Assembly: GCA_947426945.1 (NCBI GenBank)
Contig: CANEFX010000004.1
Location: 55,715 to 119,714, forward strand
Reading direction: 5' to 3'
Origin: an uncultured Bacillota bacterium
Lineage (GTDB): Bacteria; Bacillota; Clostridia; Oscillospirales; Oscillospiraceae
Length of the DNA: 64,000 nucleotides
The position numbers and the translations under genes are program-made. This document shows positions 1 through 64,000 of this stretch, piece by piece; position 1 is the first letter of the stretch; each line of letters starts with the position of its first letter. The notes under the pieces are model-generated. The model was not told the DNA's origin, searched no databases, and saw nothing but the letters and a program-made list of their open reading frames with translations.

Positions 1-1000
1 TGAAATGATGATGACACCCAAGGGTGTTTACTTCGCCAACATTGCCGGCATCGCCGTGGCCGGGGCAGTCAGCTTCGCCATCTCCGTGTTCCTGCTGAAG
101 TTCTTCGGCAAGGACGCCAGCCTGGCTGAGGCCCAGGCTCAGGTGGCCGCCTCCAAGGCCGCTTCCAAGGGTCAGGCCGTGAACACTGACGCCCCCGCCG
201 GCGCCAACGTGGACATCAAGTCCGTGAAGAAGATTGTTTTCGCCTGCGACGCTGGCATGGGCTCCTCCGCCATGGGCGCCACCATGCTGCGCAACAAGCT
301 GAAGGACGCGGGCATCACCGATATCGAAGTCATTCACCACCCCGTGTCCGAGATTCCCTCCGACTGTCAGATTGTCGTCACCCATCACGAGCTGGCCCAC
401 CGGGCTGTGGCCAGCAACCCCAATGCCCGGGTGATTCCCATCCAGAACTTCATGGGCGCCCCCGAGTACGCCATGCTGGTAGACGAGCTGGTGGCCGCCC
501 GCAGCGGCAAGGCCGCTCCCGCCCCCGCCGCCAAGCCCGCCGAGGCCCCCGCCGCCGCTCCCGGCGCCATCCTGCTGGAGAAGAAAAACATCATTTTGGG
601 CTGCGAGTCTGTCACCCCTGAGGAGGCTATTCGGGCCTGCGGCAGATTGATGGTAGACAGCGGATACTGCACCGAGGGTTACGTACAGGGCATGATTGAG
701 CGCAACGCGGGCTTCCCTGTAGCCATTGGCAGTCATGTTGCCATCCCCCATGGCACCAACGAGTCCCGGGAGTTTATCAAAAAGACCGGCCTTGTGGTTA
801 TGACCTACCCCAAGGGCATTGTCTGGGGCGAGGATGAAGAGCTGGTCCGTCTGGTGATCGGCATCGCCTCTCAGGGCGAGGAGCACCTGGATATCCTCAA
901 CCGCATCGTAGAGGTGGCCGAGACCGAGGAGGACACCGACGCGCTGGTGGACAACGCCACTGTGGAAGAGCTGTATAAAAAGCTGAACGGCCTGAACTGA
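1..1000 (+). CDS. mtlA: PTS mannitol transporter EIICBA, C-terminal part (5' end outside window)
   Basis: The protein takes up mannitol and phosphorylates it during transport. The visible part starts in the last membrane helix of the IIC domain. It continues through an Ala/Pro linker into IIB, with phospho-cysteine motif CDAGMGSSAMGA near residue 80 of the visible part. A second Ala/Pro-rich linker (about 165-190) leads to IIA, whose phospho-histidine lies in AIPHGTNES. The frame is open to base 1, so the start is upstream. Fusion of C, B and A domains in this order is the classical MtlA layout. A strong terminator follows directly. Mannitol specificity is from family resemblance; a related hexitol is possible. 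Confidence 0.9.
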   Translation, partial: EMMMTPKGVYFANIAGIAVAGAVSFAISVFLLKFFGKDASLAEAQAQVAASKAASKGQAVNTDAPAGANVDIKSVKKIVFACDAGMGSSAMGATMLRNKLKDAGITDIEVIHHPVSEIPSDCQIVVTHHELAHRAVASNPNARVIPIQNFMGAPEYAMLVDELVAARSGKAAPAPAAKPAEAPAAAPGAILLEKKNIILGCESVTPEEAIRACGRLMVDSGYCTEGYVQGMIERNAGFPVAIGSHVAIPHGTNESREFIKKTGLVVMTYPKGIVWGEDEELVRLVIGIASQGEEHLDILNRIVEVAETEEDTDALVDNATVEELYKKLNGLN

Positions 1001-1022
1001 GTACAAATCATCCGTAAAAATT

Positions 1023-1062
1023 GCCCCGCCGCAGGTATCTACCTCGCAGCGGGGCGTTCTTT
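1023..1062 (+). terminator. Rho-independent terminator after mtlA
   Basis: GCCCCGC pairs with GCGGGGC, with an inner AGGT/ACCT extension, and is followed by GTTCTTTT. Confidence 0.85.
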
Positions 1063-1086
1063 TGCTTTAAACCCGCCATAAACCAC

Positions 1087-1115
1087 TTGCCTTTCCCTCC
1101 GGCGTCCAGTATAAT
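1087..1115 (+). promoter_or_regulatory. Sigma-A type promoter for the aminotransferase gene
   Basis: TTGCCT, 17-bp spacer, TATAAT, placed 46 bp before the ATG and followed by the ribosome site GGAGG. Confidence 0.7.
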
Positions 1116-1161
1116 GAGTAGCATCTCACAAGCCCCGCCGACAGTTAGAAGGAGGTAAGTT

Positions 1162-2439
1162 ATGAAACAGTATCAGGAAATGACCAGGGAGGAGCTGCTG
1201 ACCCAGAAGGAACAGCTGACCCAGACCTATTCCCGGCTCCAGGCCAAGGGACTCAAGCTGAACATGGCCAGGGGCAAGCCGGGGGCCGATCAGCTGGAGC
1301 TGTCCCTGCCCATGCTGGACGTGCTCAGCTCCAAAAGCAGCTGCGTCACCGAAAGCGGTTTGGACTGCCGCAACTACGGCGAGCTGCTGGGCATTCCGGA
1401 GGCCCGGAAGCTCTTTGGGGAATACATGGGCGTAACGCCTGAGGAGACTATCGTGGTGGGCTCTGCCTCCCTCACCTTCATGTACGACTGCATGGCCCGA
1501 GCCATGCTGCTGGGCGTGCTGGGAGGAGAAAAACCCTGGTGCAGGTACGACAAGGTAAAATTCCTCTGCCCCGTCCCCGGCTACGACCGCCACTTTACCA
1601 TCTGCGAGACCCTGGGCGTTGAGATGATCCCCATCTCCCTCTCCGAGTGGGGCCCGGACATGGACCTGGTGGAAAAACTGGTGTCTGAGGATGAGACCGT
1701 CAAGGGCATATGGTGCGTGCCCAAGTACACCAACCCCCTGGGCGGCTCCTACTCCGATGAGGCGGTGCGCCGCCTGGCCGCCCTCAAACCCGCGGCCAAA
1801 GACTTCCGCATCTTCTGGGACAACGCCTATGCGGCTCACTACGTCTATGAGGACACCCCGGTGCTCAACATCCTGGAGGAGTGCAAAAAGGCCGGGAATC
1901 CCGACATGGTATACATGTTCGGCTCCACCTCCAAAATTACCTTCCCGGGGGCGGGGGTAGCCTTCTTTGCCGCCTCTAAAGCCAACGTGGATTTTACCGC
2001 CAAACAGCTGGATGCCCAGGCCATCAGCTGGGACAAGATGAATATGCTGCGCCATGTGCGCTACTTCAAGGATGTAGACGGCATCCGGGCCCAGATGGAC
2101 AAGCACGCCGCCATCCTCCGGCCCAAGTTCGACGCAGTGCTCTCCACTCTGGAGGCCGAGCTAGGCGGCACCGGAGCGGGCTCCTGGGTAAAGCCCAAGG
2201 GGGGCTATTTTGTCACCTATATGTCCATGCCCGGCTGCGCCAAGCGGATCGTCTCCCTGTGCAAGGACGCAGGCGTGGTCCTCACCGGGGCGGGGGCCAC
2301 CCATCCCTACCACAGGGACCCGGAGGACAGCTATATCCGGCTGGCTCCCTCCTTCCCCTCCCCTGCCGAGCTGGCCCAGGCGATGGAGGTTTTCTGCGCC
2401 GCCGCCAAGCTGGCCGCCGTGGAAAAGCTGCTGGCCTGA
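1162..2439 (+). CDS. PLP-dependent aminotransferase (MocR-type aspartate aminotransferase family)
   Basis: A 425-residue fold-type I aminotransferase, probably cytoplasmic and acting on aspartate or another amino acid. The N-terminal LNMARGKPGADQL and the PLP-lysine segment GSTSKITFPGAG (about residues 253-264) are typical of the Aminotran_MocR family of Firmicutes, which lacks the DNA-binding domain of true MocR regulators. FWDNAYAAHY supplies the PLP-contacting Asp and Tyr. The start is fixed by AGAAGGAGG 8-14 bp upstream. It stands alone, with its own promoter and a strong terminator. The substrate cannot be read from sequence. Confidence 0.85.
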   Translation: MKQYQEMTREELLTQKEQLTQTYSRLQAKGLKLNMARGKPGADQLELSLPMLDVLSSKSSCVTESGLDCRNYGELLGIPEARKLFGEYMGVTPEETIVVGSASLTFMYDCMARAMLLGVLGGEKPWCRYDKVKFLCPVPGYDRHFTICETLGVEMIPISLSEWGPDMDLVEKLVSEDETVKGIWCVPKYTNPLGGSYSDEAVRRLAALKPAAKDFRIFWDNAYAAHYVYEDTPVLNILEECKKAGNPDMVYMFGSTSKITFPGAGVAFFAASKANVDFTAKQLDAQAISWDKMNMLRHVRYFKDVDGIRAQMDKHAAILRPKFDAVLSTLEAELGGTGAGSWVKPKGGYFVTYMSMPGCAKRIVSLCKDAGVVLTGAGATHPYHRDPEDSYIRLAPSFPSPAELAQAMEVFCAAAKLAAVEKLLA

Positions 2440-2448
2440 TTGACCGAG

Positions 2449-2484
2449 CGGCCGGCTTTGGGACTCCAAAGCCGGCCGTATTTT
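2449..2484 (+). terminator. Rho-independent terminator
   Basis: A 13-bp perfect stem (CGGCCGGCTTTGG and its complement) with a 4-nt loop, then TATTTT. Confidence 0.9.
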
Positions 2485-2528
2485 GGGGAAAATTTCATAA
2501 AATCTTAATGTCCCGGGGCGCAGCCCTG

Positions 2529-2537
2529 TGATATACT
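2529..2537 (+). promoter_or_regulatory. Extended -10 promoter element before glf
   Basis: TGATATACT is an extended -10 hexamer; no convincing -35 is seen at 17 bp. It lies about 60 bp before glf. Confidence 0.45.
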
Positions 2538-2599
2538 ATTCATGCGGCTGAAATGCCGCTCTGTTCTGCCCCCTCCGGGGCCGGAAAGGATGGACACCA

Positions 2600-3805
2600 G
2601 TGAAAAAACAGTACGATGTCCTGGCGGTGGGGGCCGGCTACGCCGGCGCAGTGTCCGCCCGGGCTCTGGCAGAAAAGGGAAAAAAGGTGCTGGTGCTGGA
2701 GCGCCGGGACCACATCGGCGGCAACGCTTACGACTGCCTGGACGAGCACGGGGTGCTCATCCACAAATACGGCCCCCATATCTTCCACACCAACGACAAA
2801 AGGGTGTTCGACTTTCTGTCCCGCTTCACGGAATGGCGGGACTATCAGCACCGGGTGGTTGCCAGCATCCCCGACCCCGAGCACCCTGACCGGCGTGGCT
2901 GGCGCCTGCAATATCCCGTCCCCTTCAACCTCACCTCAATGGAGGAGGCCTTCGGTCCCGAGGAGGGCAAGGCCCTGGGGGACAAGCTCATCGCCGCCTA
3001 CGGGGCCGAGAAAAAGGTCACCATTCTGGAGCTGCGCCAGAACCCAGATCCCGAAATTTCCGCCCTGGCCGACTATGTGTACGAACATGTCTTTGTCCAC
3101 TACACCATGAAGCAGTGGGGCCAGAGGCCGGAGGAGATTGACCCCAGCACCACTGCCCGGGTGCCCGTGTTCCTCTCCCGGGACGACCGCTATTTTCAGG
3201 ATAAATACCAGGGGATGCCGGCCGAGGGTTACACCAGAATGTTTGAGAAGATGCTGGACCACCCCAACATCGAGGTGCGCCTGGGGGTGGACGCCCGCCC
3301 CCTGCTGAAGGAGGCCGGCGGCCCCGTTATCTACACCGGTCAGGCCGACGAGCTCTTCGACTTCCAGTTCGGCCCCCTGCCCTACCGGACGCTAGATTTC
3401 CGGTTTGAGACCTGGCAGGAGCGGGACTACAGCGCCCCCGGTATGCCCTACCCTGACCCGGACCACCCCCTGCGGGGCGGCAATTTCTTCCAGACCCATG
3501 CCACGGTGAACTACACCATGGACGAGGACTACACCCGCATCACCGAATTTAAGCGCCTCACCGGCCAGGACCTGCCCGGCGTAACCACTATTGTCAAGGA
3601 GTATTCCAAAGCCTATACCGGCGCGGGCGGGGAAATCCCCTACTACGCTATCATCAACCCCGAGAACAACGCCCTCTACGCCAAATACAAGGCGGAGGCG
3701 GAGAAATACCCCGGCCTCCACCTGCTGGGCCGGCTGGCCGAGTACAAATACTACAACATGGACGCCATCGCCGCGAGAGCTTTGGAATTGGCAGATAGGC
3801 TGTAA
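2600..3805 (+). CDS. glf: UDP-galactopyranose mutase
   Basis: This flavoenzyme converts UDP-galactopyranose to UDP-galactofuranose, the donor for galactofuranose in surface polysaccharides. The 401 residues begin with an FAD-binding motif (VGAGYAGAVSARALAEKGKK) followed by ERRDHIGGNAYD and KYGPHIFHTN, all diagnostic for Glf. Length matches the family (about 370-400). The next gene, a family 2 glycosyltransferase, follows after 15 bp, so the two are probably co-transcribed and make a galactofuranose-containing glycan together. Confidence 0.95.
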   Translation: MKKQYDVLAVGAGYAGAVSARALAEKGKKVLVLERRDHIGGNAYDCLDEHGVLIHKYGPHIFHTNDKRVFDFLSRFTEWRDYQHRVVASIPDPEHPDRRGWRLQYPVPFNLTSMEEAFGPEEGKALGDKLIAAYGAEKKVTILELRQNPDPEISALADYVYEHVFVHYTMKQWGQRPEEIDPSTTARVPVFLSRDDRYFQDKYQGMPAEGYTRMFEKMLDHPNIEVRLGVDARPLLKEAGGPVIYTGQADELFDFQFGPLPYRTLDFRFETWQERDYSAPGMPYPDPDHPLRGGNFFQTHATVNYTMDEDYTRITEFKRLTGQDLPGVTTIVKEYSKAYTGAGGEIPYYAIINPENNALYAKYKAEAEKYPGLHLLGRLAEYKYYNMDAIAARALELADRL

Positions 3806-3820
3806 AGGAGAGAACAACCA

Positions 3821-4849
3821 ATGGAGAAGCTGATTACCTTCGCCGTCCCCTGCTACAACTCGGCGGCCTACATGGAGCACTGTGTGGATACCCTGCTCCA
3901 GGGGGGGGACGACATTGAGATCATTCTGGTGGACGACGGCTCCACCAGGGACGACACTCCCGCCATCTGCGATCGCTACGCGGAGCAGTATCCCAACATT
4001 GTCCGGGCCATCCACCAGGAGAACGGCGGCCACGGCGAGGGGGTAAACCAGGGCATTCGGAACGCGTCCGGCATCTACTACAAGGTGGTGGACTCCGACG
4101 ACTGGCTGGATGTGGAGGCTCTTCACCAGGTGCTGGACAAGCTGCGTCAGTTTATCCGGGACGGCAAGCCGGTGGACCTGATGATCGCCAACTACGTCTA
4201 TGAGCACGTGGAGGACCACACCCAGCGGCCGGTAAACTACCGCAACGTGTTCCCGGTTGGGAGGGTTTTTAACTGGAGACACATCGGCCGCTTTAAACCC
4301 TCTCAGTATCTGCTGATGCACAGCGTGATTTACCGCACACAGATCTTGCGGGACTGCGGGTTAGAACTGCCCAAACACACCTTCTACGTGGACAACATTT
4401 TCGTGTATGAGCCCCTGCCCCATGTGCGCAACATCTACTATATGGATGTAGACCTGTACCGCTACTTCATCGGCCGGGCAGATCAGAGCGTTAACGAGAG
4501 CGTGATGATGGGCCGGGTGGATCAGCAACTGCGGGTAAATTATCACATGATCGACGCCATCAACCTGCGTGAGGTGGCCCGGAAGGACAAAAAGCTGGCC
4601 AAGTATATGTACAATTACCTGGCCATGATGATGGCTATCTCCTCCATTTTCCTGACCATGGAGGGCAGTCCCGAATCCCTGGGCAAGCGGACCCGGCTGT
4701 GGGAGTACCTGCGGACAGTGGATTCCGGGCTTTATGGCAGAATGCGCTATTTCGCCGTCTCTGCCGCCACCAACCTGCCCACCGCCCCGGGACGAAAGCT
4801 TTCCATTGCCCTGTACCGGCTGGCCCGGAAGATTTATAAGTTTAACTGA
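3821..4849 (+). CDS. Family 2 glycosyltransferase
   Basis: A 342-residue GT-A glycosyltransferase. The N-terminal FAVPCYNSAAYME, the nucleotide-binding ILVDDGSTRDDT and the metal-binding DSDDW (about residue 90) are the standard GT2 motifs. No transmembrane helix is evident, so it is likely a soluble or peripheral enzyme at the inner membrane face. It follows glf by 15 bp with its own AAAGGAGAG ribosome site, so galactofuranose transfer is a reasonable guess but the sugar cannot be read from sequence. The C-terminal 100 residues are basic and could contact membrane. Confidence 0.85.
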   Translation: MEKLITFAVPCYNSAAYMEHCVDTLLQGGDDIEIILVDDGSTRDDTPAICDRYAEQYPNIVRAIHQENGGHGEGVNQGIRNASGIYYKVVDSDDWLDVEALHQVLDKLRQFIRDGKPVDLMIANYVYEHVEDHTQRPVNYRNVFPVGRVFNWRHIGRFKPSQYLLMHSVIYRTQILRDCGLELPKHTFYVDNIFVYEPLPHVRNIYYMDVDLYRYFIGRADQSVNESVMMGRVDQQLRVNYHMIDAINLREVARKDKKLAKYMYNYLAMMMAISSIFLTMEGSPESLGKRTRLWEYLRTVDSGLYGRMRYFAVSAATNLPTAPGRKLSIALYRLARKIYKFN

Positions 4850-4855
4850 CCGGAA

Positions 4856-4896
4856 CCGCGGCGCAGCATTGGTAGCGCCGCGGGTTTTTTCCTTTT
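4856..4896 (+). terminator. Terminator of the glf-GT2 operon
   Basis: CCGCGGCGC pairs with GCGCCGCGG across a 10-nt loop and is followed by a run of six T. Confidence 0.9.
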
Positions 4897-4927
4897 AAAA
4901 AATTTGAGGACAATATTGTTTCCACTC

Positions 4928-4956
4928 TTGATTTGCCGGTCTCCCGGTGCTAAACT
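4928..4956 (+). promoter_or_regulatory. Sigma-A type promoter
   Basis: TTGATT, 17-bp spacer, TAAACT, upstream of the unknown membrane protein gene. Confidence 0.55.
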
Positions 4957-5021
4957 AAGGCTGAAAACGGCTGCGCACACAGCCGGGAAAAGGATGTTAT
5001 TTCAAAAGGAGCGTGTGGGGA

Positions 5022-6653
5022 ATGGACCAGGGTAGCAAGGGCGGTTTTCACTTGAAATGGCCTTGGAACTGGGTGGTCTGCGGAGTGTTTGTCGCGGCGG
5101 CCGGATATTTTATCGGCTACCTGTGGAGCGCTCTGCTGGCCGCTCTGTTTTTATGGTGGCAGAAAAAACGGCACCCGGACGCGATTCCCCAGGGGGGCTA
5201 CTGCCTGGACCGGACCCGGAAGCGGCTGGGGCGGCTTCTGTGGTCGGTGCTGTATCTCCTCCTGGCTGCCGGCTGCGGCGTGGTCTTCTTTATGGGATTC
5301 GGGGAGGAGAAAACGGAGATTTCCGACTGGGCCGTCTGGATCGTAAGCGGCGGCGGTTTCTTCCTCTTTACTGCCTGCTGCCTGTATGAGACCTACACCG
5401 ATCTGCGGGACGCCCTGTTCCCCGCCAAGAGCCGCCTTGCCAGCTCCATCCGCTCTCAGCTGCCCTATCCCGACGAGGCCCCTCCTGTAGAAGAGCTGTT
5501 CGCCATGGTGGACAAGGACATTCAGGCCAACGGCCAGTGGTTTGACCGGGTAGCCATCGGCAAAGAGTGGGTCCTGGGGGACGACGTCTCCTCCATCTCC
5601 CGCATCCGGGGTGTCTTTTCCCGGGATGAGATCAAGGTCCATTACTCTGGCGGACGCCGGCAGAGCGCCCGCATTATCGAGCTGTACATCGTGGATGACC
5701 GGCGGCAGATCCAGTCCACCGGTCTGCGCAAGCCCGCCGAGCTCCAAGCGGCGGTAAGCTGCCTGCGTCTGCGGGCGCCCGAGGCGTTTTTTGACGACTA
5801 TAAAAACATGTCCGACTTTACCGGCCAGTCCGATGAAGAATGGGAGGCTGTCAACCGCTCCTGTCTCCGCCGCCGGGACCAGCGGCTGGCCGGTCAGGCG
5901 GACCAGGACCGGCACACCGCTGGCAGCAGCCCGGACTTTGTCCTCATCGACCTCCAGGGCCGGCGCACCTCTCGTTTCGACCGAAAAGCGGTGGAGGACC
6001 AGCTTACCGGCCTGAACGGTCAGGGCAGCCACTTTGCCCTGGAGCCGGTGGAGCTCATCCCCATTCCGGGGCTGAACGGGGTATCTCTCTCCCGGCTGGA
6101 GTGCGGCCTCACCAGCACGGGGCTGACCCTTATCGCCGTACAGAAGATGGCCGGAGGGCTCTTTCAGGCCTTTGCCCGACCGGTGAGCGAGAAAGAGGCC
6201 TGGGAGGCCTTCGCCAACCTCCTGGAGCGAAAGCAGCTGCCCGATTTTTCCAATCTTTCCCTGTGGCAGCCTCTTCGGGGTACGGAACAGCCCCGGTCCC
6301 AGGCTCGAGCCCGTCTGTCCCTCAGCGACCGCACCGGCGCCACCCGGGATTACGACTCCTTTACCCGCCGAGACGTGGAGCTGGCCGGGACTGGCCTGGC
6401 TGAGGGGAAGTATACGGTAGCGGCCCTGTTCGCCGGCCCCAGATATCTGTATTTAAAGGCGGGGGACAAGTCGGACGGCCGGATCACCGTCAACGCCAGC
6501 CGCCCCGATCCCGATAAGCTGCGGGTATTTGAGACCAAATGTACCCACCGCCAGGCTCAGGAGTGGCTGATTCAGATGTTCGAGGGTATTTTTGACCCCG
6601 ATTTTTCCCAGTGGAAGGATATCACCAAGCAGCTGGAGAAGTCGAAAAAATAG
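5022..6653 (+). CDS. Unknown membrane-anchored protein with large cytoplasmic part
   Basis: I do not recognise this 543-residue protein. Three hydrophobic helices are visible near residues 15-46, 70-90 and 104-125, followed by about 410 soluble residues with no known motif. An N-terminal membrane anchor with a long cytosolic domain is the simplest reading. The start was set at ATG 5022 because AAAGGAG lies 10 bp upstream; an in-frame GTG at 5013 would sit on the ribosome site. The Sel1-repeat gene begins 21 bp after the stop and shares the same terminator, so the two form a two-gene operon and may act together. Confidence 0.75.
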   Translation: MDQGSKGGFHLKWPWNWVVCGVFVAAAGYFIGYLWSALLAALFLWWQKKRHPDAIPQGGYCLDRTRKRLGRLLWSVLYLLLAAGCGVVFFMGFGEEKTEISDWAVWIVSGGGFFLFTACCLYETYTDLRDALFPAKSRLASSIRSQLPYPDEAPPVEELFAMVDKDIQANGQWFDRVAIGKEWVLGDDVSSISRIRGVFSRDEIKVHYSGGRRQSARIIELYIVDDRRQIQSTGLRKPAELQAAVSCLRLRAPEAFFDDYKNMSDFTGQSDEEWEAVNRSCLRRRDQRLAGQADQDRHTAGSSPDFVLIDLQGRRTSRFDRKAVEDQLTGLNGQGSHFALEPVELIPIPGLNGVSLSRLECGLTSTGLTLIAVQKMAGGLFQAFARPVSEKEAWEAFANLLERKQLPDFSNLSLWQPLRGTEQPRSQARARLSLSDRTGATRDYDSFTRRDVELAGTGLAEGKYTVAALFAGPRYLYLKAGDKSDGRITVNASRPDPDKLRVFETKCTHRQAQEWLIQMFEGIFDPDFSQWKDITKQLEKSKK

Positions 6654-6674
6654 AAAATGAAGGAGCGGATCACA

Positions 6675-7925
6675 ATGGGCAAGTATTTCAGCGACGCGGT
6701 AGACAGCGCCATTGAGGCCATCTACTACACCTACGACCGAGAGAAGGCGGCGGCCGCCGTGCAGCCCCTGGCCGACGCAGCCAACGCCGGCGACGGCGAC
6801 GCGGCCTATATCCTGTCCCGGTGCACCTCCGGGCCTCAGTACAGCTGGGACTACCACCCCTTCAAGGAGGACGACGAGGTTACCGAACAGTTGATTCGGC
6901 AGAGCATTGTCAACGGCAGCGCCATGGGCGTACTGGGCGCCATGCGGTGCGGGATGCTCACCCCGGAGATGGAGGAGGCCATGAAGGCCCACTACCCCAG
7001 TCTCAGAGACGTGTGGAACACGGTTTATGAAAAAGCCCAGGCGGGCTGTCTGTTCGCCATGAACATGATCGGGAACACCTATTTCTGGCTGGATATCGTG
7101 CGCATTGAGAACAAAGGCCCCGAGGATTTTCCCAGCAAGGCGGCCTTTGGCCAGTGGCTGCGGGAGAATGAGCTGAAATGCCTGCCCTGGTTCGAGCGGG
7201 CCTTTGAAGGCGGCATGGGCTTCGCCGGTCGGAATATGTATAACCTGTACAACGATGGAGAAGAGGGCGTGATGGAGGCCGACAAGTCCAAGGCCGAGGC
7301 CATCGCCCGGCTGGGAGCCGAGAAGGGCTACCCCGACTGGCAGGAGCGGTACGCCGGCTTCCTGCTTAATCGGGAGGGTCGGACCCAGGAGGCCCTGGAC
7401 CTGTACTTTGCCGCCGCCAAGCAGGGCCAGCTGTCCAGCTGGTTCTACATCGGCAAGACCTTCCAGGAGGGCAAGCTGGTGCCCAAGGACTGCGTACAGG
7501 CCATGAAGTGCTATGAGCTGGGCCTCCAGGACCCGGATCAGGTGGGCTGTGCCAACCGGGCCGGTGAGCTGCTCTTCCTGGGCCAGGACGGCATTCCCCA
7601 GGACTACGCCCGGGCTGTTCAGCTTTTTGAACAGGCCCACGACCACAACAACAAGTGGGGCAACGACATGCTGGGCACCTGCTACCTTTTCGGCTACGGC
7701 TGTCAGAAGGACCCCGCCCGGGCCCTCCAGCTCTTCCAGGAGGCGGACTACACCTCCGATCTGAAGAAGTACGGATTGGGCGTCATCTACACCGAGGGTC
7801 TGGGCGTCCCCGCCGACATCAAGAAGGGCGTGGAGTATCTCCAAAAGGCCCCCAATTACGCCCCCGCTCAGGAGGCGCTCCTGAAATTCAAAAAGACCCT
7901 CTTCGGCAAGTGGGTGCGCCGCTAA
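6675..7925 (+). CDS. Sel1-like (TPR-type) repeat protein
   Basis: A 416-residue soluble protein built of helical Sel1-like repeats, such as GKTFQEGKLVPKDCVQAMKC, LGTCYLFGYGCQKDPARALQ and LGVIYTEGLGVPADIKKGVE in the C-terminal half. Such repeats form protein-binding scaffolds. No enzyme motif or signal peptide is seen. The start at 6675 is preferred over ATG 6657 because the ribosome site AAGGAG (6660-6665) lies between them. It is the second gene of an operon with the unknown membrane protein, so it may be a partner or adaptor for it. Confidence 0.8.
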   Translation: MGKYFSDAVDSAIEAIYYTYDREKAAAAVQPLADAANAGDGDAAYILSRCTSGPQYSWDYHPFKEDDEVTEQLIRQSIVNGSAMGVLGAMRCGMLTPEMEEAMKAHYPSLRDVWNTVYEKAQAGCLFAMNMIGNTYFWLDIVRIENKGPEDFPSKAAFGQWLRENELKCLPWFERAFEGGMGFAGRNMYNLYNDGEEGVMEADKSKAEAIARLGAEKGYPDWQERYAGFLLNREGRTQEALDLYFAAAKQGQLSSWFYIGKTFQEGKLVPKDCVQAMKCYELGLQDPDQVGCANRAGELLFLGQDGIPQDYARAVQLFEQAHDHNNKWGNDMLGTCYLFGYGCQKDPARALQLFQEADYTSDLKKYGLGVIYTEGLGVPADIKKGVEYLQKAPNYAPAQEALLKFKKTLFGKWVRR

Positions 7926-7930
7926 CATGA

Positions 7931-7966
7931 AAAAGCGCTCCGGTTTCTGTGAACCGGAGCGCTTTT
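7931..7966. terminator. Bidirectional terminator
   Basis: A 16-bp perfect stem (AAAAGCGCTCCGGTTT and complement) with a 4-nt loop, A-rich on one side and T-rich on the other, between convergent genes. Confidence 0.9.
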
Positions 7967-7969
7967 ATC

Positions 7970-9304
7970 TTACAGCAGGGGGGCCGCCAGCAGGAAAAAG
8001 TCTCCGTGGGTAAGCGGCTGGGGGACCGCCTCAGGCGCTTTTCCCAGTCGGGCGGAGAGAACCCCTCTCACGTCCTCTCCGGTAACCGGGGTATCGGCAG
8101 CGGCCTTGTCCCCCTGGAGGCACCCGGCCCGACAGGCCAGCAGCAGCGGGGCGGCGTAGGGGTGGCCGGGCTTGAGGTCGGACCAGGGGAGCCTCTCCTC
8201 CCCCCGGATCAGGGCAATGCGGGTATCGACGGCCTCCCAGCCGAAGGCCATCATGGCCAGTTCTCCCCGGGTGAGGGGATTGTCCGGCCGCAGGGAGTTG
8301 TCCCGGTAGGCGGGGCACCAGCCCGCCTCCAGCAGCGCTTTCGCCGCCGCGCCCCGGGGGTCGCTCTGAGAAACATCCAGAAAGGGGGACATCTCCATCA
8401 GCCGGGACACGGTGACCACCCTGTATCCCTGGGCCGTGAGCAGCTCCAGCTGCTTCTCCAGACCGTGGGCGATGGGAGACCGGCGGGCCATGTTGTAGCC
8501 GTCCTTCTGAAAGATAATCTGGCCGCAGAAATAGTTCGGGTCCTCCTCCAGCTTCCGGGCGACGGGCCCCCAGGTGGCCTCCACCTCCGCCTCATAGCCG
8601 GCCAGAGGCAGCCAGCCGGCCCCGTCAAAGCTGGCCGCCATGTATTGATAACCCATTTTGGCATAAGCGTCGTAGCTGCTGAAGCCTCCAGCAATGCCGT
8701 CCACATAGTGGGGCGGGCGGGAGAGGCGTATCTCATAGCCGTGGCGGTCTTTCACCAGGGCGTGGAGCTTCTCCAGATCGGCCGCCACCTCATCCAATCC
8801 GCTCAGGGTATGCCGCTTTCCGTAGACAAGGCTCTTTTTCCCAAAGAGAACGTGGGAATAGGTGTGGCTGGTGAGCTCGTGCCCTCCCTGGAGCAGCCGG
8901 TCCACCAGCTCCGGGCAGTGGAGCACGCCGCCGTCGGCATCCTTTCCAAAGTCGGGATAGTGGTCGTAGGCAATCCCGCCCCAGGAGGCGGAGCCGTGTT
9001 TGCCCGGCTCATCGGGGTAATTGCCCGAGGTATCCCCTACCACATCAAAGGTGCCCCGGGCCCCGTACTTCTCCAGAATTTCCGCCAGCACCAGGGTGAG
9101 AGGCTTTCCGCCAAATCCGTCCGGATTGGCGGGCAGACGGCAGGGCCCGTCGTCAAAGGTCATGGCGCAGACCCGCTCCGGCAGCGCCACCCGCTCAATG
9201 CGGCGGACGGGGGAGAGATACACCGGAGTGCGCTCCCGGATCTGATCCTGAAAACGGTGTTTTACTTTTTTGGCCGTACCGATGGCCTTTGTCATCAGGG
9301 ACAT
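7970..9304 (-). CDS. Polysaccharide deacetylase with C-terminal SLH-like module
   Basis: A 444-residue protein. Residues about 30-290 form a NodB-type deacetylase: AMTFDDGP holds the Asp pair and SHTYSH the metal-binding histidines, and RPPHYVDG follows. From about residue 325 the sequence resembles S-layer homology repeats (FLDVSQSDPRGAAAKALLEA, then SLRPDNPLTRGELAMMAFG), which elsewhere anchor proteins to cell-wall polymers. There is no obvious signal peptide, so secretion is uncertain. The start at 9304 has AAAAAGGAG about 8 bp upstream. It is the last gene of a leftward run ATP-grasp, PHP, deacetylase, with a 47-bp gap. Substrate is probably a surface glycan. Confidence 0.82.
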   Translation of the reverse strand: MSLMTKAIGTAKKVKHRFQDQIRERTPVYLSPVRRIERVALPERVCAMTFDDGPCRLPANPDGFGGKPLTLVLAEILEKYGARGTFDVVGDTSGNYPDEPGKHGSASWGGIAYDHYPDFGKDADGGVLHCPELVDRLLQGGHELTSHTYSHVLFGKKSLVYGKRHTLSGLDEVAADLEKLHALVKDRHGYEIRLSRPPHYVDGIAGGFSSYDAYAKMGYQYMAASFDGAGWLPLAGYEAEVEATWGPVARKLEEDPNYFCGQIIFQKDGYNMARRSPIAHGLEKQLELLTAQGYRVVTVSRLMEMSPFLDVSQSDPRGAAAKALLEAGWCPAYRDNSLRPDNPLTRGELAMMAFGWEAVDTRIALIRGEERLPWSDLKPGHPYAAPLLLACRAGCLQGDKAAADTPVTGEDVRGVLSARLGKAPEAVPQPLTHGDFFLLAAPLL

Positions 9305-9351
9305 AGCAGATACTCCTTTTTGTACAGAGACGGCCATCAGCCGCCCATTTT

Positions 9352-10083
9352 TTAACGGCGGAGCAGGTCCAGCCCCGCGCAGTAGACCACATAGGCCCAG
9401 CTCACCGCCCGGTTTTTCAGCCCTCCCCGGCGGCGCGCCTGGGCAAACTGGGACAGGCCCTTGCGCAGATGGGGGGTATTTTTCACCAAAACAGGGACGC
9501 ACCGGCCGGCCAGGAGGGCTCTTCTCAGCTCCGGCAGGGTGAGGGCGGAGACCTCCGCCCGGGTGTAGGCGTTTCCCACCTCATGGCGGGAGTGGGCGTC
9601 GCTCCCCCCTACCGCGGGCAGTTTCCACCGGCCGGCCAGGGCGGCAGCCCTTTCGTTGGCCTGCTTCACCTTGAAGGCGGCCCGGGCGTTGACCCCCTCC
9701 ACCGCGTCGGGCCGAAACTCGAACTCCTCCGGGGCGGCGCTTCGGGACTGATAGGGGTGGGCCAGGACGGCGATCCCGCCATGGCGGTGAATCTCCGCCA
9801 CCGCGGCCGCCCCGTCGGGGAGGCCGTTCTTTCTCAGGGCCTCCAGGTCCAGAGGCCCATTCAGAAACAGGCCGGTGATATGGCCCTGCCCGGTGGACAC
9901 CTCGCAACCCGGGATGAGGAGCACCCCGTTCATCTCCCGGGGGACTGGGGTGCAGAGGTTGTGGTCGGTAATTGCGATTGCATCCAGTTCCGCCGCCTTT
10001 GCCGCCGCCGTCAGCTCCTCCAGGGAGGACAGCCCGTCCGGCGAGGCGGCGGTGTGGACGTGGAGGTCTATCTTACAGGTCAT
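9352..10083 (-). CDS. PHP-domain phosphoesterase
   Basis: A 243-residue PHP hydrolase. Metal ligands are visible in order: DLHVHTAASPDG, ITDHN, the Glu in GCEVS, the His in VLAHPYQS and the pair in GGSDAHS. Free-standing members hydrolyse phosphate mono- or diesters such as histidinol phosphate or nucleotides. The start at 10083 overlaps the stop of the upstream ATP-grasp gene in an ATGA, so translation is coupled. About 40 residues near the C-terminus are very basic. Its position between an ATP-grasp ligase and a deacetylase suggests a shared glycan or peptide modification route, but the substrate is unknown. Confidence 0.85.
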   Translation of the reverse strand: MTCKIDLHVHTAASPDGLSSLEELTAAAKAAELDAIAITDHNLCTPVPREMNGVLLIPGCEVSTGQGHITGLFLNGPLDLEALRKNGLPDGAAAVAEIHRHGGIAVLAHPYQSRSAAPEEFEFRPDAVEGVNARAAFKVKQANERAAALAGRWKLPAVGGSDAHSRHEVGNAYTRAEVSALTLPELRRALLAGRCVPVLVKNTPHLRKGLSQFAQARRRGGLKNRAVSWAYVVYCAGLDLLRR

Positions 10084-11255
10084 GGCTTCTCCTTTTTCAG
10101 CAGGGAGCGGTAATACATCAGCCCCGGCTTCGGGTCGCTCCACTCCCACAGGCCGTCTCTGACGGCGGGATTGAGCAGGTCGGCCAGCGCCCCCAGGGCC
10201 TTTCCCGGCCGGCCCCGCTTCAAATAGCCCACTGCGCTCATCAGATCGGAGGCCCCGAACTGCATTTTCCGGGGCCGGAAGGGGGACACAGGGGGCAGGG
10301 GGCGGGCCCTGTCCGGATTGCCCCGGTTCCAGCTGAGGGTGTGCCACAGCAGGGGCAGCCCGCTGCCCGATATCCGGGTCAGGGGGAAGGTACCCCACAC
10401 CCGGGGGTTGACCTCCAGCAGCCGGGGCGCGCCGTCGGCCCCCTCCTTGAACTCAAACATAGCCAGGCCGGTGTAGCCTGTCTCTCTGACCATCCGGGCG
10501 GCGCAGTCCTCCAGATCAGGCCGGTCAATGCGGACACAGCAGGAGGAGGGCCCCCCCGACACCGGATATTCCCGTACCCTCCGGTGGCACAGGGCGGCGT
10601 ACACCCTGCCCTCCTCCGCCGCCACCGAACATCCCAGCCCTCCTCCAGGCAGGTACTCCTGCACCATAGGGGGGGCGTTGGTGATGCTTTGGAATCGCAC
10701 AAAGGCCTCCGTCCCCTGTCCCGGGGTGCGGGCAATCACGTACCGCCGGGCGGCGGACAGACCGAACTTTTCTCCGCACAGCGGCTTCACCACGCAGGGC
10801 AGGGGCAGGCGTGCAAAAAAGGCGGCGGGGTCCTCCCCCTCTTGGGGGGAAAAGCGCCGGGGGACGGGAATGTCCAGCTTCTCCCCCAGCCGGGCCACGG
10901 TCTCCTTGCTGTTGAAGTCGTCCAGCTGTTCGGGCGCGGGGATGCACAGGCCGCACACCCGGCCGAAGCGCTCCCGCTCCTCCGCCAGGGCAGCCAAGGT
11001 GGCGGCCCCCACCGGAAGCAGGGCGGGGCGCGCTCCCTCCTTCTCCGCCAAACGGGCGCACAGATTCCAAAGCGCGTCCGGCCCCTCCTTCCCGGGCAGG
11101 AGGGCGGTCTCGTCCGCATATTTGGAGGCAAAGCCCAGCGGGGCGGGAACCCCCTCCCATTCGCAGCACACCGTCCGGACCCCGGCCTGGGCCAGATCCC
11201 GGATCAGCGCCAGCGACATGCGGTAGTGTACGTCGGTGATTACGGCAGTCACCAT
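10080..11255 (-). CDS. ATP-grasp ligase
   Basis: A 391-residue ATP-grasp protein. The central lysine segment LPLPCVVKPLCGE, the nucleotide-binding PMVQEYLPGGGLG and the metal-binding LLEVNPRVWG (Glu and Asn ligands) are visible. The N-terminal third resembles a pre-ATP-grasp fold like those in carboxylate-amine ligases. It would join a carboxylate to an amine or thiol through an acyl phosphate. The start at 11255 follows GGGGGGAG closely; an upstream ATG at 11285 has no ribosome site. It heads the operon with PHP and deacetylase genes and is transcribed away from the padR locus. Confidence 0.8.
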   Translation of the reverse strand: MVTAVITDVHYRMSLALIRDLAQAGVRTVCCEWEGVPAPLGFASKYADETALLPGKEGPDALWNLCARLAEKEGARPALLPVGAATLAALAEERERFGRVCGLCIPAPEQLDDFNSKETVARLGEKLDIPVPRRFSPQEGEDPAAFFARLPLPCVVKPLCGEKFGLSAARRYVIARTPGQGTEAFVRFQSITNAPPMVQEYLPGGGLGCSVAAEEGRVYAALCHRRVREYPVSGGPSSCCVRIDRPDLEDCAARMVRETGYTGLAMFEFKEGADGAPRLLEVNPRVWGTFPLTRISGSGLPLLWHTLSWNRGNPDRARPLPPVSPFRPRKMQFGASDLMSAVGYLKRGRPGKALGALADLLNPAVRDGLWEWSDPKPGLMYYRSLLKKEKP

Positions 11256-11318
11256 TCTCCCCCCTTTGCGGTACAAATATAGCATGTTTTTCCACAGATT
11301 GCAACGGGAAGAAAAATC

Positions 11319-11347
11319 TTGACATACCTAGACTATCCAGGTATAAT
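11319..11347 (+). promoter_or_regulatory. Strong promoter of the padR locus with candidate PadR operator
   Basis: TTGACA, 17-bp spacer, TATAAT is a consensus sigma-A promoter. The inverted repeat TACCT-N9-AGGTA (11325-11343) fills the spacer and touches the -10; a further AGGTAATAT follows at 11363. PadR proteins often bind such repeats over their own promoter, so autorepression is likely. Confidence 0.75.
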
Positions 11348-11406
11348 ATACTTAGAGCATCGAGGTAATATCCAGGACGGCCACAGACCGTCCCGGCAGC
11401 AAAAAG

Positions 11407-11497
11407 GGGAATGTCCGCAACGAGGATTTATTCCTGTGTTTTCTCCGCCTTCGGCGGAAAAAACACACGTATAAACTCCGCGCTCAGGACACTCCTG
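11407..11497. mobile_element. MITE copy A (degenerate) in the padR leader
   Basis: An imperfect palindrome with ends GGGAATGTCC and GGACACTCC, a central stem TCCGCC/GGCGGA and flanking GTGTTTT/AAAACAC. It aligns along its whole length with the copy at 30809-30898. An imperfect 8-bp direct repeat (GCAAAAAG / GCAGAAAG) may flank it. It lies between the promoter and start of padR, so the mRNA would carry a long hairpin. Confidence 0.75.
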
Positions 11498-11515
11498 GCA
11501 GAAAGGATGGTCAAT

Positions 11516-11860
11516 ATGAAATTCGACAAGGGCCTGATGGCGGGCAGCGGCACCATGCTGATCCTGTCCCTGCTGGAGGGGAGCGACATGTACGGCTACC
11601 AGATGATTGAGGAGCTCTCCCGGCGGTCCAGCGACCTGTTCCAGATGAAGGAGGGGACCCTGTACCCCATTCTCCACGCTCTGGAGAAGGACAAGTGCCT
11701 GTCCTCCTACCAGCAGGAGGCCCCCACGGGGCGGGTGCGGAAGTACTACAAACTCACCCGGAGGGGGAGGAAGCTGCTGGACGACAAGCGGGCGGAGTGG
11801 GCGGCGTTCCACCAGGGGGTGGAACAGGTGCTGTCGGGCGGTGCCAGCGCCCTGGCGTGA
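11516..11860 (+). CDS. PadR-family transcriptional regulator
   Basis: A 114-residue winged-helix repressor of the short PadR type. The segment LSLLEGSDMYGYQMIEEL, then MKEGTLYPILHALEKD and RKYYKLTRRGRKLL, is the signature of the family. The start at 11516 is chosen because AGAAAGGA lies 8 bp upstream; ATG 11507 overlaps that site. It heads a five-gene operon with two HAAS-domain membrane protein genes, a frequent pairing in Firmicutes in which PadR controls the HAAS gene. Candidate operators overlie its promoter. The ligand or signal is unknown. Confidence 0.92.
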   Translation: MKFDKGLMAGSGTMLILSLLEGSDMYGYQMIEELSRRSSDLFQMKEGTLYPILHALEKDKCLSSYQQEAPTGRVRKYYKLTRRGRKLLDDKRAEWAAFHQGVEQVLSGGASALA

Positions 11861-11870
11861 GGATTTGACC

Positions 11871-12659
11871 ATGAGAGATATTATGGGGATGTACTCCTGG
11901 CTAAACATCGCCACCTCCGGCATCCGATTCGGCCCGGACCAGGACGCGGTGAAGGCGGAGCTGCGGCAGCACATCGAGGACAAAGCCGCCGATCTGATGC
12001 GGATTTTCCCCGACATGGAGGAAAAGGAGGCGGGGAAGCGTGCCCTGGCCGCCATGGGGGACGCCTGGGAGCTGAAAAAGGAGCTGGCCCGGGTCCATAC
12101 CCCCTGGCTGGGCTGGCTGTGGACGGCCAGCCGGATTCTGCTGTGGGCGGTTCTGGCCTGTACTCTGGTATCGGCTCTGAGCGGCACAATGAGCACGGAC
12201 TCGCTGCGGCACCGGTGGGAGGTGGCACAGGAGAGGCAGCAGATGCAGGCGGTGGGCCGGGCCCTGTATGGGGACGGTACCCCCGGCTGGGAGGGAGAAC
12301 AGGCGGCCGTCCTCCAGGTGGACGGGGAGGCCCGGCTGGGCCGGAGTGTGATCTCGGTGTCCAGGGCCGCCCGGTGGCGGGAGCCGGAGGGGGACTGCCT
12401 CTATCTCCGGCTGCGCGTCACCTGGGACCGTCCCTGGGAGACCAACCATATGGCCATCAACTACCTGTGGGCGGAGGACAACCTGGGCAACACCTATGAA
12501 CTGGGCCCTGCCCGGAGCTTTACCAACGGCTGGAACTGGTATCAGCGGGACCTGGCTGTGGACGGCTTCCCCCCGGAGGCGAAGGAGCTGCGCATCCACC
12601 ACAAGCTGCGGGAGGAGCTGGACCTGGCGGTGGATCTGACGAGGGAGGTGCTCCCATGA
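11871..12659 (+). CDS. HAAS-domain (permease prefix) membrane protein, copy 1
   Basis: A 262-residue protein. The N-terminal 75 residues match the HAAS / permease-prefix helical domain (KAELRQHIEDKAADLMRIFP, then ALAAMGDAWELKKELARVH). One membrane helix follows (about 85-108) and then an extracytoplasmic domain of about 150 residues with LWAEDNLGNTYELGPARSF. The start at 11871 is 10 bp downstream of GTGAGGA. It is closely related to the product of 13439-14251, showing tandem duplication of this gene and its neighbour. HAAS domains accompany PadR regulators and may sense or relay envelope signals; function is otherwise unknown. Confidence 0.75.
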   Translation: MRDIMGMYSWLNIATSGIRFGPDQDAVKAELRQHIEDKAADLMRIFPDMEEKEAGKRALAAMGDAWELKKELARVHTPWLGWLWTASRILLWAVLACTLVSALSGTMSTDSLRHRWEVAQERQQMQAVGRALYGDGTPGWEGEQAAVLQVDGEARLGRSVISVSRAARWREPEGDCLYLRLRVTWDRPWETNHMAINYLWAEDNLGNTYELGPARSFTNGWNWYQRDLAVDGFPPEAKELRIHHKLREELDLAVDLTREVLP

Positions 12660-13426
12660 GAATGCCGGATTTTGTGGAGAAGCGGTGGGACCGGATGAGA
12701 AATTGGTGGGACCGCCTGCCCAAGCTGCCCCGGAAATGGCGGATTGTCCGCAATCTGGCGGTGACGGCCCTGGCGGCGGCCCTTATCCCTCCGCTGCTGG
12801 AGTGGCCCTGCCTGGACCCCTACCGGGCCTTTCAGCGGCTGGAGGGAGCCTATCTCCTCACCCCCTCCCGGCCGGTCCTCCAGGTGGAGAGCGGCTGGTG
12901 CACCGGCTTCCTCTCCGAGGGGGACAGCTGGATTACGGTGGGCAGCGTGTCCGAATTTAAAAGCACGGACAGACCCCTGAATCTGGACCGCAACTACGCT
13001 CTGCTGCACCAGATCCTGCCCAAGAAGGGGATTGCAGTCGTACTCCTGCCGGCGAAAAATGAGGACGACGGCGCGGTGATAGCCGTGTGGGGCGGCCCGG
13101 AGGAGGCCGTCTCCGGGACGCTGGAGCTGGACCTGAAGGGCATCAGCGACCCCTTTAACAGAGGGGTCATCCCGGCACTGGAGACCTTCTCCGCCCAGGC
13201 CCGGCGCAGAGAGGACGGCTGGTTCGTCTTCCAGTTTGTCCCCCACGACAACCACCTGAAGGGCACCAGCTGCGCCATGGAAATGCTGCTGTGGGGCGGG
13301 CCGGTGTTTCTGTCAAAGGAGACATGGCAGCAGCCCTACCGCCTCACTCTGACGGACGGCCATGGGAACAAAGTCGCGGAGCAGTCCGGGACCCTGCCTC
13401 CGGACCAGAGGCTGCAAAGATGGTGA
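12656..13426 (+). CDS. Unknown single-pass membrane protein, copy 1
   Basis: A 256-residue protein with a basic, Trp-rich N-terminus and one membrane helix near residues 34-52 (NLAVTALAAALIPPLLEW), then a large outside domain. No family recognised. Its start overlaps the stop of the HAAS gene in ATGA, so the pair is translationally coupled. The topology (basic start, one helix, then mixed beta-type sequence) resembles the 14248-14967 product, which holds the same position in the second pair. Confidence 0.7.
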   Translation: MRMPDFVEKRWDRMRNWWDRLPKLPRKWRIVRNLAVTALAAALIPPLLEWPCLDPYRAFQRLEGAYLLTPSRPVLQVESGWCTGFLSEGDSWITVGSVSEFKSTDRPLNLDRNYALLHQILPKKGIAVVLLPAKNEDDGAVIAVWGGPEEAVSGTLELDLKGISDPFNRGVIPALETFSAQARRREDGWFVFQFVPHDNHLKGTSCAMEMLLWGGPVFLSKETWQQPYRLTLTDGHGNKVAEQSGTLPPDQRLQRW

Positions 13427-13438
13427 AAGGAGAAGGGC

Positions 13439-14251
13439 ATGGATCAGGAAAACTGGCTGGACACGGCGGTGTCCGGCATCCGCTTCGGCCCAGATCGGAG
13501 GGCGGTTCGGGAAGAGCTGGAGGGCCATATTGAGGACAAGGCCACCGATCTGATGCGCATCTTTCCCGATATTCCCGACGGTGAGGCCCGGGAGAGGGCG
13601 CTGGCCGGCATGGGAGACCCGGAAGCGCTGAAAATTTCGCTGGCCCGAGTGCACAAGCCCTGGCTGGGGCGGCTGTGGGTGCTGTCCTGCCTGACGCTGG
13701 TCCCCGCAGCCGCCGTGGCGCTGGTTATGGTGGTCGCGCTGCTCGTCTCCCTTCCGGACTGGGAGGCGCGGGAGGTCATCTTCGGCCGCCGGGACACCGC
13801 CTGGAGCCGGGAGGTTCTGAACAGGAGCCGGCCCGCAACCCCGGACCCCAATACGGTCCGGGTGGACGACTGCCTGCTGACCATGGAGCGGGCCTGGCTG
13901 GTAGAGGGAGACAGCCAGGGGGAGGGCGATACCCTGCAGGTGGAACTGCGCCTGCTCAGTCCCCGCATCTGGGTGGAGGGGCACTATTTCTACACCCGGG
14001 TGTCCGCAGTGGACAGTCTGGGAAACCGCTACGCGGCTGAGGAAGCCTGGGATTGGATAAACCGCCCGAAGCACTGGGTGTCCGGGAGCGGCTCTCCCCC
14101 CGCCCGGTCCGTCCTGCCCCGTCTCTTCACAGAGCGGTACATTCTGCGCGTCGGTGGAGTAGACCGGCAGACGGAGTGGGTGCGGCTGGAGTATGACTGG
14201 ATGGGCCGCAGCTTTTCCATGACAGTGGATTTAAAGGAGGCGGGGATATGA
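13439..14251 (+). CDS. HAAS-domain (permease prefix) membrane protein, copy 2
   Basis: A 270-residue paralogue of the 11871-12659 product. The first 75 residues are nearly collinear (SGIRFGPDRRAVREELEGHI against SGIRFGPDQDAVKAELRQHI; both end in LARVH-PWLG-LW). One membrane helix follows (about 84-108), then an external domain ending in RLEYDWMGRSFSMTVDLKEA. The ribosome site is AAAGGAG. It is coupled by an ATGA overlap to the next gene, as in the first pair. Confidence 0.75.
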   Translation: MDQENWLDTAVSGIRFGPDRRAVREELEGHIEDKATDLMRIFPDIPDGEARERALAGMGDPEALKISLARVHKPWLGRLWVLSCLTLVPAAAVALVMVVALLVSLPDWEAREVIFGRRDTAWSREVLNRSRPATPDPNTVRVDDCLLTMERAWLVEGDSQGEGDTLQVELRLLSPRIWVEGHYFYTRVSAVDSLGNRYAAEEAWDWINRPKHWVSGSGSPPARSVLPRLFTERYILRVGGVDRQTEWVRLEYDWMGRSFSMTVDLKEAGI

Positions 14252-14967
14252 AAAAGCGGAAACGGCCCCGTCTGCGCCGGGGCTGGAAAGTTGTTCTGAA
14301 TTTCACCCTGGCGGCGGTCTTGTTCGTGCTGTTCTGGGGAGTGCTGGACTACCCCCTGAACAGCAAGGTGTGCAACTTCCGACGGGCGGAGCGCATGGAC
14401 TGGGTGGGGCCGTCGGAAATCCAGCGGATCGGCGGCGGCCACTTCGGCGTCGTGGGCACCTATCTGGACCAGGTGGTAATCCAGACAGGGCGGGATAATC
14501 TGGACTACTGGCCCCGGAATCCGGATTCCCCCACCCTGACACCGCTGGACGGGGATATTCTGGCGGTGGACGTGCCGGAAGGGAACGTCCGGGCGGAGTT
14601 GACCCTGGAGCTGAGCTTTTATTATTATCCCGCCCTGGCCGGTCCCGAGGATGTGGGCCCTACGTATCCCAGCCTGGAGCGGGCCGCGCAGGATTATGAC
14701 GGGAAATACCGGGCCGAGTTTTGGCAGAACACCTATACGGTGCAGGGGGAATGCCTGGAAGAGGGCGGCGTGATTTTCCCGGTGTCCGGCCAGGCCGGCC
14801 GGGACCGGAGGCCGCTGCACGAGGCCGCTTCCCGGGAGGGCTATCTGAACCCCGACCTGCTGTGGGCCCAGGCCCGGATGTCGGCCGTATTTTACGGAGA
14901 GAATGGCCAGGAGCTGGGCCGGGCGGAGCTGTCCACTCCGGAAGAGACCGGGAATGCCGCAGGATAA
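14248..14967 (+). CDS. Unknown single-pass membrane protein, copy 2
   Basis: A 239-residue protein with a strongly basic start (MKKRKRPRLRRGWK), a membrane helix at about 15-33 and an external domain containing SFYYYPALAGPEDVGPTYPS. No family recognised. The ATGA overlap with the upstream HAAS gene and the matching topology suggest it is the counterpart of the 12656-13426 product, though sequence similarity is weak. Last gene of the padR operon; a terminator follows. Confidence 0.7.
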   Translation: MKKRKRPRLRRGWKVVLNFTLAAVLFVLFWGVLDYPLNSKVCNFRRAERMDWVGPSEIQRIGGGHFGVVGTYLDQVVIQTGRDNLDYWPRNPDSPTLTPLDGDILAVDVPEGNVRAELTLELSFYYYPALAGPEDVGPTYPSLERAAQDYDGKYRAEFWQNTYTVQGECLEEGGVIFPVSGQAGRDRRPLHEAASREGYLNPDLLWAQARMSAVFYGENGQELGRAELSTPEETGNAAG

Positions 14968-14979
14968 TATTTTAAAGAA

Positions 14980-15009
14980 GGGGACGCCGGACAGACCGGC
15001 GTCCCCTTT
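14980..15009 (+). terminator. Terminator of the padR operon
   Basis: GGGGACGCCGG and its complement with a short loop, then TTT. It also lies just past the 3' end of the leftward pdaB fragment. Confidence 0.8.
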
Positions 15010-15028
15010 GCGTCAGACGATGGATATC

Positions 15029-15262
15029 TTACGCCGGGCACTGCCGGCCGGTGTGGTCGATGGTGTATGCCCCGGTGAGAATGATCTGGGAGATGGGCAC
15101 GAAGGTATACCCCTCCTGAAGCAGCGTTTGAATAATGGTGGGCAGAGCCTCCGGGGTGTGGAGGGCGGCGTTGTGGAACAGAACGATGGAGCCGGGCTGG
15201 ACCTTGCCTGTCACCCGTTTGGTAATCTCGCCCGCGGACAGGTCTTTCCAGTCCAGACTGTC
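15029..15262 (-). pseudogene. pdaB: 3' part of a split pdaB-type sporulation deacetylase gene (codons 182-258)
   Basis: Encodes DSLDWKDLSAGEITKRVTGK and the motif GSIVLFHN, the C-terminal fifth of a PdaB-type polysaccharide deacetylase, with a native stop at 15029. It has no start, ribosome site or promoter of its own; the frame runs a few codons into unrelated element DNA. The missing 181 codons lie at 44560-45102 on the same strand. Joining at the shared GA gives the family motif WDVDSLDW without a gap. This half carries the presumed catalytic histidine of the last motif, so the separated halves should be inactive. Confidence 0.9.
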
Positions 15263-15282
15263 ACTGAACGTAACAGAGGAAA
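15247..15282. other. Attachment site (left junction) of the integrative element
   Basis: The attB-derived arm TCCAGTCCAGACTG (15247-15260) meets core TC (15261-15262; GA on the pdaB strand) and the element arm ACTGAACGTAACAGAGGAAA (15263-15282). See the right junction for symmetry. Confidence 0.85.
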
Positions 15283-15333
15283 GCGGCGGTGTTTCCTGCG
15301 GGCACACGAATCCGGGAGGAGAGCAGCCGGGCT

Positions 15334-15367
15334 GGCCGAAATGCCGGCAACGGCCGGTAATTCGGCC
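15334..15367 (-). terminator. Hairpin after the first gntR gene
   Basis: GGCCGAA-N-T-N-CCGG pairs with CCGG-N-A-N-TTCGGCC. It lies 16 bp past the stop of the leftward regulator. There is no long T run, so termination strength is uncertain. Confidence 0.5.
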
Positions 15368-15383
15368 TGTGCCTCACATCTGT

Positions 15384-16076
15384 TTACTGCTGCAGCAGAT
15401 CGATCGTATGCTGGATATGGGCCAGCATAATTGCTTTGGCTTTTTCCCCGTCCCGCGCCCGAAGCGCCCGGATAATTTCCCCATGGTCCAAAATACTGTC
15501 ATGTATGGTATGGCTGTAAAGCACATCCTGAAACGTCACGCTCATCAGCTCAAGGGTCGTATTGAACGCGATATTTGTAAGCTGCTCCAGAAACGCATTT
15601 TTAGACTTCTGCGTATAAAGCCGGTGCATCTCAAATTCTCCTCCGGTACTGCCTCTCTCCTGAAATTTCCTGCACATCTCCCGATAGGCGTTTTCCAGCT
15701 CCTCCAGGTCCTGATCGGAGGCGTTTATCGCAGCCAGCTCTACCGCTTTACACTCCAGGGACTGTCTAGTTTGATAAATTTCCACCAAAGAATAGCGCTC
15801 CAGGTTTTTGGACAACCGTTCATTGCGGGAGAAATCGACCTGATTAGGCATCGCCCGCAAAAACCGCCCCTTTCCCTGGCGTGCGTTTATCAGCCCGCGC
15901 TCTTCCAGTACGTGAAACGCCTCCCGCAGTACGCTTTTGCTGATATTCCACCGCTCTACCAGTTCCCGTTCCGAGGGAAATTGCTGCCCAACCTTAACCT
16001 CCTGCCGGTCTATGATGCCGTATAGTTCGTTCACGACCTCTTCATACAGCAATTTTTTCCTGATTGTTGTAGGCAT
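15384..16076 (-). CDS. GntR-family regulator, FadR/FCD type (regulator 1)
   Basis: A 230-residue repressor-type protein. The winged helix covers residues about 10-75 (FPSERELVERWNISKSVLRE, then RQGKGRFLRAMP), followed by the all-helical FCD ligand domain with a likely metal-binding His set (HRLY, HTIHDSILDHGEI, HIQH). It is closely related to regulator 2 at 26133 over its length (both share VLREAFHVLE and RQGKGRFLR). It has its own promoter at 16134-16162. It lies at the end of the peptidase/oligopeptide operon, so it probably senses a product of that pathway. Confidence 0.9.
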   Translation of the reverse strand: MPTTIRKKLLYEEVVNELYGIIDRQEVKVGQQFPSERELVERWNISKSVLREAFHVLEERGLINARQGKGRFLRAMPNQVDFSRNERLSKNLERYSLVEIYQTRQSLECKAVELAAINASDQDLEELENAYREMCRKFQERGSTGGEFEMHRLYTQKSKNAFLEQLTNIAFNTTLELMSVTFQDVLYSHTIHDSILDHGEIIRALRARDGEKAKAIMLAHIQHTIDLLQQ

Positions 16077-16133
16077 ACAATTCCTCCCTGCTCAGTTTGA
16101 TTACAAAAAGCCTGCCGAGCCCCTAACAAAACG

Positions 16134-16162
16134 ATTATATTATGTTTCGGCTAAATTTGCAA
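16134..16162 (-). promoter_or_regulatory. Promoter of regulator 1
   Basis: Leftward TTGCAA, 17-bp spacer, TATAAT, followed by GGGAGG before the ATG at 16076. Confidence 0.75.
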
Positions 16163-16175
16163 CCGTTTCCCCCGT

Positions 16176-17339
16176 TTACCACCATTTCCGCTGAGAATGA
16201 TTCAGATTTTCAAAGCCCGTACGGGTGACCAGAATCTCATCTTCGATCCGACAGCCCCCCACTCCGGTTTGATAGAGTCCAGGCTCCACCGTAATTACCA
16301 TTCCAGGAACCAGCGGCGTTTTATCGTATTTTGCCAGAACAGGCGGTTCATCTGTCCCCAATCCAATGGCATGCCCCAGATAGGTGGCAGGACCGTTATA
16401 AGCCCGGGTGTGGTTGCTGGTAAAACCCCTGGCGCAGGCAATCTCCCCGGTAATCTGCTCCAGGCTTTCCGCCGTAACGCCCGGACGCATCGCCGCGACA
16501 GACTTCTCAAACATTTCCAGCGCGGTGTCCAAAATCTCGATCTGACGCCTGGATGCTGTGCCGGCCACCGTAGAGCGGCAGATATCGATCATATAACCCT
16601 GGTATTTTCCGTTGATCTCCATATGCACCATGTCGCCGTCTTCAATCACTTTGTCTGACGCAGGTTCCAGATCGTACGCCGTTTCCGACCTCCATCCGGA
16701 TTGACAGGTCGCAAAGGCTCCGCTCACGCCCCGCCTGGTCAACTCCGATGTAATAAACTGATAGACCTGCCGTTCCGTGAGACCGGGACGGAGGTAATCC
16801 CTGAGCATATCGGATACCTCATCCCCGATTCCGGCTCCTCTTCTTAAAAGCTCCAGCTCATACGGGCTTTTTGACGCGCGAAGATTCATGACAATGTCGT
16901 CCGCGCGGTAAAATCTGGCCTGATAGAGCTCCGCTTTCAAATCCTCATACAGCTCCACAGACAGGATATCCATACCGACAATGCCGATATCGCGCTGCGC
17001 CAGGCCGTATCGCCTCACCGCGCGTCCGATTTCCTCCGGTACGTTGTCATGGTAAGTCACGTCCGACACATAGAGCTCCCGCTCGTAAAACGGCGTGCTG
17101 GTGACCAGGCAGGGGTCCTGGTCCACAGGCAGCACCATAGCGGAATATCCCCTGCCCCGAAATCCGAATCTTCTGGGGTGCCCCGGCATCATGGGCTGAT
17201 GCCCGGTCAGATACAGCAGGTCGCCCACCCTTCTCGGGGCCAGCGCAAAAATAATCAGGCAGGAGTAGCCCCTTCCCGCCGCCTCCAGCTGAGCGCGGCG
17301 GATTCTGTTTTCATATTCCTGCATCAAGCGTTGATCCAT
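16176..17339 (-). CDS. M24 family peptidase (Xaa-Pro dipeptidase / creatinase-like)
   Basis: A 387-residue pita-bread metallopeptidase: a creatinase-type N-terminal domain, then the M24 domain from about residue 160. Ligand motifs: GYMIDICRS (Asp), LGHAIGLGTDEPP (His), ITVEPGLY (Glu) and IEDEILVT (Glu). The usual first Asp appears as Glu in HMEINGKYQGY. It would remove N-terminal residues before proline, or act on a related amide. The start at 17339 lies 8 bp after the amidohydrolase stop, with its GGGGG ribosome site inside that gene. Last gene of the eight-gene operon starting at 25875. Confidence 0.85.
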   Translation of the reverse strand: MDQRLMQEYENRIRRAQLEAAGRGYSCLIIFALAPRRVGDLLYLTGHQPMMPGHPRRFGFRGRGYSAMVLPVDQDPCLVTSTPFYERELYVSDVTYHDNVPEEIGRAVRRYGLAQRDIGIVGMDILSVELYEDLKAELYQARFYRADDIVMNLRASKSPYELELLRRGAGIGDEVSDMLRDYLRPGLTERQVYQFITSELTRRGVSGAFATCQSGWRSETAYDLEPASDKVIEDGDMVHMEINGKYQGYMIDICRSTVAGTASRRQIEILDTALEMFEKSVAAMRPGVTAESLEQITGEIACARGFTSNHTRAYNGPATYLGHAIGLGTDEPPVLAKYDKTPLVPGMVITVEPGLYQTGVGGCRIEDEILVTRTGFENLNHSQRKWW

Positions 17340-17347
17340 ATTTCTTT

Positions 17348-18604
17348 TTACCCCCGTTCCGTCTCGTAAGCAGTTCCATCTTTCATTACAAAGCAGCAGT
17401 CCATCAGCGCGTCCGGGTCGGCAAGCAAATCCCGACCCCACGCTGCGACATCTGCCCTCATCCCGGGCTGAATGGCGCCAATATCATGCCTTCCCAGAAT
17501 CTCCGCATTGACCGAAGTGGCGGCCCGCAGCGCCTGGAACGGCGCAAACCCGCTGCGCAGCCAGGAGGCGTATTCCCGGCCGCACTCATAGCAGGGGTAT
17601 GTCTCGCACATGTCTGTCCCATATCCCAACCGCAGGCGGCTCTCCCGGATAACCTCCCGGCCGGCCCTCAGCTGGGGGCCGTAGGCGCGCAGCTTCTCCC
17701 GAAATTCCGCCGGCTCCCGCCGTTGAAGCGCCTCCTCGTCCATCAGAATGATTTCGTCGTACTGCATCATCGTAGGGACCAGATAGACGTCGTGCGCTTT
17801 CATTTCCTCGGCCGTTTTTTCATCCATAAGGGAGCCGTGTTCGATCCCGTCTATCCCCATGGACACCAGTTTTTGAATGGTCTCCGGCGTGTAGGCGTGG
17901 GCTGTTACCGGGATACGCATCTGGTGGGCCGCCGCAATCACAGAAGCGTACTCCTCATCGGTCAGCTGAACGTCTCCCGGGCCGCCGTACGGATTCATGA
18001 AACCGCCGTTGGCCATCAGTTTGATAAAGTCAGCCCCCATTTTGGCCTGCTCTCTCACCGACGCGATAAAGAAGTCCTTTCCCGTTCCAATCCCCGGGTA
18101 GTCCTCGGCCAGAGCTGAAGCCAGATCGGGATTACCGGACAGCGCTCTGGTAAAATCTGCCATTCCGCCCACGCAGCCGGTATAGAACGGTGCGACCGAC
18201 AGCGATGCGCCGGGGAAATAGCCCTGGTCGATAGCTCGTTTTGCATCAATAGAGGCATAGCCGTCGTTGCAGTGGCAGCCCACCACACGCAGTGTGGTAA
18301 ACCCCCTGCGCAGCGCCCGTTCGGCATTGTAGAGCACAGCCATCCCCTTCCAGGCCTTTGAGGTGTAGACGCTCTCCCAGCCGCGCCGCCTCCAGTCAAA
18401 GGTACTCAGATGGACATGGGCGTCAATCAGGCCGGGCGTAACTGTGTCGCCAGACAGATCTATCCGTTGGGCCTGCCTTGGACGCGGTATGTCTTTTCCC
18501 ACCTTTTGAATTCTGCCGTCCTCTATCAGGATGTCCATACCCGTGAAAAAGTCCTCGTGGATTCCGTCGAACAATTTTCCGCATGTTATAATGGTCTGGC
18601 CCAT
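17348..18604 (-). CDS. Amidohydrolase-superfamily metallo-hydrolase (prolidase / imidazolonepropionase-like)
   Basis: A 418-residue TIM-barrel hydrolase. All metal ligands are seen: HxH in DAHVHLSTF, the Lys in FIKLMANGG (usually carboxylated), His in VTAHAYTPE, His in GIEHGSLMD and Asp in GYGTDMCETY. Members of this group include Xaa-Pro and Xaa-Arg dipeptidases; cargo next to an oligopeptide transporter and two peptidases fits a dipeptidase. The start at 18604 follows GAGAGGAGACGG; an upstream ATG at 18754 would overlap the transporter gene out of context. Gap to the preceding ABC gene is 16 bp. Confidence 0.85.
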   Translation of the reverse strand: MGQTIITCGKLFDGIHEDFFTGMDILIEDGRIQKVGKDIPRPRQAQRIDLSGDTVTPGLIDAHVHLSTFDWRRRGWESVYTSKAWKGMAVLYNAERALRRGFTTLRVVGCHCNDGYASIDAKRAIDQGYFPGASLSVAPFYTGCVGGMADFTRALSGNPDLASALAEDYPGIGTGKDFFIASVREQAKMGADFIKLMANGGFMNPYGGPGDVQLTDEEYASVIAAAHQMRIPVTAHAYTPETIQKLVSMGIDGIEHGSLMDEKTAEEMKAHDVYLVPTMMQYDEIILMDEEALQRREPAEFREKLRAYGPQLRAGREVIRESRLRLGYGTDMCETYPCYECGREYASWLRSGFAPFQALRAATSVNAEILGRHDIGAIQPGMRADVAAWGRDLLADPDALMDCCFVMKDGTAYETERG

Positions 18605-18620
18605 GTCCCCGTCTCCTCTC

Positions 18621-19580
18621 TCAAAGCTCGCTCCAGCGGCAGCAGGCCGCCATATGCCCCGGAGCCACCTCCAGCAACTCCACCGGGCCCTGCGTGCATC
18701 TCTCGGTACAATGCCGGCACCGGAGTGCAAAGCGGCAGCCGGGCGCCGGATCAATCGGGCTGACGACCTCCCCTTTCAGAACCTCTCTCTTCTTGCCGCG
18801 GCAGCTCAGGTCAGGAACAGGGATGGCGGACAAAAGAGCTTTTGTGTAAGGGTGGTATGGATGGGAAAACAGCTCCTGACTGGGCGCTCTCTCCACGCAT
18901 TTCCCCAGATACATCACGGCGATCTCATCGCTGATCATTTTTACAACAGAGAGGTCGTGAGTGACAAACATGTAAGTCAGCCCAAGCTCCTCCTGCAGGT
19001 CCAGCATCAGATTCAATATCTGGGCCTGAATCGATACGTCCAGCGCGCTGACCGGCTCGTCGCATACGATAAACTCCGGCTCCAGCGCCAGTGCCTTGGC
19101 AATTCCGATTCTCTGCCTCCGGCCTCCGTCCAGCTCGTGGGGATACGCATTGCTCAGCCGGGCAGCCAGACCCACGGTCTCCATCAGCTGCCCCACCTTT
19201 TTTTCAATCTCCCGCCGGTCGGTCATGGTTTTGTTGATATATATCGGCTCAGAAATGATTTCTCTCACTGTCATGCGGGGATCCAGCGAGGCGTACGGAT
19301 CCTGAAAAATCATCTGCATGTGCTGTCTCATCCGTTTGGTGTCCCGCCTTCCGTAGCCTGCAATGTCAGTTCCCTTGTACAGAATTTCTCCGGAAGTGGG
19401 CTCCAGCAGTTTCAGGATGGTGCGTCCCAGCGTACTCTTGCCGCAGCCGGACTCCCCCACAACGCCAAGTGTCTTTCCCCGGCGAAACTGAAGATTCACG
19501 TCGTCCACTGCGTGCAAAAGCCCCCTCGGCGTCTGAAAATACTTTTTCAGCTGTCTTGTCTCCAGCAATATTTCATTCAT
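18621..19580 (-). CDS. oppF: Oligopeptide ABC transporter ATP-binding protein (OppF/DppF type)
   Basis: A 319-residue ATPase that drives peptide import together with OppD. The Walker A is GESGCGKST, the Walker B IVCDEP, and the C-terminal Cys-rich oligopeptide extension is present (CRHCTERC). The ABC signature is unusual: [10 protein letters not shown] instead of LSGGQRQRIG, with Ser and Gln both replaced. This does occur in some OppF-like proteins and the partner OppD has a normal FSGGMKQR. The start overlaps the oppD stop by 4 bp. Confidence 0.92.
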
Positions 19581-20581
19581 CTGCTTCCCATCTCCTCCTC
19601 ACCCTGTGCATACAAAAAGCACTTGATCATATGAGACTGGCTGATCTGCACTGGCTCAGGCTCCCGCTCCCGGCAAATCGGTTTGCAGCGGGGACATCTC
19701 GGGTGAAATTTGCAGCCTGCCGGAAGATCCGTCGGATCTGGCATCAGTCCCTCAATGGATTTCAGCCGCCTTTCCGTGCTGACCAGGCTGGGCAGCGCGT
19801 CAAAAAGCCCTTTGGTATAGGGGTGGTGCGCCTCTCCGCTGAATATATCCTCCACTGTGCCGAATTCAATGATTTCTCCCGCATATACCGTAGCCACTGT
19901 GTCGCATTTCTCCGCCACAATGCCCAAGTCGTGGGTAATGAGTATCATGGTCATGCCAAGCCGCTCCCGCAGCTGGCTCATCATATCCAGCACCTGCGCC
20001 TGAATGGTAACGTCCAGCGCCGTAGTCGGCTCGTCCGCAATCAGCAGCTTGGGGCTGCACGCCAAGGCCATCGCGATAACGACCCGTTGTTTCATTCCGC
20101 CGGAAAACTGGTGTGGGTATTCATGATACCGGGCGGCCGGGATTCCCACCAGCTCCAGCATTTCATGGACGCGGGCAATCAGCTCCTCCCGGGACTTCTT
20201 CTCCTCATTGTGCAGCTCCAGCCCCTCCAATATCTGCTCTCCGATTGTCAGCACAGGATTCAGGCTGGTCATGGGATCCTGAAAGATCATTGATATCTTC
20301 TCCCCGCGGATCGCCTGCATCTCTTTTTTCTTACATTGCAGCAGGTCTCGCCCCTCAAATATGATTTCTCCTGACTCGATCCTGCTGGTCCGTTCCGGCA
20401 GCAGACCCATGACAGACAGCGCCACCGTAGTTTTTCCGGCGCCCGTTTCGCCCACCAGGCCCAGGCACTCTCCCTCCTGCACCCCGAAGCTGAGGCCATT
20501 GACCGCCTGTACCCGCTCCCCGCTCCCCGCGTAGGCCACACGGAGATCCTTCACTTCCAGAATGGTATGAATTTTACTCAT
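19577..20581 (-). CDS. oppD: Oligopeptide ABC transporter ATP-binding protein (OppD/DppD type)
   Basis: A 334-residue ATPase, the second nucleotide-binding subunit of the peptide importer. Walker [10 protein letters not shown], signature FSGGMKQR, Walker B LLIADEP and the C-terminal [14 protein letters not shown]ys cluster mark the OppD group. The ribosome site GAGGAGAGG lies right before the ATG. It lies 9 bp after oppC and overlaps oppF in ATGA, so the subunits should be made together. Confidence 0.95.
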
Positions 20582-20590
20582 CTCCTCTCC

Positions 20591-21466
20591 TCAGTCCTTC
20601 AAGCGCGGGTCCAGCGCATCACGAAGGCCGTCCCCCAGCAAATTCAGCGCCAGCACGGTCAGCGCCAGAAAAATACCGGGAATGATAATCAGGTGGGGCG
20701 CCGACTGGATAAATTCACGGGCCTCCGAAAGCATGTTGCCCCACTCGGGCCTGGGCGCCTGAACGCCTAACCCGATATAGCTCAAGCCGGCCGCATTCAG
20801 AATGGAGCTTCCGATTCCCAGGGTGCACTGTACAATGATCGGCCCCAGCACATTGGGGATAATGTGCCGCGCCAACACATGGGCGGTACCGGCCCCTACC
20901 GCGTTGGCCGCCTCAATATAGTCCGCGTTGCGGATTGTCAGTACCGAGGACCGCACAACTCTGGCATAATTGGGAATGTCGGCCACTGCAATGGCAATCA
21001 TCAGGTTAAAGATACCCCCTCCCAGGGCCGCTACCACGGCCAGTGCCAGGATGGTGGAGGGGATCGCCATGATAATATCCATGCATCGCATCACGATGTT
21101 GTCATACCGGCCGCCGTAAAAGCCGGCCGTCGCGCCGATGGCGCCCCCGAAAACCAGGGATACCAGCACTGCGCCAAATCCAATGATAAGTGAGACGCGG
21201 GCCCCGTGGGCTATCCTGGCCAGCACATCCCGGCCGTAGTGGTCGGTGCCGAAAAGTCCCTTCTTCATAGGCGCCATCAGTCGGTTGGCAATATCCATTT
21301 TGGTGGCTACCTCGTTGTAATCCCCAATCAAATCGGCAAAAATTGCCATCAGAATGATGATGATTAAAATAACCAGACCTGCCATCGCCGTCCGATTTTT
21401 CTTCATCCGGCGCCATACGGCAGAAAATTTTCCCTGCTTCAGCCCCTGCTGACGGTCTCTTTTCAC
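20591..21466 (-). CDS. oppC: Oligopeptide ABC transporter permease (OppC/DppC type)
   Basis: A 291-residue inner-membrane permease with an N-terminal helix (VILIIIILMAIFADLI), then five further helices and the EAA loop EAANAVGAGTAHVLARHIIP that docks the ATPase. The GTDHYGRDVLARI motif is typical of OppC/DppC. It starts with GTG at 21466, supported by GGGAGG at about 10 bp. The gap to oppB is 16 bp. Confidence 0.93.
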   Translation of the reverse strand: MKRDRQQGLKQGKFSAVWRRMKKNRTAMAGLVILIIIILMAIFADLIGDYNEVATKMDIANRLMAPMKKGLFGTDHYGRDVLARIAHGARVSLIIGFGAVLVSLVFGGAIGATAGFYGGRYDNIVMRCMDIIMAIPSTILALAVVAALGGGIFNLMIAIAVADIPNYARVVRSSVLTIRNADYIEAANAVGAGTAHVLARHIIPNVLGPIIVQCTLGIGSSILNAAGLSYIGLGVQAPRPEWGNMLSEAREFIQSAPHLIIIPGIFLALTVLALNLLGDGLRDALDPRLKD

Positions 21467-21482
21467 AGCTGTGCCACCTCCC

Positions 21483-22412
21483 TCATTTTGCGAACTGCGC
21501 CCGTATCCTTGGATCGATCACCGCATACAGCAGGTCGATTACCAGATTGATTACGGTAAAGATGATGGCCAGTACTATCACCGATCCCATAATCAAGGGC
21601 GTGTCGCTGCTTCGAATCGCCGTTACCAGCAGGCTGCCCAGACCGGGCATGGCAAACACGGACTCAACCAGAACCGCCCCGCCGATCAGCTTGCTGAACT
21701 GTATCGCAACAATGGTTAAAACCGGGATCATCCCGTTTTTCAAACAGTGCTTCATGACGACCCGCCCTTCACCGGCCCCTTTTGCCCGGGCGGTGCGTAC
21801 ATAATCCTGGCGGATCACTTCCAGCATGGTGGAGCGGGTCATTCTGGTGACCACCGCCAGATTGACCGCCGCCAGCGTCAGGCAGGGCAGGATGTAATTG
21901 ATCCAGGAGTCCGCCCCCGTAGGCGGAAGCAGCTGCAGCTGCACCGAAAAGAGGAGCATCAGCATCAGGCCGATCCAGAAGGAGGGCATGGAAGCCAAAA
22001 CCAGTGCCAGGACTACACTGACCATGTCGATCACAGAATACTGCCTGATCGCGGAGATGATCCCGATGGGTATGCCGATTATGCACACCAAAAGAATGGA
22101 GAATGCCGCCAGTCTCAGCGTAACCGGGAATCGGGCGGCAATTTCGGCTGAAACACTGTTTCCGTTGCGGTAGGAGCTGCCCAGATCCCCCCGTATCAGT
22201 CCCTTCATATAGTTAAAATACTGCACAAAAAACGGTTCATTCAGCCCCATTTCCTCACTGAGCTGATCGATTGCCTCCTGTGTCGCTTCCGACCCCAATA
22301 TGAGTTGCGCCGGGTTTCCCGGCTTTAAATACATAATTGAGAAAATGATAAAGCTGACGCCGAGCACGATGGGGATCAGCCACAAGATTCGTTTCGCGAT
22401 ATACTTTCCCAT
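21483..22412 (-). CDS. oppB: Oligopeptide ABC transporter permease (OppB/DppB type)
   Basis: A 309-residue membrane permease of six helices, with the N-terminal KRILWLIPIVLGVSFIIF helix and the GGAVLVESVFAMPGLG motif shared by OppB/DppB. The EAA-like loop is YVRTARAKGAGEGRVVMKHC. It pairs with OppC to form the channel. The ribosome site is GGGAGG. It is separated from the binding-protein gene by 144 bp holding a strong hairpin. Confidence 0.93.
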   Translation of the reverse strand: MGKYIAKRILWLIPIVLGVSFIIFSIMYLKPGNPAQLILGSEATQEAIDQLSEEMGLNEPFFVQYFNYMKGLIRGDLGSSYRNGNSVSAEIAARFPVTLRLAAFSILLVCIIGIPIGIISAIRQYSVIDMVSVVLALVLASMPSFWIGLMLMLLFSVQLQLLPPTGADSWINYILPCLTLAAVNLAVVTRMTRSTMLEVIRQDYVRTARAKGAGEGRVVMKHCLKNGMIPVLTIVAIQFSKLIGGAVLVESVFAMPGLGSLLVTAIRSSDTPLIMGSVIVLAIIFTVINLVIDLLYAVIDPRIRAQFAK

Positions 22413-22501
22413 ATATCCTCCCTTTTGGGCTTAGCGCTTGTATCCATAGCCGGGAGACGCCAGACAGCGTTTCCGGATTGTGACTACAGGCTCTTAGTAT
22501 T

Positions 22502-22539
22502 GCAATACGCCGGAGAGCAATTTCTCTCCAGCGTATTGC
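22502..22539 (-). terminator. Intercistronic hairpin between the binding-protein and permease genes
   Basis: GCAATACGC-C-GGAGAG pairs with CTCTCC-A-GCGTATTGC over a 6-nt loop; no T run follows on the leftward strand. Such hairpins commonly protect or partially terminate binding-protein mRNA. Confidence 0.65.
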
Positions 22540-22556
22540 GCTACAGAATCACTCTG

Positions 22557-24113
22557 TTACCAGCTCAGTTCACAGACCCTGATAAATCCTCTGGGATCCG
22601 TATGATATCCCTGAATCCCCGCATTCGCCGCATTAATCACCGTAGTAAAGCACAGCGGGACAGTAGGCGCTTTCTGCCACAGATAGTCATTGATCTCTAA
22701 ATACATCTGGGTCCGCCTGCCGGGGTCGGGGCACACTCTGGCATCCTCCAGCATGGTATCCAGCTTGCTGTCGCTGTATTTGGAGAAATTATATACCTGT
22801 GAGGACTCAAACCGGGTGTACAGACTGAGGTCCGGGTCCGGGACCATCGCCACGATCCTGAGGATCGTCATGTCATAACCGCCGGACTCCACCATCGAAA
22901 GCAGAGTAGACCACTCATACACCTCAATGGTCAGATCGATGTTGACCTGCTGCAGGTAAGCTTTCAGCACCTGCGCAATCTTCTCCTGTACGCCGCTGGT
23001 AACCAGAATATTACAGCTGAATCCATCGGCGTAGCCGGCCTCCTGAAGCAGCTGCTTGGCCTTCTCCACCGAATACTCATAGGAGCCGTCCCCGGGGTCC
23101 TCAGACAGAGACAGCTTCGGAATAAACGATCCCATCTTCGCGGCGCCAACACCCTCGAAGCAGGCATCAATGATCGCCTGGGTATCCACTGCGTGATTCA
23201 CCGCCTGCCGTACCTTTTCATTGTCAAGGGGCGACTTTGTGCAGTTCAGATGGAGATGATAGGCGATCAGGGAATCCCCGGTATAGACCGCAACATTGTT
23301 GTCCGCCTCCAGAGACGCCATATCGGAGGTGGAGACGTCCAAAACCACATCCACCTGGCCGCTTTGCAGCGCAATTGCGGCCGTATTGCTGTCTGTATAG
23401 ACCTTGAAAACCACATTATCAATGGCGGGTTTCCCGGCCCAGTAATCCTCAAAGGCTTTCAGCGTAACCTTGTCGCCGGAATCCCAGCTTACGACCTGGT
23501 AAGGGCCATAGGCCACAGGGGCACGTCCGAACGCCTCATTTCCCATCTCCTCACAGGCGCGCTTATTCACGATCCCGGTGCTGGGTGAGGAGAGATAAGC
23601 CAACTGAATTGGCGAAGCGTAGCTCAGGTGAAAAATTACAGTGCTCTCATTCGGGCACTCCACCCGATCGATCGCCGCAAACGCCTTGGCCACCAAGGTG
23701 GATGCCTTTCCCCGTTCCACGGTGTAGGCCACATCCTCAGAGGTCAGGGTATCCCCATTGTGAGCCTTTACGCCCTGTCTTAAATAGAACGTGTATGTCA
23801 ATCCGTCCTCGGCAATTTCCCACTTCTCTGCCAGGCCCTCAACGTAGTTCATATTCTCGTCTACATTGATCAGCGTATCGGATATCTGCATGACGACCCT
23901 CTGTGTGGTGGTATCCTCTCCATACTGCGGATCCAGGCTGGTGGGCTCCGCAGAGGTGGATACCACAATCGTGTCCTTGACGCTCGGGCCCGCAGGGGGC
24001 TGGCTCCCCGCAGAGCCGGGGGTGTTCTCGGTCTGCTTGCCACAGGCCGAGAGGGTCCCGGCCAGAAGGGCAAAAATCAGCAGAATATTGATCCTACGCA
24101 TCCATCTTGTCAT
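22557..24113 (-). CDS. Extracellular solute-binding lipoprotein, family 5 (oligopeptide)
   Basis: A 518-residue lipoprotein that delivers peptide to the OppBCDF importer. It has a basic start, a hydrophobic core and the lipobox LSAC with Cys24. It continues into the SBP_bac_5 fold with LDPQYGEDTTT, then GLAEKWEIAEDGLTYTFYLR and HNGDTLTSEDV. The ribosome site AAAGGAGG is strong. It is the second gene of the operon, 19 bp after the M28 peptidase gene. Peptide length preference cannot be read. Confidence 0.93.
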   Translation of the reverse strand: MTRWMRRINILLIFALLAGTLSACGKQTENTPGSAGSQPPAGPSVKDTIVVSTSAEPTSLDPQYGEDTTTQRVVMQISDTLINVDENMNYVEGLAEKWEIAEDGLTYTFYLRQGVKAHNGDTLTSEDVAYTVERGKASTLVAKAFAAIDRVECPNESTVIFHLSYASPIQLAYLSSPSTGIVNKRACEEMGNEAFGRAPVAYGPYQVVSWDSGDKVTLKAFEDYWAGKPAIDNVVFKVYTDSNTAAIALQSGQVDVVLDVSTSDMASLEADNNVAVYTGDSLIAYHLHLNCTKSPLDNEKVRQAVNHAVDTQAIIDACFEGVGAAKMGSFIPKLSLSEDPGDGSYEYSVEKAKQLLQEAGYADGFSCNILVTSGVQEKIAQVLKAYLQQVNIDLTIEVYEWSTLLSMVESGGYDMTILRIVAMVPDPDLSLYTRFESSQVYNFSKYSDSKLDTMLEDARVCPDPGRRTQMYLEINDYLWQKAPTVPLCFTTVINAANAGIQGYHTDPRGFIRVCELSW

Positions 24114-24132
24114 TTTTACGACCTCCTTTTGT

Positions 24133-25875
24133 CTATTTCACTAAAACCAGCTTGGTCAGCCGGGTCAGTGCACTGATTTGATATAGCGCGTCGTTAATCC
24201 TGTTTTTATTTCTTACAAGCTGCGTCTGAATCAGTCCATACGCAAGGCTGTCCGGGTCCAGCTCGTCCAACCGCTCTAAATCGGCCAGCAGCGGGATCGG
24301 ACAGGACAGTTTTCCGTAGCCATAACTGTCCTGCGCATATTTGTCCGCATACGTCAGCGTTACATTGGTAATACAGCGGGAAACCCCCTTGACATATTCG
24401 TTGTATACGTCTGCCCACTTTCCTCTGCACCGGTCTTTCATACTCTGAACTGACATAACTCCCTGTGCCGTTTCGTCCAGATTTGTCAGAAGATCGGAAA
24501 AATCCATATGCGCCCCGAAGCGCTCCCCCAGTTCACCGGCCTTCCGGCGCAGTTCCGCCAGCTTTTCCGTAAAGTCATAGGGTAAAATTTCTATCGTGGC
24601 AAGGTCGTACAGCACCTGCAGGGTCGCCTGTGTGTCCAGCTCCAGAATGTCCTGGTCGCATTTGTCCAGGCCATCTTCTTTCGTGTGGTTCCACCAGCCC
24701 AGCGTGGCTCCGTGGGCATGCTCCATATATTCCCTGGTAAAGGACATCCTCTGGGTAATAGATGGGATACCGATCCCCATAAAGCTCTGGTCTCCGATTT
24801 TTTTCAGGGACATGGTCCGCAGCTCACGCCCGGGCAGCATCCGCTGGGCATTATCCGCCGCGAAACCCAACAGCTCCTCCGAAGCCTTGATCTCAAACAG
24901 CTGGGTATCCCGGACTCCGGTGGAGTCGATATGCATATAGCCCACGCACCGCTTATTGAGCTGATCCCAATGGTTGTCTACAAACCATGTAGAGCCGGCC
25001 GCTTCCGCAATCTCATGGCCATTCCAGAAAACAAAGTAGACGTCCCGGTCCAGTTTCTCTCGGTTTTCCGCCAGAATCCGGCAGACCTCCAGCGTTGTCG
25101 CGTTGCCGGTAGCGTTGCAGGTCACGCCCGGCTGCCAGGCGTCCAGATGGGAGCACACCAGCAAAAATTCGTCTCTGTGGCCGTTTCCCCGTAGTATCCC
25201 CAGGGGCTGGAGCAGTCGGCTCCACTTTCGGTTGGCGACAGCGGTTACCTTTACCGTTACACGCTGGCCGGACTGGCACAGGGTTTTCAATTTCAGCCCC
25301 GCTCCTCTTGTCACGCCAACCCCGATGATATCCGGAATTTTAGGGAAGGTCTCCTCCGTAGGGTTGCCCCACACCCCCTTCAAGCCTCTGTGGCAGATGA
25401 CTTCTTCATCATTTCCCCAGTTCATGCATATCATTCCGGCAGCCCCCATTTCCGCCGCGATGCGGGCTTTTTCCGGCACCGGAGGAGCATAGGACACCTC
25501 GGTCAGAACCATTTTATTTGAGACGTTCAAGTCCTTGTACGCCTCATATGAGCCGCTGCCCACATATACCAGCTCCAGCTCCAATCCCTCCGGCGGGGTC
25601 GCGCGGATATGTGCGCAGGGCAGGCTGTCCAGCTTTTCAGATATGGGGGATATGATTTCCAGATTGGAGCATATTGGTTCGCTGTTATAGGCAAAAAAGC
25701 TCTCGTTTGCCACCTCCAAACCATATTGCTCCATTCGCTGCGCGATATACTGTGCAGCCTTTTCCTGACAATGGCTTCCGGCAAGACGGTAGGGGGTTTC
25801 TTCCGTCAGCCATTGAATCGTTTTCCAAAGTTCCTGTCTGCTTACCCGGCAGGCCAGTGTCGTCTGCGTATTCAA
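24133..25875 (-). CDS. M28-family peptidase with PA domain
   Basis: A 580-residue protein with a protease-associated (PA) insert (about 95-215) and an M28 zinc aminopeptidase domain (about 240-400). Ligand motifs are partly altered: SHLDAW keeps the first His/Asp, but the bridging Asp is Cys in GVTCNATGNA and the usual Glu-Glu pair reads WNGHEIAEAAGS; HIDSTG and WWNHTKEDGLDK keep the other ligands. No signal peptide, so it acts inside on imported peptides. Starts with TTG at 25875 after CGGAGGG. First gene of the eight-gene leftward operon. Confidence 0.85.
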   Translation of the reverse strand: MNTQTTLACRVSRQELWKTIQWLTEETPYRLAGSHCQEKAAQYIAQRMEQYGLEVANESFFAYNSEPICSNLEIISPISEKLDSLPCAHIRATPPEGLELELVYVGSGSYEAYKDLNVSNKMVLTEVSYAPPVPEKARIAAEMGAAGMICMNWGNDEEVICHRGLKGVWGNPTEETFPKIPDIIGVGVTRGAGLKLKTLCQSGQRVTVKVTAVANRKWSRLLQPLGILRGNGHRDEFLLVCSHLDAWQPGVTCNATGNATTLEVCRILAENREKLDRDVYFVFWNGHEIAEAAGSTWFVDNHWDQLNKRCVGYMHIDSTGVRDTQLFEIKASEELLGFAADNAQRMLPGRELRTMSLKKIGDQSFMGIGIPSITQRMSFTREYMEHAHGATLGWWNHTKEDGLDKCDQDILELDTQATLQVLYDLATIEILPYDFTEKLAELRRKAGELGERFGAHMDFSDLLTNLDETAQGVMSVQSMKDRCRGKWADVYNEYVKGVSRCITNVTLTYADKYAQDSYGYGKLSCPIPLLADLERLDELDPDSLAYGLIQTQLVRNKNRINDALYQISALTRLTKLVLVK

Positions 25876-25927
25876 TTGGATTCCCTCCGTTTAATTCTTT
25901 TCTCCCAGCTAAATATATTCTAAGTCA

Positions 25928-25981
25928 CTTGGTCACCCACATGTCTGTAAATAGTATAGCTTTCAACCCATCTCATGTCAA
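25928..25981 (-). promoter_or_regulatory. Promoter and candidate GntR operator of the peptidase/opp operon
   Basis: Leftward TTGACA (25976-25981), 17-bp spacer, TATACT (25953-25958). Downstream of the -10 lies CTTGGTCACCCA (plus-strand 25928-25939), containing GGTNACC. The identical 12-mer in opposite orientation occurs at 26897-26908 behind another promoter, at nearly the same distance from its -10. Confidence 0.75.
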
Positions 25982-26074
25982 TCATACTTTTTAATATAAT
26001 TCCCTCATAGATTTTGTCTATTATGACAGTTTTTACGCAAATCAATTTTGCCGCTCTCCCAGGCAGGCTGACAC

Positions 26075-26104
26075 TTGACAGGCCAATTTCAAATGAGATA
26101 AAAT
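26075..26104 (+). promoter_or_regulatory. Promoter of regulator 2
   Basis: TTGACA, 18-bp spacer, TAAAAT, 29 bp before the start and followed by AAAAGGAG. Confidence 0.7.
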
Positions 26105-26132
26105 AAGAAAAAATAGTGAAAAGGAGCAGGTC

Positions 26133-26828
26133 ATGAAGAGTCAATCAGGTATTACGCGCCCTCTTTTGTATCAGGAGGTCATAACTGCCTTATATCGGAT
26201 CATCGACCAGGATCAGATTTGCCCCGGTATGAAGCTTCCCTCTGAACGCGAACTTATGGAGCGCCTTGGCGTCAGCCGCAACGTACTGCGGGAGGCTTTT
26301 CATGTTTTGGAGCTGCGCGGCGTCATTATCTCCCGCCAGGGTAAAGGACGTTTTTTGCGCTCCTTGCCCCAGGGCTCGTCTCTGGACGGCCGTGAGACGC
26401 AGATTGCCAAATCCTTGGAGCAGCGTTCCCTCCTGGAGGCTTATGAAGTGAGACAGGTCCTGGAGGTCAAAGCGGTGGAGCTGATTGTCCGCAATGCATC
26501 TTCAAAGGATCTGGAAGATTTGGAAGCGGCCTATCAGAAAATGCTGGAGCGATTTGTGCAAACAGGGATAACGGCCGGAGAATTCGAACTGCACCGTCTC
26601 TACGCCCAAAAGACCGGCAGTCTTTTTATGGAGCAGACCTTAAACTCCGTCTTGTCCTCTATTTTGGACATGATGCATACAACCTTTTACGACATTATGA
26701 CGACCCATCAGACAGAGCGGGAGGCCCGGCAGCACCGGGCAATCCTGGACGCAATCCAGGCCAGAGATGCGGCTCAGGCAAAACAGGCTATGCATGATCA
26801 CATACAGGAGAGCATCGACCTTCTTTGA
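26133..26828 (+). CDS. GntR-family regulator, FadR/FCD type (regulator 2)
   Basis: A 231-residue paralogue of regulator 1. The winged helix (LPSERELMERLGVSRNVLRE) is followed by an FCD domain with HRLY, HQTEREARQHRAIL and HDHIQ as likely metal-binding histidines. It is divergent from the peptidase/opp operon and followed by the ATC-hydrolase-like gene, so it is the best candidate for binding CTTGGTCACCCA at both promoters. The ribosome site is AAAAGGAG. Having two near-identical regulators on either side of one operon suggests a duplication with different ligands or targets. Confidence 0.9.
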   Translation: MKSQSGITRPLLYQEVITALYRIIDQDQICPGMKLPSERELMERLGVSRNVLREAFHVLELRGVIISRQGKGRFLRSLPQGSSLDGRETQIAKSLEQRSLLEAYEVRQVLEVKAVELIVRNASSKDLEDLEAAYQKMLERFVQTGITAGEFELHRLYAQKTGSLFMEQTLNSVLSSILDMMHTTFYDIMTTHQTEREARQHRAILDAIQARDAAQAKQAMHDHIQESIDLL

Positions 26829-26853
26829 TTTTTGAAAACCAGTAAAATTGCAG

Positions 26854-26908
26854 TTGACTTTTATCGGTTTTTCTATATAATCAAGATATGGTTAAATGGG
26901 TGACCAAG
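26854..26908 (+). promoter_or_regulatory. Promoter and candidate GntR operator of the ATC-hydrolase/M20 genes
   Basis: TTGACT (26854-26859), 16-bp spacer, TATAAT (26876-26881), then TGGGTGACCAAG at 26897-26908, the reverse complement of the 12-mer at 25928. Confidence 0.75.
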
Positions 26909-26949
26909 TAGTTAACCAGTCATTTGATTTGAACAAGGAGGAACTTTAT

Positions 26950-27444
26950 ATGGCCCAGGTACAAACCATTAGCGAAGCAGTCAAAAGCATGTCGGTCCTG
27001 ATGGCTAACATGTACTATTATCTGACAAAGGCGGTCATAGAGGATTTTGGCGAGAGCGCAAAGGAATCTTTTCGCCGGGGTATTATCGAATTTGGCCGTG
27101 AGCGAGGACGAAAAATTGCTCAGGAAGTTCTGGCCGCCGGGCTTCCGTTGACTCTGGAGAATCTGGATCAGTTTTATGACATGCCCATCGCTGAGGGCTG
27201 GGATCTGCACCGGTCCTATGAAAACGACATGAAGATGAATATTACGGACAGCTGCACATTTGCCTCTGTCTGGCTGGAAAAAAACTGGGCCGAGGTGGGC
27301 CATATTTATTGCCTGGTAGATACCGCGATCCGGGAGGGCTACAGCTCTAACGTGAAATTCTGTCCTGTAAAAAACATCTTGGAGGGGGACCCCCACTGTC
27401 AGTCGCTGACCGTATACCGGGACATCGCAAAAAAGGGCCAATAG
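26950..27444 (+). CDS. L-2-amino-thiazoline-4-carboxylate (ATC) hydrolase-like protein
   Basis: A 164-residue protein resembling the ATC-hydrolase family, in which a Pseudomonas member opens L-2-amino-thiazoline-4-carboxylate to N-carbamoyl-cysteine. Visible features: FRRGIIEFGRERGRKIAQEV, LPLTLENLDQFYDMP and conserved Cys and His residues near the C-terminus (CPVKNILEGDPHC). Most Firmicute members have untested substrates. The start at 26950 follows AAGGAGG. The M20 gene begins 30 bp later; together they mirror an ATC hydrolase followed by an N-carbamoyl amino acid amidohydrolase. Assignment is from memory of the family and is moderate. Confidence 0.65.
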   Translation: MAQVQTISEAVKSMSVLMANMYYYLTKAVIEDFGESAKESFRRGIIEFGRERGRKIAQEVLAAGLPLTLENLDQFYDMPIAEGWDLHRSYENDMKMNITDSCTFASVWLEKNWAEVGHIYCLVDTAIREGYSSNVKFCPVKNILEGDPHCQSLTVYRDIAKKGQ

Positions 27445-27474
27445 CCGGCCTTTCAGGTTGTGGAGGCTGAACAG

Positions 27475-28623
27475 ATGAATCAAATTGGATACTGTTTGGA
27501 TTTACTGCGGCAGTTGGTGGCAATTCCCAGCGTTTCGCAAAATGAGGAACAAATTGCCTGTTTCCTGCGGGATTTTCTGCGGGATGAGCTGTGTATGAGC
27601 GCCGAAATACAGCACGCCGGAAACAAAAGCTATAATGTCAGGGGACAGAAGCTTCGGGAAGGGGCGGTCCGGCGCCTGATGCTGGGAGGTCATATTGACA
27701 CAGTGCCCCCCACAGACCGCTGGACTACCGACCCTTACCGCCTGGAAATCAGCGGCGATCATATCTGCGGTTTGGGCGCCGGCGACATGAAAGGAGGCCT
27801 GGCTGCTCAGCTGACCGTGCTCCGCATGCTGCGCGCTGAAGGAATCGCTCTGGACTGCGATATAGAATTTCTCGGACTGGCGGATGAGGAACGCCATTCT
27901 ATCGGCGCCAACGCCTATGTGGAAGAACGGAAAAAGGAAGGTTCCTCCTTCCAGGATACCTTTTTTATCATGGCAGAGCCTCACTATGACAATATCGTAA
28001 TTGGCGCAACAGGAAAGGTCCTCTATCGTGTGGATATTTATGGAGCGGGGGGACACGCCTCCACCCCTGAGCAGGGCATCAACGCAATCGACTGCATGGC
28101 GGAGTTTTTAACGCACGTGAACCGAATCCTTACCCCCCGCTATACACACGGCACATGCGCCTCTCACTGCTGTCTGCGCGTTGAAAGCAGCTATCAGGGC
28201 TACAGCCTGAATATCCCGGAACACTGCTTCTGCCTGCTCAACAAGCAGCTCAACCCTGCGGAAAACGCCGACCTGTTTGGCGATGAGCTGAAGCAGCTGT
28301 ATCAGAAACACGTTAACCGCGGCAGCATCGCTGTGACCCGGCAGATTCCCAGTTACCCCTCATACCAGCTTGCTTCGGATCAAAAGGATGTGGCCGGGCT
28401 GACCGGTTTTTTAAAGCAGAAATTTAATCATACCCCTGAACTGCGAATTAATCAAAGTGTCAGCGACGGCAATATTTTATACAGCAGCCTTCATATCCCC
28501 ACCATATTGTACGGCCCTCAGGGAGTAGATTTTCATACGGAGCGGGAGCATCTTCTCAAACCCTCCTTAATCTCTTACATAGAGCAGCTCTATCAATATT
28601 TAATTACAAGATATTCTGAGTAG
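27475..28623 (+). CDS. M20-family peptidase / amidohydrolase (ArgE/DapE type)
   Basis: A 382-residue di-zinc hydrolase. Metal and catalytic motifs are complete: GGHIDTVPP, GLGAGDMKGG, the Glu pair in LADEERHS, MAEPH and the final His in FHTEREH. The dimerisation lid lies between (GAGGHASTPEQG). It would remove acyl, carbamoyl or succinyl groups from amino acids, or split a dipeptide. The start at 27475 follows GTGGAGG by 10 bp; a GTG at 27460 overlaps that site. It shares the operator-bearing promoter with the ATC-hydrolase-like gene. Confidence 0.88.
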   Translation: MNQIGYCLDLLRQLVAIPSVSQNEEQIACFLRDFLRDELCMSAEIQHAGNKSYNVRGQKLREGAVRRLMLGGHIDTVPPTDRWTTDPYRLEISGDHICGLGAGDMKGGLAAQLTVLRMLRAEGIALDCDIEFLGLADEERHSIGANAYVEERKKEGSSFQDTFFIMAEPHYDNIVIGATGKVLYRVDIYGAGGHASTPEQGINAIDCMAEFLTHVNRILTPRYTHGTCASHCCLRVESSYQGYSLNIPEHCFCLLNKQLNPAENADLFGDELKQLYQKHVNRGSIAVTRQIPSYPSYQLASDQKDVAGLTGFLKQKFNHTPELRINQSVSDGNILYSSLHIPTILYGPQGVDFHTEREHLLKPSLISYIEQLYQYLITRYSE

Positions 28624-28663
28624 GCTCATTTCCCCGCCCTGTCACGATATGCTCTCCCGCAAT

Positions 28664-28714
28664 AAGACTCCCATCCGGTAAAATGATACCCTCATTTTAC
28701 CGGATGGGAGTCTT
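28664..28714. terminator. Bidirectional terminator
   Basis: A 23-bp perfect inverted repeat beginning AAGACTCCCATCCGG with a 5-nt loop, between the convergent M20 and CoA-transferase genes. Confidence 0.85.
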
Positions 28715-28794
28715 TGTCTGGCGTCAGCCCGCCTGCATCCTTCTTGCCCTGCGCTTTTCCCTGCCTCCTTCTTACCTTTTCTCAAATGTGTCGA

Positions 28795-30117
28795 CTATAA
28801 AAAAGCTTCTTCCGCATGGCGTATCAATTCCTGCCGGAAATCCGGATGAGCAATCTGAATCATCGCCTCCGCACGCTGTCTCAGCGTCTTGCCGCTCAGG
28901 CAGGCAATCCCGTACTCTGTCGCTACATATTGAATCATGGTGCGTGGTCCACTGACTGCGCTCCCGCCGGCAATGAAGGGCACAATATTGCTCTGCAGGG
29001 TTCCGTCCTTCTTTCGGTGCGTGGACGCCAGGCAGATAAAGCCCTTGCCTCCCTTTGACCGAAAGGCCCCTTCCAGAAAGTCAAGCTGGCCTCCGATCCC
29101 GCTCAACTGCCGGGTCCCCGCTGTTTCGGCGTTCTCCTGTCCCATCAGATCTACCTGAACGCCGCCGTTGACGCTGATAAAATTCGTATACTGTCCCATC
29201 CGATAAGGGTTGTGAACATGATCCAGATCCGCCGGATAAAACAACTCAGGCTCGGCGCGCAGCCAGTCGTACATCTCCTGGCTTCCCATGCAGAGATTCC
29301 AGGTGCTGCGTCCGGTATCCAGCTCCTTCCTCCGGTTGGTTAATTTCCCCGCCCTGTGCATCGCCAAATAGGCGTCGCTGATTGTCCCGGTGTGGCAGCC
29401 TAAATCCTTCAGGTCACTCTGCGCAACCATATTCGCCACAGTAAAGGGGACGCCTCCTACCCCCAGGCTCAGGCAGGCTCCGTCCGGAATCTCGGCAACC
29501 ACATTCCTCGCAATCTGAATCTCTGTGGGGGAGGGCTCCCGATATGTCCGGACAGGCAGCGGTTCATGTTCCCCTTCCACGATGTAATCCGCTTCAGACA
29601 GGTGGACCCGGTGGCTGCCATCCACTCCGTGCAGCATGGGCAGTTGTTCATTGATCTCAAAAATGACGGTCCGGGCGGCCTCAAAAATGGTACGCCACGC
29701 GTAATTTGATATCCCCAGCCCGCAATACCCCCTTTCATCCGGACGGGACACGGGCACAAAGGCCACATCCACGCGGATATGTCCGCTTCGGTAGAGGACC
29801 GGCAGGCTGCGCAGGATTACCGGCATGAATCTGACCAAGCCGCGGGCCTGAAGCTTGCGTTCATAATCTCCGATATGCCAGCTGTAATATTGAAACGCAC
29901 GCTGTTCCGGGTCCCGCTCCACCACCTCAATCCGGGGGCGGATCACGAGGCCGCCCCGGATCTTAACATCCCGCAGCTCGTCTTTCCGGTCTGCCAGCGC
30001 CCGGTCCATCAGCTCCGGAAAACCGCCGCCAAACCCGTAATCCACCCAGTCCCCCGGCCTTACCTCCCGCGCGGCCCGCTCCGGGGTCACAAACCTGCTT
30101 TTATAATCGCCTGCCAT
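28795..30117 (-). CDS. Acetyl-CoA hydrolase/transferase family protein with altered active site
   Basis: A 440-residue protein of the butyryl-CoA:acetate / 4-hydroxybutyrate CoA-transferase family. The C-terminal signature VDLMGQENAETAG, then GGQLDFLEGAF, and the N-terminal VDYGFGGGFPELM fit well. In the family the thioester-forming Glu lies in a segment reading LG-HTEM; here it is LGCHTGTISD, with Gly244 (codon GGG) at the expected Glu. It may be a hydrolase, use another residue, or be inactive. It is the last gene of the block, after the 2-oxoacid oxidoreductase, where it would release or exchange the acyl-CoA formed. Confidence 0.85.
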   Translation of the reverse strand: MAGDYKSRFVTPERAAREVRPGDWVDYGFGGGFPELMDRALADRKDELRDVKIRGGLVIRPRIEVVERDPEQRAFQYYSWHIGDYERKLQARGLVRFMPVILRSLPVLYRSGHIRVDVAFVPVSRPDERGYCGLGISNYAWRTIFEAARTVIFEINEQLPMLHGVDGSHRVHLSEADYIVEGEHEPLPVRTYREPSPTEIQIARNVVAEIPDGACLSLGVGGVPFTVANMVAQSDLKDLGCHTGTISDAYLAMHRAGKLTNRRKELDTGRSTWNLCMGSQEMYDWLRAEPELFYPADLDHVHNPYRMGQYTNFISVNGGVQVDLMGQENAETAGTRQLSGIGGQLDFLEGAFRSKGGKGFICLASTHRKKDGTLQSNIVPFIAGGSAVSGPRTMIQYVATEYGIACLSGKTLRQRAEAMIQIAHPDFRQELIRHAEEAFL

Positions 30118-30165
30118 AAAAATGCCTCCTCCGCTGTCATAACGCCCGCTCTGTGTCTTTTCCCG

Positions 30166-30696
30166 TCAATCCAGGGAAAATCCCGCATTCAACGCCTGAA
30201 GGTTAATCCCTATCACCTTCGGCTTGGCGGCAAAATACTCCGAAACGGAGGCTTCCAGACTGCTCCGTTTCAATATATTCGTCCTTTTAGCTATTACTCC
30301 CAGCGCAATCGTATTGGCAACGGCCGCGTTGCCCATCTCAATCCCCATCTGCTTAAAGGGGTAACCGACATGGACTCCCCTGGCGCTTTCGGAAGGTCTG
30401 ACCAGTTCAGTATCATAGAAAACCATGGTTTTATCGTGGAACGTGTCTATGTAACGGTCGTAGGCCACCTGCGCCAGGCACAGAATTATATCGGGTTCAT
30501 CCACATTCGGATAACTGATGGGCTCATCGCTTACGATCACCTCGGACTTTGTAAAGGTTCCCCGTGTCTCTGATCCATAGGAGGCTGCCAAAGTCGCATA
30601 GACGTTTTCATGGATGGACGCCGCTTCCCCAATCATCTCTCCGGTTGAAACCAGTCCCTGCCCTCCTACGCCGCTTAACACAATCTGCATTTTCAT
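30166..30696 (-). CDS. 2-oxoacid:ferredoxin oxidoreductase, gamma subunit
   Basis: A 176-residue gamma subunit with the opening MQIVLSGVGGQGLVSTGEMI, SYGSETRGT and VSDEPISYP that characterise VorC/KorC/PorC gamma chains. It helps bind coenzyme A. The start at 30696 follows GGAAAGGAAAAG; an upstream ATG at 30726 is less likely. It is separated from the beta gene by 181 bp, most of which is the inserted MITE, and followed by the CoA-transferase gene after 48 bp. Confidence 0.9.
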   Translation of the reverse strand: MKMQIVLSGVGGQGLVSTGEMIGEAASIHENVYATLAASYGSETRGTFTKSEVIVSDEPISYPNVDEPDIILCLAQVAYDRYIDTFHDKTMVFYDTELVRPSESARGVHVGYPFKQMGIEMGNAAVANTIALGVIAKRTNILKRSSLEASVSEYFAAKPKVIGINLQALNAGFSLD

Positions 30697-30800
30697 AAAA
30701 AGCTTTTCCTTTCCACCGCAGCCCAAAAAGCAGATGCGTCCTCCGGCTCCTTCAGCTGCTTTTTATTTTACGCCAATTTTACACCTGTGTCAATTCAGCT

Positions 30801-30906
30801 CTTCTCCGGGGAGTGTCCGCAGAAAAGATATATTGCGTGTTTCCCCCGCCCTCAGGCGGGGGAAACACAGATAAAATCTACGCGCTTGGGACACTCCCCT
30901 TCTCCG
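30801..30906. mobile_element. MITE copy B with 8-bp target duplication
   Basis: The element is 30809-30898 (90 bp). Its ends are perfect inverted repeats, GGGAGTGTCC and GGACACTCCC. Inside, GTGTTTCCCCCGCC pairs with GGCGGGGGAAACAC. The direct repeat CTTCTCCG flanks it at 30801-30808 and 30899-30906. Removing the element and one repeat rejoins the beta-subunit frame as STEKS-stop; the insertion changed the tail to STEKGSVPSA-stop. No transposase inside. Related to copy A at 11407. Confidence 0.88.
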
Positions 30907-31711
30907 TGCTCAGCCGGTCGATGATCCGTTTATATCTGGTATAATAGTCCTCTCTGGGCCTGTCCGTCAAAACGCCTGTGACGATTCTGCCCTCCAGCTC
31001 CTCCCCGCTCATAGAGGAAGCCTTCTCCACTGGAACCGTCATATTGTTCAGCTTCTCCAGCATTGGGCCGGCGTCTCCAAATTTATTCAGCCGCCCATAG
31101 TGGGTGGGACAGGTATCCATTACCTCAATCAGGGCAAAGCCTCTGGTCTGCATCCCCCGTTTGATTAAATTTCGGATCTGCATGGGATTATACGGGGTGG
31201 TCCTGGCAACAAAGGGGGCTCCGGCGGCTTCGGCCAGCTTGCAGATGTCAAACCCGGGCTCTACATGGCCGTACGGAGAGGTAGCGGTAATACTCCCCGC
31301 CGGCGTGGTGCCGGAATACTGCCCGCCGGTCTGGCCGTAGTTATAGTTATTGGCAATGACGGCCGTCAGATTGATGTTTCTGCGGGCGCAGTGGATCAGA
31401 TGGTTGCCGCCAATGGTAGCGCCGTCCCCATCCCCCATCGTCACCAGCACATGAAGCTCGGGATTTGCCAGGGCAATGCCAGTGGCGGCGGGCAGAGCGC
31501 GTCCATGGGTCACATGCATGCAATTGATGTCCAGATAGTCATCCACACGACCGAAGCAGCCGATTCCACTAACCAGGGCAATATCATGCTTATCCAGTCC
31601 CTGCATGGCGAAGGCGTCCGCAATGGCCTGAAGAATGATCCCGTGGCCGCAGCCGGCGCACCATGTATGGGGAAGCTTTTCAAAAAGCATATAATCCTTA
31701 TAATTCGCCAT
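30878..31711 (-). CDS. 2-oxoacid:ferredoxin oxidoreductase, beta subunit
   Basis: A 277-residue TPP-binding beta chain. HTWCAGCGHGIILQAI opens the domain, and GDGDGATIGGNHLIHCARRN with NNYNYGQTGGQ is the TPP/metal site. The enzyme oxidises a 2-oxoacid to acyl-CoA and CO2, reducing ferredoxin. GIGCFGRVDDYLD and THGRALPAA sit where relatives read GIGCSGR and THGRALP. The start at 31711 has GGAGG upstream and overlaps the alpha gene by 14 bp. The last residues after STEK come from the inserted MITE. Confidence 0.92.
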   Translation of the reverse strand: MANYKDYMLFEKLPHTWCAGCGHGIILQAIADAFAMQGLDKHDIALVSGIGCFGRVDDYLDINCMHVTHGRALPAATGIALANPELHVLVTMGDGDGATIGGNHLIHCARRNINLTAVIANNYNYGQTGGQYSGTTPAGSITATSPYGHVEPGFDICKLAEAAGAPFVARTTPYNPMQIRNLIKRGMQTRGFALIEVMDTCPTHYGRLNKFGDAGPMLEKLNNMTVPVEKASSMSGEELEGRIVTGVLTDRPREDYYTRYKRIIDRLSTEKGSVPSA

Positions 31712-32855
31712 GCTGTTCCGCCTCCTTCCACACACGGATAATTTGCTCGGGTGAGATGAGAATTCCATCCACCCTGTTGGCCTGGACTACCTTACAGCCA
31801 TAGTCGTTAAATTTACGTATTTCGCCGGCTGCCTGGCCCAGGTTCAGCTCCGGGACCACGACGGTCTTGACAGAGGAGAGCACACTTCGAATCTCCTTCT
31901 CCGGCATGGGCCAGACGGTCTGGAGCTGGAGCATGCCCACCTTCTCACCCCGGGCACGCAGCTGCTCCATGGCCCCCAGCGCGCTGCGGGTAGCGCAGCC
32001 CCAGGTTATAAACGCCGTCTCGGCATCATCCAGATACCAGCCCTTCGTCATGCAGATATCCTCCGCATTCTTTTCAATCTTATCGGTAAGATAGTGGGTA
32101 ACCCGGTGAATATTTTCCGGGACGGGCCGGAACTCCCCTTTCTCATCGTGGGTAGAGCCGGTCGTACGGGACAGATATCGATCAGAGCCAAAGGGCGGCA
32201 TCGCCTCCGGCATAATGCCGTCATAGCGGTAGGGCCGAAAATCTTCGGGCCCAACATCCTCCGCGGGCTGTTTGCGGCTCACAATCTCGTCCGGCTCCAG
32301 CTCCCGGATGGTAACGGTCTCCCTCAGATGTCCAATGGTCTCATCCGCCAGGAGATAAACAGGCGTGCGGTACTTTTCCGCCAGGTTAAACGCGCAGACT
32401 GTCAGGTCAAAGCACTCCTGTACAGAGGCCGGGGAGAGGGCGATGATACTGTGATCCCCGTGGGCCCCCCAGCGGGCCTGCATCAAATCGCCCTGCGCCG
32501 GCTTTGTCGCCGCCCCGGTGGAGGGTCCGCTGCGCTGCACGTCGATAATCACAGCGGGGATCTCAGACATGATGCCAAGACCCAGATTTTCCTGCATCAG
32601 AGACACACCCGGACCACTGGTGGCAGTATACGCCTTTTTCCCCGCAACGGAGGCCCCCAGCAGAGCGGCCATGGAGCTGATCTCATCCTCCATCTGTATG
32701 TAGAGACCGCCTACCCTGGGCAGCAGCCGGGCGGAATACTCTGCAATCTCTGAGCTGGGTGAGATCGGGTAACCGGCATAAAATCGGGCCCCGGCAGCAA
32801 TCGCCCCCTCCACAATGGCAATATTACCCTCAATAAACCTCTTCTCACCTCTCAT
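31698..32855 (-). CDS. 2-oxoacid:ferredoxin oxidoreductase, alpha subunit
   Basis: A 385-residue alpha chain. GNIAIVEGAIAAGARFYAGY, then YPISPSSEIAEY and TATSGPGVSLMQE mark the pyrimidine-binding domain; VDVQRSGPSTGAATK-type sequence follows, and the C-terminal half is the transketolase-C-like domain. The gene order delta-alpha-beta-gamma with separate alpha and gamma chains fits 2-oxoisovalerate or 2-oxoglutarate enzymes (VorDABC/KorDABC) rather than single-chain pyruvate oxidoreductase. The start at 32855 overlaps the ferredoxin-subunit stop in ATGA. Confidence 0.92.
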   Translation of the reverse strand: MRGEKRFIEGNIAIVEGAIAAGARFYAGYPISPSSEIAEYSARLLPRVGGLYIQMEDEISSMAALLGASVAGKKAYTATSGPGVSLMQENLGLGIMSEIPAVIIDVQRSGPSTGAATKPAQGDLMQARWGAHGDHSIIALSPASVQECFDLTVCAFNLAEKYRTPVYLLADETIGHLRETVTIRELEPDEIVSRKQPAEDVGPEDFRPYRYDGIMPEAMPPFGSDRYLSRTTGSTHDEKGEFRPVPENIHRVTHYLTDKIEKNAEDICMTKGWYLDDAETAFITWGCATRSALGAMEQLRARGEKVGMLQLQTVWPMPEKEIRSVLSSVKTVVVPELNLGQAAGEIRKFNDYGCKVVQANRVDGILISPEQIIRVWKEAEQHGEL

Positions 32856-33061
32856 TCCTGAACAACCTCCACTCCAATCGCAAAATCCGGGCAGCGCATC
32901 TCGCAGAGCCGGCAGCCTATACAGGCCTCGGGGCGGACGGCTTCGGGGTAGCCGCCCACCTTCTGCTCCAACACCTCTTTGGGGCATAAATAGGAACAAA
33001 TCCCACATTGCTTACAGTTTTTTGTGTTGATGGAAATGTTGAATTTCTTTGCCATCGCCAT
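32852..33061 (-). CDS. 2-oxoacid:ferredoxin oxidoreductase, delta (ferredoxin) subunit
   Basis: A 69-residue 2[4Fe-4S] ferredoxin-type subunit with both cluster motifs intact, CKQCGICSYLCP and CIGCRLCEMRCP. It passes electrons from the TPP centre to free ferredoxin. The ribosome site GGGAGG precedes ATG 33061. First of the four subunit genes, 60 bp after the VOC gene. Confidence 0.93.
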   Translation of the reverse strand: MAMAKKFNISINTKNCKQCGICSYLCPKEVLEQKVGGYPEAVRPEACIGCRLCEMRCPDFAIGVEVVQE

Positions 33062-33121
33062 GCAATACCTCCCTTTCCCATAATTAAAATAGAGAACAGC
33101 CCTTGGCGGCCGCGCAGACGG

Positions 33122-33472
33122 CTATCTCGTCAAATGTACCGCGAATCCTCCAATCTCCAAATCCAGGTACGCAAATATAATCTTTCCCAGCTCATCTCTG
33201 CGCACGGTATGTTCCTGCACCGAAATCCCCTTCTCGCGGAAATAAGCCGCCGCTTTCTCCACATCCTCTGTCTGCAGCGCAATATGTCCGTGGGTCCCGA
33301 TCTGTTCATGTTTCATAACCTCAAACAGGCTGCCGGCAAAAATGTGGGTGCCGTTTTCATCCCCCCGCTGGAGGCTAAACAGCTCACACAATTCACAGGT
33401 CAGTTTTTCCGCGGCTGCGCCGTCAGGCGTATTGATTCCAATGTGCTTCAATTGAAACTGCGGAGGCCTCAT
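33122..33472 (-). CDS. VOC (glyoxalase/bleomycin-resistance) superfamily protein
   Basis: A 116-residue vicinal-oxygen-chelate protein. KHIGINTPD, THGHIALQTEDVEKAAAYFR and the C-terminal IFAYLDLEIGGFAVHLTR show the paired beta-alpha-beta modules with metal-binding His/Glu positions. VOC enzymes include epimerases, isomerases, lyases and dioxygenases, so activity is open; next to sugar-acid genes an isomerase or epimerase is plausible. ATG 33472 follows GAAAGGAG. The 78-bp gap before it has a 12-bp stem. Confidence 0.8.
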   Translation of the reverse strand: MRPPQFQLKHIGINTPDGAAAEKLTCELCELFSLQRGDENGTHIFAGSLFEVMKHEQIGTHGHIALQTEDVEKAAAYFREKGISVQEHTVRRDELGKIIFAYLDLEIGGFAVHLTR

Positions 33473-33493
33473 TGAACATCTCTCCTTTCAAGG

Positions 33494-33529
33494 AGGCAGA
33501 AAACATGGGCAGTCCCCTGTTTTCTGCCT
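33494..33529 (-). other. Hairpin between LarA-like and VOC genes
   Basis: AGGCAGAAAACA and its complement with a 12-nt loop, partly covering the VOC ribosome site region; no T run leftward. It could be a processing site or attenuator. Confidence 0.45.
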
Positions 33530-33550
33530 TTTCCTGCGCCACAGGTAATT

Positions 33551-34822
33551 CTAATTGAACAGCAGCAGCCGGCCGCCGCTGTCAAAGGGAACGGGAGCGT
33601 AGTCCGACACCCGCTCCAGCCGGCCGGGATCCGGGGCGGATTCAAAGGCCGCCCGGGACATATAGACCTCCTCCAGATACTTGGTGTTTCGCACAAAGAC
33701 CAGCTTGAGCTTTTCCGTCTCAATCTGGGCGCTGGCCCGAATGCAGCCCTGCACCACCAGCTTTTCCGTCTCCAGCGTGATGGGAATTTTGGCCAGCATG
33801 GGGATCATGCCGGTGGTCGCGTTGATCTGCATAAATTCTTCCTTCATCTGGTCCCGCATCCCTTGGGAAATAAAGTCTGCCATACCGCAGCCGCAGGCAT
33901 TTCCGCCGGAGACCTCCGTCAGACGCAGCACACCCAGCGCCTCCACCTCCGTACCCGTGTTGGGCAGCTTGTTAATCGGCCGCCCGACCACGCTGGGATC
34001 CATGCCGGTCCCGCTGATATCCTTACCCTGTTCCAGCACCACCAGCGCGTCAATCTCGGGCAGGAGGATCGTGGGCACCATGGCCCGCGCCCGTTTGAGG
34101 ATTTTCTTCTCCTCCTCGATCAGACGCTCCGCGCTTACAACATACACATCCGCCAAATGGTTGTAGCCGTTTTCAATGGTGGCCACGCCGCAAATGATAT
34201 TCAGCTTTTTCAGCGCCACCCGGCCCACCCGGATAATATTGGCGCCCAGATTTCTGACACCCAGGCTGTGGGTCATGGCCGCACCTTTATGCTTGGCCAG
34301 CCCGATTGCGCACATTTTGACCAATCCGCTCTCGTTTTCGGCCCGGATGGAGGTATGGGTTTTTACCCGGTTAAATAAAATAATTCCGTCCGCCTCATAG
34401 GCGTTTTTGTCGATATAGACCGGCAGTCCAAGCTCTGTCCGGCCGATCTCCATCACCTCCATGGAGGAGATAATGGGAGCGCCGACCTTTTGTTCGGTAA
34501 TCCCCAAATGCTCCAGCATCTCTGTCTGACCCTGGGCCGTCGCCCCGCCGTGGCTTCCCATGGCGGGGACAATAAACGGCTCCCCGCCTTTGGCGCGGAC
34601 AAAATCCACAATGGTTTTCATCAGCAGCTGATAGCCGGCGATTCCCCGGCTGCCGCCGGTGATTGCGATCCGGTCCCCGGGGCGGATGGACAGCTGTTTT
34701 TCCTCCAGCCGCTGCCACAGGGTCCGGGCGGGGTCATCCAGCTGCGTGTGGTCAAATTTTTGTATCACCCTGGCTACGTGCGGAATCTGATATCCCCCAA
34801 GCATCTCCCCCAGTTTAGACAT
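33551..34822 (-). CDS. LarA-like (nickel-pincer) isomerase family protein
   Basis: A 423-residue protein of the lactate-racemase N-terminal domain family, sometimes named nickel pincer cofactor-dependent isomerase. RIAITGGSRGIAGYQ, then PAMGSHGGATAQGQ and FNRVKTHTSIRAENESGLVK followed by MCAIGLAKHKGA give the expected cofactor-binding Lys and His region. LarA relatives racemise or epimerise 2-hydroxyacids by hydride transfer. The genes making the cofactor (larB, C, E) are not in this window. The start at 34822 overlaps the Gfo/Idh stop by 8 bp, so the two are coupled. Confidence 0.82.
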   Translation of the reverse strand: MSKLGEMLGGYQIPHVARVIQKFDHTQLDDPARTLWQRLEEKQLSIRPGDRIAITGGSRGIAGYQLLMKTIVDFVRAKGGEPFIVPAMGSHGGATAQGQTEMLEHLGITEQKVGAPIISSMEVMEIGRTELGLPVYIDKNAYEADGIILFNRVKTHTSIRAENESGLVKMCAIGLAKHKGAAMTHSLGVRNLGANIIRVGRVALKKLNIICGVATIENGYNHLADVYVVSAERLIEEEKKILKRARAMVPTILLPEIDALVVLEQGKDISGTGMDPSVVGRPINKLPNTGTEVEALGVLRLTEVSGGNACGCGMADFISQGMRDQMKEEFMQINATTGMIPMLAKIPITLETEKLVVQGCIRASAQIETEKLKLVFVRNTKYLEEVYMSRAAFESAPDPGRLERVSDYAPVPFDSGGRLLLFN

Positions 34823-35921
34823 GGCCGTCGATCTCCGAGATCCGGACCGCCCGCTTTTCCGCCACGCTCCGCTCAATGGCCAGCGCAATCTTCAGCGCCA
34901 TCAGGCCGTCCTGATAGCCCACCGGCGGCTCGCCGTCATGGAGTACCGCGTCCACAAAGCCCTTAATGCATTGGTAGTTTCCGTTGATATAGAAGTTGTT
35001 TTGGGTCAGCTTGCCGATATTGCTGTAGTTGGGCCTGGTGATCTCCACCGGGACCGCCTCCTCGGCAATCGCCTGGGTATTCTGGCTGGAGGCGCCCTCC
35101 GCATAGGAATTCAGAATTTTAGCCGGCTTCTGCCAGGTAAAGTCTCGGCCGTTATCTGCCCAGACCATATTCCGGTCGCCCCGGACCTCTACCCCCTCCA
35201 TGCCGAAGCCGCAGGCCCAGGAGCCCATAGAGCCCATGACCATGGAACCCACGCACCCGTTTTCAAACTGGGCGGTGACGGAGAAGATGTGCTGGCCGGG
35301 CGCTTTTTCATACTTGTAGGCGTAGAGCTCATCCAGCTCCCCGATGAGATGCCGGCCCAGGTCGAAGAAGTGACAGGAGCCCGTCCGCAGCAAATCGGTG
35401 GGCGTGGAGCGGTAGCCTCCAATAAATTTGGCGATGTACGCCGACGGACTGCCAAATCCTTCGGATGTGATCGCCCGCTTCATATCCTGATAGGCCAAAG
35501 CATACCGCTTGTTAAAGGATACGCCGATTTTTTTATTCATCCGCCGGGCGCTCTCCCCCAGGGCGTAGATGTCCTCCAGCTCGGTGCCCAGAGGCTTTTC
35601 CGTATACACGTGCAGGCCGGCCTCCACACATCTGCGGGCAATCTGCGCCTGAAGCCTGGGAATCATCACCACAAAGGCAGCCTGTGCCTCCACCTCCCGG
35701 AACATCTCGTCCATATCCTGGTAGGAGCGGTCAAGTCCAAATCTCCTGGCGGCAAAGTCCGCCCGCTCCTGATTCAGGTCGCATACCGCCACGACCTCCA
35801 CAGAGTCCATATAGGCAATGGCGTCGTGAATCAGGTTGGTTGCCTGCTCCCCGCAGCCAATCAGCACTGATTTCAGCTTTTTCTCGGACAGCTCCAGTCC
35901 CGGAAACAGCTCTTTTGACAT
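34815..35921 (-). CDS. Gfo/Idh/MocA family oxidoreductase
   Basis: A 368-residue NAD(P)-dependent dehydrogenase. The Rossmann start VLIGCGEQATNLIHDAI, VYTEKPLG (catalytic Lys) and SCHFFDLGRHLIGE (His-Phe-Asp-Leu-Gly type catalytic Asp/His) are typical. Substrates are usually sugars, inositols or sugar acids. Together with the LarA-like, UxaA-like and transporter genes it supports sugar-acid catabolism. AAGGAGGG precedes ATG 35921, 13 bp after the unknown two-domain gene. Confidence 0.9.
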   Translation of the reverse strand: MSKELFPGLELSEKKLKSVLIGCGEQATNLIHDAIAYMDSVEVVAVCDLNQERADFAARRFGLDRSYQDMDEMFREVEAQAAFVVMIPRLQAQIARRCVEAGLHVYTEKPLGTELEDIYALGESARRMNKKIGVSFNKRYALAYQDMKRAITSEGFGSPSAYIAKFIGGYRSTPTDLLRTGSCHFFDLGRHLIGELDELYAYKYEKAPGQHIFSVTAQFENGCVGSMVMGSMGSWACGFGMEGVEVRGDRNMVWADNGRDFTWQKPAKILNSYAEGASSQNTQAIAEEAVPVEITRPNYSNIGKLTQNNFYINGNYQCIKGFVDAVLHDGEPPVGYQDGLMALKIALAIERSVAEKRAVRISEIDGHV

Positions 35922-35934
35922 GTTCGCTCCCTCC

Positions 35935-36813
35935 TTATTGCCGGAAAGAGGAAATAACCGCCTGAAGTTCCTCTTCCGTCAAATAGTAGTAGTTGTCCTT
36001 CTCCTTCTCCACAATATCCCAATATTTCTTTACATAGAAGAGGTCAAACCCCTTCTCTTCCGTCTGCCAGCCCTCCGCGGCCCGGCGGATTACTACATCG
36101 GGATTATACTTCCAGCAGATATCAAACACCTCTTCCGGATGTCCCAGAAGAAAGATGATTTTTCCCGTGTAGACCTTCTTCACCTCATAGACGCTGGGAA
36201 CCGCCCGCTCCACCGTCCAGCCCATTTTAGCCAGGGCCTCGCGGGCAAAGAGCTCCAGAATCTTGGGGTCAAACCCAATTTCCACGTTCATATGGCAGTG
36301 GACAATTTTCTCATCCAGAACGTGTTCAATACACTCCTTCCACTGCTTGCCCTGGAAAAACTTCCGGATGTACGCATCCTCAGAGGGACCGACCACCTTA
36401 AACTGGTGTCCTTTATTCTTCAAGAACTCATTTTGATAGTCCCGCCCCCAGCTCAACGCGTTATAGCCCTGCTCTGCATGGGGGTCCTCCGCCGGCATCT
36501 CGGACAGAACCACCTCCGGATTGTAGCGCATGAAGAAGTCAAAGGCGGGCCGGTCGGTGGGCGTTACACTGTGCATGGCAATTACATCCGGCTTGGGAGA
36601 TATGGGGTCCATCCGGCGAACCAGGGGAAGGCCCTGCGCCTCCCAGTAGGCCGCCATCAGCGTCCTGAGCGAGCCGGGATCCACGCAGGTATCCACATAG
36701 ATATGCGCGTGGTATACATCGTCGTTTTCGTGGACCAGATGTCTTGTGATAAAGTTGGTCCAATGAGGGCCCTTAAAATAATCGATAATTCCCTGTACTT
36801 CTCTCTGGCTCAT
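35935..36813 (-). CDS. Unknown protein with two related halves
   Basis: I do not recognise this 292-residue soluble protein, but its halves resemble each other. HAHIYVDTCVDPGSLRTLMA with following VIAMHSVTP and MRYNPEVVLSEMPAE (residues about 36-125) aligns with HCHMNVEIGFDPKILELFAR with following IIFLLGHPEE and WKYNPDVVIRRAAEG (about 173-260). The His-x-His and NP-[DE]-VV elements repeat at the same spacing. No signal peptide or known motif. Between the TctA and Gfo/Idh genes with 12-13 bp gaps, so it is part of the operon. An internal duplication making a pseudo-dimeric binding or metal site is my inference. Confidence 0.75.
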   Translation of the reverse strand: MSQREVQGIIDYFKGPHWTNFITRHLVHENDDVYHAHIYVDTCVDPGSLRTLMAAYWEAQGLPLVRRMDPISPKPDVIAMHSVTPTDRPAFDFFMRYNPEVVLSEMPAEDPHAEQGYNALSWGRDYQNEFLKNKGHQFKVVGPSEDAYIRKFFQGKQWKECIEHVLDEKIVHCHMNVEIGFDPKILELFAREALAKMGWTVERAVPSVYEVKKVYTGKIIFLLGHPEEVFDICWKYNPDVVIRRAAEGWQTEEKGFDLFYVKKYWDIVEKEKDNYYYLTEEELQAVISSFRQ

Positions 36814-36825
36814 TTTTACTTCCTC

Positions 36826-38349
36826 CTATTTTTTCATTTTGGGCTTTGCGCACAGCGCGCTCAGCCTGCTGAACACACCCAGCTGATGCAAAATGGTAAG
36901 CAGGATACACAGCAGCAGCACAATGCAGATGGGTCTGCTTACCAGGGGAAGCAGGCTTCCACTGGAGGCCTTCAGCATCCTCCGGCCGTACTCGTCGGCC
37001 AAAGAACCCAGAATCAGTCCCAGCACAATGGGCGCGGCGGGAATCTGCACCCGGTCAAACAGATAGCCGACCAGGCCAAAAAACAGCATGATTTTCACGT
37101 CAAAGACGTTGATATTCAAGGCATAGGACCCGATACAGCACAGGACGCACACAATGGGCATCAAGATATGAACCGGCGTCTTTAAAATCTTGGGCGCGAC
37201 ATGGCACGCCGCCAGCGCACACACCCGCATACACACTGCGCACAGGACCAGCACGGCCACGACATAGTAGACAAAGGTGGGGTTGTTAAAGGAGAGCATC
37301 GGCCCCGGGTTCACCCCGTGAAGCCGGAATGCCCCCAGCAGTACCGCAGTACCGGCGCTGCCCGGCACCGCCAGGGTAAGCAGGGGGATCATTGCGCCGC
37401 CAATAGCGGCGTTGTTCGCACATTCCGCCGCCAGCACCCCTTCGATATTTCCCTTCCCAAAGGTCTCCGGCTGCTTGCTGGACTTTTTTGCAAAGTCGTA
37501 GGAGATCCACGCAGCTACATCCTCGCCCACGCCGGGAATCGCACCGATAAAGGTTCCGATCAGACCGGAGCGGACAATATTTACCTTGTTGCGCAGCAGG
37601 ATGGGCATTATTTTCTCGTCAGCGCCGGACAATTCCGCCGCCGCCGCGTCGGCCCCCTCCTGCTTTCTGGCAGAGAGCGTATTGAGCACACAGGGGATCC
37701 CGAACAGCCCAATCATAGCGGGAACCATGGGAATCCCGTTGTAGAGGCTTACATTGCCGAAGCAAAAGCGCGGATAAGCATACATAATCTCCATACCTAC
37801 ACAGGAGAGGATCAGCCCAAATACGCCGCCGATCCAGCCCTTGATGGCATGCCCCTGAGAGGCCAGGGAGCCGCAGATCAGCACCCCGAAAATGGCCATC
37901 AGCAGATACTCGGGGGCCGTAAATTTCAGGGCAATTTTCATCAGCTGGCCGGTGATGCCGGCCAGAAGCAGCAGCCCCACAATCGTCCCCACAAAAGAGG
38001 CCATGGTCGCCGCGCTCAGGGCCAGTTTCGCCCTGCCCTGTCTGGCCATGGGGTTTCCGTCCAGAACGGTGGCCGCGGCCGATCCCGTGCCGGGTATGCC
38101 GATCAGCACCGCCGTGATCGAGCCGCCGTAGATGGCGCCTACATAGATGCCCATCAGCACCACCACGGCCATGTCCATCTCCATCGTATAAGTCAGACCT
38201 GTCAGCAGCGCCACGCCCATGGTGGCAGACAAGCCCGGCATCGCACCGATGAGAATGCCCAGCATGGTGCTGCCCAGCAGCAGCCCGACATTGACTGGAG
38301 TAATGATTTTGATGAATTCCTGAAAAAAGATCATGAAAGATTCCAGCAT
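36826..38349 (-). CDS. tctA: Tripartite tricarboxylate transporter, large permease TctA
   Basis: A 507-residue membrane protein with about 11-12 helices. The paired re-entrant-like motifs GILIGAMPGLSATMGVALL and IGAIPGVGEDVAAWISYD, and GSITAVLIGIPGTGSAAATV, are diagnostic for TctA. It uses the ion gradient to import an organic acid presented by TctC. The start at 38349 follows GGGGAGG; ATG 38367 overlaps the tctB stop and has no ribosome site. The substrate of this family ranges from citrate to sugar acids and aromatic acids. Confidence 0.93.
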   Translation of the reverse strand: MLESFMIFFQEFIKIITPVNVGLLLGSTMLGILIGAMPGLSATMGVALLTGLTYTMEMDMAVVVLMGIYVGAIYGGSITAVLIGIPGTGSAAATVLDGNPMARQGRAKLALSAATMASFVGTIVGLLLLAGITGQLMKIALKFTAPEYLLMAIFGVLICGSLASQGHAIKGWIGGVFGLILSCVGMEIMYAYPRFCFGNVSLYNGIPMVPAMIGLFGIPCVLNTLSARKQEGADAAAAELSGADEKIMPILLRNKVNIVRSGLIGTFIGAIPGVGEDVAAWISYDFAKKSSKQPETFGKGNIEGVLAAECANNAAIGGAMIPLLTLAVPGSAGTAVLLGAFRLHGVNPGPMLSFNNPTFVYYVVAVLVLCAVCMRVCALAACHVAPKILKTPVHILMPIVCVLCCIGSYALNINVFDVKIMLFFGLVGYLFDRVQIPAAPIVLGLILGSLADEYGRRMLKASSGSLLPLVSRPICIVLLLCILLTILHQLGVFSRLSALCAKPKMKK

Positions 38350-38366
38350 AGTTTTCCTCCCCGCCA

Positions 38367-38939
38367 TCAGGGCAGCGGAATTTTTGCCAAGCCCTCAAAG
38401 GCGTATGCAACTAACAGTGTGGTCAACAGCGCGGCCGTCAGGTCAATGGCGATGTGCTTCCAGCTGTGCTTTGGGTCGTAGAGCAGCATAGAAACCGCCA
38501 AAAATACGAATGTTAAAACGCGGTAGTAAATAATCCCCAGCAAAAACACATAGGCGCACAGCAGAATACTGATAACCAGCAGGTCGACAACCCGTCGGGC
38601 CGTCCAGACGCCGCCTTTCTGCTTTGCCCGGCCCTTGGACCGGCTGAGACGCCGGCCGGTAATCAGCCCCTGCACCAGGGAGAGCAGGCACATCAATATC
38701 CCCAGAAACGCCGGGAACACGCCCGGCGCCACATACCAGATCCCCCCGGACAGCGTCTGGGAGGGCATATTGACAGAGGTGATAAACACATAAACCCCAA
38801 ACGCGAACAGCAGCCCAGCGGCCACCAGTTCTCCCGCCTGGCTGACGTCCTGTTCACCCGCGTTTTTGACCTTTTCCTCCCAGTTGTCCCCGACGGATTC
38901 CTTTTGGACTGCGCCTGAGTCTTTCGTTACATCGTTCAT
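38367..38939 (-). CDS. tctB: Tripartite tricarboxylate transporter, small permease TctB
   Basis: A 190-residue membrane protein with four predicted helices (about 38-58, 74-94, 125-143, 165-183) and the loop WYVAPGVFPAFLGILM seen in TctB proteins. The first 35 residues are charged and probably cytoplasmic. The 84-bp gap from tctC holds a strong hairpin. AAAGGA precedes ATG 38939. Confidence 0.88.
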   Translation of the reverse strand: MNDVTKDSGAVQKESVGDNWEEKVKNAGEQDVSQAGELVAAGLLFAFGVYVFITSVNMPSQTLSGGIWYVAPGVFPAFLGILMCLLSLVQGLITGRRLSRSKGRAKQKGGVWTARRVVDLLVISILLCAYVFLLGIIYYRVLTFVFLAVSMLLYDPKHSWKHIAIDLTAALLTTLLVAYAFEGLAKIPLP

Positions 38940-38979
38940 TCCGTAATCCTTTCTCTTCGCGGCAGCGCCGCCGTCCGCC

Positions 38980-39017
38980 TTCGTTCTCCGGCCGGGATGT
39001 CCCGGCCGGAGAACGAA
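38980..39017 (-). terminator. Intercistronic hairpin between tctC and tctB
   Basis: An 18-bp perfect stem (TTCGTTCTCCGGCCGGGA and complement) with a 2-nt loop and no T run leftward. It is placed like the hairpin after the oligopeptide binding-protein gene, so it likely raises binding-protein mRNA over permease mRNA. Confidence 0.7.
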
Positions 39018-39023
39018 AATTTG

Positions 39024-40118
39024 TTACCGCTCCATCCCAAACTCGGCAGGATCGTGGGCGGCCAGCCCCAAATCCCACAGCCCGTAAGAGAAAGCCGCGT
39101 CCAACCCCTTGCACAGCTCCGAAGCCTCCTCGCCCAGATAGCCGTAGGCGCTGATATTCTGGGCCGCGATAAACTCCTGAACGGGAGCGGACTTCATAAC
39201 CTCAGGCCATGCGCCGCGGTAGGCCTGGACCACCTCATCCGGGCAGTCGGCGGGCAGGATAATACCCCACCACTGCATCAGCTGCTGGTAATCGGCATAC
39301 TCGGGGTAGTAGTCACAGATGGAGGGGATCGTCCCAACCACAGGGTCCTCCACCGGGGAGGTGCTCATCGCCACCAGCGGTACAAAGTCGCCGGACGCAA
39401 TGTAATCAATCTGCTCGGAGTAATTGGTGATGATAAACTCTGTCTCATTGGACAGCAGGCCCACGTTGGTCGGATTGGAGCCCTCATAAGACAGGAAATT
39501 GAAGGTAATGCCGTCTTCCTTTACCAGATTCTCCAGCTGGGCATAGGAGAGGCCAAGCACAGAGGTGGGCGTAGAGGCTCCCGCGTTCAATTCCTTCGTG
39601 GCGGCGTATTCCAAAAAGGCCTTGAAATCCTGAATTCCGGAGCTCTTATTCACCGACAGGACAGGGGTGGAGCCGGCACACATATAGATATCCCACACCT
39701 CGGAGGTCTCGGCAAAGCAGTCCGTTACGGCCAGGGGGTGCATGCCCTCATGTATCCCGCACAGGGTGTAGCCGTCATGCTTCGCGTCCCAGACCTGCTG
39801 CATAGCGATGCCTCCCCCGCCGCCGGGTGCGTTCACCACCTGGAAGGTAACGCCAAAGTACTGCTCATAGGCCTGTGCGATGGCGCGCACCATCAGATCA
39901 GTACCTCCGCCGGCGCCGGCGCCCACATATATGGTGACTGTCGATCCGGGCTTCCAGCTCAAAGGCGCGGAAATATCGGCGCTTCCGCCGCTCGTTCCGC
40001 CGATGCCGGAGGAATTGCCCTGCGTGCCTGGAGATGTGCCGCCGCCGCTCTTGCAGCCTGCAATTCCCAACGCAATTACCAGAGCCAGGGCCGACGCTAA
40101 CAACCTTTTTTTCAACAT
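39024..40118 (-). CDS. tctC: Tripartite tricarboxylate transporter, substrate-binding lipoprotein TctC
   Basis: A 364-residue lipoprotein: basic start, hydrophobic core and lipobox GIAGC with Cys22, then a Ser/Gly linker. The fold opens with VTIYVGAGAGGGTDLMVRAI, the glycine-rich loop of Bug/TctC proteins, and VVNAPGGGGGIAMQQ. AGGAGG lies 10 bp before ATG 40118. First of the tctCBA set. Confidence 0.92.
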   Translation of the reverse strand: MLKKRLLASALALVIALGIAGCKSGGGTSPGTQGNSSGIGGTSGGSADISAPLSWKPGSTVTIYVGAGAGGGTDLMVRAIAQAYEQYFGVTFQVVNAPGGGGGIAMQQVWDAKHDGYTLCGIHEGMHPLAVTDCFAETSEVWDIYMCAGSTPVLSVNKSSGIQDFKAFLEYAATKELNAGASTPTSVLGLSYAQLENLVKEDGITFNFLSYEGSNPTNVGLLSNETEFIITNYSEQIDYIASGDFVPLVAMSTSPVEDPVVGTIPSICDYYPEYADYQQLMQWWGIILPADCPDEVVQAYRGAWPEVMKSAPVQEFIAAQNISAYGYLGEEASELCKGLDAAFSYGLWDLGLAAHDPAEFGMER

Positions 40119-40168
40119 TTTACTTAATCCTCCTATCTGTGAAAACAAATTGTCCGGTTCCATTTCGG

Positions 40169-40174
40169 ATCATA
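40169..40174 (-). promoter_or_regulatory. Possible extended -10 promoter for tctC
   Basis: TGTTATGAT on the leftward strand, about 50 bp before the tctC start, with TTGAGA 19 bp upstream. The 265 bp between the UxaA-like gene and tctC otherwise hold no gene I can support. Confidence 0.35.
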
Positions 40175-40383
40175 ACAAATATCTTTTTCCAAATCTCAAA
40201 GCGGTATGCGAAGAGGGCATTTTAAGCGCTCCGGTTCCTCCTGCCCTTCTTCCCAAATGTCTGCCCGCAAATAATGTATCTCCCCCCTTTTGCCGAACGG
40301 TGATCACGATTTCTGTCTGTTCCTCGTTGTTTTCGCATTCATCCATCCTATTTTTTCATCCTCTGGGCAGTTCTATTTCCTTC

Positions 40384-41874
40384 TTACAGCGTCACCCCAT
40401 CTCTCAGCAGTGCGATCTGATAAAAGCCGGCTCGCTCGTTGCTCGCCGCATACCGGCCCTCGGCAGTGGCAATCACCATATCATATAATTCCCGCTCCAG
40501 CTCCTCCAGCCTTTCTCCCTCCAGCAGCCGTCCCGCATTAAAGTCCATCCAGGCGCGCTTTTTTTCAAACAGGGCGGAGTTCGTAGCCACCTTTAAGGTT
40601 GGCGCGGCATAGGCCACCGGAGTGCCGCGGCCGGTGATGAACAGCACCAGATTCGCTCCGGCTGCGATCTGGCCGGTCACACCCACCAAATCGCTTCCCG
40701 GCCCCCAAATCAGCTGAAACCCGGGTTCCGCTGCTCGGCCGCCATAGGGCAGCACATCCATTACGGCGCACCGCCCTCCTTTCTGGATACAGCCCAGCGC
40801 CTTGTCCTCAATCGTACTGATGCCGCCTTTTCGATTGCCATAGGAGGGGTTTCCGCTGGCGCTGGCCCCATATCTCTCGATGTAGCGTTTAAATCCCTGA
40901 ATCAGGTCCACAATCTTTGCAAAAACCGCCTCGTCTTTTGCCCGGTTCATCAAAATATGTTCTGCGCCAAACATCTCCGGAACTTCGGTGATATTCACCC
41001 TGGTCCCATGCTCCTTGACAAAATGCTCCGTCAGCCGTCCTACCAGGCGGTTGCCGGTAATGCCGGAGAATCCGTCGCTCCCGCCGCAGTTTTCCGCGAT
41101 GTGCAGCTTGCTCAGAGAACAGGGGGTGCGCCGGTCCCTGTTGACCAGGCGGTACAGTTTTTCCAATTGATCCATGGCGGCGGCGTATTCATCCTGCGTA
41201 TCCTGCATCCGGATTAGGGCAAACCGCTCCTCGTCCATCCGCTCCATAAAGGGCCGAATGGTTTCAAAGTATATGTTTTCACACCCCAGCTCTACGAAGA
41301 GAATGCCGCCAAAGTTGGGGTTCTGCATCAGAGAGGCCAGCACTCGCCGGACATTTTCCACATCCCGGCCCATCTGACCGCAGCCGCATTCGTGCGTCAG
41401 GGGAAGAAAGCCGTCGAAGTGTTCCGTGTTGGGGAATCTCTCTCCGGCCAACTTTCCAAAATCCCGAATGTGTGTGTTTGTGCAGAAGGAACCGGACAGA
41501 ATCGCGATGTAATTCCGGGTCCCTACTTCGCCGCTCCTGCGCTGATATCCCAGAAACGTCTGGCTGCTCCTGCCGGGAGCGATTGCGCCTGGATCCGGCG
41601 TATAGCAGTACTCCCGGCGTGAGTCGCCCTGAGACAGGATATTGTGGTCATGAAGCCACCCTCCCTGGGGAGCTTCCTCTCCCATTACTCCAATCACGTT
41701 TCCATACTTGATGACCTCCTGACCTTTTTTCAGAGGAGTCAATGCAACCTTGTGTCCCTTGGGGATTGCCTCCTTTGCGACAAACGAAATACTGCCGCAG
41801 CTCACAGACTCTCCTTCCGCGACCTCATCCAGGGCTACCGCTACATTGTCCATTTCATGAATCCGGTACAGCAT
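40384..41874 (-). CDS. UxaA/GarD-type altronate/galactarate dehydratase family protein
   Basis: A 496-residue full-length member with both parts: an N-terminal SAF domain (residues 1-90, ending VIKYGNVIGV) and the catalytic UxaA domain starting at FLGYQRRSGEVGTRNYIAI. Cys/His metal-ligand segments LTHECGCGQMGRD, ELGCENI and AENCGGSDGFSGITGN are present. Family members dehydrate altronate, galactarate or related hydroxy acids to 2-keto-3-deoxy products, which would feed the oxidoreductase downstream. AGAGG precedes ATG 41874. An AT-rich operator repeat lies in its leader. Confidence 0.88.
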   Translation of the reverse strand: MLYRIHEMDNVAVALDEVAEGESVSCGSISFVAKEAIPKGHKVALTPLKKGQEVIKYGNVIGVMGEEAPQGGWLHDHNILSQGDSRREYCYTPDPGAIAPGRSSQTFLGYQRRSGEVGTRNYIAILSGSFCTNTHIRDFGKLAGERFPNTEHFDGFLPLTHECGCGQMGRDVENVRRVLASLMQNPNFGGILFVELGCENIYFETIRPFMERMDEERFALIRMQDTQDEYAAAMDQLEKLYRLVNRDRRTPCSLSKLHIAENCGGSDGFSGITGNRLVGRLTEHFVKEHGTRVNITEVPEMFGAEHILMNRAKDEAVFAKIVDLIQGFKRYIERYGASASGNPSYGNRKGGISTIEDKALGCIQKGGRCAVMDVLPYGGRAAEPGFQLIWGPGSDLVGVTGQIAAGANLVLFITGRGTPVAYAAPTLKVATNSALFEKKRAWMDFNAGRLLEGERLEELERELYDMVIATAEGRYAASNERAGFYQIALLRDGVTL

Positions 41875-41899
41875 GTTACCTCTCCCATTCTATATAATC

Positions 41900-41930
41900 T
41901 ATATCTTATAAATTATATCTTATAATTTTT
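41900..41930 (-). promoter_or_regulatory. Candidate operator of regulator 3 before the UxaA-like gene
   Basis: Tandem ATATCTTATAAATT and ATATCTTATAATTT. An 18-bp stretch (41900-41917) is identical to the complement of the palindrome region at 42710, so one regulator could bind both. Confidence 0.6.
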
Positions 41931-41946
41931 TGGGTAAGAAGAACTG

Positions 41947-42627
41947 TTACCAGTCCGTCCTGTCCATCATTGCCAACACTTCTGCCTTTACACGATCAAG
42001 GTGGGTCGTCATAGCGGCCTTTGCCCCTTGAAAGTCGTCTCCTTCAATGGCGGCCAATATAGCCTTATGTTCCCGTACCGGAAGCATAAGGTCCTCCTCA
42101 ATCCCCATATCCTTTTTGTACTGCGGGATCGGCGCTCTCACCATGGCAATTCTATCAATCAACCCATTAATTTCCTGTCGGAGATACCGGTTATTGGCCC
42201 TCTGAATCAAAATATTGTGAAACTCCCAATTGCAGCGGATAATTGCCTCTTCGTCAAAGACCTCATAAGCCCGCTGATATTTCTCCTGAGCCAGCCTCAG
42301 CCCCCGCTTATCCTCTTCACTTAAAAGCGGAAGGGCCTTTTCCAGCGCCCATATCTCCAGGCACTCCCGGATGTCAAACAAATCCTCCGCATCCCGCCTG
42401 TTAAAGCTGACAATGGACGAGGATTGATAGGAATCCCCTACAATCAATCCCGCCTGACGCAGCATATTGATCGCTTCACGCACAGGAGTCACGCTGCAGT
42501 TAAAGCGCTTCGCAATCGCCGCTTCATTAATTTTTTCCCCCATCTGGAAGCCAGGGGTTTTCTGCAGGATAATGATTTCCTTTAAAAGGTGATAGATCTG
42601 TTTGGAAAGCGATTCTCTATTCAGCAT
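41947..42627 (-). CDS. GntR-family regulator, FCD type (regulator 3)
   Basis: A 226-residue regulator with winged helix (INEAAIAKRFNCSVTPVREA, then LIVGDSYQSSSIVSF) and FCD domain with the metal-binding set (DIRECLE, NWEFHNIL, REHKAIL, HLDRV). It is not closely related to regulators 1 and 2; the SVTPVREA recognition helix is of the VanR/UxuR group, in keeping with control of sugar-acid genes. A leader promoter TTTACA-N17-TATTAT lies before the start; the ribosome site is weak (GGTGAAG). Confidence 0.9.
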   Translation of the reverse strand: MLNRESLSKQIYHLLKEIIILQKTPGFQMGEKINEAAIAKRFNCSVTPVREAINMLRQAGLIVGDSYQSSSIVSFNRRDAEDLFDIRECLEIWALEKALPLLSEEDKRGLRLAQEKYQRAYEVFDEEAIIRCNWEFHNILIQRANNRYLRQEINGLIDRIAMVRAPIPQYKKDMGIEEDLMLPVREHKAILAAIEGDDFQGAKAAMTTHLDRVKAEVLAMMDRTDW

Positions 42628-42709
42628 ACTACTTCACCCGTGTCAATTCTTATTTATTATAATAGCAAAAATATTCCCCGGTGTAAATTGACATTTTGTT
42701 CAAAAATGT

Positions 42710-42728
42710 ATCTTATAATTTATAAGAT
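42710..42728. promoter_or_regulatory. 19-bp palindrome, candidate operator of regulator 3
   Basis: ATCTTATAA-T-TTATAAGAT is a perfect palindrome about 80 bp upstream of the regulator gene, upstream of its -35. It shares its core with the repeat before the UxaA-like gene. Confidence 0.6.
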
Positions 42729-42818
42729 ATAACATTCTCTTTTTGCCCTCCAGGGCGAACAGCAGCCGGAAACCGCTCTGTCCAAACGCCTTTATCCGCC
42801 GAGCGTTTCTCCTTCTGT

Positions 42819-44279
42819 TCAGATATTCCATATGATTTCTGCACTGTCCTCCGCAATTTCAATCCGCCGAATAAACTGTGCGGCAACTGTTTTTTTCTCC
42901 TCAAAATTGAGCGTGGAAAAGTCGATTGCCGTCGGAAGGGCGGGACGCCGGTGTTCGCGGCGCTGCGCCTCCAGAACTGTCTGGCGCTCCTGCTCCAGGC
43001 GGGCCAGCGACCGCTGGAGATAGGCCGGGGGGAGGTCGGCGCTCTCAGAAAAGGCGTCGATCAGCCGGTCCGCCTTGCGGTCGATCTCCTCCAACTGCCT
43101 GGCGAAGGAGCCATTTTCCCGCAACTCCGGTACTTCCTCCGGGCACTCTGCCAGCATCCGCACAATCTCGGCTGATACGATCTCCTCCAGCTCACCGAGT
43201 TTGACATGGATGCTTGCGTCGCAGTGAGACAGGTTATAGCGCCCGCTGCAGGCCAGCCAGCGGTGGGTCTTGTCCGTGATTACCTTGAGACTGTAGCCGC
43301 ACTTCGCACATTTCAGCAGTCCGGAAAGCCAGGTATGGGTCCCTTTCCCGCTGTTGCCTACCTGATGGTTGTGGTCCAGCTTGGCCTGACAGCGCAGCCA
43401 GAGGCTGGCCGGGATAAACCCCAGGCTGTTCATGACAGAGGCGACGTGGTCTTTCAGATCGGTATATTTTCGGTTAGAGGCCTTTCGTTTGCCCACCAGA
43501 AGTACGCTATGCGCCCCGTCGAACTGCTCCGGAGGCGAGGTAATGTGCGCGCCCCGGCCCATCAGGTAGAGCCGGACCTGCTCGTCGGCCATCACATAGG
43601 CCGGGTTGTGCAGGATGCGGGAGAGGGTGACGTTGTCCCAGGTGCCGCGCTTCGCGCCGGGAATCTCCTCCACAGTCAACCGGCGGGCCAGCAGACCTAA
43701 GGACATTCCCTCCGTGGCATACTCCTCATAAATACGGCGGACGGTCTCCGCGTTTTTGTTGGCGGTCAGCGCTGGGACTGCGCGTCCGTCGGTACTGCGG
43801 ATTCGCCCGATGTCAAACCCGTAGGGGGCCGGGCCGCCGGGCCAGGAGCCCAGCGAGGCCCGGCGATAGTAGTTATCCCGTACCCGTTCGGCGGTGGTCT
43901 CCCGCTCCAATTGGGCGAATACCATGATGATGTGGAGCATAGCCCGCCCCATGGGAGTGGTGGTGTCAAAGTTTTCGTTGACTGAGACAAACTCCACGTT
44001 GTGCTCCTGGAGAATTTCCCACAGCCGTCCGAAATCGGCGACGGAACGGGAAAAACGGTCCAGGCGGTACACATAGAGCTTTCTAATTTTATCCGCCTTG
44101 ATATCCCGGAGCAGGCGCTCAAAGTCGGGCCGCTTTGTGTTTTTCCCGGAGTAGCCGGCGTCCTGATAGACTGTCAATTTCCCACCGGCCGCCTTTCGGC
44201 ACAGATCCAGCTGACCGGAGATGGACAGGCTGTCCTTCCGCAGGAGGGATTGCCGGGCGTAGGCTGCGTCGTATTTCAT
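42819..44279 (-). CDS. Large serine recombinase (integrase/excisionase of the element)
   Basis: A 486-residue serine recombinase. The N-terminal catalytic domain has YARQS with nucleophile Ser11 and arginines in YRLDRFSRS (72, 75). The recombinase domain follows (about 155-265, APYGFDIGRI to RILHNPAYVM), then a zinc ribbon with Cys324, Cys327, Cys344 and Cys353, and a coiled-coil-like C-terminal segment. Such enzymes join attP and attB through a 2-bp core, matching the GA deduced at the junctions. Placed at the right end, 8 bp after a 43-codon gene. Confidence 0.95.
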   Translation of the reverse strand: MKYDAAYARQSLLRKDSLSISGQLDLCRKAAGGKLTVYQDAGYSGKNTKRPDFERLLRDIKADKIRKLYVYRLDRFSRSVADFGRLWEILQEHNVEFVSVNENFDTTTPMGRAMLHIIMVFAQLERETTAERVRDNYYRRASLGSWPGGPAPYGFDIGRIRSTDGRAVPALTANKNAETVRRIYEEYATEGMSLGLLARRLTVEEIPGAKRGTWDNVTLSRILHNPAYVMADEQVRLYLMGRGAHITSPPEQFDGAHSVLLVGKRKASNRKYTDLKDHVASVMNSLGFIPASLWLRCQAKLDHNHQVGNSGKGTHTWLSGLLKCAKCGYSLKVITDKTHRWLACSGRYNLSHCDASIHVKLGELEEIVSAEIVRMLAECPEEVPELRENGSFARQLEEIDRKADRLIDAFSESADLPPAYLQRSLARLEQERQTVLEAQRREHRRPALPTAIDFSTLNFEEKKTVAAQFIRRIEIAEDSAEIIWNI

Positions 44280-44287
44280 CTCCGGTA

Positions 44288-44419
44288 TTATGCGTCCTGC
44301 TTATCAGAGGCTTCTTTGGCTGAACGGAGTGCGGCGGTACAGGTTTTCTTGACGTCCAGAATCGCCTGTCGGCGCTGTTCCGGAGTATCATAAGCAGGGT
44401 GGGTATGTTTAATCTTCAT
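44288..44419 (-). CDS. 43-residue protein preceding the recombinase; candidate directionality factor
   Basis: MKIKHTHPAYDTPEQRRQAI is followed by a Lys/Ala-rich helix ending KEASDKQDA. A strong ribosome site (AAGGAGG) lies 7 bp before ATG 44419. It is 8 bp ahead of the recombinase gene, so both are on one transcript. I do not recognise a family. A small basic protein in this position could be the recombination directionality factor or a regulator of the recombinase; this is only positional inference. Confidence 0.6.
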   Translation of the reverse strand: MKIKHTHPAYDTPEQRRQAILDVKKTCTAALRSAKEASDKQDA

Positions 44420-44537
44420 GGCGACCCCTCCTTGGCCTATCTTATGAGCGGCCACAGGCGGAAATGTCTGAGCTTTGGGAAACAAAACAATTTCAGGAAT
44501 TATTTTCGTGCTCTAAAATTCCCTGTGCCCCAAGGGG

Positions 44538-44573
44538 TTTCCTATGTTGCACTCGTTTCCACATCCCACTGGA
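44538..44573. other. Attachment site (right junction) of the integrative element
   Basis: Element arm TTTCCTATGTTGCACTCGTT (44538-44557), core TC (44558-44559), chromosomal arm CACATCCCACTGGA (44560-44573). The element arm mirrors the left one at 14 of 20 positions; the chromosomal arm mirrors the left one at 8 of 14, including all six outer bases. Confidence 0.85.
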
Positions 44574-45102
44574 TCGGCTCCATTCCAATGGAGCGCACAG
44601 CATTGATGGATTTATCGTCGTAATCGCCGTAGGGCAGCCGGACCAAAGTAGGCCGCACCCCGGTGACCGCCTCGATCTTGTCGTTGCAGGCGTTCAGATC
44701 GGCGGTCACCTCATCTGCAGACAACTGAGGATAGTGGGCATGCGTATTGGAATGGTTCATCACCTCATGGCCCGCGTCGTGGAGGGCCTTTACCGATTCG
44801 GGATATTTGTCCACCCACTCTCCCACCACAAAGAAGGTGGCCGGGACCTTGTACTGTTCCAGGATGTCGATCAACTGCTGGGTATCCTCATTACCCCAGG
44901 CGGCATCAAAGCTGATGGCTACCAGCTTCTGGTCCCGCTGAACACAGTAAATCGGCAGCTGTCGGGTAGAGGCCGAGGCTCCTATGGCCGCGGGGTAGTT
45001 GACCACATAAAACATTACCGCTGCCAGACACAGACAGGCACACACCGACCACCACCGTCTCCCGATAAACCATATTCTTACTTTTTCCCGTCTTTTTCCC
45101 AT
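44542..45102 (-). pseudogene. pdaB: 5' part of the split pdaB-type sporulation deacetylase gene (codons 1-181)
   Basis: Encodes a PdaB-type protein: basic start, one membrane helix (about 17-35), then the deacetylase domain with the PdaB-style first motif SFDAAWG (residues 64-70) in place of FDDG, metal histidines in NHSNTH (117, 121) and RLPYGD. At WDV (residue 181) it runs into element DNA, adding ETSAT and a stop. Motifs four and five are missing. The rest is at 15029-15262. PdaB is needed for spore stability in Bacillus. GGGAG precedes ATG 45102. The truncated product is probably inactive unless the element is excised. Confidence 0.92.
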
Positions 45103-45247
45103 TCCGCAACACTCCCGTTTTCAAATCACCGTCCCCCATGAAGAGGACCTTGGCTTTACTGAACTATATGTGCGCGCCCGGCGGAACATGAACCGCCGAC
45201 GGAAAAGCGTACTGTCCCGTGGAAACGCTCCACAAGTGGAAAAGCCC

Positions 45248-45276
45248 TTGCTTTCCAGCCGGTAGTGCCTTATAAT
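45248..45276 (+). promoter_or_regulatory. Sigma-A type promoter of the acetyltransferase gene
   Basis: TTGCTT, 17-bp spacer, TATAAT, 31 bp before the start and divergent from pdaB. Confidence 0.75.
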
Positions 45277-45307
45277 GAAGCAACAATACTTTTTTATGGA
45301 GGAAACT

Positions 45308-45895
45308 ATGACGGAACGGGAAAAAATGCTGGCGGGACAGCTCTACGACTGCGGCGACGCCGAATTGTTGGCACGCTGGCATAAGGCAAAGGACCTGGTG
45401 CGGGATTACAATCACGTCGATTCCGCAAATACCGAAGAAAAAGAGAGAATACTGAATGAACTGCTGGGCGGAAAAGGCAGGAACCTTTGGATAACAGCAC
45501 CGTTTTTCGTCGATTACGGCAATAATATTTACTTCGGAAATAACTGCGAGGTAAATATGAACTGCATATTCCTAGACGACAACATCATCCGTATCGGAGA
45601 CAATGCCCTGATCGCCCCAAATGTGCAGATATATACGGCCTTTCATCCGGTAAACGCCTTGGAGCGGTTCGGAGTCCCAAAGGCGGACGGCTCGTTTGCA
45701 TTCTGTAAAACCCGGACGGCGCCGGTTACAATAGGAAACAGCGTGTGGATCGGCGGCGGCGTCATTATCATGCCCGGCGTCACGATCGGAGATAATGTCG
45801 TAATCGGAGCAGGCAGCGTCGTTACAAAGGATATTCCGGACAATACCATTGCCTACGGGAATCCCTGCCGGGCAGTCAGAGAAAACAAACCATAG
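45308..45895 (+). CDS. Maltose/galactoside-type O-acetyltransferase (left-handed beta-helix)
   Basis: A 195-residue acetyl-CoA-dependent sugar O-acetyltransferase of the Maa/LacA group. The N-terminal MTEREKMLAGQLYDCGDAEL is the Mac domain; hexapeptide repeats follow (IRIGDNALIAPNVQIYTAFH with the catalytic His, then VWIGGGVIIMPGVTIGDNVV) and the C-terminal AYGNPCRAVR. The start at 45308 follows TGGAGG. Single-gene unit. Confidence 0.9.
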   Translation: MTEREKMLAGQLYDCGDAELLARWHKAKDLVRDYNHVDSANTEEKERILNELLGGKGRNLWITAPFFVDYGNNIYFGNNCEVNMNCIFLDDNIIRIGDNALIAPNVQIYTAFHPVNALERFGVPKADGSFAFCKTRTAPVTIGNSVWIGGGVIIMPGVTIGDNVVIGAGSVVTKDIPDNTIAYGNPCRAVRENKP

Positions 45896-45990
45896 ACCCT
45901 GTTTGAAAATGGCTTAATCACGGACGCTTTTTCTCCAATGGGCCAGGGCGGGCCAAAATGGCCTGCCCTGGCCTTAATTCTTGCTTTTCC

Positions 45991-46019
45991 TTTACGGTTC
46001 TCCCCTTTTGTGATACAAT
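45991..46019 (+). promoter_or_regulatory. Promoter before the glycogen debranching gene
   Basis: TTTACG, 17-bp spacer ending TGTGA, TACAAT, then AAAGGAGGG before the ATG. Confidence 0.5.
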
Positions 46020-46050
46020 AAAGGATATATTCAAAAGGAGGGAACCGCTC

Positions 46051-48126
<2,076 letters not shown>

Positions 48127-48141
48127 TTCACAGGGCGCAGC

Positions 48142-48182
48142 AGTGCGGAAGCGCTCCGGGCTGTCCGGGGCGCTTCCGCACT
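48142..48182. terminator. Hairpin between convergent genes
   Basis: AGTGCGGAAGCGC and complement around an inner CCGG/CCGG stem. There is no clear T run. Confidence 0.6.
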
Positions 48183-48206
48183 ATCCCTCATATCCGCCCC
48201 GCAGCC

Positions 48207-49139
48207 TCACCGGACCACATTGCGCAAAGGCTCTCCCGCCATATAGCGGCGAAGGTTTTCCAGCGCCATCTCCACGCAATTCCGCCTGGTGATCTCCAGG
48301 CGCATTCCTCCAGCCACATGGGGCGTGAGGAGCAGTCTGGGCGCGTCCCACAGAGAGCTGTCTTCTGGCAGGGGCTCCGGGTCGGTGACGTCCAGGGCCG
48401 CACCCCACAGCTTTCCAGCCTCCAGGGCCTTTACCAGCGCGTCCTGATCCAGCACCGACCCCCGCCCGGCGTTGAGCAGAATCGCGTCCTCCTTCATCAG
48501 GGCAATGCGCGCCCCGTCTATCAGCCCCGCCGTCTCAGGGGAGTGGGGCAGGACCAGGGCCACCACGTCGGCCTGTGGCAGCAGGTGATCCAGCTCCTCC
48601 ATGGGACGGACCTGGTCAAACCCCTCTACGGGACCGTTTACCGTTCGCTTCACTCCGACGGTTTTTGCCCCCAGCCCCTGACAAAGCCTGGCGAAGTCAG
48701 ACCCCACATGGCCCGCCCCCGCCACCAAAACGGTGGCTCCCAAAATGGTTTTCATACGGCCCTCGTCCTTCCAGACATGGGCGCGCTGGCTGTCCAGATA
48801 GACAGGCAGGCGGCGGCAGAGGGCCAGCAGCAAAGTGAGCATATGTTCGGCCACACTGCGGCTGTTGGAGCCGCTGGAGGAGGTAAACTGCACCCCGGGA
48901 GGCAGTGTGCCGTCGTATTCCTCGGTACCCGCCCACATGGTCTGAAACCATTTGAGACTGGTGGCCCCCCTCATCATCTCCGGGCGGGGCCACCCGAACA
49001 CAACGGTGGCGGCGGCAATCTGTGCTTGCGTGACGGTGCTGCTGCGGGCGTATACATGGACGGCACCGGGTGCGGCAGCTTCAAATTCCTCCCGTTCTCT
49101 CCCCTTCAGGGGAAGAAGATTCAAAATATATTCAGACAT
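48207..49139 (-). CDS. D-2-hydroxyacid dehydrogenase
   Basis: A 310-residue NAD(P)-dependent dehydrogenase. The Rossmann loop is VLVAGAGHVGSDFARLC, catalytic Arg in LLNAGRGSVLDQDAL, Glu in DVTDPEPLPEDSSLW and His in LLTPHVAGG. It interconverts 2-oxoacids and D-2-hydroxyacids; the preference is not readable. The start at 49139 is preferred over ATG 49145 because AAAGGAG lies 7 bp before it. Single gene, convergent with glgX and divergent from recG. Confidence 0.9.
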   Translation of the reverse strand: MSEYILNLLPLKGREREEFEAAAPGAVHVYARSSTVTQAQIAAATVVFGWPRPEMMRGATSLKWFQTMWAGTEEYDGTLPPGVQFTSSSGSNSRSVAEHMLTLLLALCRRLPVYLDSQRAHVWKDEGRMKTILGATVLVAGAGHVGSDFARLCQGLGAKTVGVKRTVNGPVEGFDQVRPMEELDHLLPQADVVALVLPHSPETAGLIDGARIALMKEDAILLNAGRGSVLDQDALVKALEAGKLWGAALDVTDPEPLPEDSSLWDAPRLLLTPHVAGGMRLEITRRNCVEMALENLRRYMAGEPLRNVVR

Positions 49140-49221
49140 GGACATTCTCCTTTCGGACGGCCGCCGGCCGCCCTTCCATTATACCGGGCCGCCGGTCTTG
49201 TGACAAGCCCCATTCTTCACC

Positions 49222-49250
49222 TTTACTCCCCTGTCAACCTGTGATAAAAT
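49222..49250 (+). promoter_or_regulatory. Promoter of recG
   Basis: TTTACT, 17-bp spacer ending TGTGA, TAAAAT, 34 bp before the start. Confidence 0.65.
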
Positions 49251-49283
49251 AAAATATATCTTTCCGAGGAAGGAGGTCTCCCC

Positions 49284-51374
49284 ATGCCCGTCATCCGCGG
49301 CACCCCGCTCACTGGCTTTCCCGGCGTGGGGGAGGCCCGCGCCAAGAAGCTGGAAAAGCTGGGCCTGACCACCGCCGGCGATCTGCTGGCCTGGTACCCC
49401 CGGGACTATGAGGACCGAAGGCAGGTATACTCCATCCGGGACGCTCCTCTGGAGGGCCGGGTGTGCATCTCCGCCATGGCGGCCGAGCACCCCCGGCTGT
49501 CCCGCATCCGGAAAGGTCTGGAGCTGGTCCAGGTCAAGGCAGTTGACAACACCGGCGCACTTCACCTCACTTTTTTCAATCAGAGCTATGTGGAGCGGGC
49601 CGTCAAAGCCGGTGAGGAGTACATTTTTTATGGTTCGGTGGAGCTGCAGGGGCGGCGACGGACGATGGTAAATCCAATTTTCGAGCGGGCTGACAGGCAG
49701 TCCTTTACCGGATGCATCATGCCGGTCTACCGGCTGACCGCCGGGATTTCCAACCATCTGCTGGCCTCCCTCACCCGGCAGGCCCTTCCCTGCGCCGAGA
49801 CTCTGCCCGAAACCCTTCCCCAGTCCGTCCGGCAGGAGCACAGCCTGGCGGCAATGGAGTTTTCCGTTAAAAACATCCACTTTCCGGAGGATGAAAAGGC
49901 CCTGGAGCTGGCCCGGAGACGGCTGGCCTTCGAGGAGCTTTTTTACCTGGCCGTAGGTCTGTTCTTTCTAAAGGACCGCCGGGACAGTGAGGGAGCCGGG
50001 CGGGCGGTTCCTGCCCGGCCCAAAGCGGAATTTCTCTCCCTCCTCCCCTTCTCTCCCACTCCGGCCCAGAGCCGGGTAATGGACGAGGTGGCCGGCGACA
50101 TGGCCGGCCGCCGGCCCATGAATCGGCTGGTCCAGGGAGACGTAGGCTCGGGCAAGACCGCCGTGGCCGCCTTTGCCGGCTGGCTGTGCGCAAAAGGGGG
50201 CTGTCAGACCGCCCTCATGGCCCCCACCGAGGTGCTGGCCGAACAGCATTTTAAATCCCTGTCCGCCCTGCTCGCCCCCGCCGGAGTACGGGTGGGCCTG
50301 CTCACCGGCTCCATGAAGCCGGCGGAAAAAAAGAGAACAAAAACTGCTTTGGCTGCGGGAGAGATAGACTTTGTGGTGGGCACCCACGCCCTTATCTCCG
50401 CCGGGGTGGAGTTTGCCCGGCTGGCTCTCATTGTAGCCGACGAACAGCACCGGTTCGGGGTTGCTCAGCGGGCCGCCCTGGCCGCCAAAAGCGGCGGTGA
50501 AATCTCACCCCACGTGCTGGTCATGTCCGCCACCCCCATTCCCCGTACCCTTGCCCTCATCATCTACGGCGATCTGGACGTATCTGTCATCGACCAGCTT
50601 CCCCCGGGCCGCACTCCCGTCGCCACCTACGTGGTCCGGGAGGACAAGCGGCAGCGGATGTACGGCTTTGTCCGCAGGCAGGTGCAGGAGGGGCGGCAGG
50701 CCTATATCATCTGCCCCGCCGTGGAGGAGAATCCGGACGCCGCTCTTCCCGGAGAGGAACGCCCCGCCCTCAACCTGAAAGCGGTAAAAACCTATGCGGA
50801 AAAGCTGCAGCGGGAGGTCTTTCCCGATCTGCGGGTGGGCCTGCTCCACGGGAAGATGAAGCCCCGGGAGAAGGAGGAGGCCATGTCTGCCTTCGCCTCG
50901 GGCCGAACCCAGGTGCTTGTAGCCACCACTGTAGTGGAGGTGGGCGTGGATGTGCCAAACGCCTCTCTTATTATCATTGAGAACGCCGACCGCTTCGGCC
51001 TCAGCCAGCTCCACCAGCTCCGGGGACGGGTGGGCCGGGGGCCGCACCAGTCTCACTGCGTTCTGATTACCGGTACCCGCAGCCTGGAGGCTATGGAGCG
51101 GCTGCACACCCTGGCCTCCACCACCGACGGCTTCAAAATCTCTGAGGAGGACTTAAAAGCCCGGGGGCCCGGGGACTTCTTCGGCAGCCGCCAGCACGGC
51201 CTGCCCCAGACCAGACTGGCCGACCTGGCCGGGGATATGCGCCTGCTCAGCGAGGCTCAGGAGGCCGCCCGGAATCTGCTGGCCCGGGATCCCCGGCTGG
51301 CCCGGCCGGAGAACCGCCCTGTCTGGGAGCAAGTACGCCGGCTCTTTGCCGACACCCCGGATATTTTTAACTGA
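49284..51374 (+). CDS. recG: ATP-dependent DNA helicase RecG
   Basis: A 696-residue helicase that reverses stalled forks and processes branched DNA. The N-terminal wedge/OB domain begins with GVGEARAKKLEKLGL and WYPRDYEDRR. Helicase motifs: GDVGSGKT (Walker A), DEQHRFGV (DEAH-like), MSATPIPRT, TTVVEVGVDVPNA and QLRGRVGR; the C-terminal GDFFGSRQHGLP TRG-type region is present. Length is as expected. GAAGGAGG precedes ATG 49284. Confidence 0.97.
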   Translation: MPVIRGTPLTGFPGVGEARAKKLEKLGLTTAGDLLAWYPRDYEDRRQVYSIRDAPLEGRVCISAMAAEHPRLSRIRKGLELVQVKAVDNTGALHLTFFNQSYVERAVKAGEEYIFYGSVELQGRRRTMVNPIFERADRQSFTGCIMPVYRLTAGISNHLLASLTRQALPCAETLPETLPQSVRQEHSLAAMEFSVKNIHFPEDEKALELARRRLAFEELFYLAVGLFFLKDRRDSEGAGRAVPARPKAEFLSLLPFSPTPAQSRVMDEVAGDMAGRRPMNRLVQGDVGSGKTAVAAFAGWLCAKGGCQTALMAPTEVLAEQHFKSLSALLAPAGVRVGLLTGSMKPAEKKRTKTALAAGEIDFVVGTHALISAGVEFARLALIVADEQHRFGVAQRAALAAKSGGEISPHVLVMSATPIPRTLALIIYGDLDVSVIDQLPPGRTPVATYVVREDKRQRMYGFVRRQVQEGRQAYIICPAVEENPDAALPGEERPALNLKAVKTYAEKLQREVFPDLRVGLLHGKMKPREKEEAMSAFASGRTQVLVATTVVEVGVDVPNASLIIIENADRFGLSQLHQLRGRVGRGPHQSHCVLITGTRSLEAMERLHTLASTTDGFKISEEDLKARGPGDFFGSRQHGLPQTRLADLAGDMRLLSEAQEAARNLLARDPRLARPENRPVWEQVRRLFADTPDIFN

Positions 51375-51411
51375 CAGTCTCAAAACATTTTAACAGACAG
51401 GAGAATGCATC

Positions 51412-51780
51412 ATGACACATTTGGAAAAAGCCCGGGAGCTCCGCTCCCGCACCGATGTACACTTTAACTGCTGCCAGTCCGTTCTGGTTGCCTTCGCCGA
51501 AGAGATGGGCCTCACGGAACAGCAGGCCTATGATCTGGGTGCCAATTTCGGCTCCGGAATGCGCTGTGGCTCGGTCTGCGGCGCCCTCACCGGAGCACTT
51601 ATGGCGCTGGGCATGACCGGCTATCCCCCCGAGGAGTCAGACAGCTTCCGGCGCAAGTTTTTGGAGGACCATGGGGAGATTAACTGCGCTGCCCTGCTGA
51701 AGAAATCCCACGAGGCAGGCATCCCCCGGAAGGAGCACTGCGACGGCCTGGTTTTTGAGGTCGTACAGATGCTGGAATGA
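51412..51780 (+). CDS. C_GCAxxG_C_C family redox-type protein
   Basis: A 122-residue protein with the family's Cys pattern: NCCQSVL, then GMRCGSVCGALTGALMALG, and later CAALL and HCDGLV. Members are short, probably bind a metal or take part in redox chemistry, and are common in anaerobes; the true role is unknown. ACAGGAGA precedes the ATG, 37 bp after recG, so it may be co-transcribed. Confidence 0.85.
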   Translation: MTHLEKARELRSRTDVHFNCCQSVLVAFAEEMGLTEQQAYDLGANFGSGMRCGSVCGALTGALMALGMTGYPPEESDSFRRKFLEDHGEINCAALLKKSHEAGIPRKEHCDGLVFEVVQMLE

Positions 51781-51790
51781 GGAAGCGAAC

Positions 51791-51893
51791 AGGGGCGGCC
51801 ACGTATCCCGCAGATAAACCCAGGGATACCCGGATCCGTTTCCCCCAGACAAAGCCACACAGGGGCGCCCCTACGGGGCGCCCCTGTGTGGTG
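51791..51893. repeat. Palindromic intergenic repeat with 17-bp stem
   Basis: The 411 bases between 51780 and 52192 hold no gene I can support. They contain AGGGGCGGCC (51791-51800) and, at 51857-51893, CCACACAGGGGCGCCCC with its perfect complement over a 3-nt loop. The first unit resembles the GGGGCGGCC palindromes at 59462 and 61951. AT-rich DNA follows and carries the mutY promoter. Confidence 0.65.
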
Positions 51894-52100
51894 ATCTGGA
51901 AGGATGGATGAAAAAGGAATGATGGAGTCAAAGCTCAAAAACCTCTGGGAACCCCGGCAAGAGCGGCAGCCGGGACCTCGTTAAATTTTTAACCTTTGCT
52001 CTGTTCAAGACTTTATCACTCCTGCCGGAAAAATACCATCCCCAAATCCATTATATATTATATTAGTATTTTGCTATGATTTTGTTCAATCGGCAATCAG

Positions 52101-52129
52101 TTGAAATTGGTACTGAAAAGTTGTATGAT
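52101..52129 (+). promoter_or_regulatory. Promoter of mutY
   Basis: TTGAAA, 17-bp spacer, TATGAT, 63 bp before the start. Confidence 0.65.
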
Positions 52130-52191
52130 ATGGTGAACCACGCTGGAAAACGTATTCCGCCGACCTGATTTTTGCGGAGAGGAGAATTTCT

Positions 52192-53238
52192 TTGGACGAA
52201 CTGCAACAGCTGCCCATCCCCCTGCTGATCTGGTACCGGGAAAACGCCCGGACCCTCCCCTGGCGGAGCGACCCAACTCCTTACCATGTGTGGATATCTG
52301 AAATCATGCTCCAGCAGACCCGTGTAGCGGCGGTACTGGACTACTACGGCCGCCTTCTGGCGGCGGCTCCCGACATCTCCGCCCTGGCCGCCCTGCCCGA
52401 GGACCGACTGATGAAGCTGTGGCAGGGTCTGGGCTACTACAGCAGGGCCAGAAACCTGCAAAAGGCGGCCAAACAGATCATGTCCAATTTCAACGGGGTA
52501 TTTCCAAATACTTATGAAGATATCCGAAGCTTGGCCGGGGTGGGAGATTATACCGCCGGTGCCGTCGCCTCCATTGCCTTTGGCCTGCCCGTCCCGGCGG
52601 TGGACGGCAACGTCCTTCGGGTGACAGCCCGCGTCACCGGGAACAGCGGCGATATCACTACCTCCGCTACGAAGAAAAAAGTGACGGCAGCCCTGGCCGA
52701 GGTAATCCCCCTGGAGGCCCCCGGGGATTTTAATCAGGCTCTGATGGAGCTGGGAGCCACAATTTGCCTGCCCAACGGCGCGCCTCTGTGCCATCGGTGC
52801 CCCGCGGCCCGCTTCTGCCGGGCCTTTCAGGAGGGGCGGACAGAACAGCTGCCCGTCAAAGCGGCAAAAAAGGAGCGCCGGGTTGAGAAGCGTACCGTCT
52901 ACCTCCTGTTTCACGGAGACTGCGTGGCTCTGCGCCGCCGTCCCGCCCGGGGCCTGCTGGCCGGGTTGTGGGAATACCCCAGCGAGCCGTCCGGCGGAGA
53001 GGACTGGCCGGCACGGTGGGGACTGTCCGCTCCGGCGCTGGAGCGCGCAGGGACGGGCAGGCACATTTTTACTCATATCGAATGGAGCATGACCGCCCTG
53101 GCCGGAGAACTGGAGGACTCTGCTCTGCCCGAAGGCTGGGTCTGGGCCAGCCGGACGGACCTCCGGGACGTCTACGCCGTCCCCAACGCATTTCAGAGCT
53201 TCCGCCGGCCGGTCATGGACAGGCTGGGGCATTTTTGA
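52192..53238 (+). CDS. mutY: Adenine DNA glycosylase MutY
   Basis: A 348-residue base-excision enzyme that removes A opposite 8-oxoG. The catalytic Glu is in SEIMLQQTRV, the helix-hairpin-helix with Asp in LAGVGDYTAGAVASIAFG and VDGNVLRV, and the [4Fe-4S] ligands in CLPNGAPLCHRCPAARFC. A NUDIX-like C-terminal domain recognises 8-oxoG. It starts with TTG at 52192 directly after GAGAGGAG. GNAT and radical SAM genes follow with tiny gaps. Confidence 0.95.
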   Translation: MDELQQLPIPLLIWYRENARTLPWRSDPTPYHVWISEIMLQQTRVAAVLDYYGRLLAAAPDISALAALPEDRLMKLWQGLGYYSRARNLQKAAKQIMSNFNGVFPNTYEDIRSLAGVGDYTAGAVASIAFGLPVPAVDGNVLRVTARVTGNSGDITTSATKKKVTAALAEVIPLEAPGDFNQALMELGATICLPNGAPLCHRCPAARFCRAFQEGRTEQLPVKAAKKERRVEKRTVYLLFHGDCVALRRRPARGLLAGLWEYPSEPSGGEDWPARWGLSAPALERAGTGRHIFTHIEWSMTALAGELEDSALPEGWVWASRTDLRDVYAVPNAFQSFRRPVMDRLGHF

Positions 53239-53248
53239 GGAAACCGCT

Positions 53249-53710
53249 ATGCGCATTTTTGAAGTAACGGACCACAAAGAACAATACCTCCCCCTGCTCC
53301 TTCTTGCTGACGAGCAGGAGAACATGATTTACCGGTACCTGGACCGGGGAACCATGTTCGCTCTGGAGGAGGACGGCATAAACGCAGTCTGTGTCGTCAC
53401 AGATGAGGGGAATGGCGTGCTGGAGCTGAAAAACATTGCCGTCGCCCCCTGCCGCCGGCGCATGGGCTATGGCAGGGAGCTGATGGAATTTCTCCTGTCC
53501 CTCTTTGCCAATCGTTTTCAGATCCTGCGGGTGGGAACCGGAGACAGCCCGCTCACCATCCCTTTTTATGAGTCCTGCGGCTTTCACCGCGCATATGTGG
53601 TCAAAAACTTCTTTACGGACAACTACGACCACCCCATCATTGAGTGCGGCCGCCGCCTGACCGATATGGTCTATCTGGAGCGGCCCTTTCCGCCGGAGGT
53701 ATCCCTATGA
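53249..53710 (+). CDS. GNAT-family N-acetyltransferase
   Basis: A 153-residue acetyltransferase. LKNIAVAPCRRRMGYGRELM is the acetyl-CoA-binding beta4-alpha3 segment and FYESCGFHRAYVVKNFF the C-terminal strand region. The acceptor is unknown. It starts 10 bp after mutY and overlaps the radical SAM gene in ATGA, so it is in that operon. Confidence 0.88.
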   Translation: MRIFEVTDHKEQYLPLLLLADEQENMIYRYLDRGTMFALEEDGINAVCVVTDEGNGVLELKNIAVAPCRRRMGYGRELMEFLLSLFANRFQILRVGTGDSPLTIPFYESCGFHRAYVVKNFFTDNYDHPIIECGRRLTDMVYLERPFPPEVSL

Positions 53711-54585
53711 TCTGCCGTCTCTGTCCGCGAAACTGCGGCGCTCTGCGCACCGAAACTTCCGGGCGCGGTTACTGCCGGACGCCCTTCGTCCCCGTCCTGG
53801 CCCGGGCCGCCCTCCACCACTGGGAGGAACCCCCTGTCTCAGGCGTCCGGGGCTCCGGGACAATCTTTTTTTCCGGGTGCTCTCTGGGCTGTGTGTTCTG
53901 CCAGAATGAAAAAATCAGCCATCAGGATTTCGGAAGGGCTGTCACCCTGGACCGCCTGCGGGAGATCTGCCGGGATTTGATTGCCCAGGGAGCCCACAAC
54001 CTGAATTTTGTCAATCCCACCCACTACGCCCACGTCATCGCCGCCCTGCTGGAGGACTGGCGGCCCCCTGTCCCCGTTGTATTCAACACCGGAGGATATG
54101 ACAAGGTGGATACCCTCCAAGGTCTGGAGGGAAAGGTGGATATTTATCTCCCCGATTTGAAATATCTGGATGGGGAGACCGCCCGGCGGTACTCCTCCGC
54201 CCCAAACTACCCGGAAATTGCCCAAGAGGCTATCCGGGAGATGGTCCGTCAGACCGGCTCCTGCCGGTTCGATAATAATGGATTGTTATTAAGAGGTGTG
54301 ATTATACGCCACCTTATCCTCCCTGGCCAGGTAAATCAGGCTAAAGCAGTGATGGACTGGGTAAGTCGGGAATTTGAACCGGGGACGGTGCGGTTCTCCC
54401 TTATGAGTCAGTATACCCCCTGGGGGGATCTGTCCGCCTGCCCGGAGCTGGACCGCCGCCTGCGCCCCGGAGAGATTCGGGCGGCTCAGGATTATATGGC
54501 GAACCTGGGTCTGGAGGGCTTCACCCAGGAGCGGACCAGCGCCAGGGAGGAGTACACGCCGCCCTTTGATTTGACGGGGATTTGA
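53707..54585 (+). CDS. Radical SAM protein (PflA-like, COG1313 type)
   Basis: A 292-residue radical SAM enzyme. The SAM-cluster motif is CSLGCVFCQN (Cys near residues 58, 62, 65). The N-terminus has an added CxxCPxxC pattern (MICRLCPRNC and GRGYC), typical of this subgroup, perhaps for another cluster or zinc. Similar to pyruvate formate-lyase activases, but no formate-lyase gene is nearby. The start at 53707 overlaps the GNAT stop. Confidence 0.88.
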   Translation: MICRLCPRNCGALRTETSGRGYCRTPFVPVLARAALHHWEEPPVSGVRGSGTIFFSGCSLGCVFCQNEKISHQDFGRAVTLDRLREICRDLIAQGAHNLNFVNPTHYAHVIAALLEDWRPPVPVVFNTGGYDKVDTLQGLEGKVDIYLPDLKYLDGETARRYSSAPNYPEIAQEAIREMVRQTGSCRFDNNGLLLRGVIIRHLILPGQVNQAKAVMDWVSREFEPGTVRFSLMSQYTPWGDLSACPELDRRLRPGEIRAAQDYMANLGLEGFTQERTSAREEYTPPFDLTGI

Positions 54586-54674
54586 GGTGAAACCGACGCT
54601 TGCAACCGATAGTTGCCGGATAGTTGGTAGCTCTTTATGAAAAAACTGATACACTGGTCCCAGAGGTGATTCAA

Positions 54675-55286
54675 ATGACATTAGGGGAAAAGATCAAAGA
54701 GCAGCGGACTGCCCACAGCCTGTCCCAGGAGACGCTGGCGGAGCAGATGGGCGTCAGCCGTCAGGCGGTGACAAAATGGGAGGCGGATCAGTCCACCCCC
54801 AGTTCGGAAAAGCTCATTGCTCTGGCCAAGCTGTTCCAAATCCCACTGGATGAGCTGATTTCCAATGATGTGACCCGCAGCGAGGCCCCACAGGGCAAAA
54901 AGCCCAACCCCATCCTGCGGGCCAACCTGACGCGGATCGCGATCATATGCCACCTTGGAGTTGGTTTTTCCACCGCACAGCACTATTACAATTACAGAGT
55001 CCATGAGCCTGACCCTGGCATATTCATAGCATTCGTTCTCTCTCTTGTCATTCTGTTTTTATGTTCGATCTGGATGGCGTTCAATCATCGCTTTGAAGCA
55101 GATATTCAGCAGAGAAAGAAAAATACCCAAATTGAATTGCTGTACTGTCTGGTCCAGCTGGGGATTGCGTTCCTCGTTATCTACGCTGGTATAGGACTTG
55201 TAGGCGCTCTGCTGATGCTGATTGTGGGAATGGTCTATATTCTGGTCATTAACCCCAAATATATGAACCGAAAGCTGACAAAATAA
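54675..55286 (+). CDS. XRE-family regulator with membrane domain
   Basis: A 203-residue protein with a Cro/CI-type helix-turn-helix in residues 1-60 (LSQETLAEQMGVSRQAVTKW) and four membrane helices after residue 90 (including IFIAFVLSLVILFLCSIWMA and LLMLIVGMVYILVI). It is a membrane-tethered regulator; signal and targets are unknown. The start at 54675 follows AGAGGTG by 8 bp. A terminator follows. Confidence 0.85.
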   Translation: MTLGEKIKEQRTAHSLSQETLAEQMGVSRQAVTKWEADQSTPSSEKLIALAKLFQIPLDELISNDVTRSEAPQGKKPNPILRANLTRIAIICHLGVGFSTAQHYYNYRVHEPDPGIFIAFVLSLVILFLCSIWMAFNHRFEADIQQRKKNTQIELLYCLVQLGIAFLVIYAGIGLVGALLMLIVGMVYILVINPKYMNRKLTK

Positions 55287-55293
55287 AGCAAGA

Positions 55294-55320
55294 GCCTGAC
55301 GGCACGCCGTCAGGCTTCTT
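55294..55320 (+). terminator. Rho-independent terminator
   Basis: GCCTGACGG and complement with a 4-nt loop, then TTCTT. The 308 bases from 55287 to 55594 further hold the left end of the cassette and its promoter but no gene. Confidence 0.8.
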
Positions 55321-55530
55321 CATCGACGTATTCTGCCACCCTGCACGGTGACGGTTTCTGTCTTTTGATAAAAATCTAGCTTAGAAAGGTCAAACCGCCA
55401 ACGCTGGGCGATTCCCTTACACAATTGTAACATACCACATTTTTGCGGGTATGTCAAGTTGTGGGACGGCTCCTCCCTTTTACCTTTTGTGTTGCTGACT
55501 TATAACTCCGGCGATTTTACGAACTGCCGC

Positions 55531-55559
55531 TTGAAATTCTAAATGAGGCATGGTATGGT
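55531..55559 (+). promoter_or_regulatory. Promoter of the cassette gene
   Basis: TTGAAA, 17-bp spacer, TATGGT, inside the left end of the cassette. Confidence 0.5.
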
Positions 55560-55594
55560 TTGAATGAAGATTTTCAGCGGATGGAGGAAAGTAA

Positions 55595-56410
55595 ATGTTT
55601 GAAAAAACATATATAACGCCATTAGGTACGATTCATTATTGGATTCATATGATTGATACTGATATTGTAACACTGGTGTTTCTGCCAGGATTGACAGCGG
55701 ACCATAGATTATTTGAAAAGCAAATTGAATATTTTATGAGTAAATACAATGTTTTTATTTGGGACGCGCCTGCTCATGCGGCCTCGTGGCCATTTAAGTT
55801 TGACTTTGATCTTTTCGATAAGGCAAAGTGGTTAAATGGAATTTTCATACAGGAGAACATAACAAAACCTGTTATTGTGGGCCAATCCATGGGCGGTTAC
55901 GTCGGGCAGGTGTATGCCGAATTATATCCCGAGCATTTAAAAGGATTTGTTTCCATTGATTCGGCCCCATTGCAGCGAAAATACGTAACGGGAATGGAAA
56001 TTTGGTTATTAAAACGGATGGAACCTGTTTATTTTTATTATCCTTGGAAACTTCTATTAAAGTCGGGGACAAACGGGGTTGCAGTATCTGAATACGGAAG
56101 AACACTAATGTATGAAATCATGATGGTATACGATGGAGACAAAAAGCGATATTCCCAGATAGCTGGTCATGGGTTTAAAATCCTTGCAAATGCAATGGAA
56201 ACGGATTTGCCATATGAAATCAAATGTCCTGCATTACTAATCTGCGGAGAACAGGACCATGCGGGTTCGTGTATTCGATATAATAAGGCATGGCATAAAA
56301 ATACAGGTATTCCACTGGAATGGATTAAGGATGCTGGACACAATTCAAACACCGATCAACCGGAAATAGTTAACCGGATGATTGAAGGGATAGCTATACA
56401 AGTAAGATAA
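55595..56410 (+). CDS. Alpha/beta-hydrolase
   Basis: A 271-residue alpha/beta-hydrolase. The nucleophile elbow is GQSMGGYVG (Ser near residue 96), the acid is probably Asp in CGEQDHAG and the base His in IKDAGHNSNTDQPE. No signal peptide. Substrate unknown. Codon use is strikingly AT-rich (AAA, ATT, TTA) against GC-rich neighbours, and the gene lies within inverted repeats, so it was probably acquired. TGGAGGAAAG precedes ATG 55595. Confidence 0.88.
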   Translation: MFEKTYITPLGTIHYWIHMIDTDIVTLVFLPGLTADHRLFEKQIEYFMSKYNVFIWDAPAHAASWPFKFDFDLFDKAKWLNGIFIQENITKPVIVGQSMGGYVGQVYAELYPEHLKGFVSIDSAPLQRKYVTGMEIWLLKRMEPVYFYYPWKLLLKSGTNGVAVSEYGRTLMYEIMMVYDGDKKRYSQIAGHGFKILANAMETDLPYEIKCPALLICGEQDHAGSCIRYNKAWHKNTGIPLEWIKDAGHNSNTDQPEIVNRMIEGIAIQVR

Positions 56411-56518
56411 CAGACTGTCAAATTTATATCTGTTGTATAAAGTATCGCTTATTTTGGCACTTCGACAAAGAATGTTGAAAATCAATCATTAGCAACACGA
56501 AAGGTAAAAGGGACGACG

Positions 56519-56548
56519 GCTCCGTTTCCAATTTTGGGAACGGGGCCG
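56519..56548. terminator. Hairpin terminator beside rlmH
   Basis: GGCTCCGTTTCC pairs with GGGAACGGGGCC across AATTTT and is followed by GTTTTTAT rightward. It serves the cassette gene and perhaps rlmH. Confidence 0.65.
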
Positions 56549-56551
56549 TTT

Positions 56552-57034
56552 TTATTTGTGATAGCTGGACCCCTCGTTGATTTTAAACGCCCGGTAAATC
56601 TGCTCCAGGAGCATGACCCGGGCCAAATGGTGTGGGAAGGTCATGGGGGACATGGACAGCTGGATATTGGCTTCCGCTTTGATGGAGGGATGGAGACCGT
56701 AGCTGCCGCCGATGACAAAAACCATATGCTTGTCCGGACTGCTCCCAACCATGGGAAACATCTGGGCCATCTCCTCACTGGAGCGCATCCGTCCCTCTAC
56801 GCACAGAGCCGCCATCCGGGAACTGGGAGGAATCTTACCCCGGATGGCCTCCCCTTCCCTGGCCAGGGCGTTGGTGATCTCCCCCAGCGTGGGGTCCTTG
56901 GACAGCTTGACCTCGGGAATCTCAATAACAGTCAGTTTACAGTAGGGGGACAGCCGTTTCACATACTCGGCGCAGGCATCCTTGTAAAACTTCTCCTTCA
57001 GCTTGCCCACACAGATGAGATAGACGCTCAGCAT
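56552..57034 (-). CDS. rlmH: 23S rRNA pseudouridine-1915 N3-methyltransferase RlmH
   Basis: A 160-residue SPOUT methyltransferase acting on helix 69 of 23S rRNA. The knot motif FVIGGSYGLHPS and the C-terminal HHLARVMLLEQIYRAFKINE are diagnostic, as is the start MLSVYLICVGKLKEKFY. Length is standard. The start at 57034 overlaps the walJ stop by 7 bp, so the two are coupled. Confidence 0.96.
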   Translation of the reverse strand: MLSVYLICVGKLKEKFYKDACAEYVKRLSPYCKLTVIEIPEVKLSKDPTLGEITNALAREGEAIRGKIPPSSRMAALCVEGRMRSSEEMAQMFPMVGSSPDKHMVFVIGGSYGLHPSIKAEANIQLSMSPMTFPHHLARVMLLEQIYRAFKINEGSSYHK

Positions 57035-57840
57035 ACCAGCACCCCCTCTGGGCTCCAAGTAATCCCCATAGCATCCCTGGGGGCCACAGAAAGGGAGATA
57101 TCCCGCTCCGGATCGCAGTCCATAGCCATCAGCCGCAGCCTGACTGCCTCATAAGCCCGGGCGGGGGTGTTGTTCGTCTGGGACAGGTGGGCCAGAATCA
57201 CCGACCGGGCGCCTGACTGGACCGCAAATGCGGCCAACTCCGCTCCCGCTTCGTTGGACAGGTGGCCGTACTTCCCCAGAATACGCTGCTTTAAGTAATA
57301 GGGGTAGGGCCCGGTACGGACCCAGTCTACATCATGGTTGGCCTCGCACACCAGCAGGTCACAGCCCTCCACAGCCCGGCGGACCTGCGCGGTGATATGG
57401 CCCAGATCGGTAGCCAGCACGATGCGGCTCCCCTCGCCGGCGATAGAGTATCCCACACTGCCCGCCGCGTCGTGGGGGGTGGAAAAGGACTCCACCCACA
57501 AAGGACCAATCTGCACCCCTGTGCCCGCCTCCTGCTCCCGAAACAGATCCCTTACCTCGTCGCACCGGTTTTTCCTATACCACTCCTGGCAGGTGGCCCA
57601 GGTGGCATAGATGGGGGCCCCTGCCTTTTTAGTCAGCACCCGCAGTCCGGACACATGGTCGCTGTGCTCGTGAGTAAGGAAAATGGCGGTCAACTGGCGG
57701 GGTTCGAGTCCCAGCGCTGCCAGTCCGCCGGCAATCCGCTTGGCGGAGATGCCAGCGTCCAGCAGGACATGGGTATCTCCGCAGGATACCAGGGCCGCGT
57801 TTCCCAGGGAGCCGCTGGCAAAAGTGGTAAAAGTCAGCAA
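57028..57840 (-). CDS. walJ: MBL-fold hydrolase WalJ/YycJ
   Basis: A 270-residue metallo-beta-lactamase-fold protein. FASGSLGNAALVS opens the domain, TIFLTHEHSDHVSG-type HxHxDH binds the metals, and ATDLGH and HLSQTNN give further ligands. WalJ proteins have nuclease-like features and roles in cell wall or replication control. The start is TTG 57840, supported by AAAGGAGA 7 bp upstream; an ATG at 57888 would overlap the murA terminator. Between murA and rlmH. Confidence 0.9.
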   Translation of the reverse strand: MLTFTTFASGSLGNAALVSCGDTHVLLDAGISAKRIAGGLAALGLEPRQLTAIFLTHEHSDHVSGLRVLTKKAGAPIYATWATCQEWYRKNRCDEVRDLFREQEAGTGVQIGPLWVESFSTPHDAAGSVGYSIAGEGSRIVLATDLGHITAQVRRAVEGCDLLVCEANHDVDWVRTGPYPYYLKQRILGKYGHLSNEAGAELAAFAVQSGARSVILAHLSQTNNTPARAYEAVRLRLMAMDCDPERDISLSVAPRDAMGITWSPEGVLVC

Positions 57841-57860
57841 GCCGTTCTCTCCTTTAGAAA

Positions 57861-57883
57861 ACGGGCGGCCACACAGCCGCCCG
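57861..57883 (-). terminator. Terminator between murA and walJ
   Basis: ACGGGCGGC and complement with a short loop, then TTTT leftward. Confidence 0.75.
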
Positions 57884-57895
57884 TCCATGCATTAG

Positions 57896-59191
57896 TTATC
57901 CTACCTGCGCCTGACCTTCCTCATCGGGGACGCTGATAATCCGGATATCGGCGCCCACGGCGGCCAGCTTTTCCACGATGGTCTCATAGCCCCGCTCGAT
58001 GTGGTGAATGCCGTCGATTTCGGTGGTCCCCTGGGCGGCCAGTCCGGCAATTACCATGGCGGCCCCGGCCCGCAGGTCACAGGCGTGTACGGGGGCCCCT
58101 GTCAGATGGTCCACTCCCTCAATGACGGCTACCTTGCCATCCACCTGGATATGGGCCCCCATGCGGCGGAACTCGTCCACATAGCGGTACCGGTTGTCCC
58201 AGACGCCCTCGGTGAGAACGCTGGTGCCCTGGGCCACGCACAGAGCGGCGGCAATCTGGGGCTGCATATCAGTAGGAAAGCCGGGATAGGGCATGGTCTT
58301 TACATTCACCCGGCCGACAGGACCAACCCTGCGCAGGAGGAGCGCGTCGTCCTGCTCCTCCACTTCCACCCCCATCTCCACCAGCTTTGCGGTGATGCAG
58401 TCCAAGTGCTTGGGAATAACATTTTTGATGAGCACCTCGCCCCCAGCGGCGGCCACGGCGGCCATATAGGTGCCCGCCTCGATCTGATCGGGAATGATGG
58501 AGTAGGAGCCGCCCCGCAGGCGGTTCACCCCCCGGACCTTGATGACGTCAGTGCCCGCCCCCCGGATGTCGGCTCCCATGGAGTTGAGGAAGTTGGCCAG
58601 ATCCACAATATGGGGTTCTTTGGCGGCGTTTTCAATCACGGTGAGGCCGCTGGCCAGGGTAGCGGCCAGCATAATGTTCATGGTCGCCCCCACGGAGACA
58701 ATATCCAGATAGACCTGTCCCCCGGCCAGGCGGGAACCGTTGGGCACGCGGGCATAAATCAGGCCGTTGCGCACGTCCACCTCGGCCCCCATGGCCACAA
58801 AGCCCTTGATGTGCTGGTCCACAGGCCTGCCGCCCAGATCACATCCCCCGGGCAGGGGAACCTCCGCCCAGCCGAAGCGGCTGAGCAGCGCGCCCACAAG
58901 GTAGTAGCTGGCGCGGATCTTCCGGGCCAGCTCATAGGGTACCTGTCGGTTGCGGATATGGGAGCAGTCCACCTCAACGGTGGTCCGGTTTACAGTGCGG
59001 ACCTCCGCGCCCAGCTCCTGTAAAATTTGAAGAATCAGCGTCACATCGCTGATTTGAGGAACGTTTTCAATACGGCACGCCCCATCTACCAGCAGGGCGG
59101 CGGGAATAATGGCAACAGCGGCATTTTTTGCTCCGCTGATCTGGATGGTTCCATGGAGGGGGTTCCCCCCGTGAATCAAATACTTCGTCAA
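57896..59191 (-). CDS. murA: UDP-N-acetylglucosamine 1-carboxyvinyltransferase MurA
   Basis: A 431-residue enzyme of the first committed step of peptidoglycan synthesis, transferring enolpyruvate from PEP to UDP-GlcNAc. SGAKNAAVAIIPAALL binds substrate, and PLPGGCDLGGRPVDQHIKG contains the catalytic Cys that fosfomycin alkylates. Starts with TTG at 59191 after AGAGGGTG. A consensus promoter lies 115 bp upstream, and the leader holds short stems. Confidence 0.96.
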   Translation of the reverse strand: MTKYLIHGGNPLHGTIQISGAKNAAVAIIPAALLVDGACRIENVPQISDVTLILQILQELGAEVRTVNRTTVEVDCSHIRNRQVPYELARKIRASYYLVGALLSRFGWAEVPLPGGCDLGGRPVDQHIKGFVAMGAEVDVRNGLIYARVPNGSRLAGGQVYLDIVSVGATMNIMLAATLASGLTVIENAAKEPHIVDLANFLNSMGADIRGAGTDVIKVRGVNRLRGGSYSIIPDQIEAGTYMAAVAAAGGEVLIKNVIPKHLDCITAKLVEMGVEVEEQDDALLLRRVGPVGRVNVKTMPYPGFPTDMQPQIAAALCVAQGTSVLTEGVWDNRYRYVDEFRRMGAHIQVDGKVAVIEGVDHLTGAPVHACDLRAGAAMVIAGLAAQGTTEIDGIHHIERGYETIVEKLAAVGADIRIISVPDEEGQAQVG

Positions 59192-59303
59192 ACGAAAGCA
59201 CCCTCTTTTCCAAGTCTTGGAATCTATGAAAATATGGCTGAACTGCCATATGTAATATCAAAATAAGAACCTGTCCTAGGGCAGGGCATAACAAACCGGA
59301 TAT

Positions 59304-59332
59304 ATTATAGCACTATTATATCCCGCTTGCAA
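59304..59332 (-). promoter_or_regulatory. Promoter of murA
   Basis: Leftward TTGCAA, 17-bp spacer, TATAAT. The 112-base leader includes ATATGGC-N6-GCCATAT (59232-59251). Confidence 0.8.
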
Positions 59333-59461
59333 CAAAAATTGCGGGGCTGTGAACGAATTGTTAAAAAAGACGGACAGCGGAGGGAAAACTTTCCTCCCGC
59401 TGTCTGATGCTCAAAATTTATTTGTCATTTATTGTAAAAATATATGCAGTGACTTCCATTC

Positions 59462-59484
59462 AGGGGCGGCCTGCGGCCGCCTCT
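59462..59484. repeat. GGGGCGGCC palindrome overlapping the hemW stop
   Basis: AGGGGCGGCC-TGC-GGCCGCCTCT, one mismatch in 10-bp arms. The leftward hemW stop TAG (59483-59485) lies at its edge. Confidence 0.7.
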
Positions 59485-60709
59485 ACAAATTTTTTCCCTG
59501 ATACCGGGCCTGAGCCCGAGGCAGCAGACTGGACAGCCGGACCTTCTCCTGCCGCTCCAGCAGGTCGCCGATAAGTCGGTTGGACACCAGAAACCCTTTC
59601 GGCGTCAAGCGCCAGCGGCCCTGGGCCGTCTTTTCCGCCCAGCCCCGGGCCTCAAACTCCTCCAGTCGGGCCTCAATAGGGGCAAAGTCCATAAAATACC
59701 GTCCCCGGTACTCCCACTCCTCAACGCCCCGGCCGGTACGCAGGCCCAGCATGAGATATTCGCAGCCCCGCTCCTCCTCCGGAATCAAGTCCTGACTGTC
59801 CAGCAGGGCTCCTTCATCCAGAACCCCTGTGATATAACCCTCCAGGTCCCGGACCCAGGAATACCGCCGGCCGCCGAAATCGGAGTGCGCCCCCGGGCCG
59901 AAGCCGATGTAGGGCCGCAGAAGCCAGTAGCGCAGATTGTGCCGGGAGGCAAATCCCGGACGGGCGAAATTGGATATCTCATACTGCTCATATCCCGCCT
60001 GGGACAGCCGCTCCACCGCCCACAGGTACATGTCCGCCTGGGCGTCGTCGTCGGGCAGGACCTCTCCGGCGGCCGCCCGGGCAGCCAGGGGGGTGCCCTC
60101 CTCCACCTTCAGCCCGTAGCAGGACAGATGCTCCGGCTCCAGCGTCAGAATGTGCTCCACCGTCTCATGCCACGACTGTTCCGTCTGGCCGGGCAGCCCA
60201 TAAATCAGATCCAGGGACAGATTCTTCAGTTTGGCCTTTCTGGCTGCGGCCACAGCCCCGTCTCCCTGCTCCACCGTGTGCGGACGGTTCACCTCCGCCA
60301 GCTCCTTGGGGCGGGCCGACTGATAGCCGAAGGACACCCGATTGAAGCCTGCCCGGCGCAGGGCCCGCAGAGATTTAAAGTCCGTGCTGTCCGGGTTGGC
60401 CTCAAAGGTAATCTCCGCCTCCTTCTCCACCCGGTAAAGCTTTTTCACCGCCGAGAGCAGCTCCCGCAGCCGCCTGGCCCCGTACCAGCTGGGGGTGCCG
60501 CCGCCAAAATAGATCGTATCGACCGGGAAGCTCCGGGCTATGGGGGCGGTCTCCTTCAGGTGGGCCAGCAGGGCCTTTTGAAAGCGGTCCATCCGCCCCT
60601 CCTGCCCCGCCAGGGAGTAGAAATCGCAGTAGTCGCATTTGCTGCGGCAAAAGGGAATGTGGATATAAATCCCCAGCTTCTCCCCGCCGTCCGCCTGTCT
60701 GTCTCTCAT
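59483..60709 (-). CDS. hemW: Radical SAM heme chaperone HemW
   Basis: A 408-residue HemN-like protein. IYIHIPFCRSKCDYCDFYSL holds the cluster cysteines; YFGGGTPSWYG and SFGYQSARPKELAEVNRPH follow. HemW lacks the fourth N-terminal Cys typical of true HemN dehydrogenases and acts as a heme chaperone; here CRSKCDYCDFY fits HemW. The start at 60709 follows CGAGGAG; an ATG at 60814 has no ribosome site. Confidence 0.92.
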   Translation of the reverse strand: MRDRQADGGEKLGIYIHIPFCRSKCDYCDFYSLAGQEGRMDRFQKALLAHLKETAPIARSFPVDTIYFGGGTPSWYGARRLRELLSAVKKLYRVEKEAEITFEANPDSTDFKSLRALRRAGFNRVSFGYQSARPKELAEVNRPHTVEQGDGAVAAARKAKLKNLSLDLIYGLPGQTEQSWHETVEHILTLEPEHLSCYGLKVEEGTPLAARAAAGEVLPDDDAQADMYLWAVERLSQAGYEQYEISNFARPGFASRHNLRYWLLRPYIGFGPGAHSDFGGRRYSWVRDLEGYITGVLDEGALLDSQDLIPEEERGCEYLMLGLRTGRGVEEWEYRGRYFMDFAPIEARLEEFEARGWAEKTAQGRWRLTPKGFLVSNRLIGDLLERQEKVRLSSLLPRAQARYQGKNL

Positions 60710-60816
60710 CGCCAAGCTCCTCGCTCTGTAATATTGCCCCTTATTATAACAAAGATCTCCTCCGCTGCACAGTGGAATTTTCCCGAATCCCGGCGCGGAA
60801 AATTTTTCTCGCAAAA

Positions 60817-60886
60817 AATGTAAAGCCCCCTTGACATAAAATGTAAAGCGTGCTATACTTCCAAATAGTAAAGCACACTTTACATT
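60817..60886 (+). promoter_or_regulatory. Promoter with three operator half-sites for the small XRE regulator
   Basis: TTGACA (60831-60836), 17-bp spacer, TATACT (60854-60859). Half-sites AATGTAAAGC at 60817 and AATGTAAAGCGTGCT at 60840, and the inverted AGCACACTTTACATT at 60872-60886, surround the -10 (14 of 15 positions mirrored). Autoregulation is very likely. Confidence 0.85.
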
Positions 60887-60906
60887 GTCAAGAAGGAGGT
60901 GGTCCG

Positions 60907-61110
60907 GTGACCAACCGAATTGCTGAGCTGCGCAAGGCCGGAAAAATCTCCCAGGCGGAGCTGGCCGACGGGGTGGACGTCACCCGGCAAACCATCATCT
61001 CCCTGGAGAACGGCCGGTACAACGCCTCCCTGCTGCTGGCCCACAAGATTGCAAAGTATTTCGGGCTGACCATCGAGGAAGTATTCTTGTTTGAGGAGGA
61101 GACGCTATGA
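60907..61110 (+). CDS. Small XRE-family regulator
   Basis: A 67-residue one-domain Cro/CI-type regulator (ISQAELADGVDVTRQTIISL, then KIAKYFGLTIEEVF), of the short type seen beside membrane protein genes in Firmicutes. GTG start at 60907 with AAGGAGGTGG upstream. Overlaps the next gene in ATGA. The three following genes encode related membrane proteins and are probably in one operon under its control. Confidence 0.92.
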   Translation: MTNRIAELRKAGKISQAELADGVDVTRQTIISLENGRYNASLLLAHKIAKYFGLTIEEVFLFEEETL

Positions 61111-61517
61111 ATGCAAAGACAGTAAATCCCCTGTTTGACGACTTTCTTCACCTGGTAATCCTTCTGGCCCTTGGTCTGAACTACCCCTTTGTGCCAGGCT
61201 GGCTGCGCTCTTGTTCCCTCCCGCTGCTGCTGATTGTCCTTGCGGTTTCGATATTTACGGAGTGGAAGCGGAAGCACCTGTCTCAGGAGGAGAAGCGGGA
61301 TATGGAACGGGCAGAGACCGACGAACGCAATCTGATGGTGCGGGAGAAAGCCGCCCGGTTCTGCCAGCAGGTGGAGTTCTGGCTGATGTTAGGGGCCTTC
61401 TGGTTCTCCGGCGCTATTCTGCGCCGCCATGACATTGCCTATGTATTTTATTGGCTGATGATTATCCACTGGTTCCTCATGCTCGCCGCCCGGTGGTGGA
61501 TGAACCGGAAATATTAA
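61107..61517 (+). CDS. Small membrane protein with DER motif, paralogue 1
   Basis: A 136-residue protein with two helices before and two after a charged central segment, EKRDMERAETDERNLMVREK. The core E-x-DERN-x-x-x-REKA recurs in the next protein and partly in the third. No known family. ATGA overlap with the regulator gene. Confidence 0.75.
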   Translation: MNAKTVNPLFDDFLHLVILLALGLNYPFVPGWLRSCSLPLLLIVLAVSIFTEWKRKHLSQEEKRDMERAETDERNLMVREKAARFCQQVEFWLMLGAFWFSGAILRRHDIAYVFYWLMIIHWFLMLAARWWMNRKY

Positions 61518-61535
61518 GACTGTGAGGTTTTTGCA

Positions 61536-61952
61536 ATGAGAGATAAACTGAAAAAAGTATTCCCCTATGTAATGTTTGCGGCGGCCTGGGCTCTGATTCT
61601 TGCCGCGCTTCTACTGGGGGAACGGGCCCCGAAACCGGCTGTCCTGGCCCTGTACACCCTGGGCGGTATGCTGATGGGCTCCGGGGCGGTGGGCATCGCC
61701 CTGAGCCGCATCCGGAGGTCCCCGGAGCAGCAGAAGGAGTATGAGCTGGGCGAGCACGACGAGCGCAACGTGGCCATCCGGGAGAAGGCGGCCATGTCCT
61801 CCTGGTACTGGACGCTGTACATGCTGTGGGCGGCGTTCATGGTCATCCAGATTTTTGTTGGGGGACTGTGGGGCGTGGCCGTCTCGGTGGTCATCGTGCT
61901 CCACTGCACCTTCTATATGATTAACATTCATCGGTGGAATAAGAAGATGTAG
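61536..61952 (+). CDS. Small membrane protein with DER motif, paralogue 2
   Basis: A 138-residue protein with four helices and the central cytoplasmic segment GEHDERNVAIREKAA at residues 72-86, matching paralogue 1. It lies 18 bp downstream of it. Its stop TAG is the start of the palindromic repeat that follows. Function unknown; the regulator pairing suggests an envelope stress or signalling role, by inference. Confidence 0.75.
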   Translation: MRDKLKKVFPYVMFAAAWALILAALLLGERAPKPAVLALYTLGGMLMGSGAVGIALSRIRRSPEQQKEYELGEHDERNVAIREKAAMSSWYWTLYMLWAAFMVIQIFVGGLWGVAVSVVIVLHCTFYMINIHRWNKKM

Positions 61953-62015
61953 GGGGCGGCCTCCGCGCCGCCCCGCAGAGAAAGGAAAACCGGGGCGGCA
62001 CAGAGGCCGCCCCCT
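61951..62015. repeat. Palindromic repeat with nested arms
   Basis: AGGGGGCGGCCTC (61951-61963) and its complement (62003-62015) enclose a second pair, GCCGCCCCG and CGGGGCGGC. It begins within the stop codon of the upstream gene and separates paralogues 2 and 3. Confidence 0.75.
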
Positions 62016-62042
62016 GCAGAAAATCAAAGGAGAGGATTTTCC

Positions 62043-62507
62043 ATGTTGATAAAAGCAATGCTGACAGGAGGCGGGGATTACAATAAATCCCTGCGCCAGC
62101 GCCGTTGGGCGGCAATTGGGATGCTGTGCATCGGACTGGTAGGCTTTGTGTGTTACTTTTGGCTGGTGCCGGACAGCAGTCTGTCCGAATACGCCCAGGG
62201 CTTCTATCTGGGAGGGGCCAGCGGGATTTCCGCCGGGGCGCTGGTGCTGCTGATTCGCACACAGTATTTGATTGCTCACCCCCAGGCCCGGCGGAAGGCC
62301 CAAATCAAGGAGACCGACGAGCGGGAGCTGAAAATCGTCCACACCGCCTTTGAGACAGCGGGCGGGGTGACTTTCTTTACTACGGCCGCGGCGCTGTTTG
62401 TGGTACTGCCCCTGAGCATGGCGGCCTTTCAAGCTTTGATGGGTGTTATGATTCTTTACAGCCTTGTGTTCCTCACCGCCAATTTCTGGCTGTCCAAAAA
62501 GCTGTGA
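62043..62507 (+). CDS. Small membrane protein with DER motif, paralogue 3
   Basis: A 154-residue protein with four helices in the same arrangement and the central segment KETDERELKIVHTAF (residues 89-103), which keeps E-x-DER but not REKA. More distant than the other two. AAAGGAGAGG precedes ATG 62043. Its stop overlaps the GTG of the next gene. Confidence 0.72.
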   Translation: MLIKAMLTGGGDYNKSLRQRRWAAIGMLCIGLVGFVCYFWLVPDSSLSEYAQGFYLGGASGISAGALVLLIRTQYLIAHPQARRKAQIKETDERELKIVHTAFETAGGVTFFTTAAALFVVLPLSMAAFQALMGVMILYSLVFLTANFWLSKKL

Positions 62508-63394
62508 GCCGGCGGCTGGAGCTGACCGTCACGCCGGAGCTGGCAGGTGTAAAGGTAGATACCTTGCTTAAGCGGCATCTGCACCTGTCCGGGACAGTGG
62601 TAAGGCGGATCAAGTGGCTGGAGGACGGCATCCTGGTGGACGGCGTACGCGTCCATACCGATTTCCAGCCGGAGGCAGGGCAGGTGCTGTCGGCGCGGCT
62701 GTCCGACCCCCAGCGCAACAGCGGCATCGTCCCCGCCCCCGGCCCGCTGGATATTGTATACGAGGATGAGGACATCATTGTCCTGAACAAGGCCCCGGGG
62801 GTGTCCGTCCACCCGGGGCCGGGGCACTTCGACGATACATTAGGTAATTTTTTGGTATATTATTACGAAAGGTCGAGGCAGGAGGCGGATTTTCACCCCG
62901 TCCACCGGCTGGATCGGGGGACCTCCGGCCTGCTGGTCGCCGCCAAGCACCCCCACGCCCAGGAGATGCTGAAGCGGCAGCTCCACACCCCGGACTTCCG
63001 CAGGGTCTACCTGGCGGTGTGCGAGGGGACGCCGGAGCCGCCCGACGGCCTCATTGACGCCCCCCTGGGGCCCAGACCGGGCTCTCTGATGGAGCAGATG
63101 GTCCGGCCCGACGGCAAGCCCGCCCGGACGCGTTACAAGACCCTGGAGGTCTGGAACGGACGCGCCCTCCTCCGCCTGGAGCTGGAGACGGGCCGCACCC
63201 ACCAGATTCGGGTCCACATGGCCCACATCGGCCATCCCCTTACCGGGGATTTCCTCTACGGGACAGAGGATAAGACTCTCATTCCCCGCCCCGCCCTCCA
63301 CTCTGGGTCACTGGCTCTCCGCCACCCGATCACGGGAACATCACTGCAATTTTCTGTCCCTCTGCCGGAGGATATGGCCCGTCTGCGTCTGTAA
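62504..63394 (+). CDS. RluD-type 23S rRNA pseudouridine synthase
   Basis: A 296-residue RluA/RluD family enzyme: an S4 RNA-binding domain (about 1-70), then the catalytic domain with Asp in HRLDRGTSGLLV and the C-terminal GRTHQIRVHMAHIGHPL. It isomerises uridine in rRNA; the precise sites are not readable. GTG 62504 overlaps the preceding stop, so translation is coupled. Confidence 0.9.
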   Translation: MSRRLELTVTPELAGVKVDTLLKRHLHLSGTVVRRIKWLEDGILVDGVRVHTDFQPEAGQVLSARLSDPQRNSGIVPAPGPLDIVYEDEDIIVLNKAPGVSVHPGPGHFDDTLGNFLVYYYERSRQEADFHPVHRLDRGTSGLLVAAKHPHAQEMLKRQLHTPDFRRVYLAVCEGTPEPPDGLIDAPLGPRPGSLMEQMVRPDGKPARTRYKTLEVWNGRALLRLELETGRTHQIRVHMAHIGHPLTGDFLYGTEDKTLIPRPALHSGSLALRHPITGTSLQFSVPLPEDMARLRL

Positions 63395-63480
63395 ATTCCG
63401 ACAAAAAATATCTGGAAATCCCGTTCCTCCTGTGGTACAATGATAATTGTAAAAATTTAGCCGCAGGAGGTAATGTTATT

Positions 63481-64000
63481 ATGTCCTATCGTGATACTTA
63501 TGAGGCCTGGCTGGCCAGTTCCGCCCTGTCCGAGACCGAAAAGGCCGAGCTGGAGGCCATCAAATCCGACGAGAAGGAGATCGAATCCCGCTTCTTCTCC
63601 CAGCTGGAGTTCGGCACCGCCGGTCTCCGGGGCACCATGGGGATGGGCACCTACCGAATGAACGTCCATGTTATCCGCCACGCCACTCAGGCCTTCGCGG
63701 AAGTCATCCTGGCCGAGGGCCCCGAGGCTGTGGCCCGGGGTGTGGCAATCTGCTTCGACTGCCGCAACAACTCCGATATCTTTGCCCGTGAGGCCGCCTG
63801 TGTCATGGCGGGCAACGGCATCCCTGTCCGCCTGTTTGAGTCCCTGCGCCCCACCCCCGAGCTGTCCTTCGCCATTCGGGAGTACGGCTGCATTGCCGGC
63901 ATCAACGTCACCGCCAGCCACAACCCCAAGGAGTACAACGGCTATAAGGTCTACTGGGAGGACGGCGCCCAGCTGCCCCCCAAGCACGCCGACGAGGTGG
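63481..64000 (+). CDS. Phospho-sugar mutase (phosphoglucomutase type), 3' end outside window
   Basis: The first 173 codons of an alpha-D-phosphohexomutase. FGTAGLRGTMGMGTYRMN is the substrate-facing N-terminal loop and NVTASHNPKEYNGYK holds the phosphoserine. It converts glucose-1-phosphate and glucose-6-phosphate or relatives, linking to glycogen and glycan precursors. AGGAGG lies 9 bp before ATG 63481. The frame is open to the window end. Confidence 0.9.
   Translation, partial: MSYRDTYEAWLASSALSETEKAELEAIKSDEKEIESRFFSQLEFGTAGLRGTMGMGTYRMNVHVIRHATQAFAEVILAEGPEAVARGVAICFDCRNNSDIFAREAACVMAGNGIPVRLFESLRPTPELSFAIREYGCIAGINVTASHNPKEYNGYKVYWEDGAQLPPKHADEV

What the first reader, a model, noticed from the sequence alone, without database searches (positions are those of the whole stretch)
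15029..45102. A sporulation deacetylase gene is split by a 29.3-kb serine-recombinase element whose removal restores the frame
Seen directly: codons for the first 181 residues of a PdaB-type protein at one end, the last 77 at the other, same strand, with a recombinase gene between. Joining at the shared GA gives WDVDSLDW, a normal family motif, and a 258-residue protein, near the usual length. Known: several sporulation genes in Bacillus and Clostridium (sigK, spoVFB, spsM, gerE) carry such elements, which are excised in the mother cell. Inference: this may be a new intervening element in pdaB, with catabolic cargo, that could control spore coat/cortex formation.
Basis: partly seen in the sequence, partly recalled or inferred. 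Interest (0 to 1): 0.95.

Follow-up and report, generated by a model that had tools for sequence, protein, structure and literature searches.

The report
Excisable insert splitting a spore gene
A 29.3-kb DNA element that carries its own recombinase cuts a spore-formation gene (pdaB-type) in two, dozens of other Clostridia carry related inserts at the same codon, and the insert is likely removed while the cell makes a spore, which would restore the gene.

Summary
Confirmed and extended. On the minus strand, codons 1-181 (45102-44560) and 182-258 (15262-15029) of a pdaB-type gene flank a 29,297-bp element with a large serine recombinase. Joining at the shared GA gives an intact 258-aa protein; close congeners carry it uninterrupted (95% identical). 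The split is recurrent: of 64 congeneric genomes 39 have full-length pdaB, 13 have it split with both sides seen, 4 show one side, 1 has a small deletion, 7 give no match beyond paralogues. The ten nearest recombinases (the window's included) all lie in genomes split at codon 182. In named genomes, 36 of 42 recombinases at least 40% identical have a pdaB fragment in the fetched locus, against 3 of 32 below 37%. All 35 distinct N-side ends recovered carry the GA core. Split halves are as constrained as intact ones. Most of these recombinases follow a conserved micro-ORF (candidate directionality factor); some, and pdaB itself, have a sigma-E-like promoter. Some genomes have a second insert at codons 69-70. 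The window's genome also has sigK split. Best reading: a skin/gin-like intervening element, likely excised in the mother cell. Excision itself is untested.

The parts
44560..45102 (-). pdaB-type gene, 5' part (codons 1-181; CE4 motifs 1-3)
   Evidence: motif names recalled
15029..15262 (-). pdaB-type gene, 3' part (codons 182-258 and stop; the gene's own start is in the other part)
44536..44579 (-). attL-type junction: host ..GATCCAGTGGGATGTG, core GA (44559-44558), element arm AACGAGTGCAACATAGGAAACC
15241..15284 (-). attR-type junction: element arm GCTTTCCTCTGTTACGTTCAGT, core GA (15262-15261), host CAGTCTGGACTGG; the two element arms match at 15 of 22 positions as an inverted repeat (attP)
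15263..44559 (.). intervening element, 29,297 bp, counting one copy of the core
42819..44279 (-). large serine recombinase, 486 aa, of the pdaB-associated clade
44288..44419 (-). 43-aa micro-ORF directly upstream of the recombinase, conserved in most of the clade; candidate recombination directionality factor
45163..45189 (-). sigma-E-like promoter of pdaB, ATGTT-N14-CATATAGT; would also read through into the micro-ORF and recombinase
15384..42627 (.). cargo: three GntR/FCD regulators, Opp-type ABC transporter with binding protein, amidohydrolase, M24, M28 and M20 peptidases, ATC hydrolase, CoA hydrolase/transferase, 2-oxoacid:ferredoxin oxidoreductase, Gfo/Idh oxidoreductase, TctABC, altronate/galactarate dehydratase

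Best explanation
This is a 29.3-kb serine-recombinase element inserted at a GA core in codon 182 of a pdaB-type sporulation gene, and it is likely excised in the mother cell under sigma-E control so that the gene is rejoined in frame during sporulation. Shown: anatomy, core, uninterrupted gene in relatives, recurrent insertion at the same codon by one recombinase clade, conserved micro-ORF, constraint on both halves. Inferred: sigma-E transcribes pdaB's 5' part and, by read-through here (by an own promoter in some relatives), the micro-ORF and recombinase; the microprotein would switch the recombinase from integration to excision of attL x attR; the mother cell's pdaB is then whole, while the forespore keeps the element.
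For: GA follows codon 181 at 35 of 35 distinct split N-ends and precedes 40 of 40 distinct C-starts that my motif pattern recovered (it missed 4 of 21 named loci with an N fragment and 2 of 30 with a C fragment, and 3 distinct C-starts were set aside because their arm imitates the host half-site). The 10 best recombinase matches among 64 congeners (window included, at least 49% identity) are all in site-A-split genomes; the next best reach at most 40%. Named loci: pdaB fragment in 36 of 42 at 40% identity or more, 4 of 6 at 37-40%, 3 of 32 below. On the tree the pdaB label needs 3 changes against a shuffled mean of 36.1. pN/pS over all pairs: split 0.186 (C) and 0.138 (N), intact 0.186 and 0.132; no stops in 11 split genomes. 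Anaerotignum: 5 of 7 species split, N-parts open in all five; two of them show pdaB-N dN/dS 0.02 at dS 2.8. Sigma-E-like motif with at most one mismatch: 20 of 30 pdaB upstream regions, 18 of 56 pdaB-type recombinases, 1 of 44 others; pdaB is in the B. subtilis sigma-E regulon (PMC4703394, PMC3416734, passages). Micro-ORF at 40 of 58 pdaB-type recombinases (16 of 34 not used to build the model), 2 of 52 others. Spo0A in 62 of 64 congeners; SigE over its model's cut-off, and a split sigK, in this genome.
Against: No excised chromosome or circle was seen: three attP patterns gave 0 hits in IMG/VR, and no reads were available. Most congeners with pdaB (39 of 57) are uninterrupted, including this genome's nearest relatives by PdaB, so the element is gained or lost and nothing shows long residence here. 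G047 and G048 share a nearly identical recombinase (dS 0.17) although their pdaB differ (dS 1.24), which means transfer. One IMG/VR contig (L210) has a 40%-identical recombinase beside a pdaB 3' part. At least two split copies look broken: a frameshift in the N-part of G081 and in the G063 fragment. The window's own recombinase has only a weak (2-mismatch) promoter match, so read-through is assumed; 38 of 56 pdaB-type recombinases lack a motif at one mismatch or less. Recombinase orientation varies. The micro-ORF is missing at 18 of 58, including Anaerotignum.
Confidence: 0.75

Rival explanations
1. An ordinary integrative mobile element that uses pdaB as its attB site; excision serves transfer only, and pdaB is simply lost in carriers.
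For: Patchy presence, recent transfer between G047 and G048, relaxase domains among the cargo, one carrier-type locus in the viral collection (L210), two broken copies.
Against: The 77-codon C-part, cut off from the gene's start, stays open in 11 of 11 split congeners, with pN/pS equal to that of intact genes. The split is kept in 5 of 7 Anaerotignum species at near-saturated dS. The 25 commonest Pfam and PHROG families of the ORFs I submitted show no complete transfer or phage module, and some elements are only 2.5-5.5 kb. Sigma-E-like promoters sit in front of some recombinases.
Confidence: 0.2
2. Sporulation is being lost in these lineages, so an insertion in pdaB is tolerated and the gene is on its way out.
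For: 7 of 64 congeners (some of them incomplete) have no PdaB match and 1 has a 5-bp deletion; G063 and G081 carry frameshifted pieces.
Against: Spo0A in 62 of 64, with the two misses both in intact-pdaB genomes; SigE in this genome; no stops and intact-like pN/pS in the 11 split congeners.
Confidence: 0.04
3. Assembly artefact.
For: Several of the split genes lie on different contigs of draft assemblies.
Against: In 22 genomes both ends of a site-A element lie on one contig (coordinates), with element arms at the ends; one of them is a record titled as a strain, not as a MAG (Anaerotignum lactatifermentans An390).
Confidence: 0.01

Closest known systems
skin element of Clostridioides difficile (sigK; CD1231 recombinase, CD1234 directionality factor)
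   Same: Serine recombinase element splitting a mother-cell gene; small directionality factor; sigma-E control of excision (PMC5025042, abstract and passages).
   Different: Target is pdaB, not sigK. Here the candidate factor lies directly upstream of the recombinase; in C. difficile CD1234 is under sigma-E and SpoIIID while CD1231 is constitutive. Excision is shown there, inferred here.
gin element in gerE of Bacillus cereus ATCC10987
   Same: Non-phage intervening element, 28.6 kb, with serine recombinase and directionality factor GirX (PMC5595907, passages).
   Different: Another gene; three recombinases there, one recognised in this window's element; Bacilli versus Clostridia.
SPbeta in spsM, vfbin in spoVFB, yin in yabG
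   Same: Sporulation genes split by intervening elements (listed in PMC10747680, passages).
   Different: Described there as prophage-like, in other genes; 'pdaB' does not occur in that paper.
XisF / fdxN element of heterocystous cyanobacteria
   Same: Best NCBIfam model for this recombinase (1.1e-33); developmental excision of an element from a gene (recalled).
   Different: Score 116.9 bits, far below that model's cut-off of 375; different phylum and target (recalled).

Membership tests
sporulation gene-intervening elements (skin/gin/SPbeta/vfbin/yin class) | splits a sporulation gene so that precise removal restores the frame | tested here: met
sporulation gene-intervening elements (skin/gin/SPbeta/vfbin/yin class) | encodes an intact large serine recombinase | tested here: met
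   (serine motif ARQS and catalytic region invariant in 10 sequences; residue roles recalled)
sporulation gene-intervening elements (skin/gin/SPbeta/vfbin/yin class) | attL/attR with a common core and palindromic element arms | tested here: met
sporulation gene-intervening elements (skin/gin/SPbeta/vfbin/yin class) | host keeps sporulation regulators | tested here: met
   Spo0A, SigE over cut-off; sigK is present but itself split
sporulation gene-intervening elements (skin/gin/SPbeta/vfbin/yin class) | directionality factor | tested here: inconclusive
   conserved micro-ORF, coding by pN/pS 0.41 against 1.14 and 1.88 in other frames (10 ORFs); function untested
sporulation gene-intervening elements (skin/gin/SPbeta/vfbin/yin class) | recombination genes under a sporulation sigma factor | tested here: inconclusive
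   motif enrichment; window's own recombinase only by assumed read-through
sporulation gene-intervening elements (skin/gin/SPbeta/vfbin/yin class) | excision in the mother cell during sporulation | not testable with these tools
   needs DNA from sporulating cultures
PdaB (NCBIfam TIGR02764) | score over the curated equivalog cut-off (237.4 bits) | tested here: not met
   joined protein 206.3, intact relative G009 205.6; it is the best-scoring NCBIfam model. Hence 'pdaB-type', not a formal equivalog.

The most novel reading that the evidence does not exclude
A dedicated, old recombinase lineage with its own microprotein switch has made pdaB a programmed split gene across many families of Clostridia. 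In some species pdaB lies in three pieces that need two excisions by two unrelated recombinases, and sigK is split as well, so spore formation in these bacteria would be gated by up to several ordered DNA excisions in the mother cell.
Probability: 0.55. Interest if true: 0.9.

Novelty: new member of a known kind. Interest (0 to 1): 0.8.

Why it matters
It would add pdaB to the spore genes rebuilt by programmed DNA excision (the papers opened here name sigK, spoVFB, spsM, gerE and yabG) and show the phenomenon as recurrent across many families of Clostridia. It provides a recombinase clade with a fixed natural target, many att pairs, and a candidate family of directionality factors. It also warns that split spore genes in draft genomes may be wrongly read as loss of sporulation.

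Tried and rejected
Assembly artefact: rejected (22 elements complete on one contig). Phage origin: the best IMG/VR relatives of the recombinase reach only 45% identity (best 80 kept), and three attP patterns found nothing there; one contig of that collection (L210) does carry a recombinase of 40% identity beside a pdaB 3' part and was not followed. Sigma-K-like promoter in front of the recombinases: next to no excess over shuffles. Homology of the micro-ORF to a solved directionality factor: only one hit up to E 1, a designed protein at E 0.29; single-sequence AlphaFold2 gives one helix, residues 13-42, mean pLDDT 79, no help for function. Recombinase always downstream of the pdaB 5' part: rejected, 3 of 24 loci with an N fragment have it adjacent and in the same direction. 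Simple vertical inheritance: rejected as a full account (G047/G048), though recombinase and PdaB distances correlate (Mantel r 0.50 and 0.59). In-frame stops flagged in other split N-parts were checked for G108, G111, G122 and G130: the parts are open up to the break.
Full report
Observation. The pdaB-type gene lies on the minus strand: codons 1-181 at 45102-44560, codons 182-258 at 15262-15029. The two parts share GA (44559-44558 and 15262-15261), and joining there gives a 258-aa protein with the motif WDVDSLDW. The element is 29,297 bp. In the integrated state the N-part runs into five element codons and a stop. By CE4 motif names recalled from memory, motifs 1-3 are in the N-part and motifs 4-5 in the C-part, so the split would remove activity. 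The joined protein's best NCBIfam model is TIGR02764 (PdaB), 206.3 bits against a cut-off of 237.4; an intact relative scores 205.6. I therefore write 'pdaB-type'.

Empty site and recurrence. One search covered 64 congeneric genomes (this one included). 39 carry a full-length gene; the two nearest, G009 and G051, are 95% identical over residues 2-258. 13 are split with both sides of at least one break seen: G000, G003, G008, G013, G019, G020, G040, G047, G048, G052, G056, G068, G074. 4 show one side only (G024, where the contig ends at the site; G069; G072; G076). G075 has a 5-bp deletion instead. 7 have no match beyond paralogues (G002, G004, G016, G053, G061, G073, G077); several of these assemblies are incomplete. 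Eleven of the 13 are split at the window's site (site A, codon 182).

Core and att sites. Across fetched loci, GA follows codon 181 at 35 of 35 distinct N-side ends and precedes 40 of 40 distinct C-side starts that a motif pattern recovered. The pattern missed the N fragments of L150, L166, L173 and L189 (4 of 21 named loci with one) and the C fragments of L149 and L162 (2 of 30); 3 further distinct C-starts were set aside because the element arm imitates the host half-site. The frame is restored by joining at GA in every recovered pair. The window's attP arms match at 15 of 22 positions as an inverted repeat; attB half-sites match at 10 of 20.

Recombinase clade. The window recombinase has Resolvase, Recombinase and zinc-ribbon domains. 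In the 64 congeners the ten best matches (itself and nine others, 49-81% identity) are all in site-A-split genomes; the next best reach at most 40%. A pdaB fragment lies in the locus (up to 10 kb each side) in 36 of 42 with identity of 40% or more, 4 of 6 at 37-40%, and 3 of 32 below 37%. Of the six exceptions at 40% or more, the whole-genome search found both parts broken at site A in L127, L128, L151 and L153 and only a C-part in L136; L163, a truncated contig, gave none. On a 108-row tree (L151 and L163 dropped by my length filter; L097-L106, L127, L128, L136 and L153 labelled by hand) the pdaB label needs 3 changes, against 36.1 for shuffled labels, none of 500 shuffles as low (quick method, SH-aLRT only). 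Hosts include records labelled Oscillospiraceae, Lachnospiraceae, Clostridiaceae, Butyricicoccaceae and Anaerotignaceae.

Second site. In G019, G020, G040, G056 and G069, and in the named genomes G090, G102 and G103 (Flavonifractor sp. An92), pdaB is broken at codons 69-70 (site B, motif 1), with shared TGGGG and arms like CCGCAAAATAACATTACC / TGATGTTATTTTGCGG (diverged in G102 and G103); in the four congeners where I looked (G019, G020, G040, G056) a recombinase only 24-26% identical to the window's lies in the fetched stretch. G020, G056, G090, G102 and G103 have both breaks; in G090 all three pieces lie on one contig. G094 also has three pieces, but besides them a near-full-length match. 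The window has site B intact.

Selection and age. Both halves are free of stops in all 11 site-A congeners compared. Pooled pN/pS against the nearest intact relative is 0.078 (C-part) and 0.060 (N-part); among intact genes 0.092 and 0.071. Over all pairs, split genes give 0.186 (C) and 0.138 (N), intact genes 0.186 and 0.132. Because an insertion may be recent, the stronger case is Anaerotignum: 5 of 7 species have split pdaB, one is intact, one lacks it; the five N-parts are open, and two of the species show dN 0.062 and dS 2.84 in the N-part and dN 0.075, dS 1.26 in the recombinase. Against long residence everywhere: G047 and G048 share a recombinase at dS 0.17 while their pdaB differ at dS 1.24, so elements also move. 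Two split copies look broken, G063 and G081 (frameshift). Recombinase and PdaB distances correlate moderately (r 0.50, n 30, and 0.59, n 22; 0 of 2000 permutations).

Control. A sigma-E-like motif (consensus recalled) with at most one mismatch is found upstream of pdaB in 20 of 30 loci of the genus (shuffled mean 0.3), of pdaB-type recombinases in 18 of 56 (shuffled mean 1.4, maximum 5) and of other recombinases in 1 of 44. I chose the motif after seeing the sequences, so the contrast with other recombinases is the fair control. The window's pdaB has a perfect match (45189-45163). Its recombinase has only a two-mismatch match, but starts 281 bp after the pdaB 5' part in the same direction, so read-through is my inference. 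Two papers list pdaB (ybaN, spoVIE) in the B. subtilis sigma-E regulon (PMC3416734 and PMC4703394, table passages).

Candidate directionality factor. Directly upstream of the recombinase is a 43-aa ORF (44419-44288). Relatives, mostly 33-51 aa, sit at the same place in 40 of 58 pdaB-type loci (16 of the 34 not used to build the model) and at 2 of 52 others, which are a truncated locus with an 86%-identical recombinase (L163) and a row inside the clade (L171). In 15 aligned sequences M1, I3 and R16 are invariant. Pooled pN/pS is 0.41 in frame, 1.14 and 1.88 in the other frames. A protein search found 82 relatives, none with a Pfam domain; the few with a descriptive name are 'hypothetical protein'. 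Loci without it include all Anaerotignum ones. In C. difficile the small factor CD1234 is under sigma-E and SpoIIID and is needed for excision (PMC5025042, passages).

Cargo. The window's element carries transporters, peptidases and carboxylate catabolism. G008's 5.5-kb element holds a TAXI-type binding protein, a DctM permease and the recombinase as its main genes. From nine other elements I submitted 103 of 125 ORFs of 110 aa or more (the recombinases and short overlapping ORFs were left out; the 36 ORFs of G120 were not submitted). The commonest Pfam families are glycosyltransferases, serine resolvases and RCC1 repeats, with 2 relaxases (25 of 104 families shown); PHROGs list integrases, invertases, one tail protein and two endolysin families (25 of 50 shown). 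Twenty-two elements complete on one contig range from about 2.5 to 39 kb.

Host. Spo0A is found in 62 of 64 congeners, the misses being two intact-pdaB genomes. The window's genome has SigE over the cut-off of its model and a sigK gene that is itself broken: residues 2-71 and 65-213 of the model lie 10.5 kb apart, and the 3' end is again replaced after SYVSR. SigK of a congener passes NF004471 but not the TIGR02846 cut-off.

Population hint. G072 has one contig with the N-part running into an element and another with the uninterrupted gene from residue 127 on; they overlap by 167 bp at 98.8%. This shows two alleles in one assembly, from strain variation or excision.

Literature. Ten searches of the open-licence library listed no paper whose title or abstract start points to a split pdaB; several listings were cut (for example 25 of 34, 12 of 29). 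I opened six papers for passages only: PMC10747680, PMC5595907, PMC5025042 and PMC3416734 do not contain the word pdaB; PMC4703394 and PMC8745062 do, without mention of a split in the passages shown. Subscription papers and preprints were not searched.

Noticed in passing
G000:C15 (L324, L308): sigK of the window's genome is split by a 10.5-kb insert after HIV, and its 3' end is replaced after SYVSR; several serine recombinases lie nearby. Other congeners also give partial sigK matches (starting near model position 60-65, or ending at 114-125).
   Followed up: partly
L290/L291 (G090), L301-L303 (G103, Flavonifractor sp. An92), L075/L076 (G056): pdaB in three pieces, with inserts at codon 69-70 and at codon 182; in G056 the site-B recombinase is unrelated at 24% identity.
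   Followed up: partly
L088:14178-14423 (G019); also G080, G087, G100: A second copy of the pdaB 3' part; in G019 the first copy is contiguous with the middle of the gene and the second lies 14 kb downstream, as if an element had brought its own 3' end.
   Followed up: no
L096 about 5077 (G075): 5-bp deletion exactly at the site-B core of pdaB, causing a frameshift; scar, mutation or sequencing error.
   Followed up: no
L198:8973-11386 (Candidatus Neoanaerotignum galli): A 2.5-kb element whose main genes are the recombinase and what looks (by eye) like an N-acetylmuramoyl-L-alanine amidase.
   Followed up: no
L065:11152-11559, L072:3761-4327: A second, short serine resolvase-type ORF within site-A elements.
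   Followed up: partly
L091 and L092 (G072): Element-bearing and uninterrupted pdaB contigs in one assembly, overlapping 167 bp at 98.8%.
   Followed up: partly
L210 (IMG/VR contig, 11 kb): A contig classed as viral carries a 40%-identical recombinase beside a pdaB 3' part.
   Followed up: no
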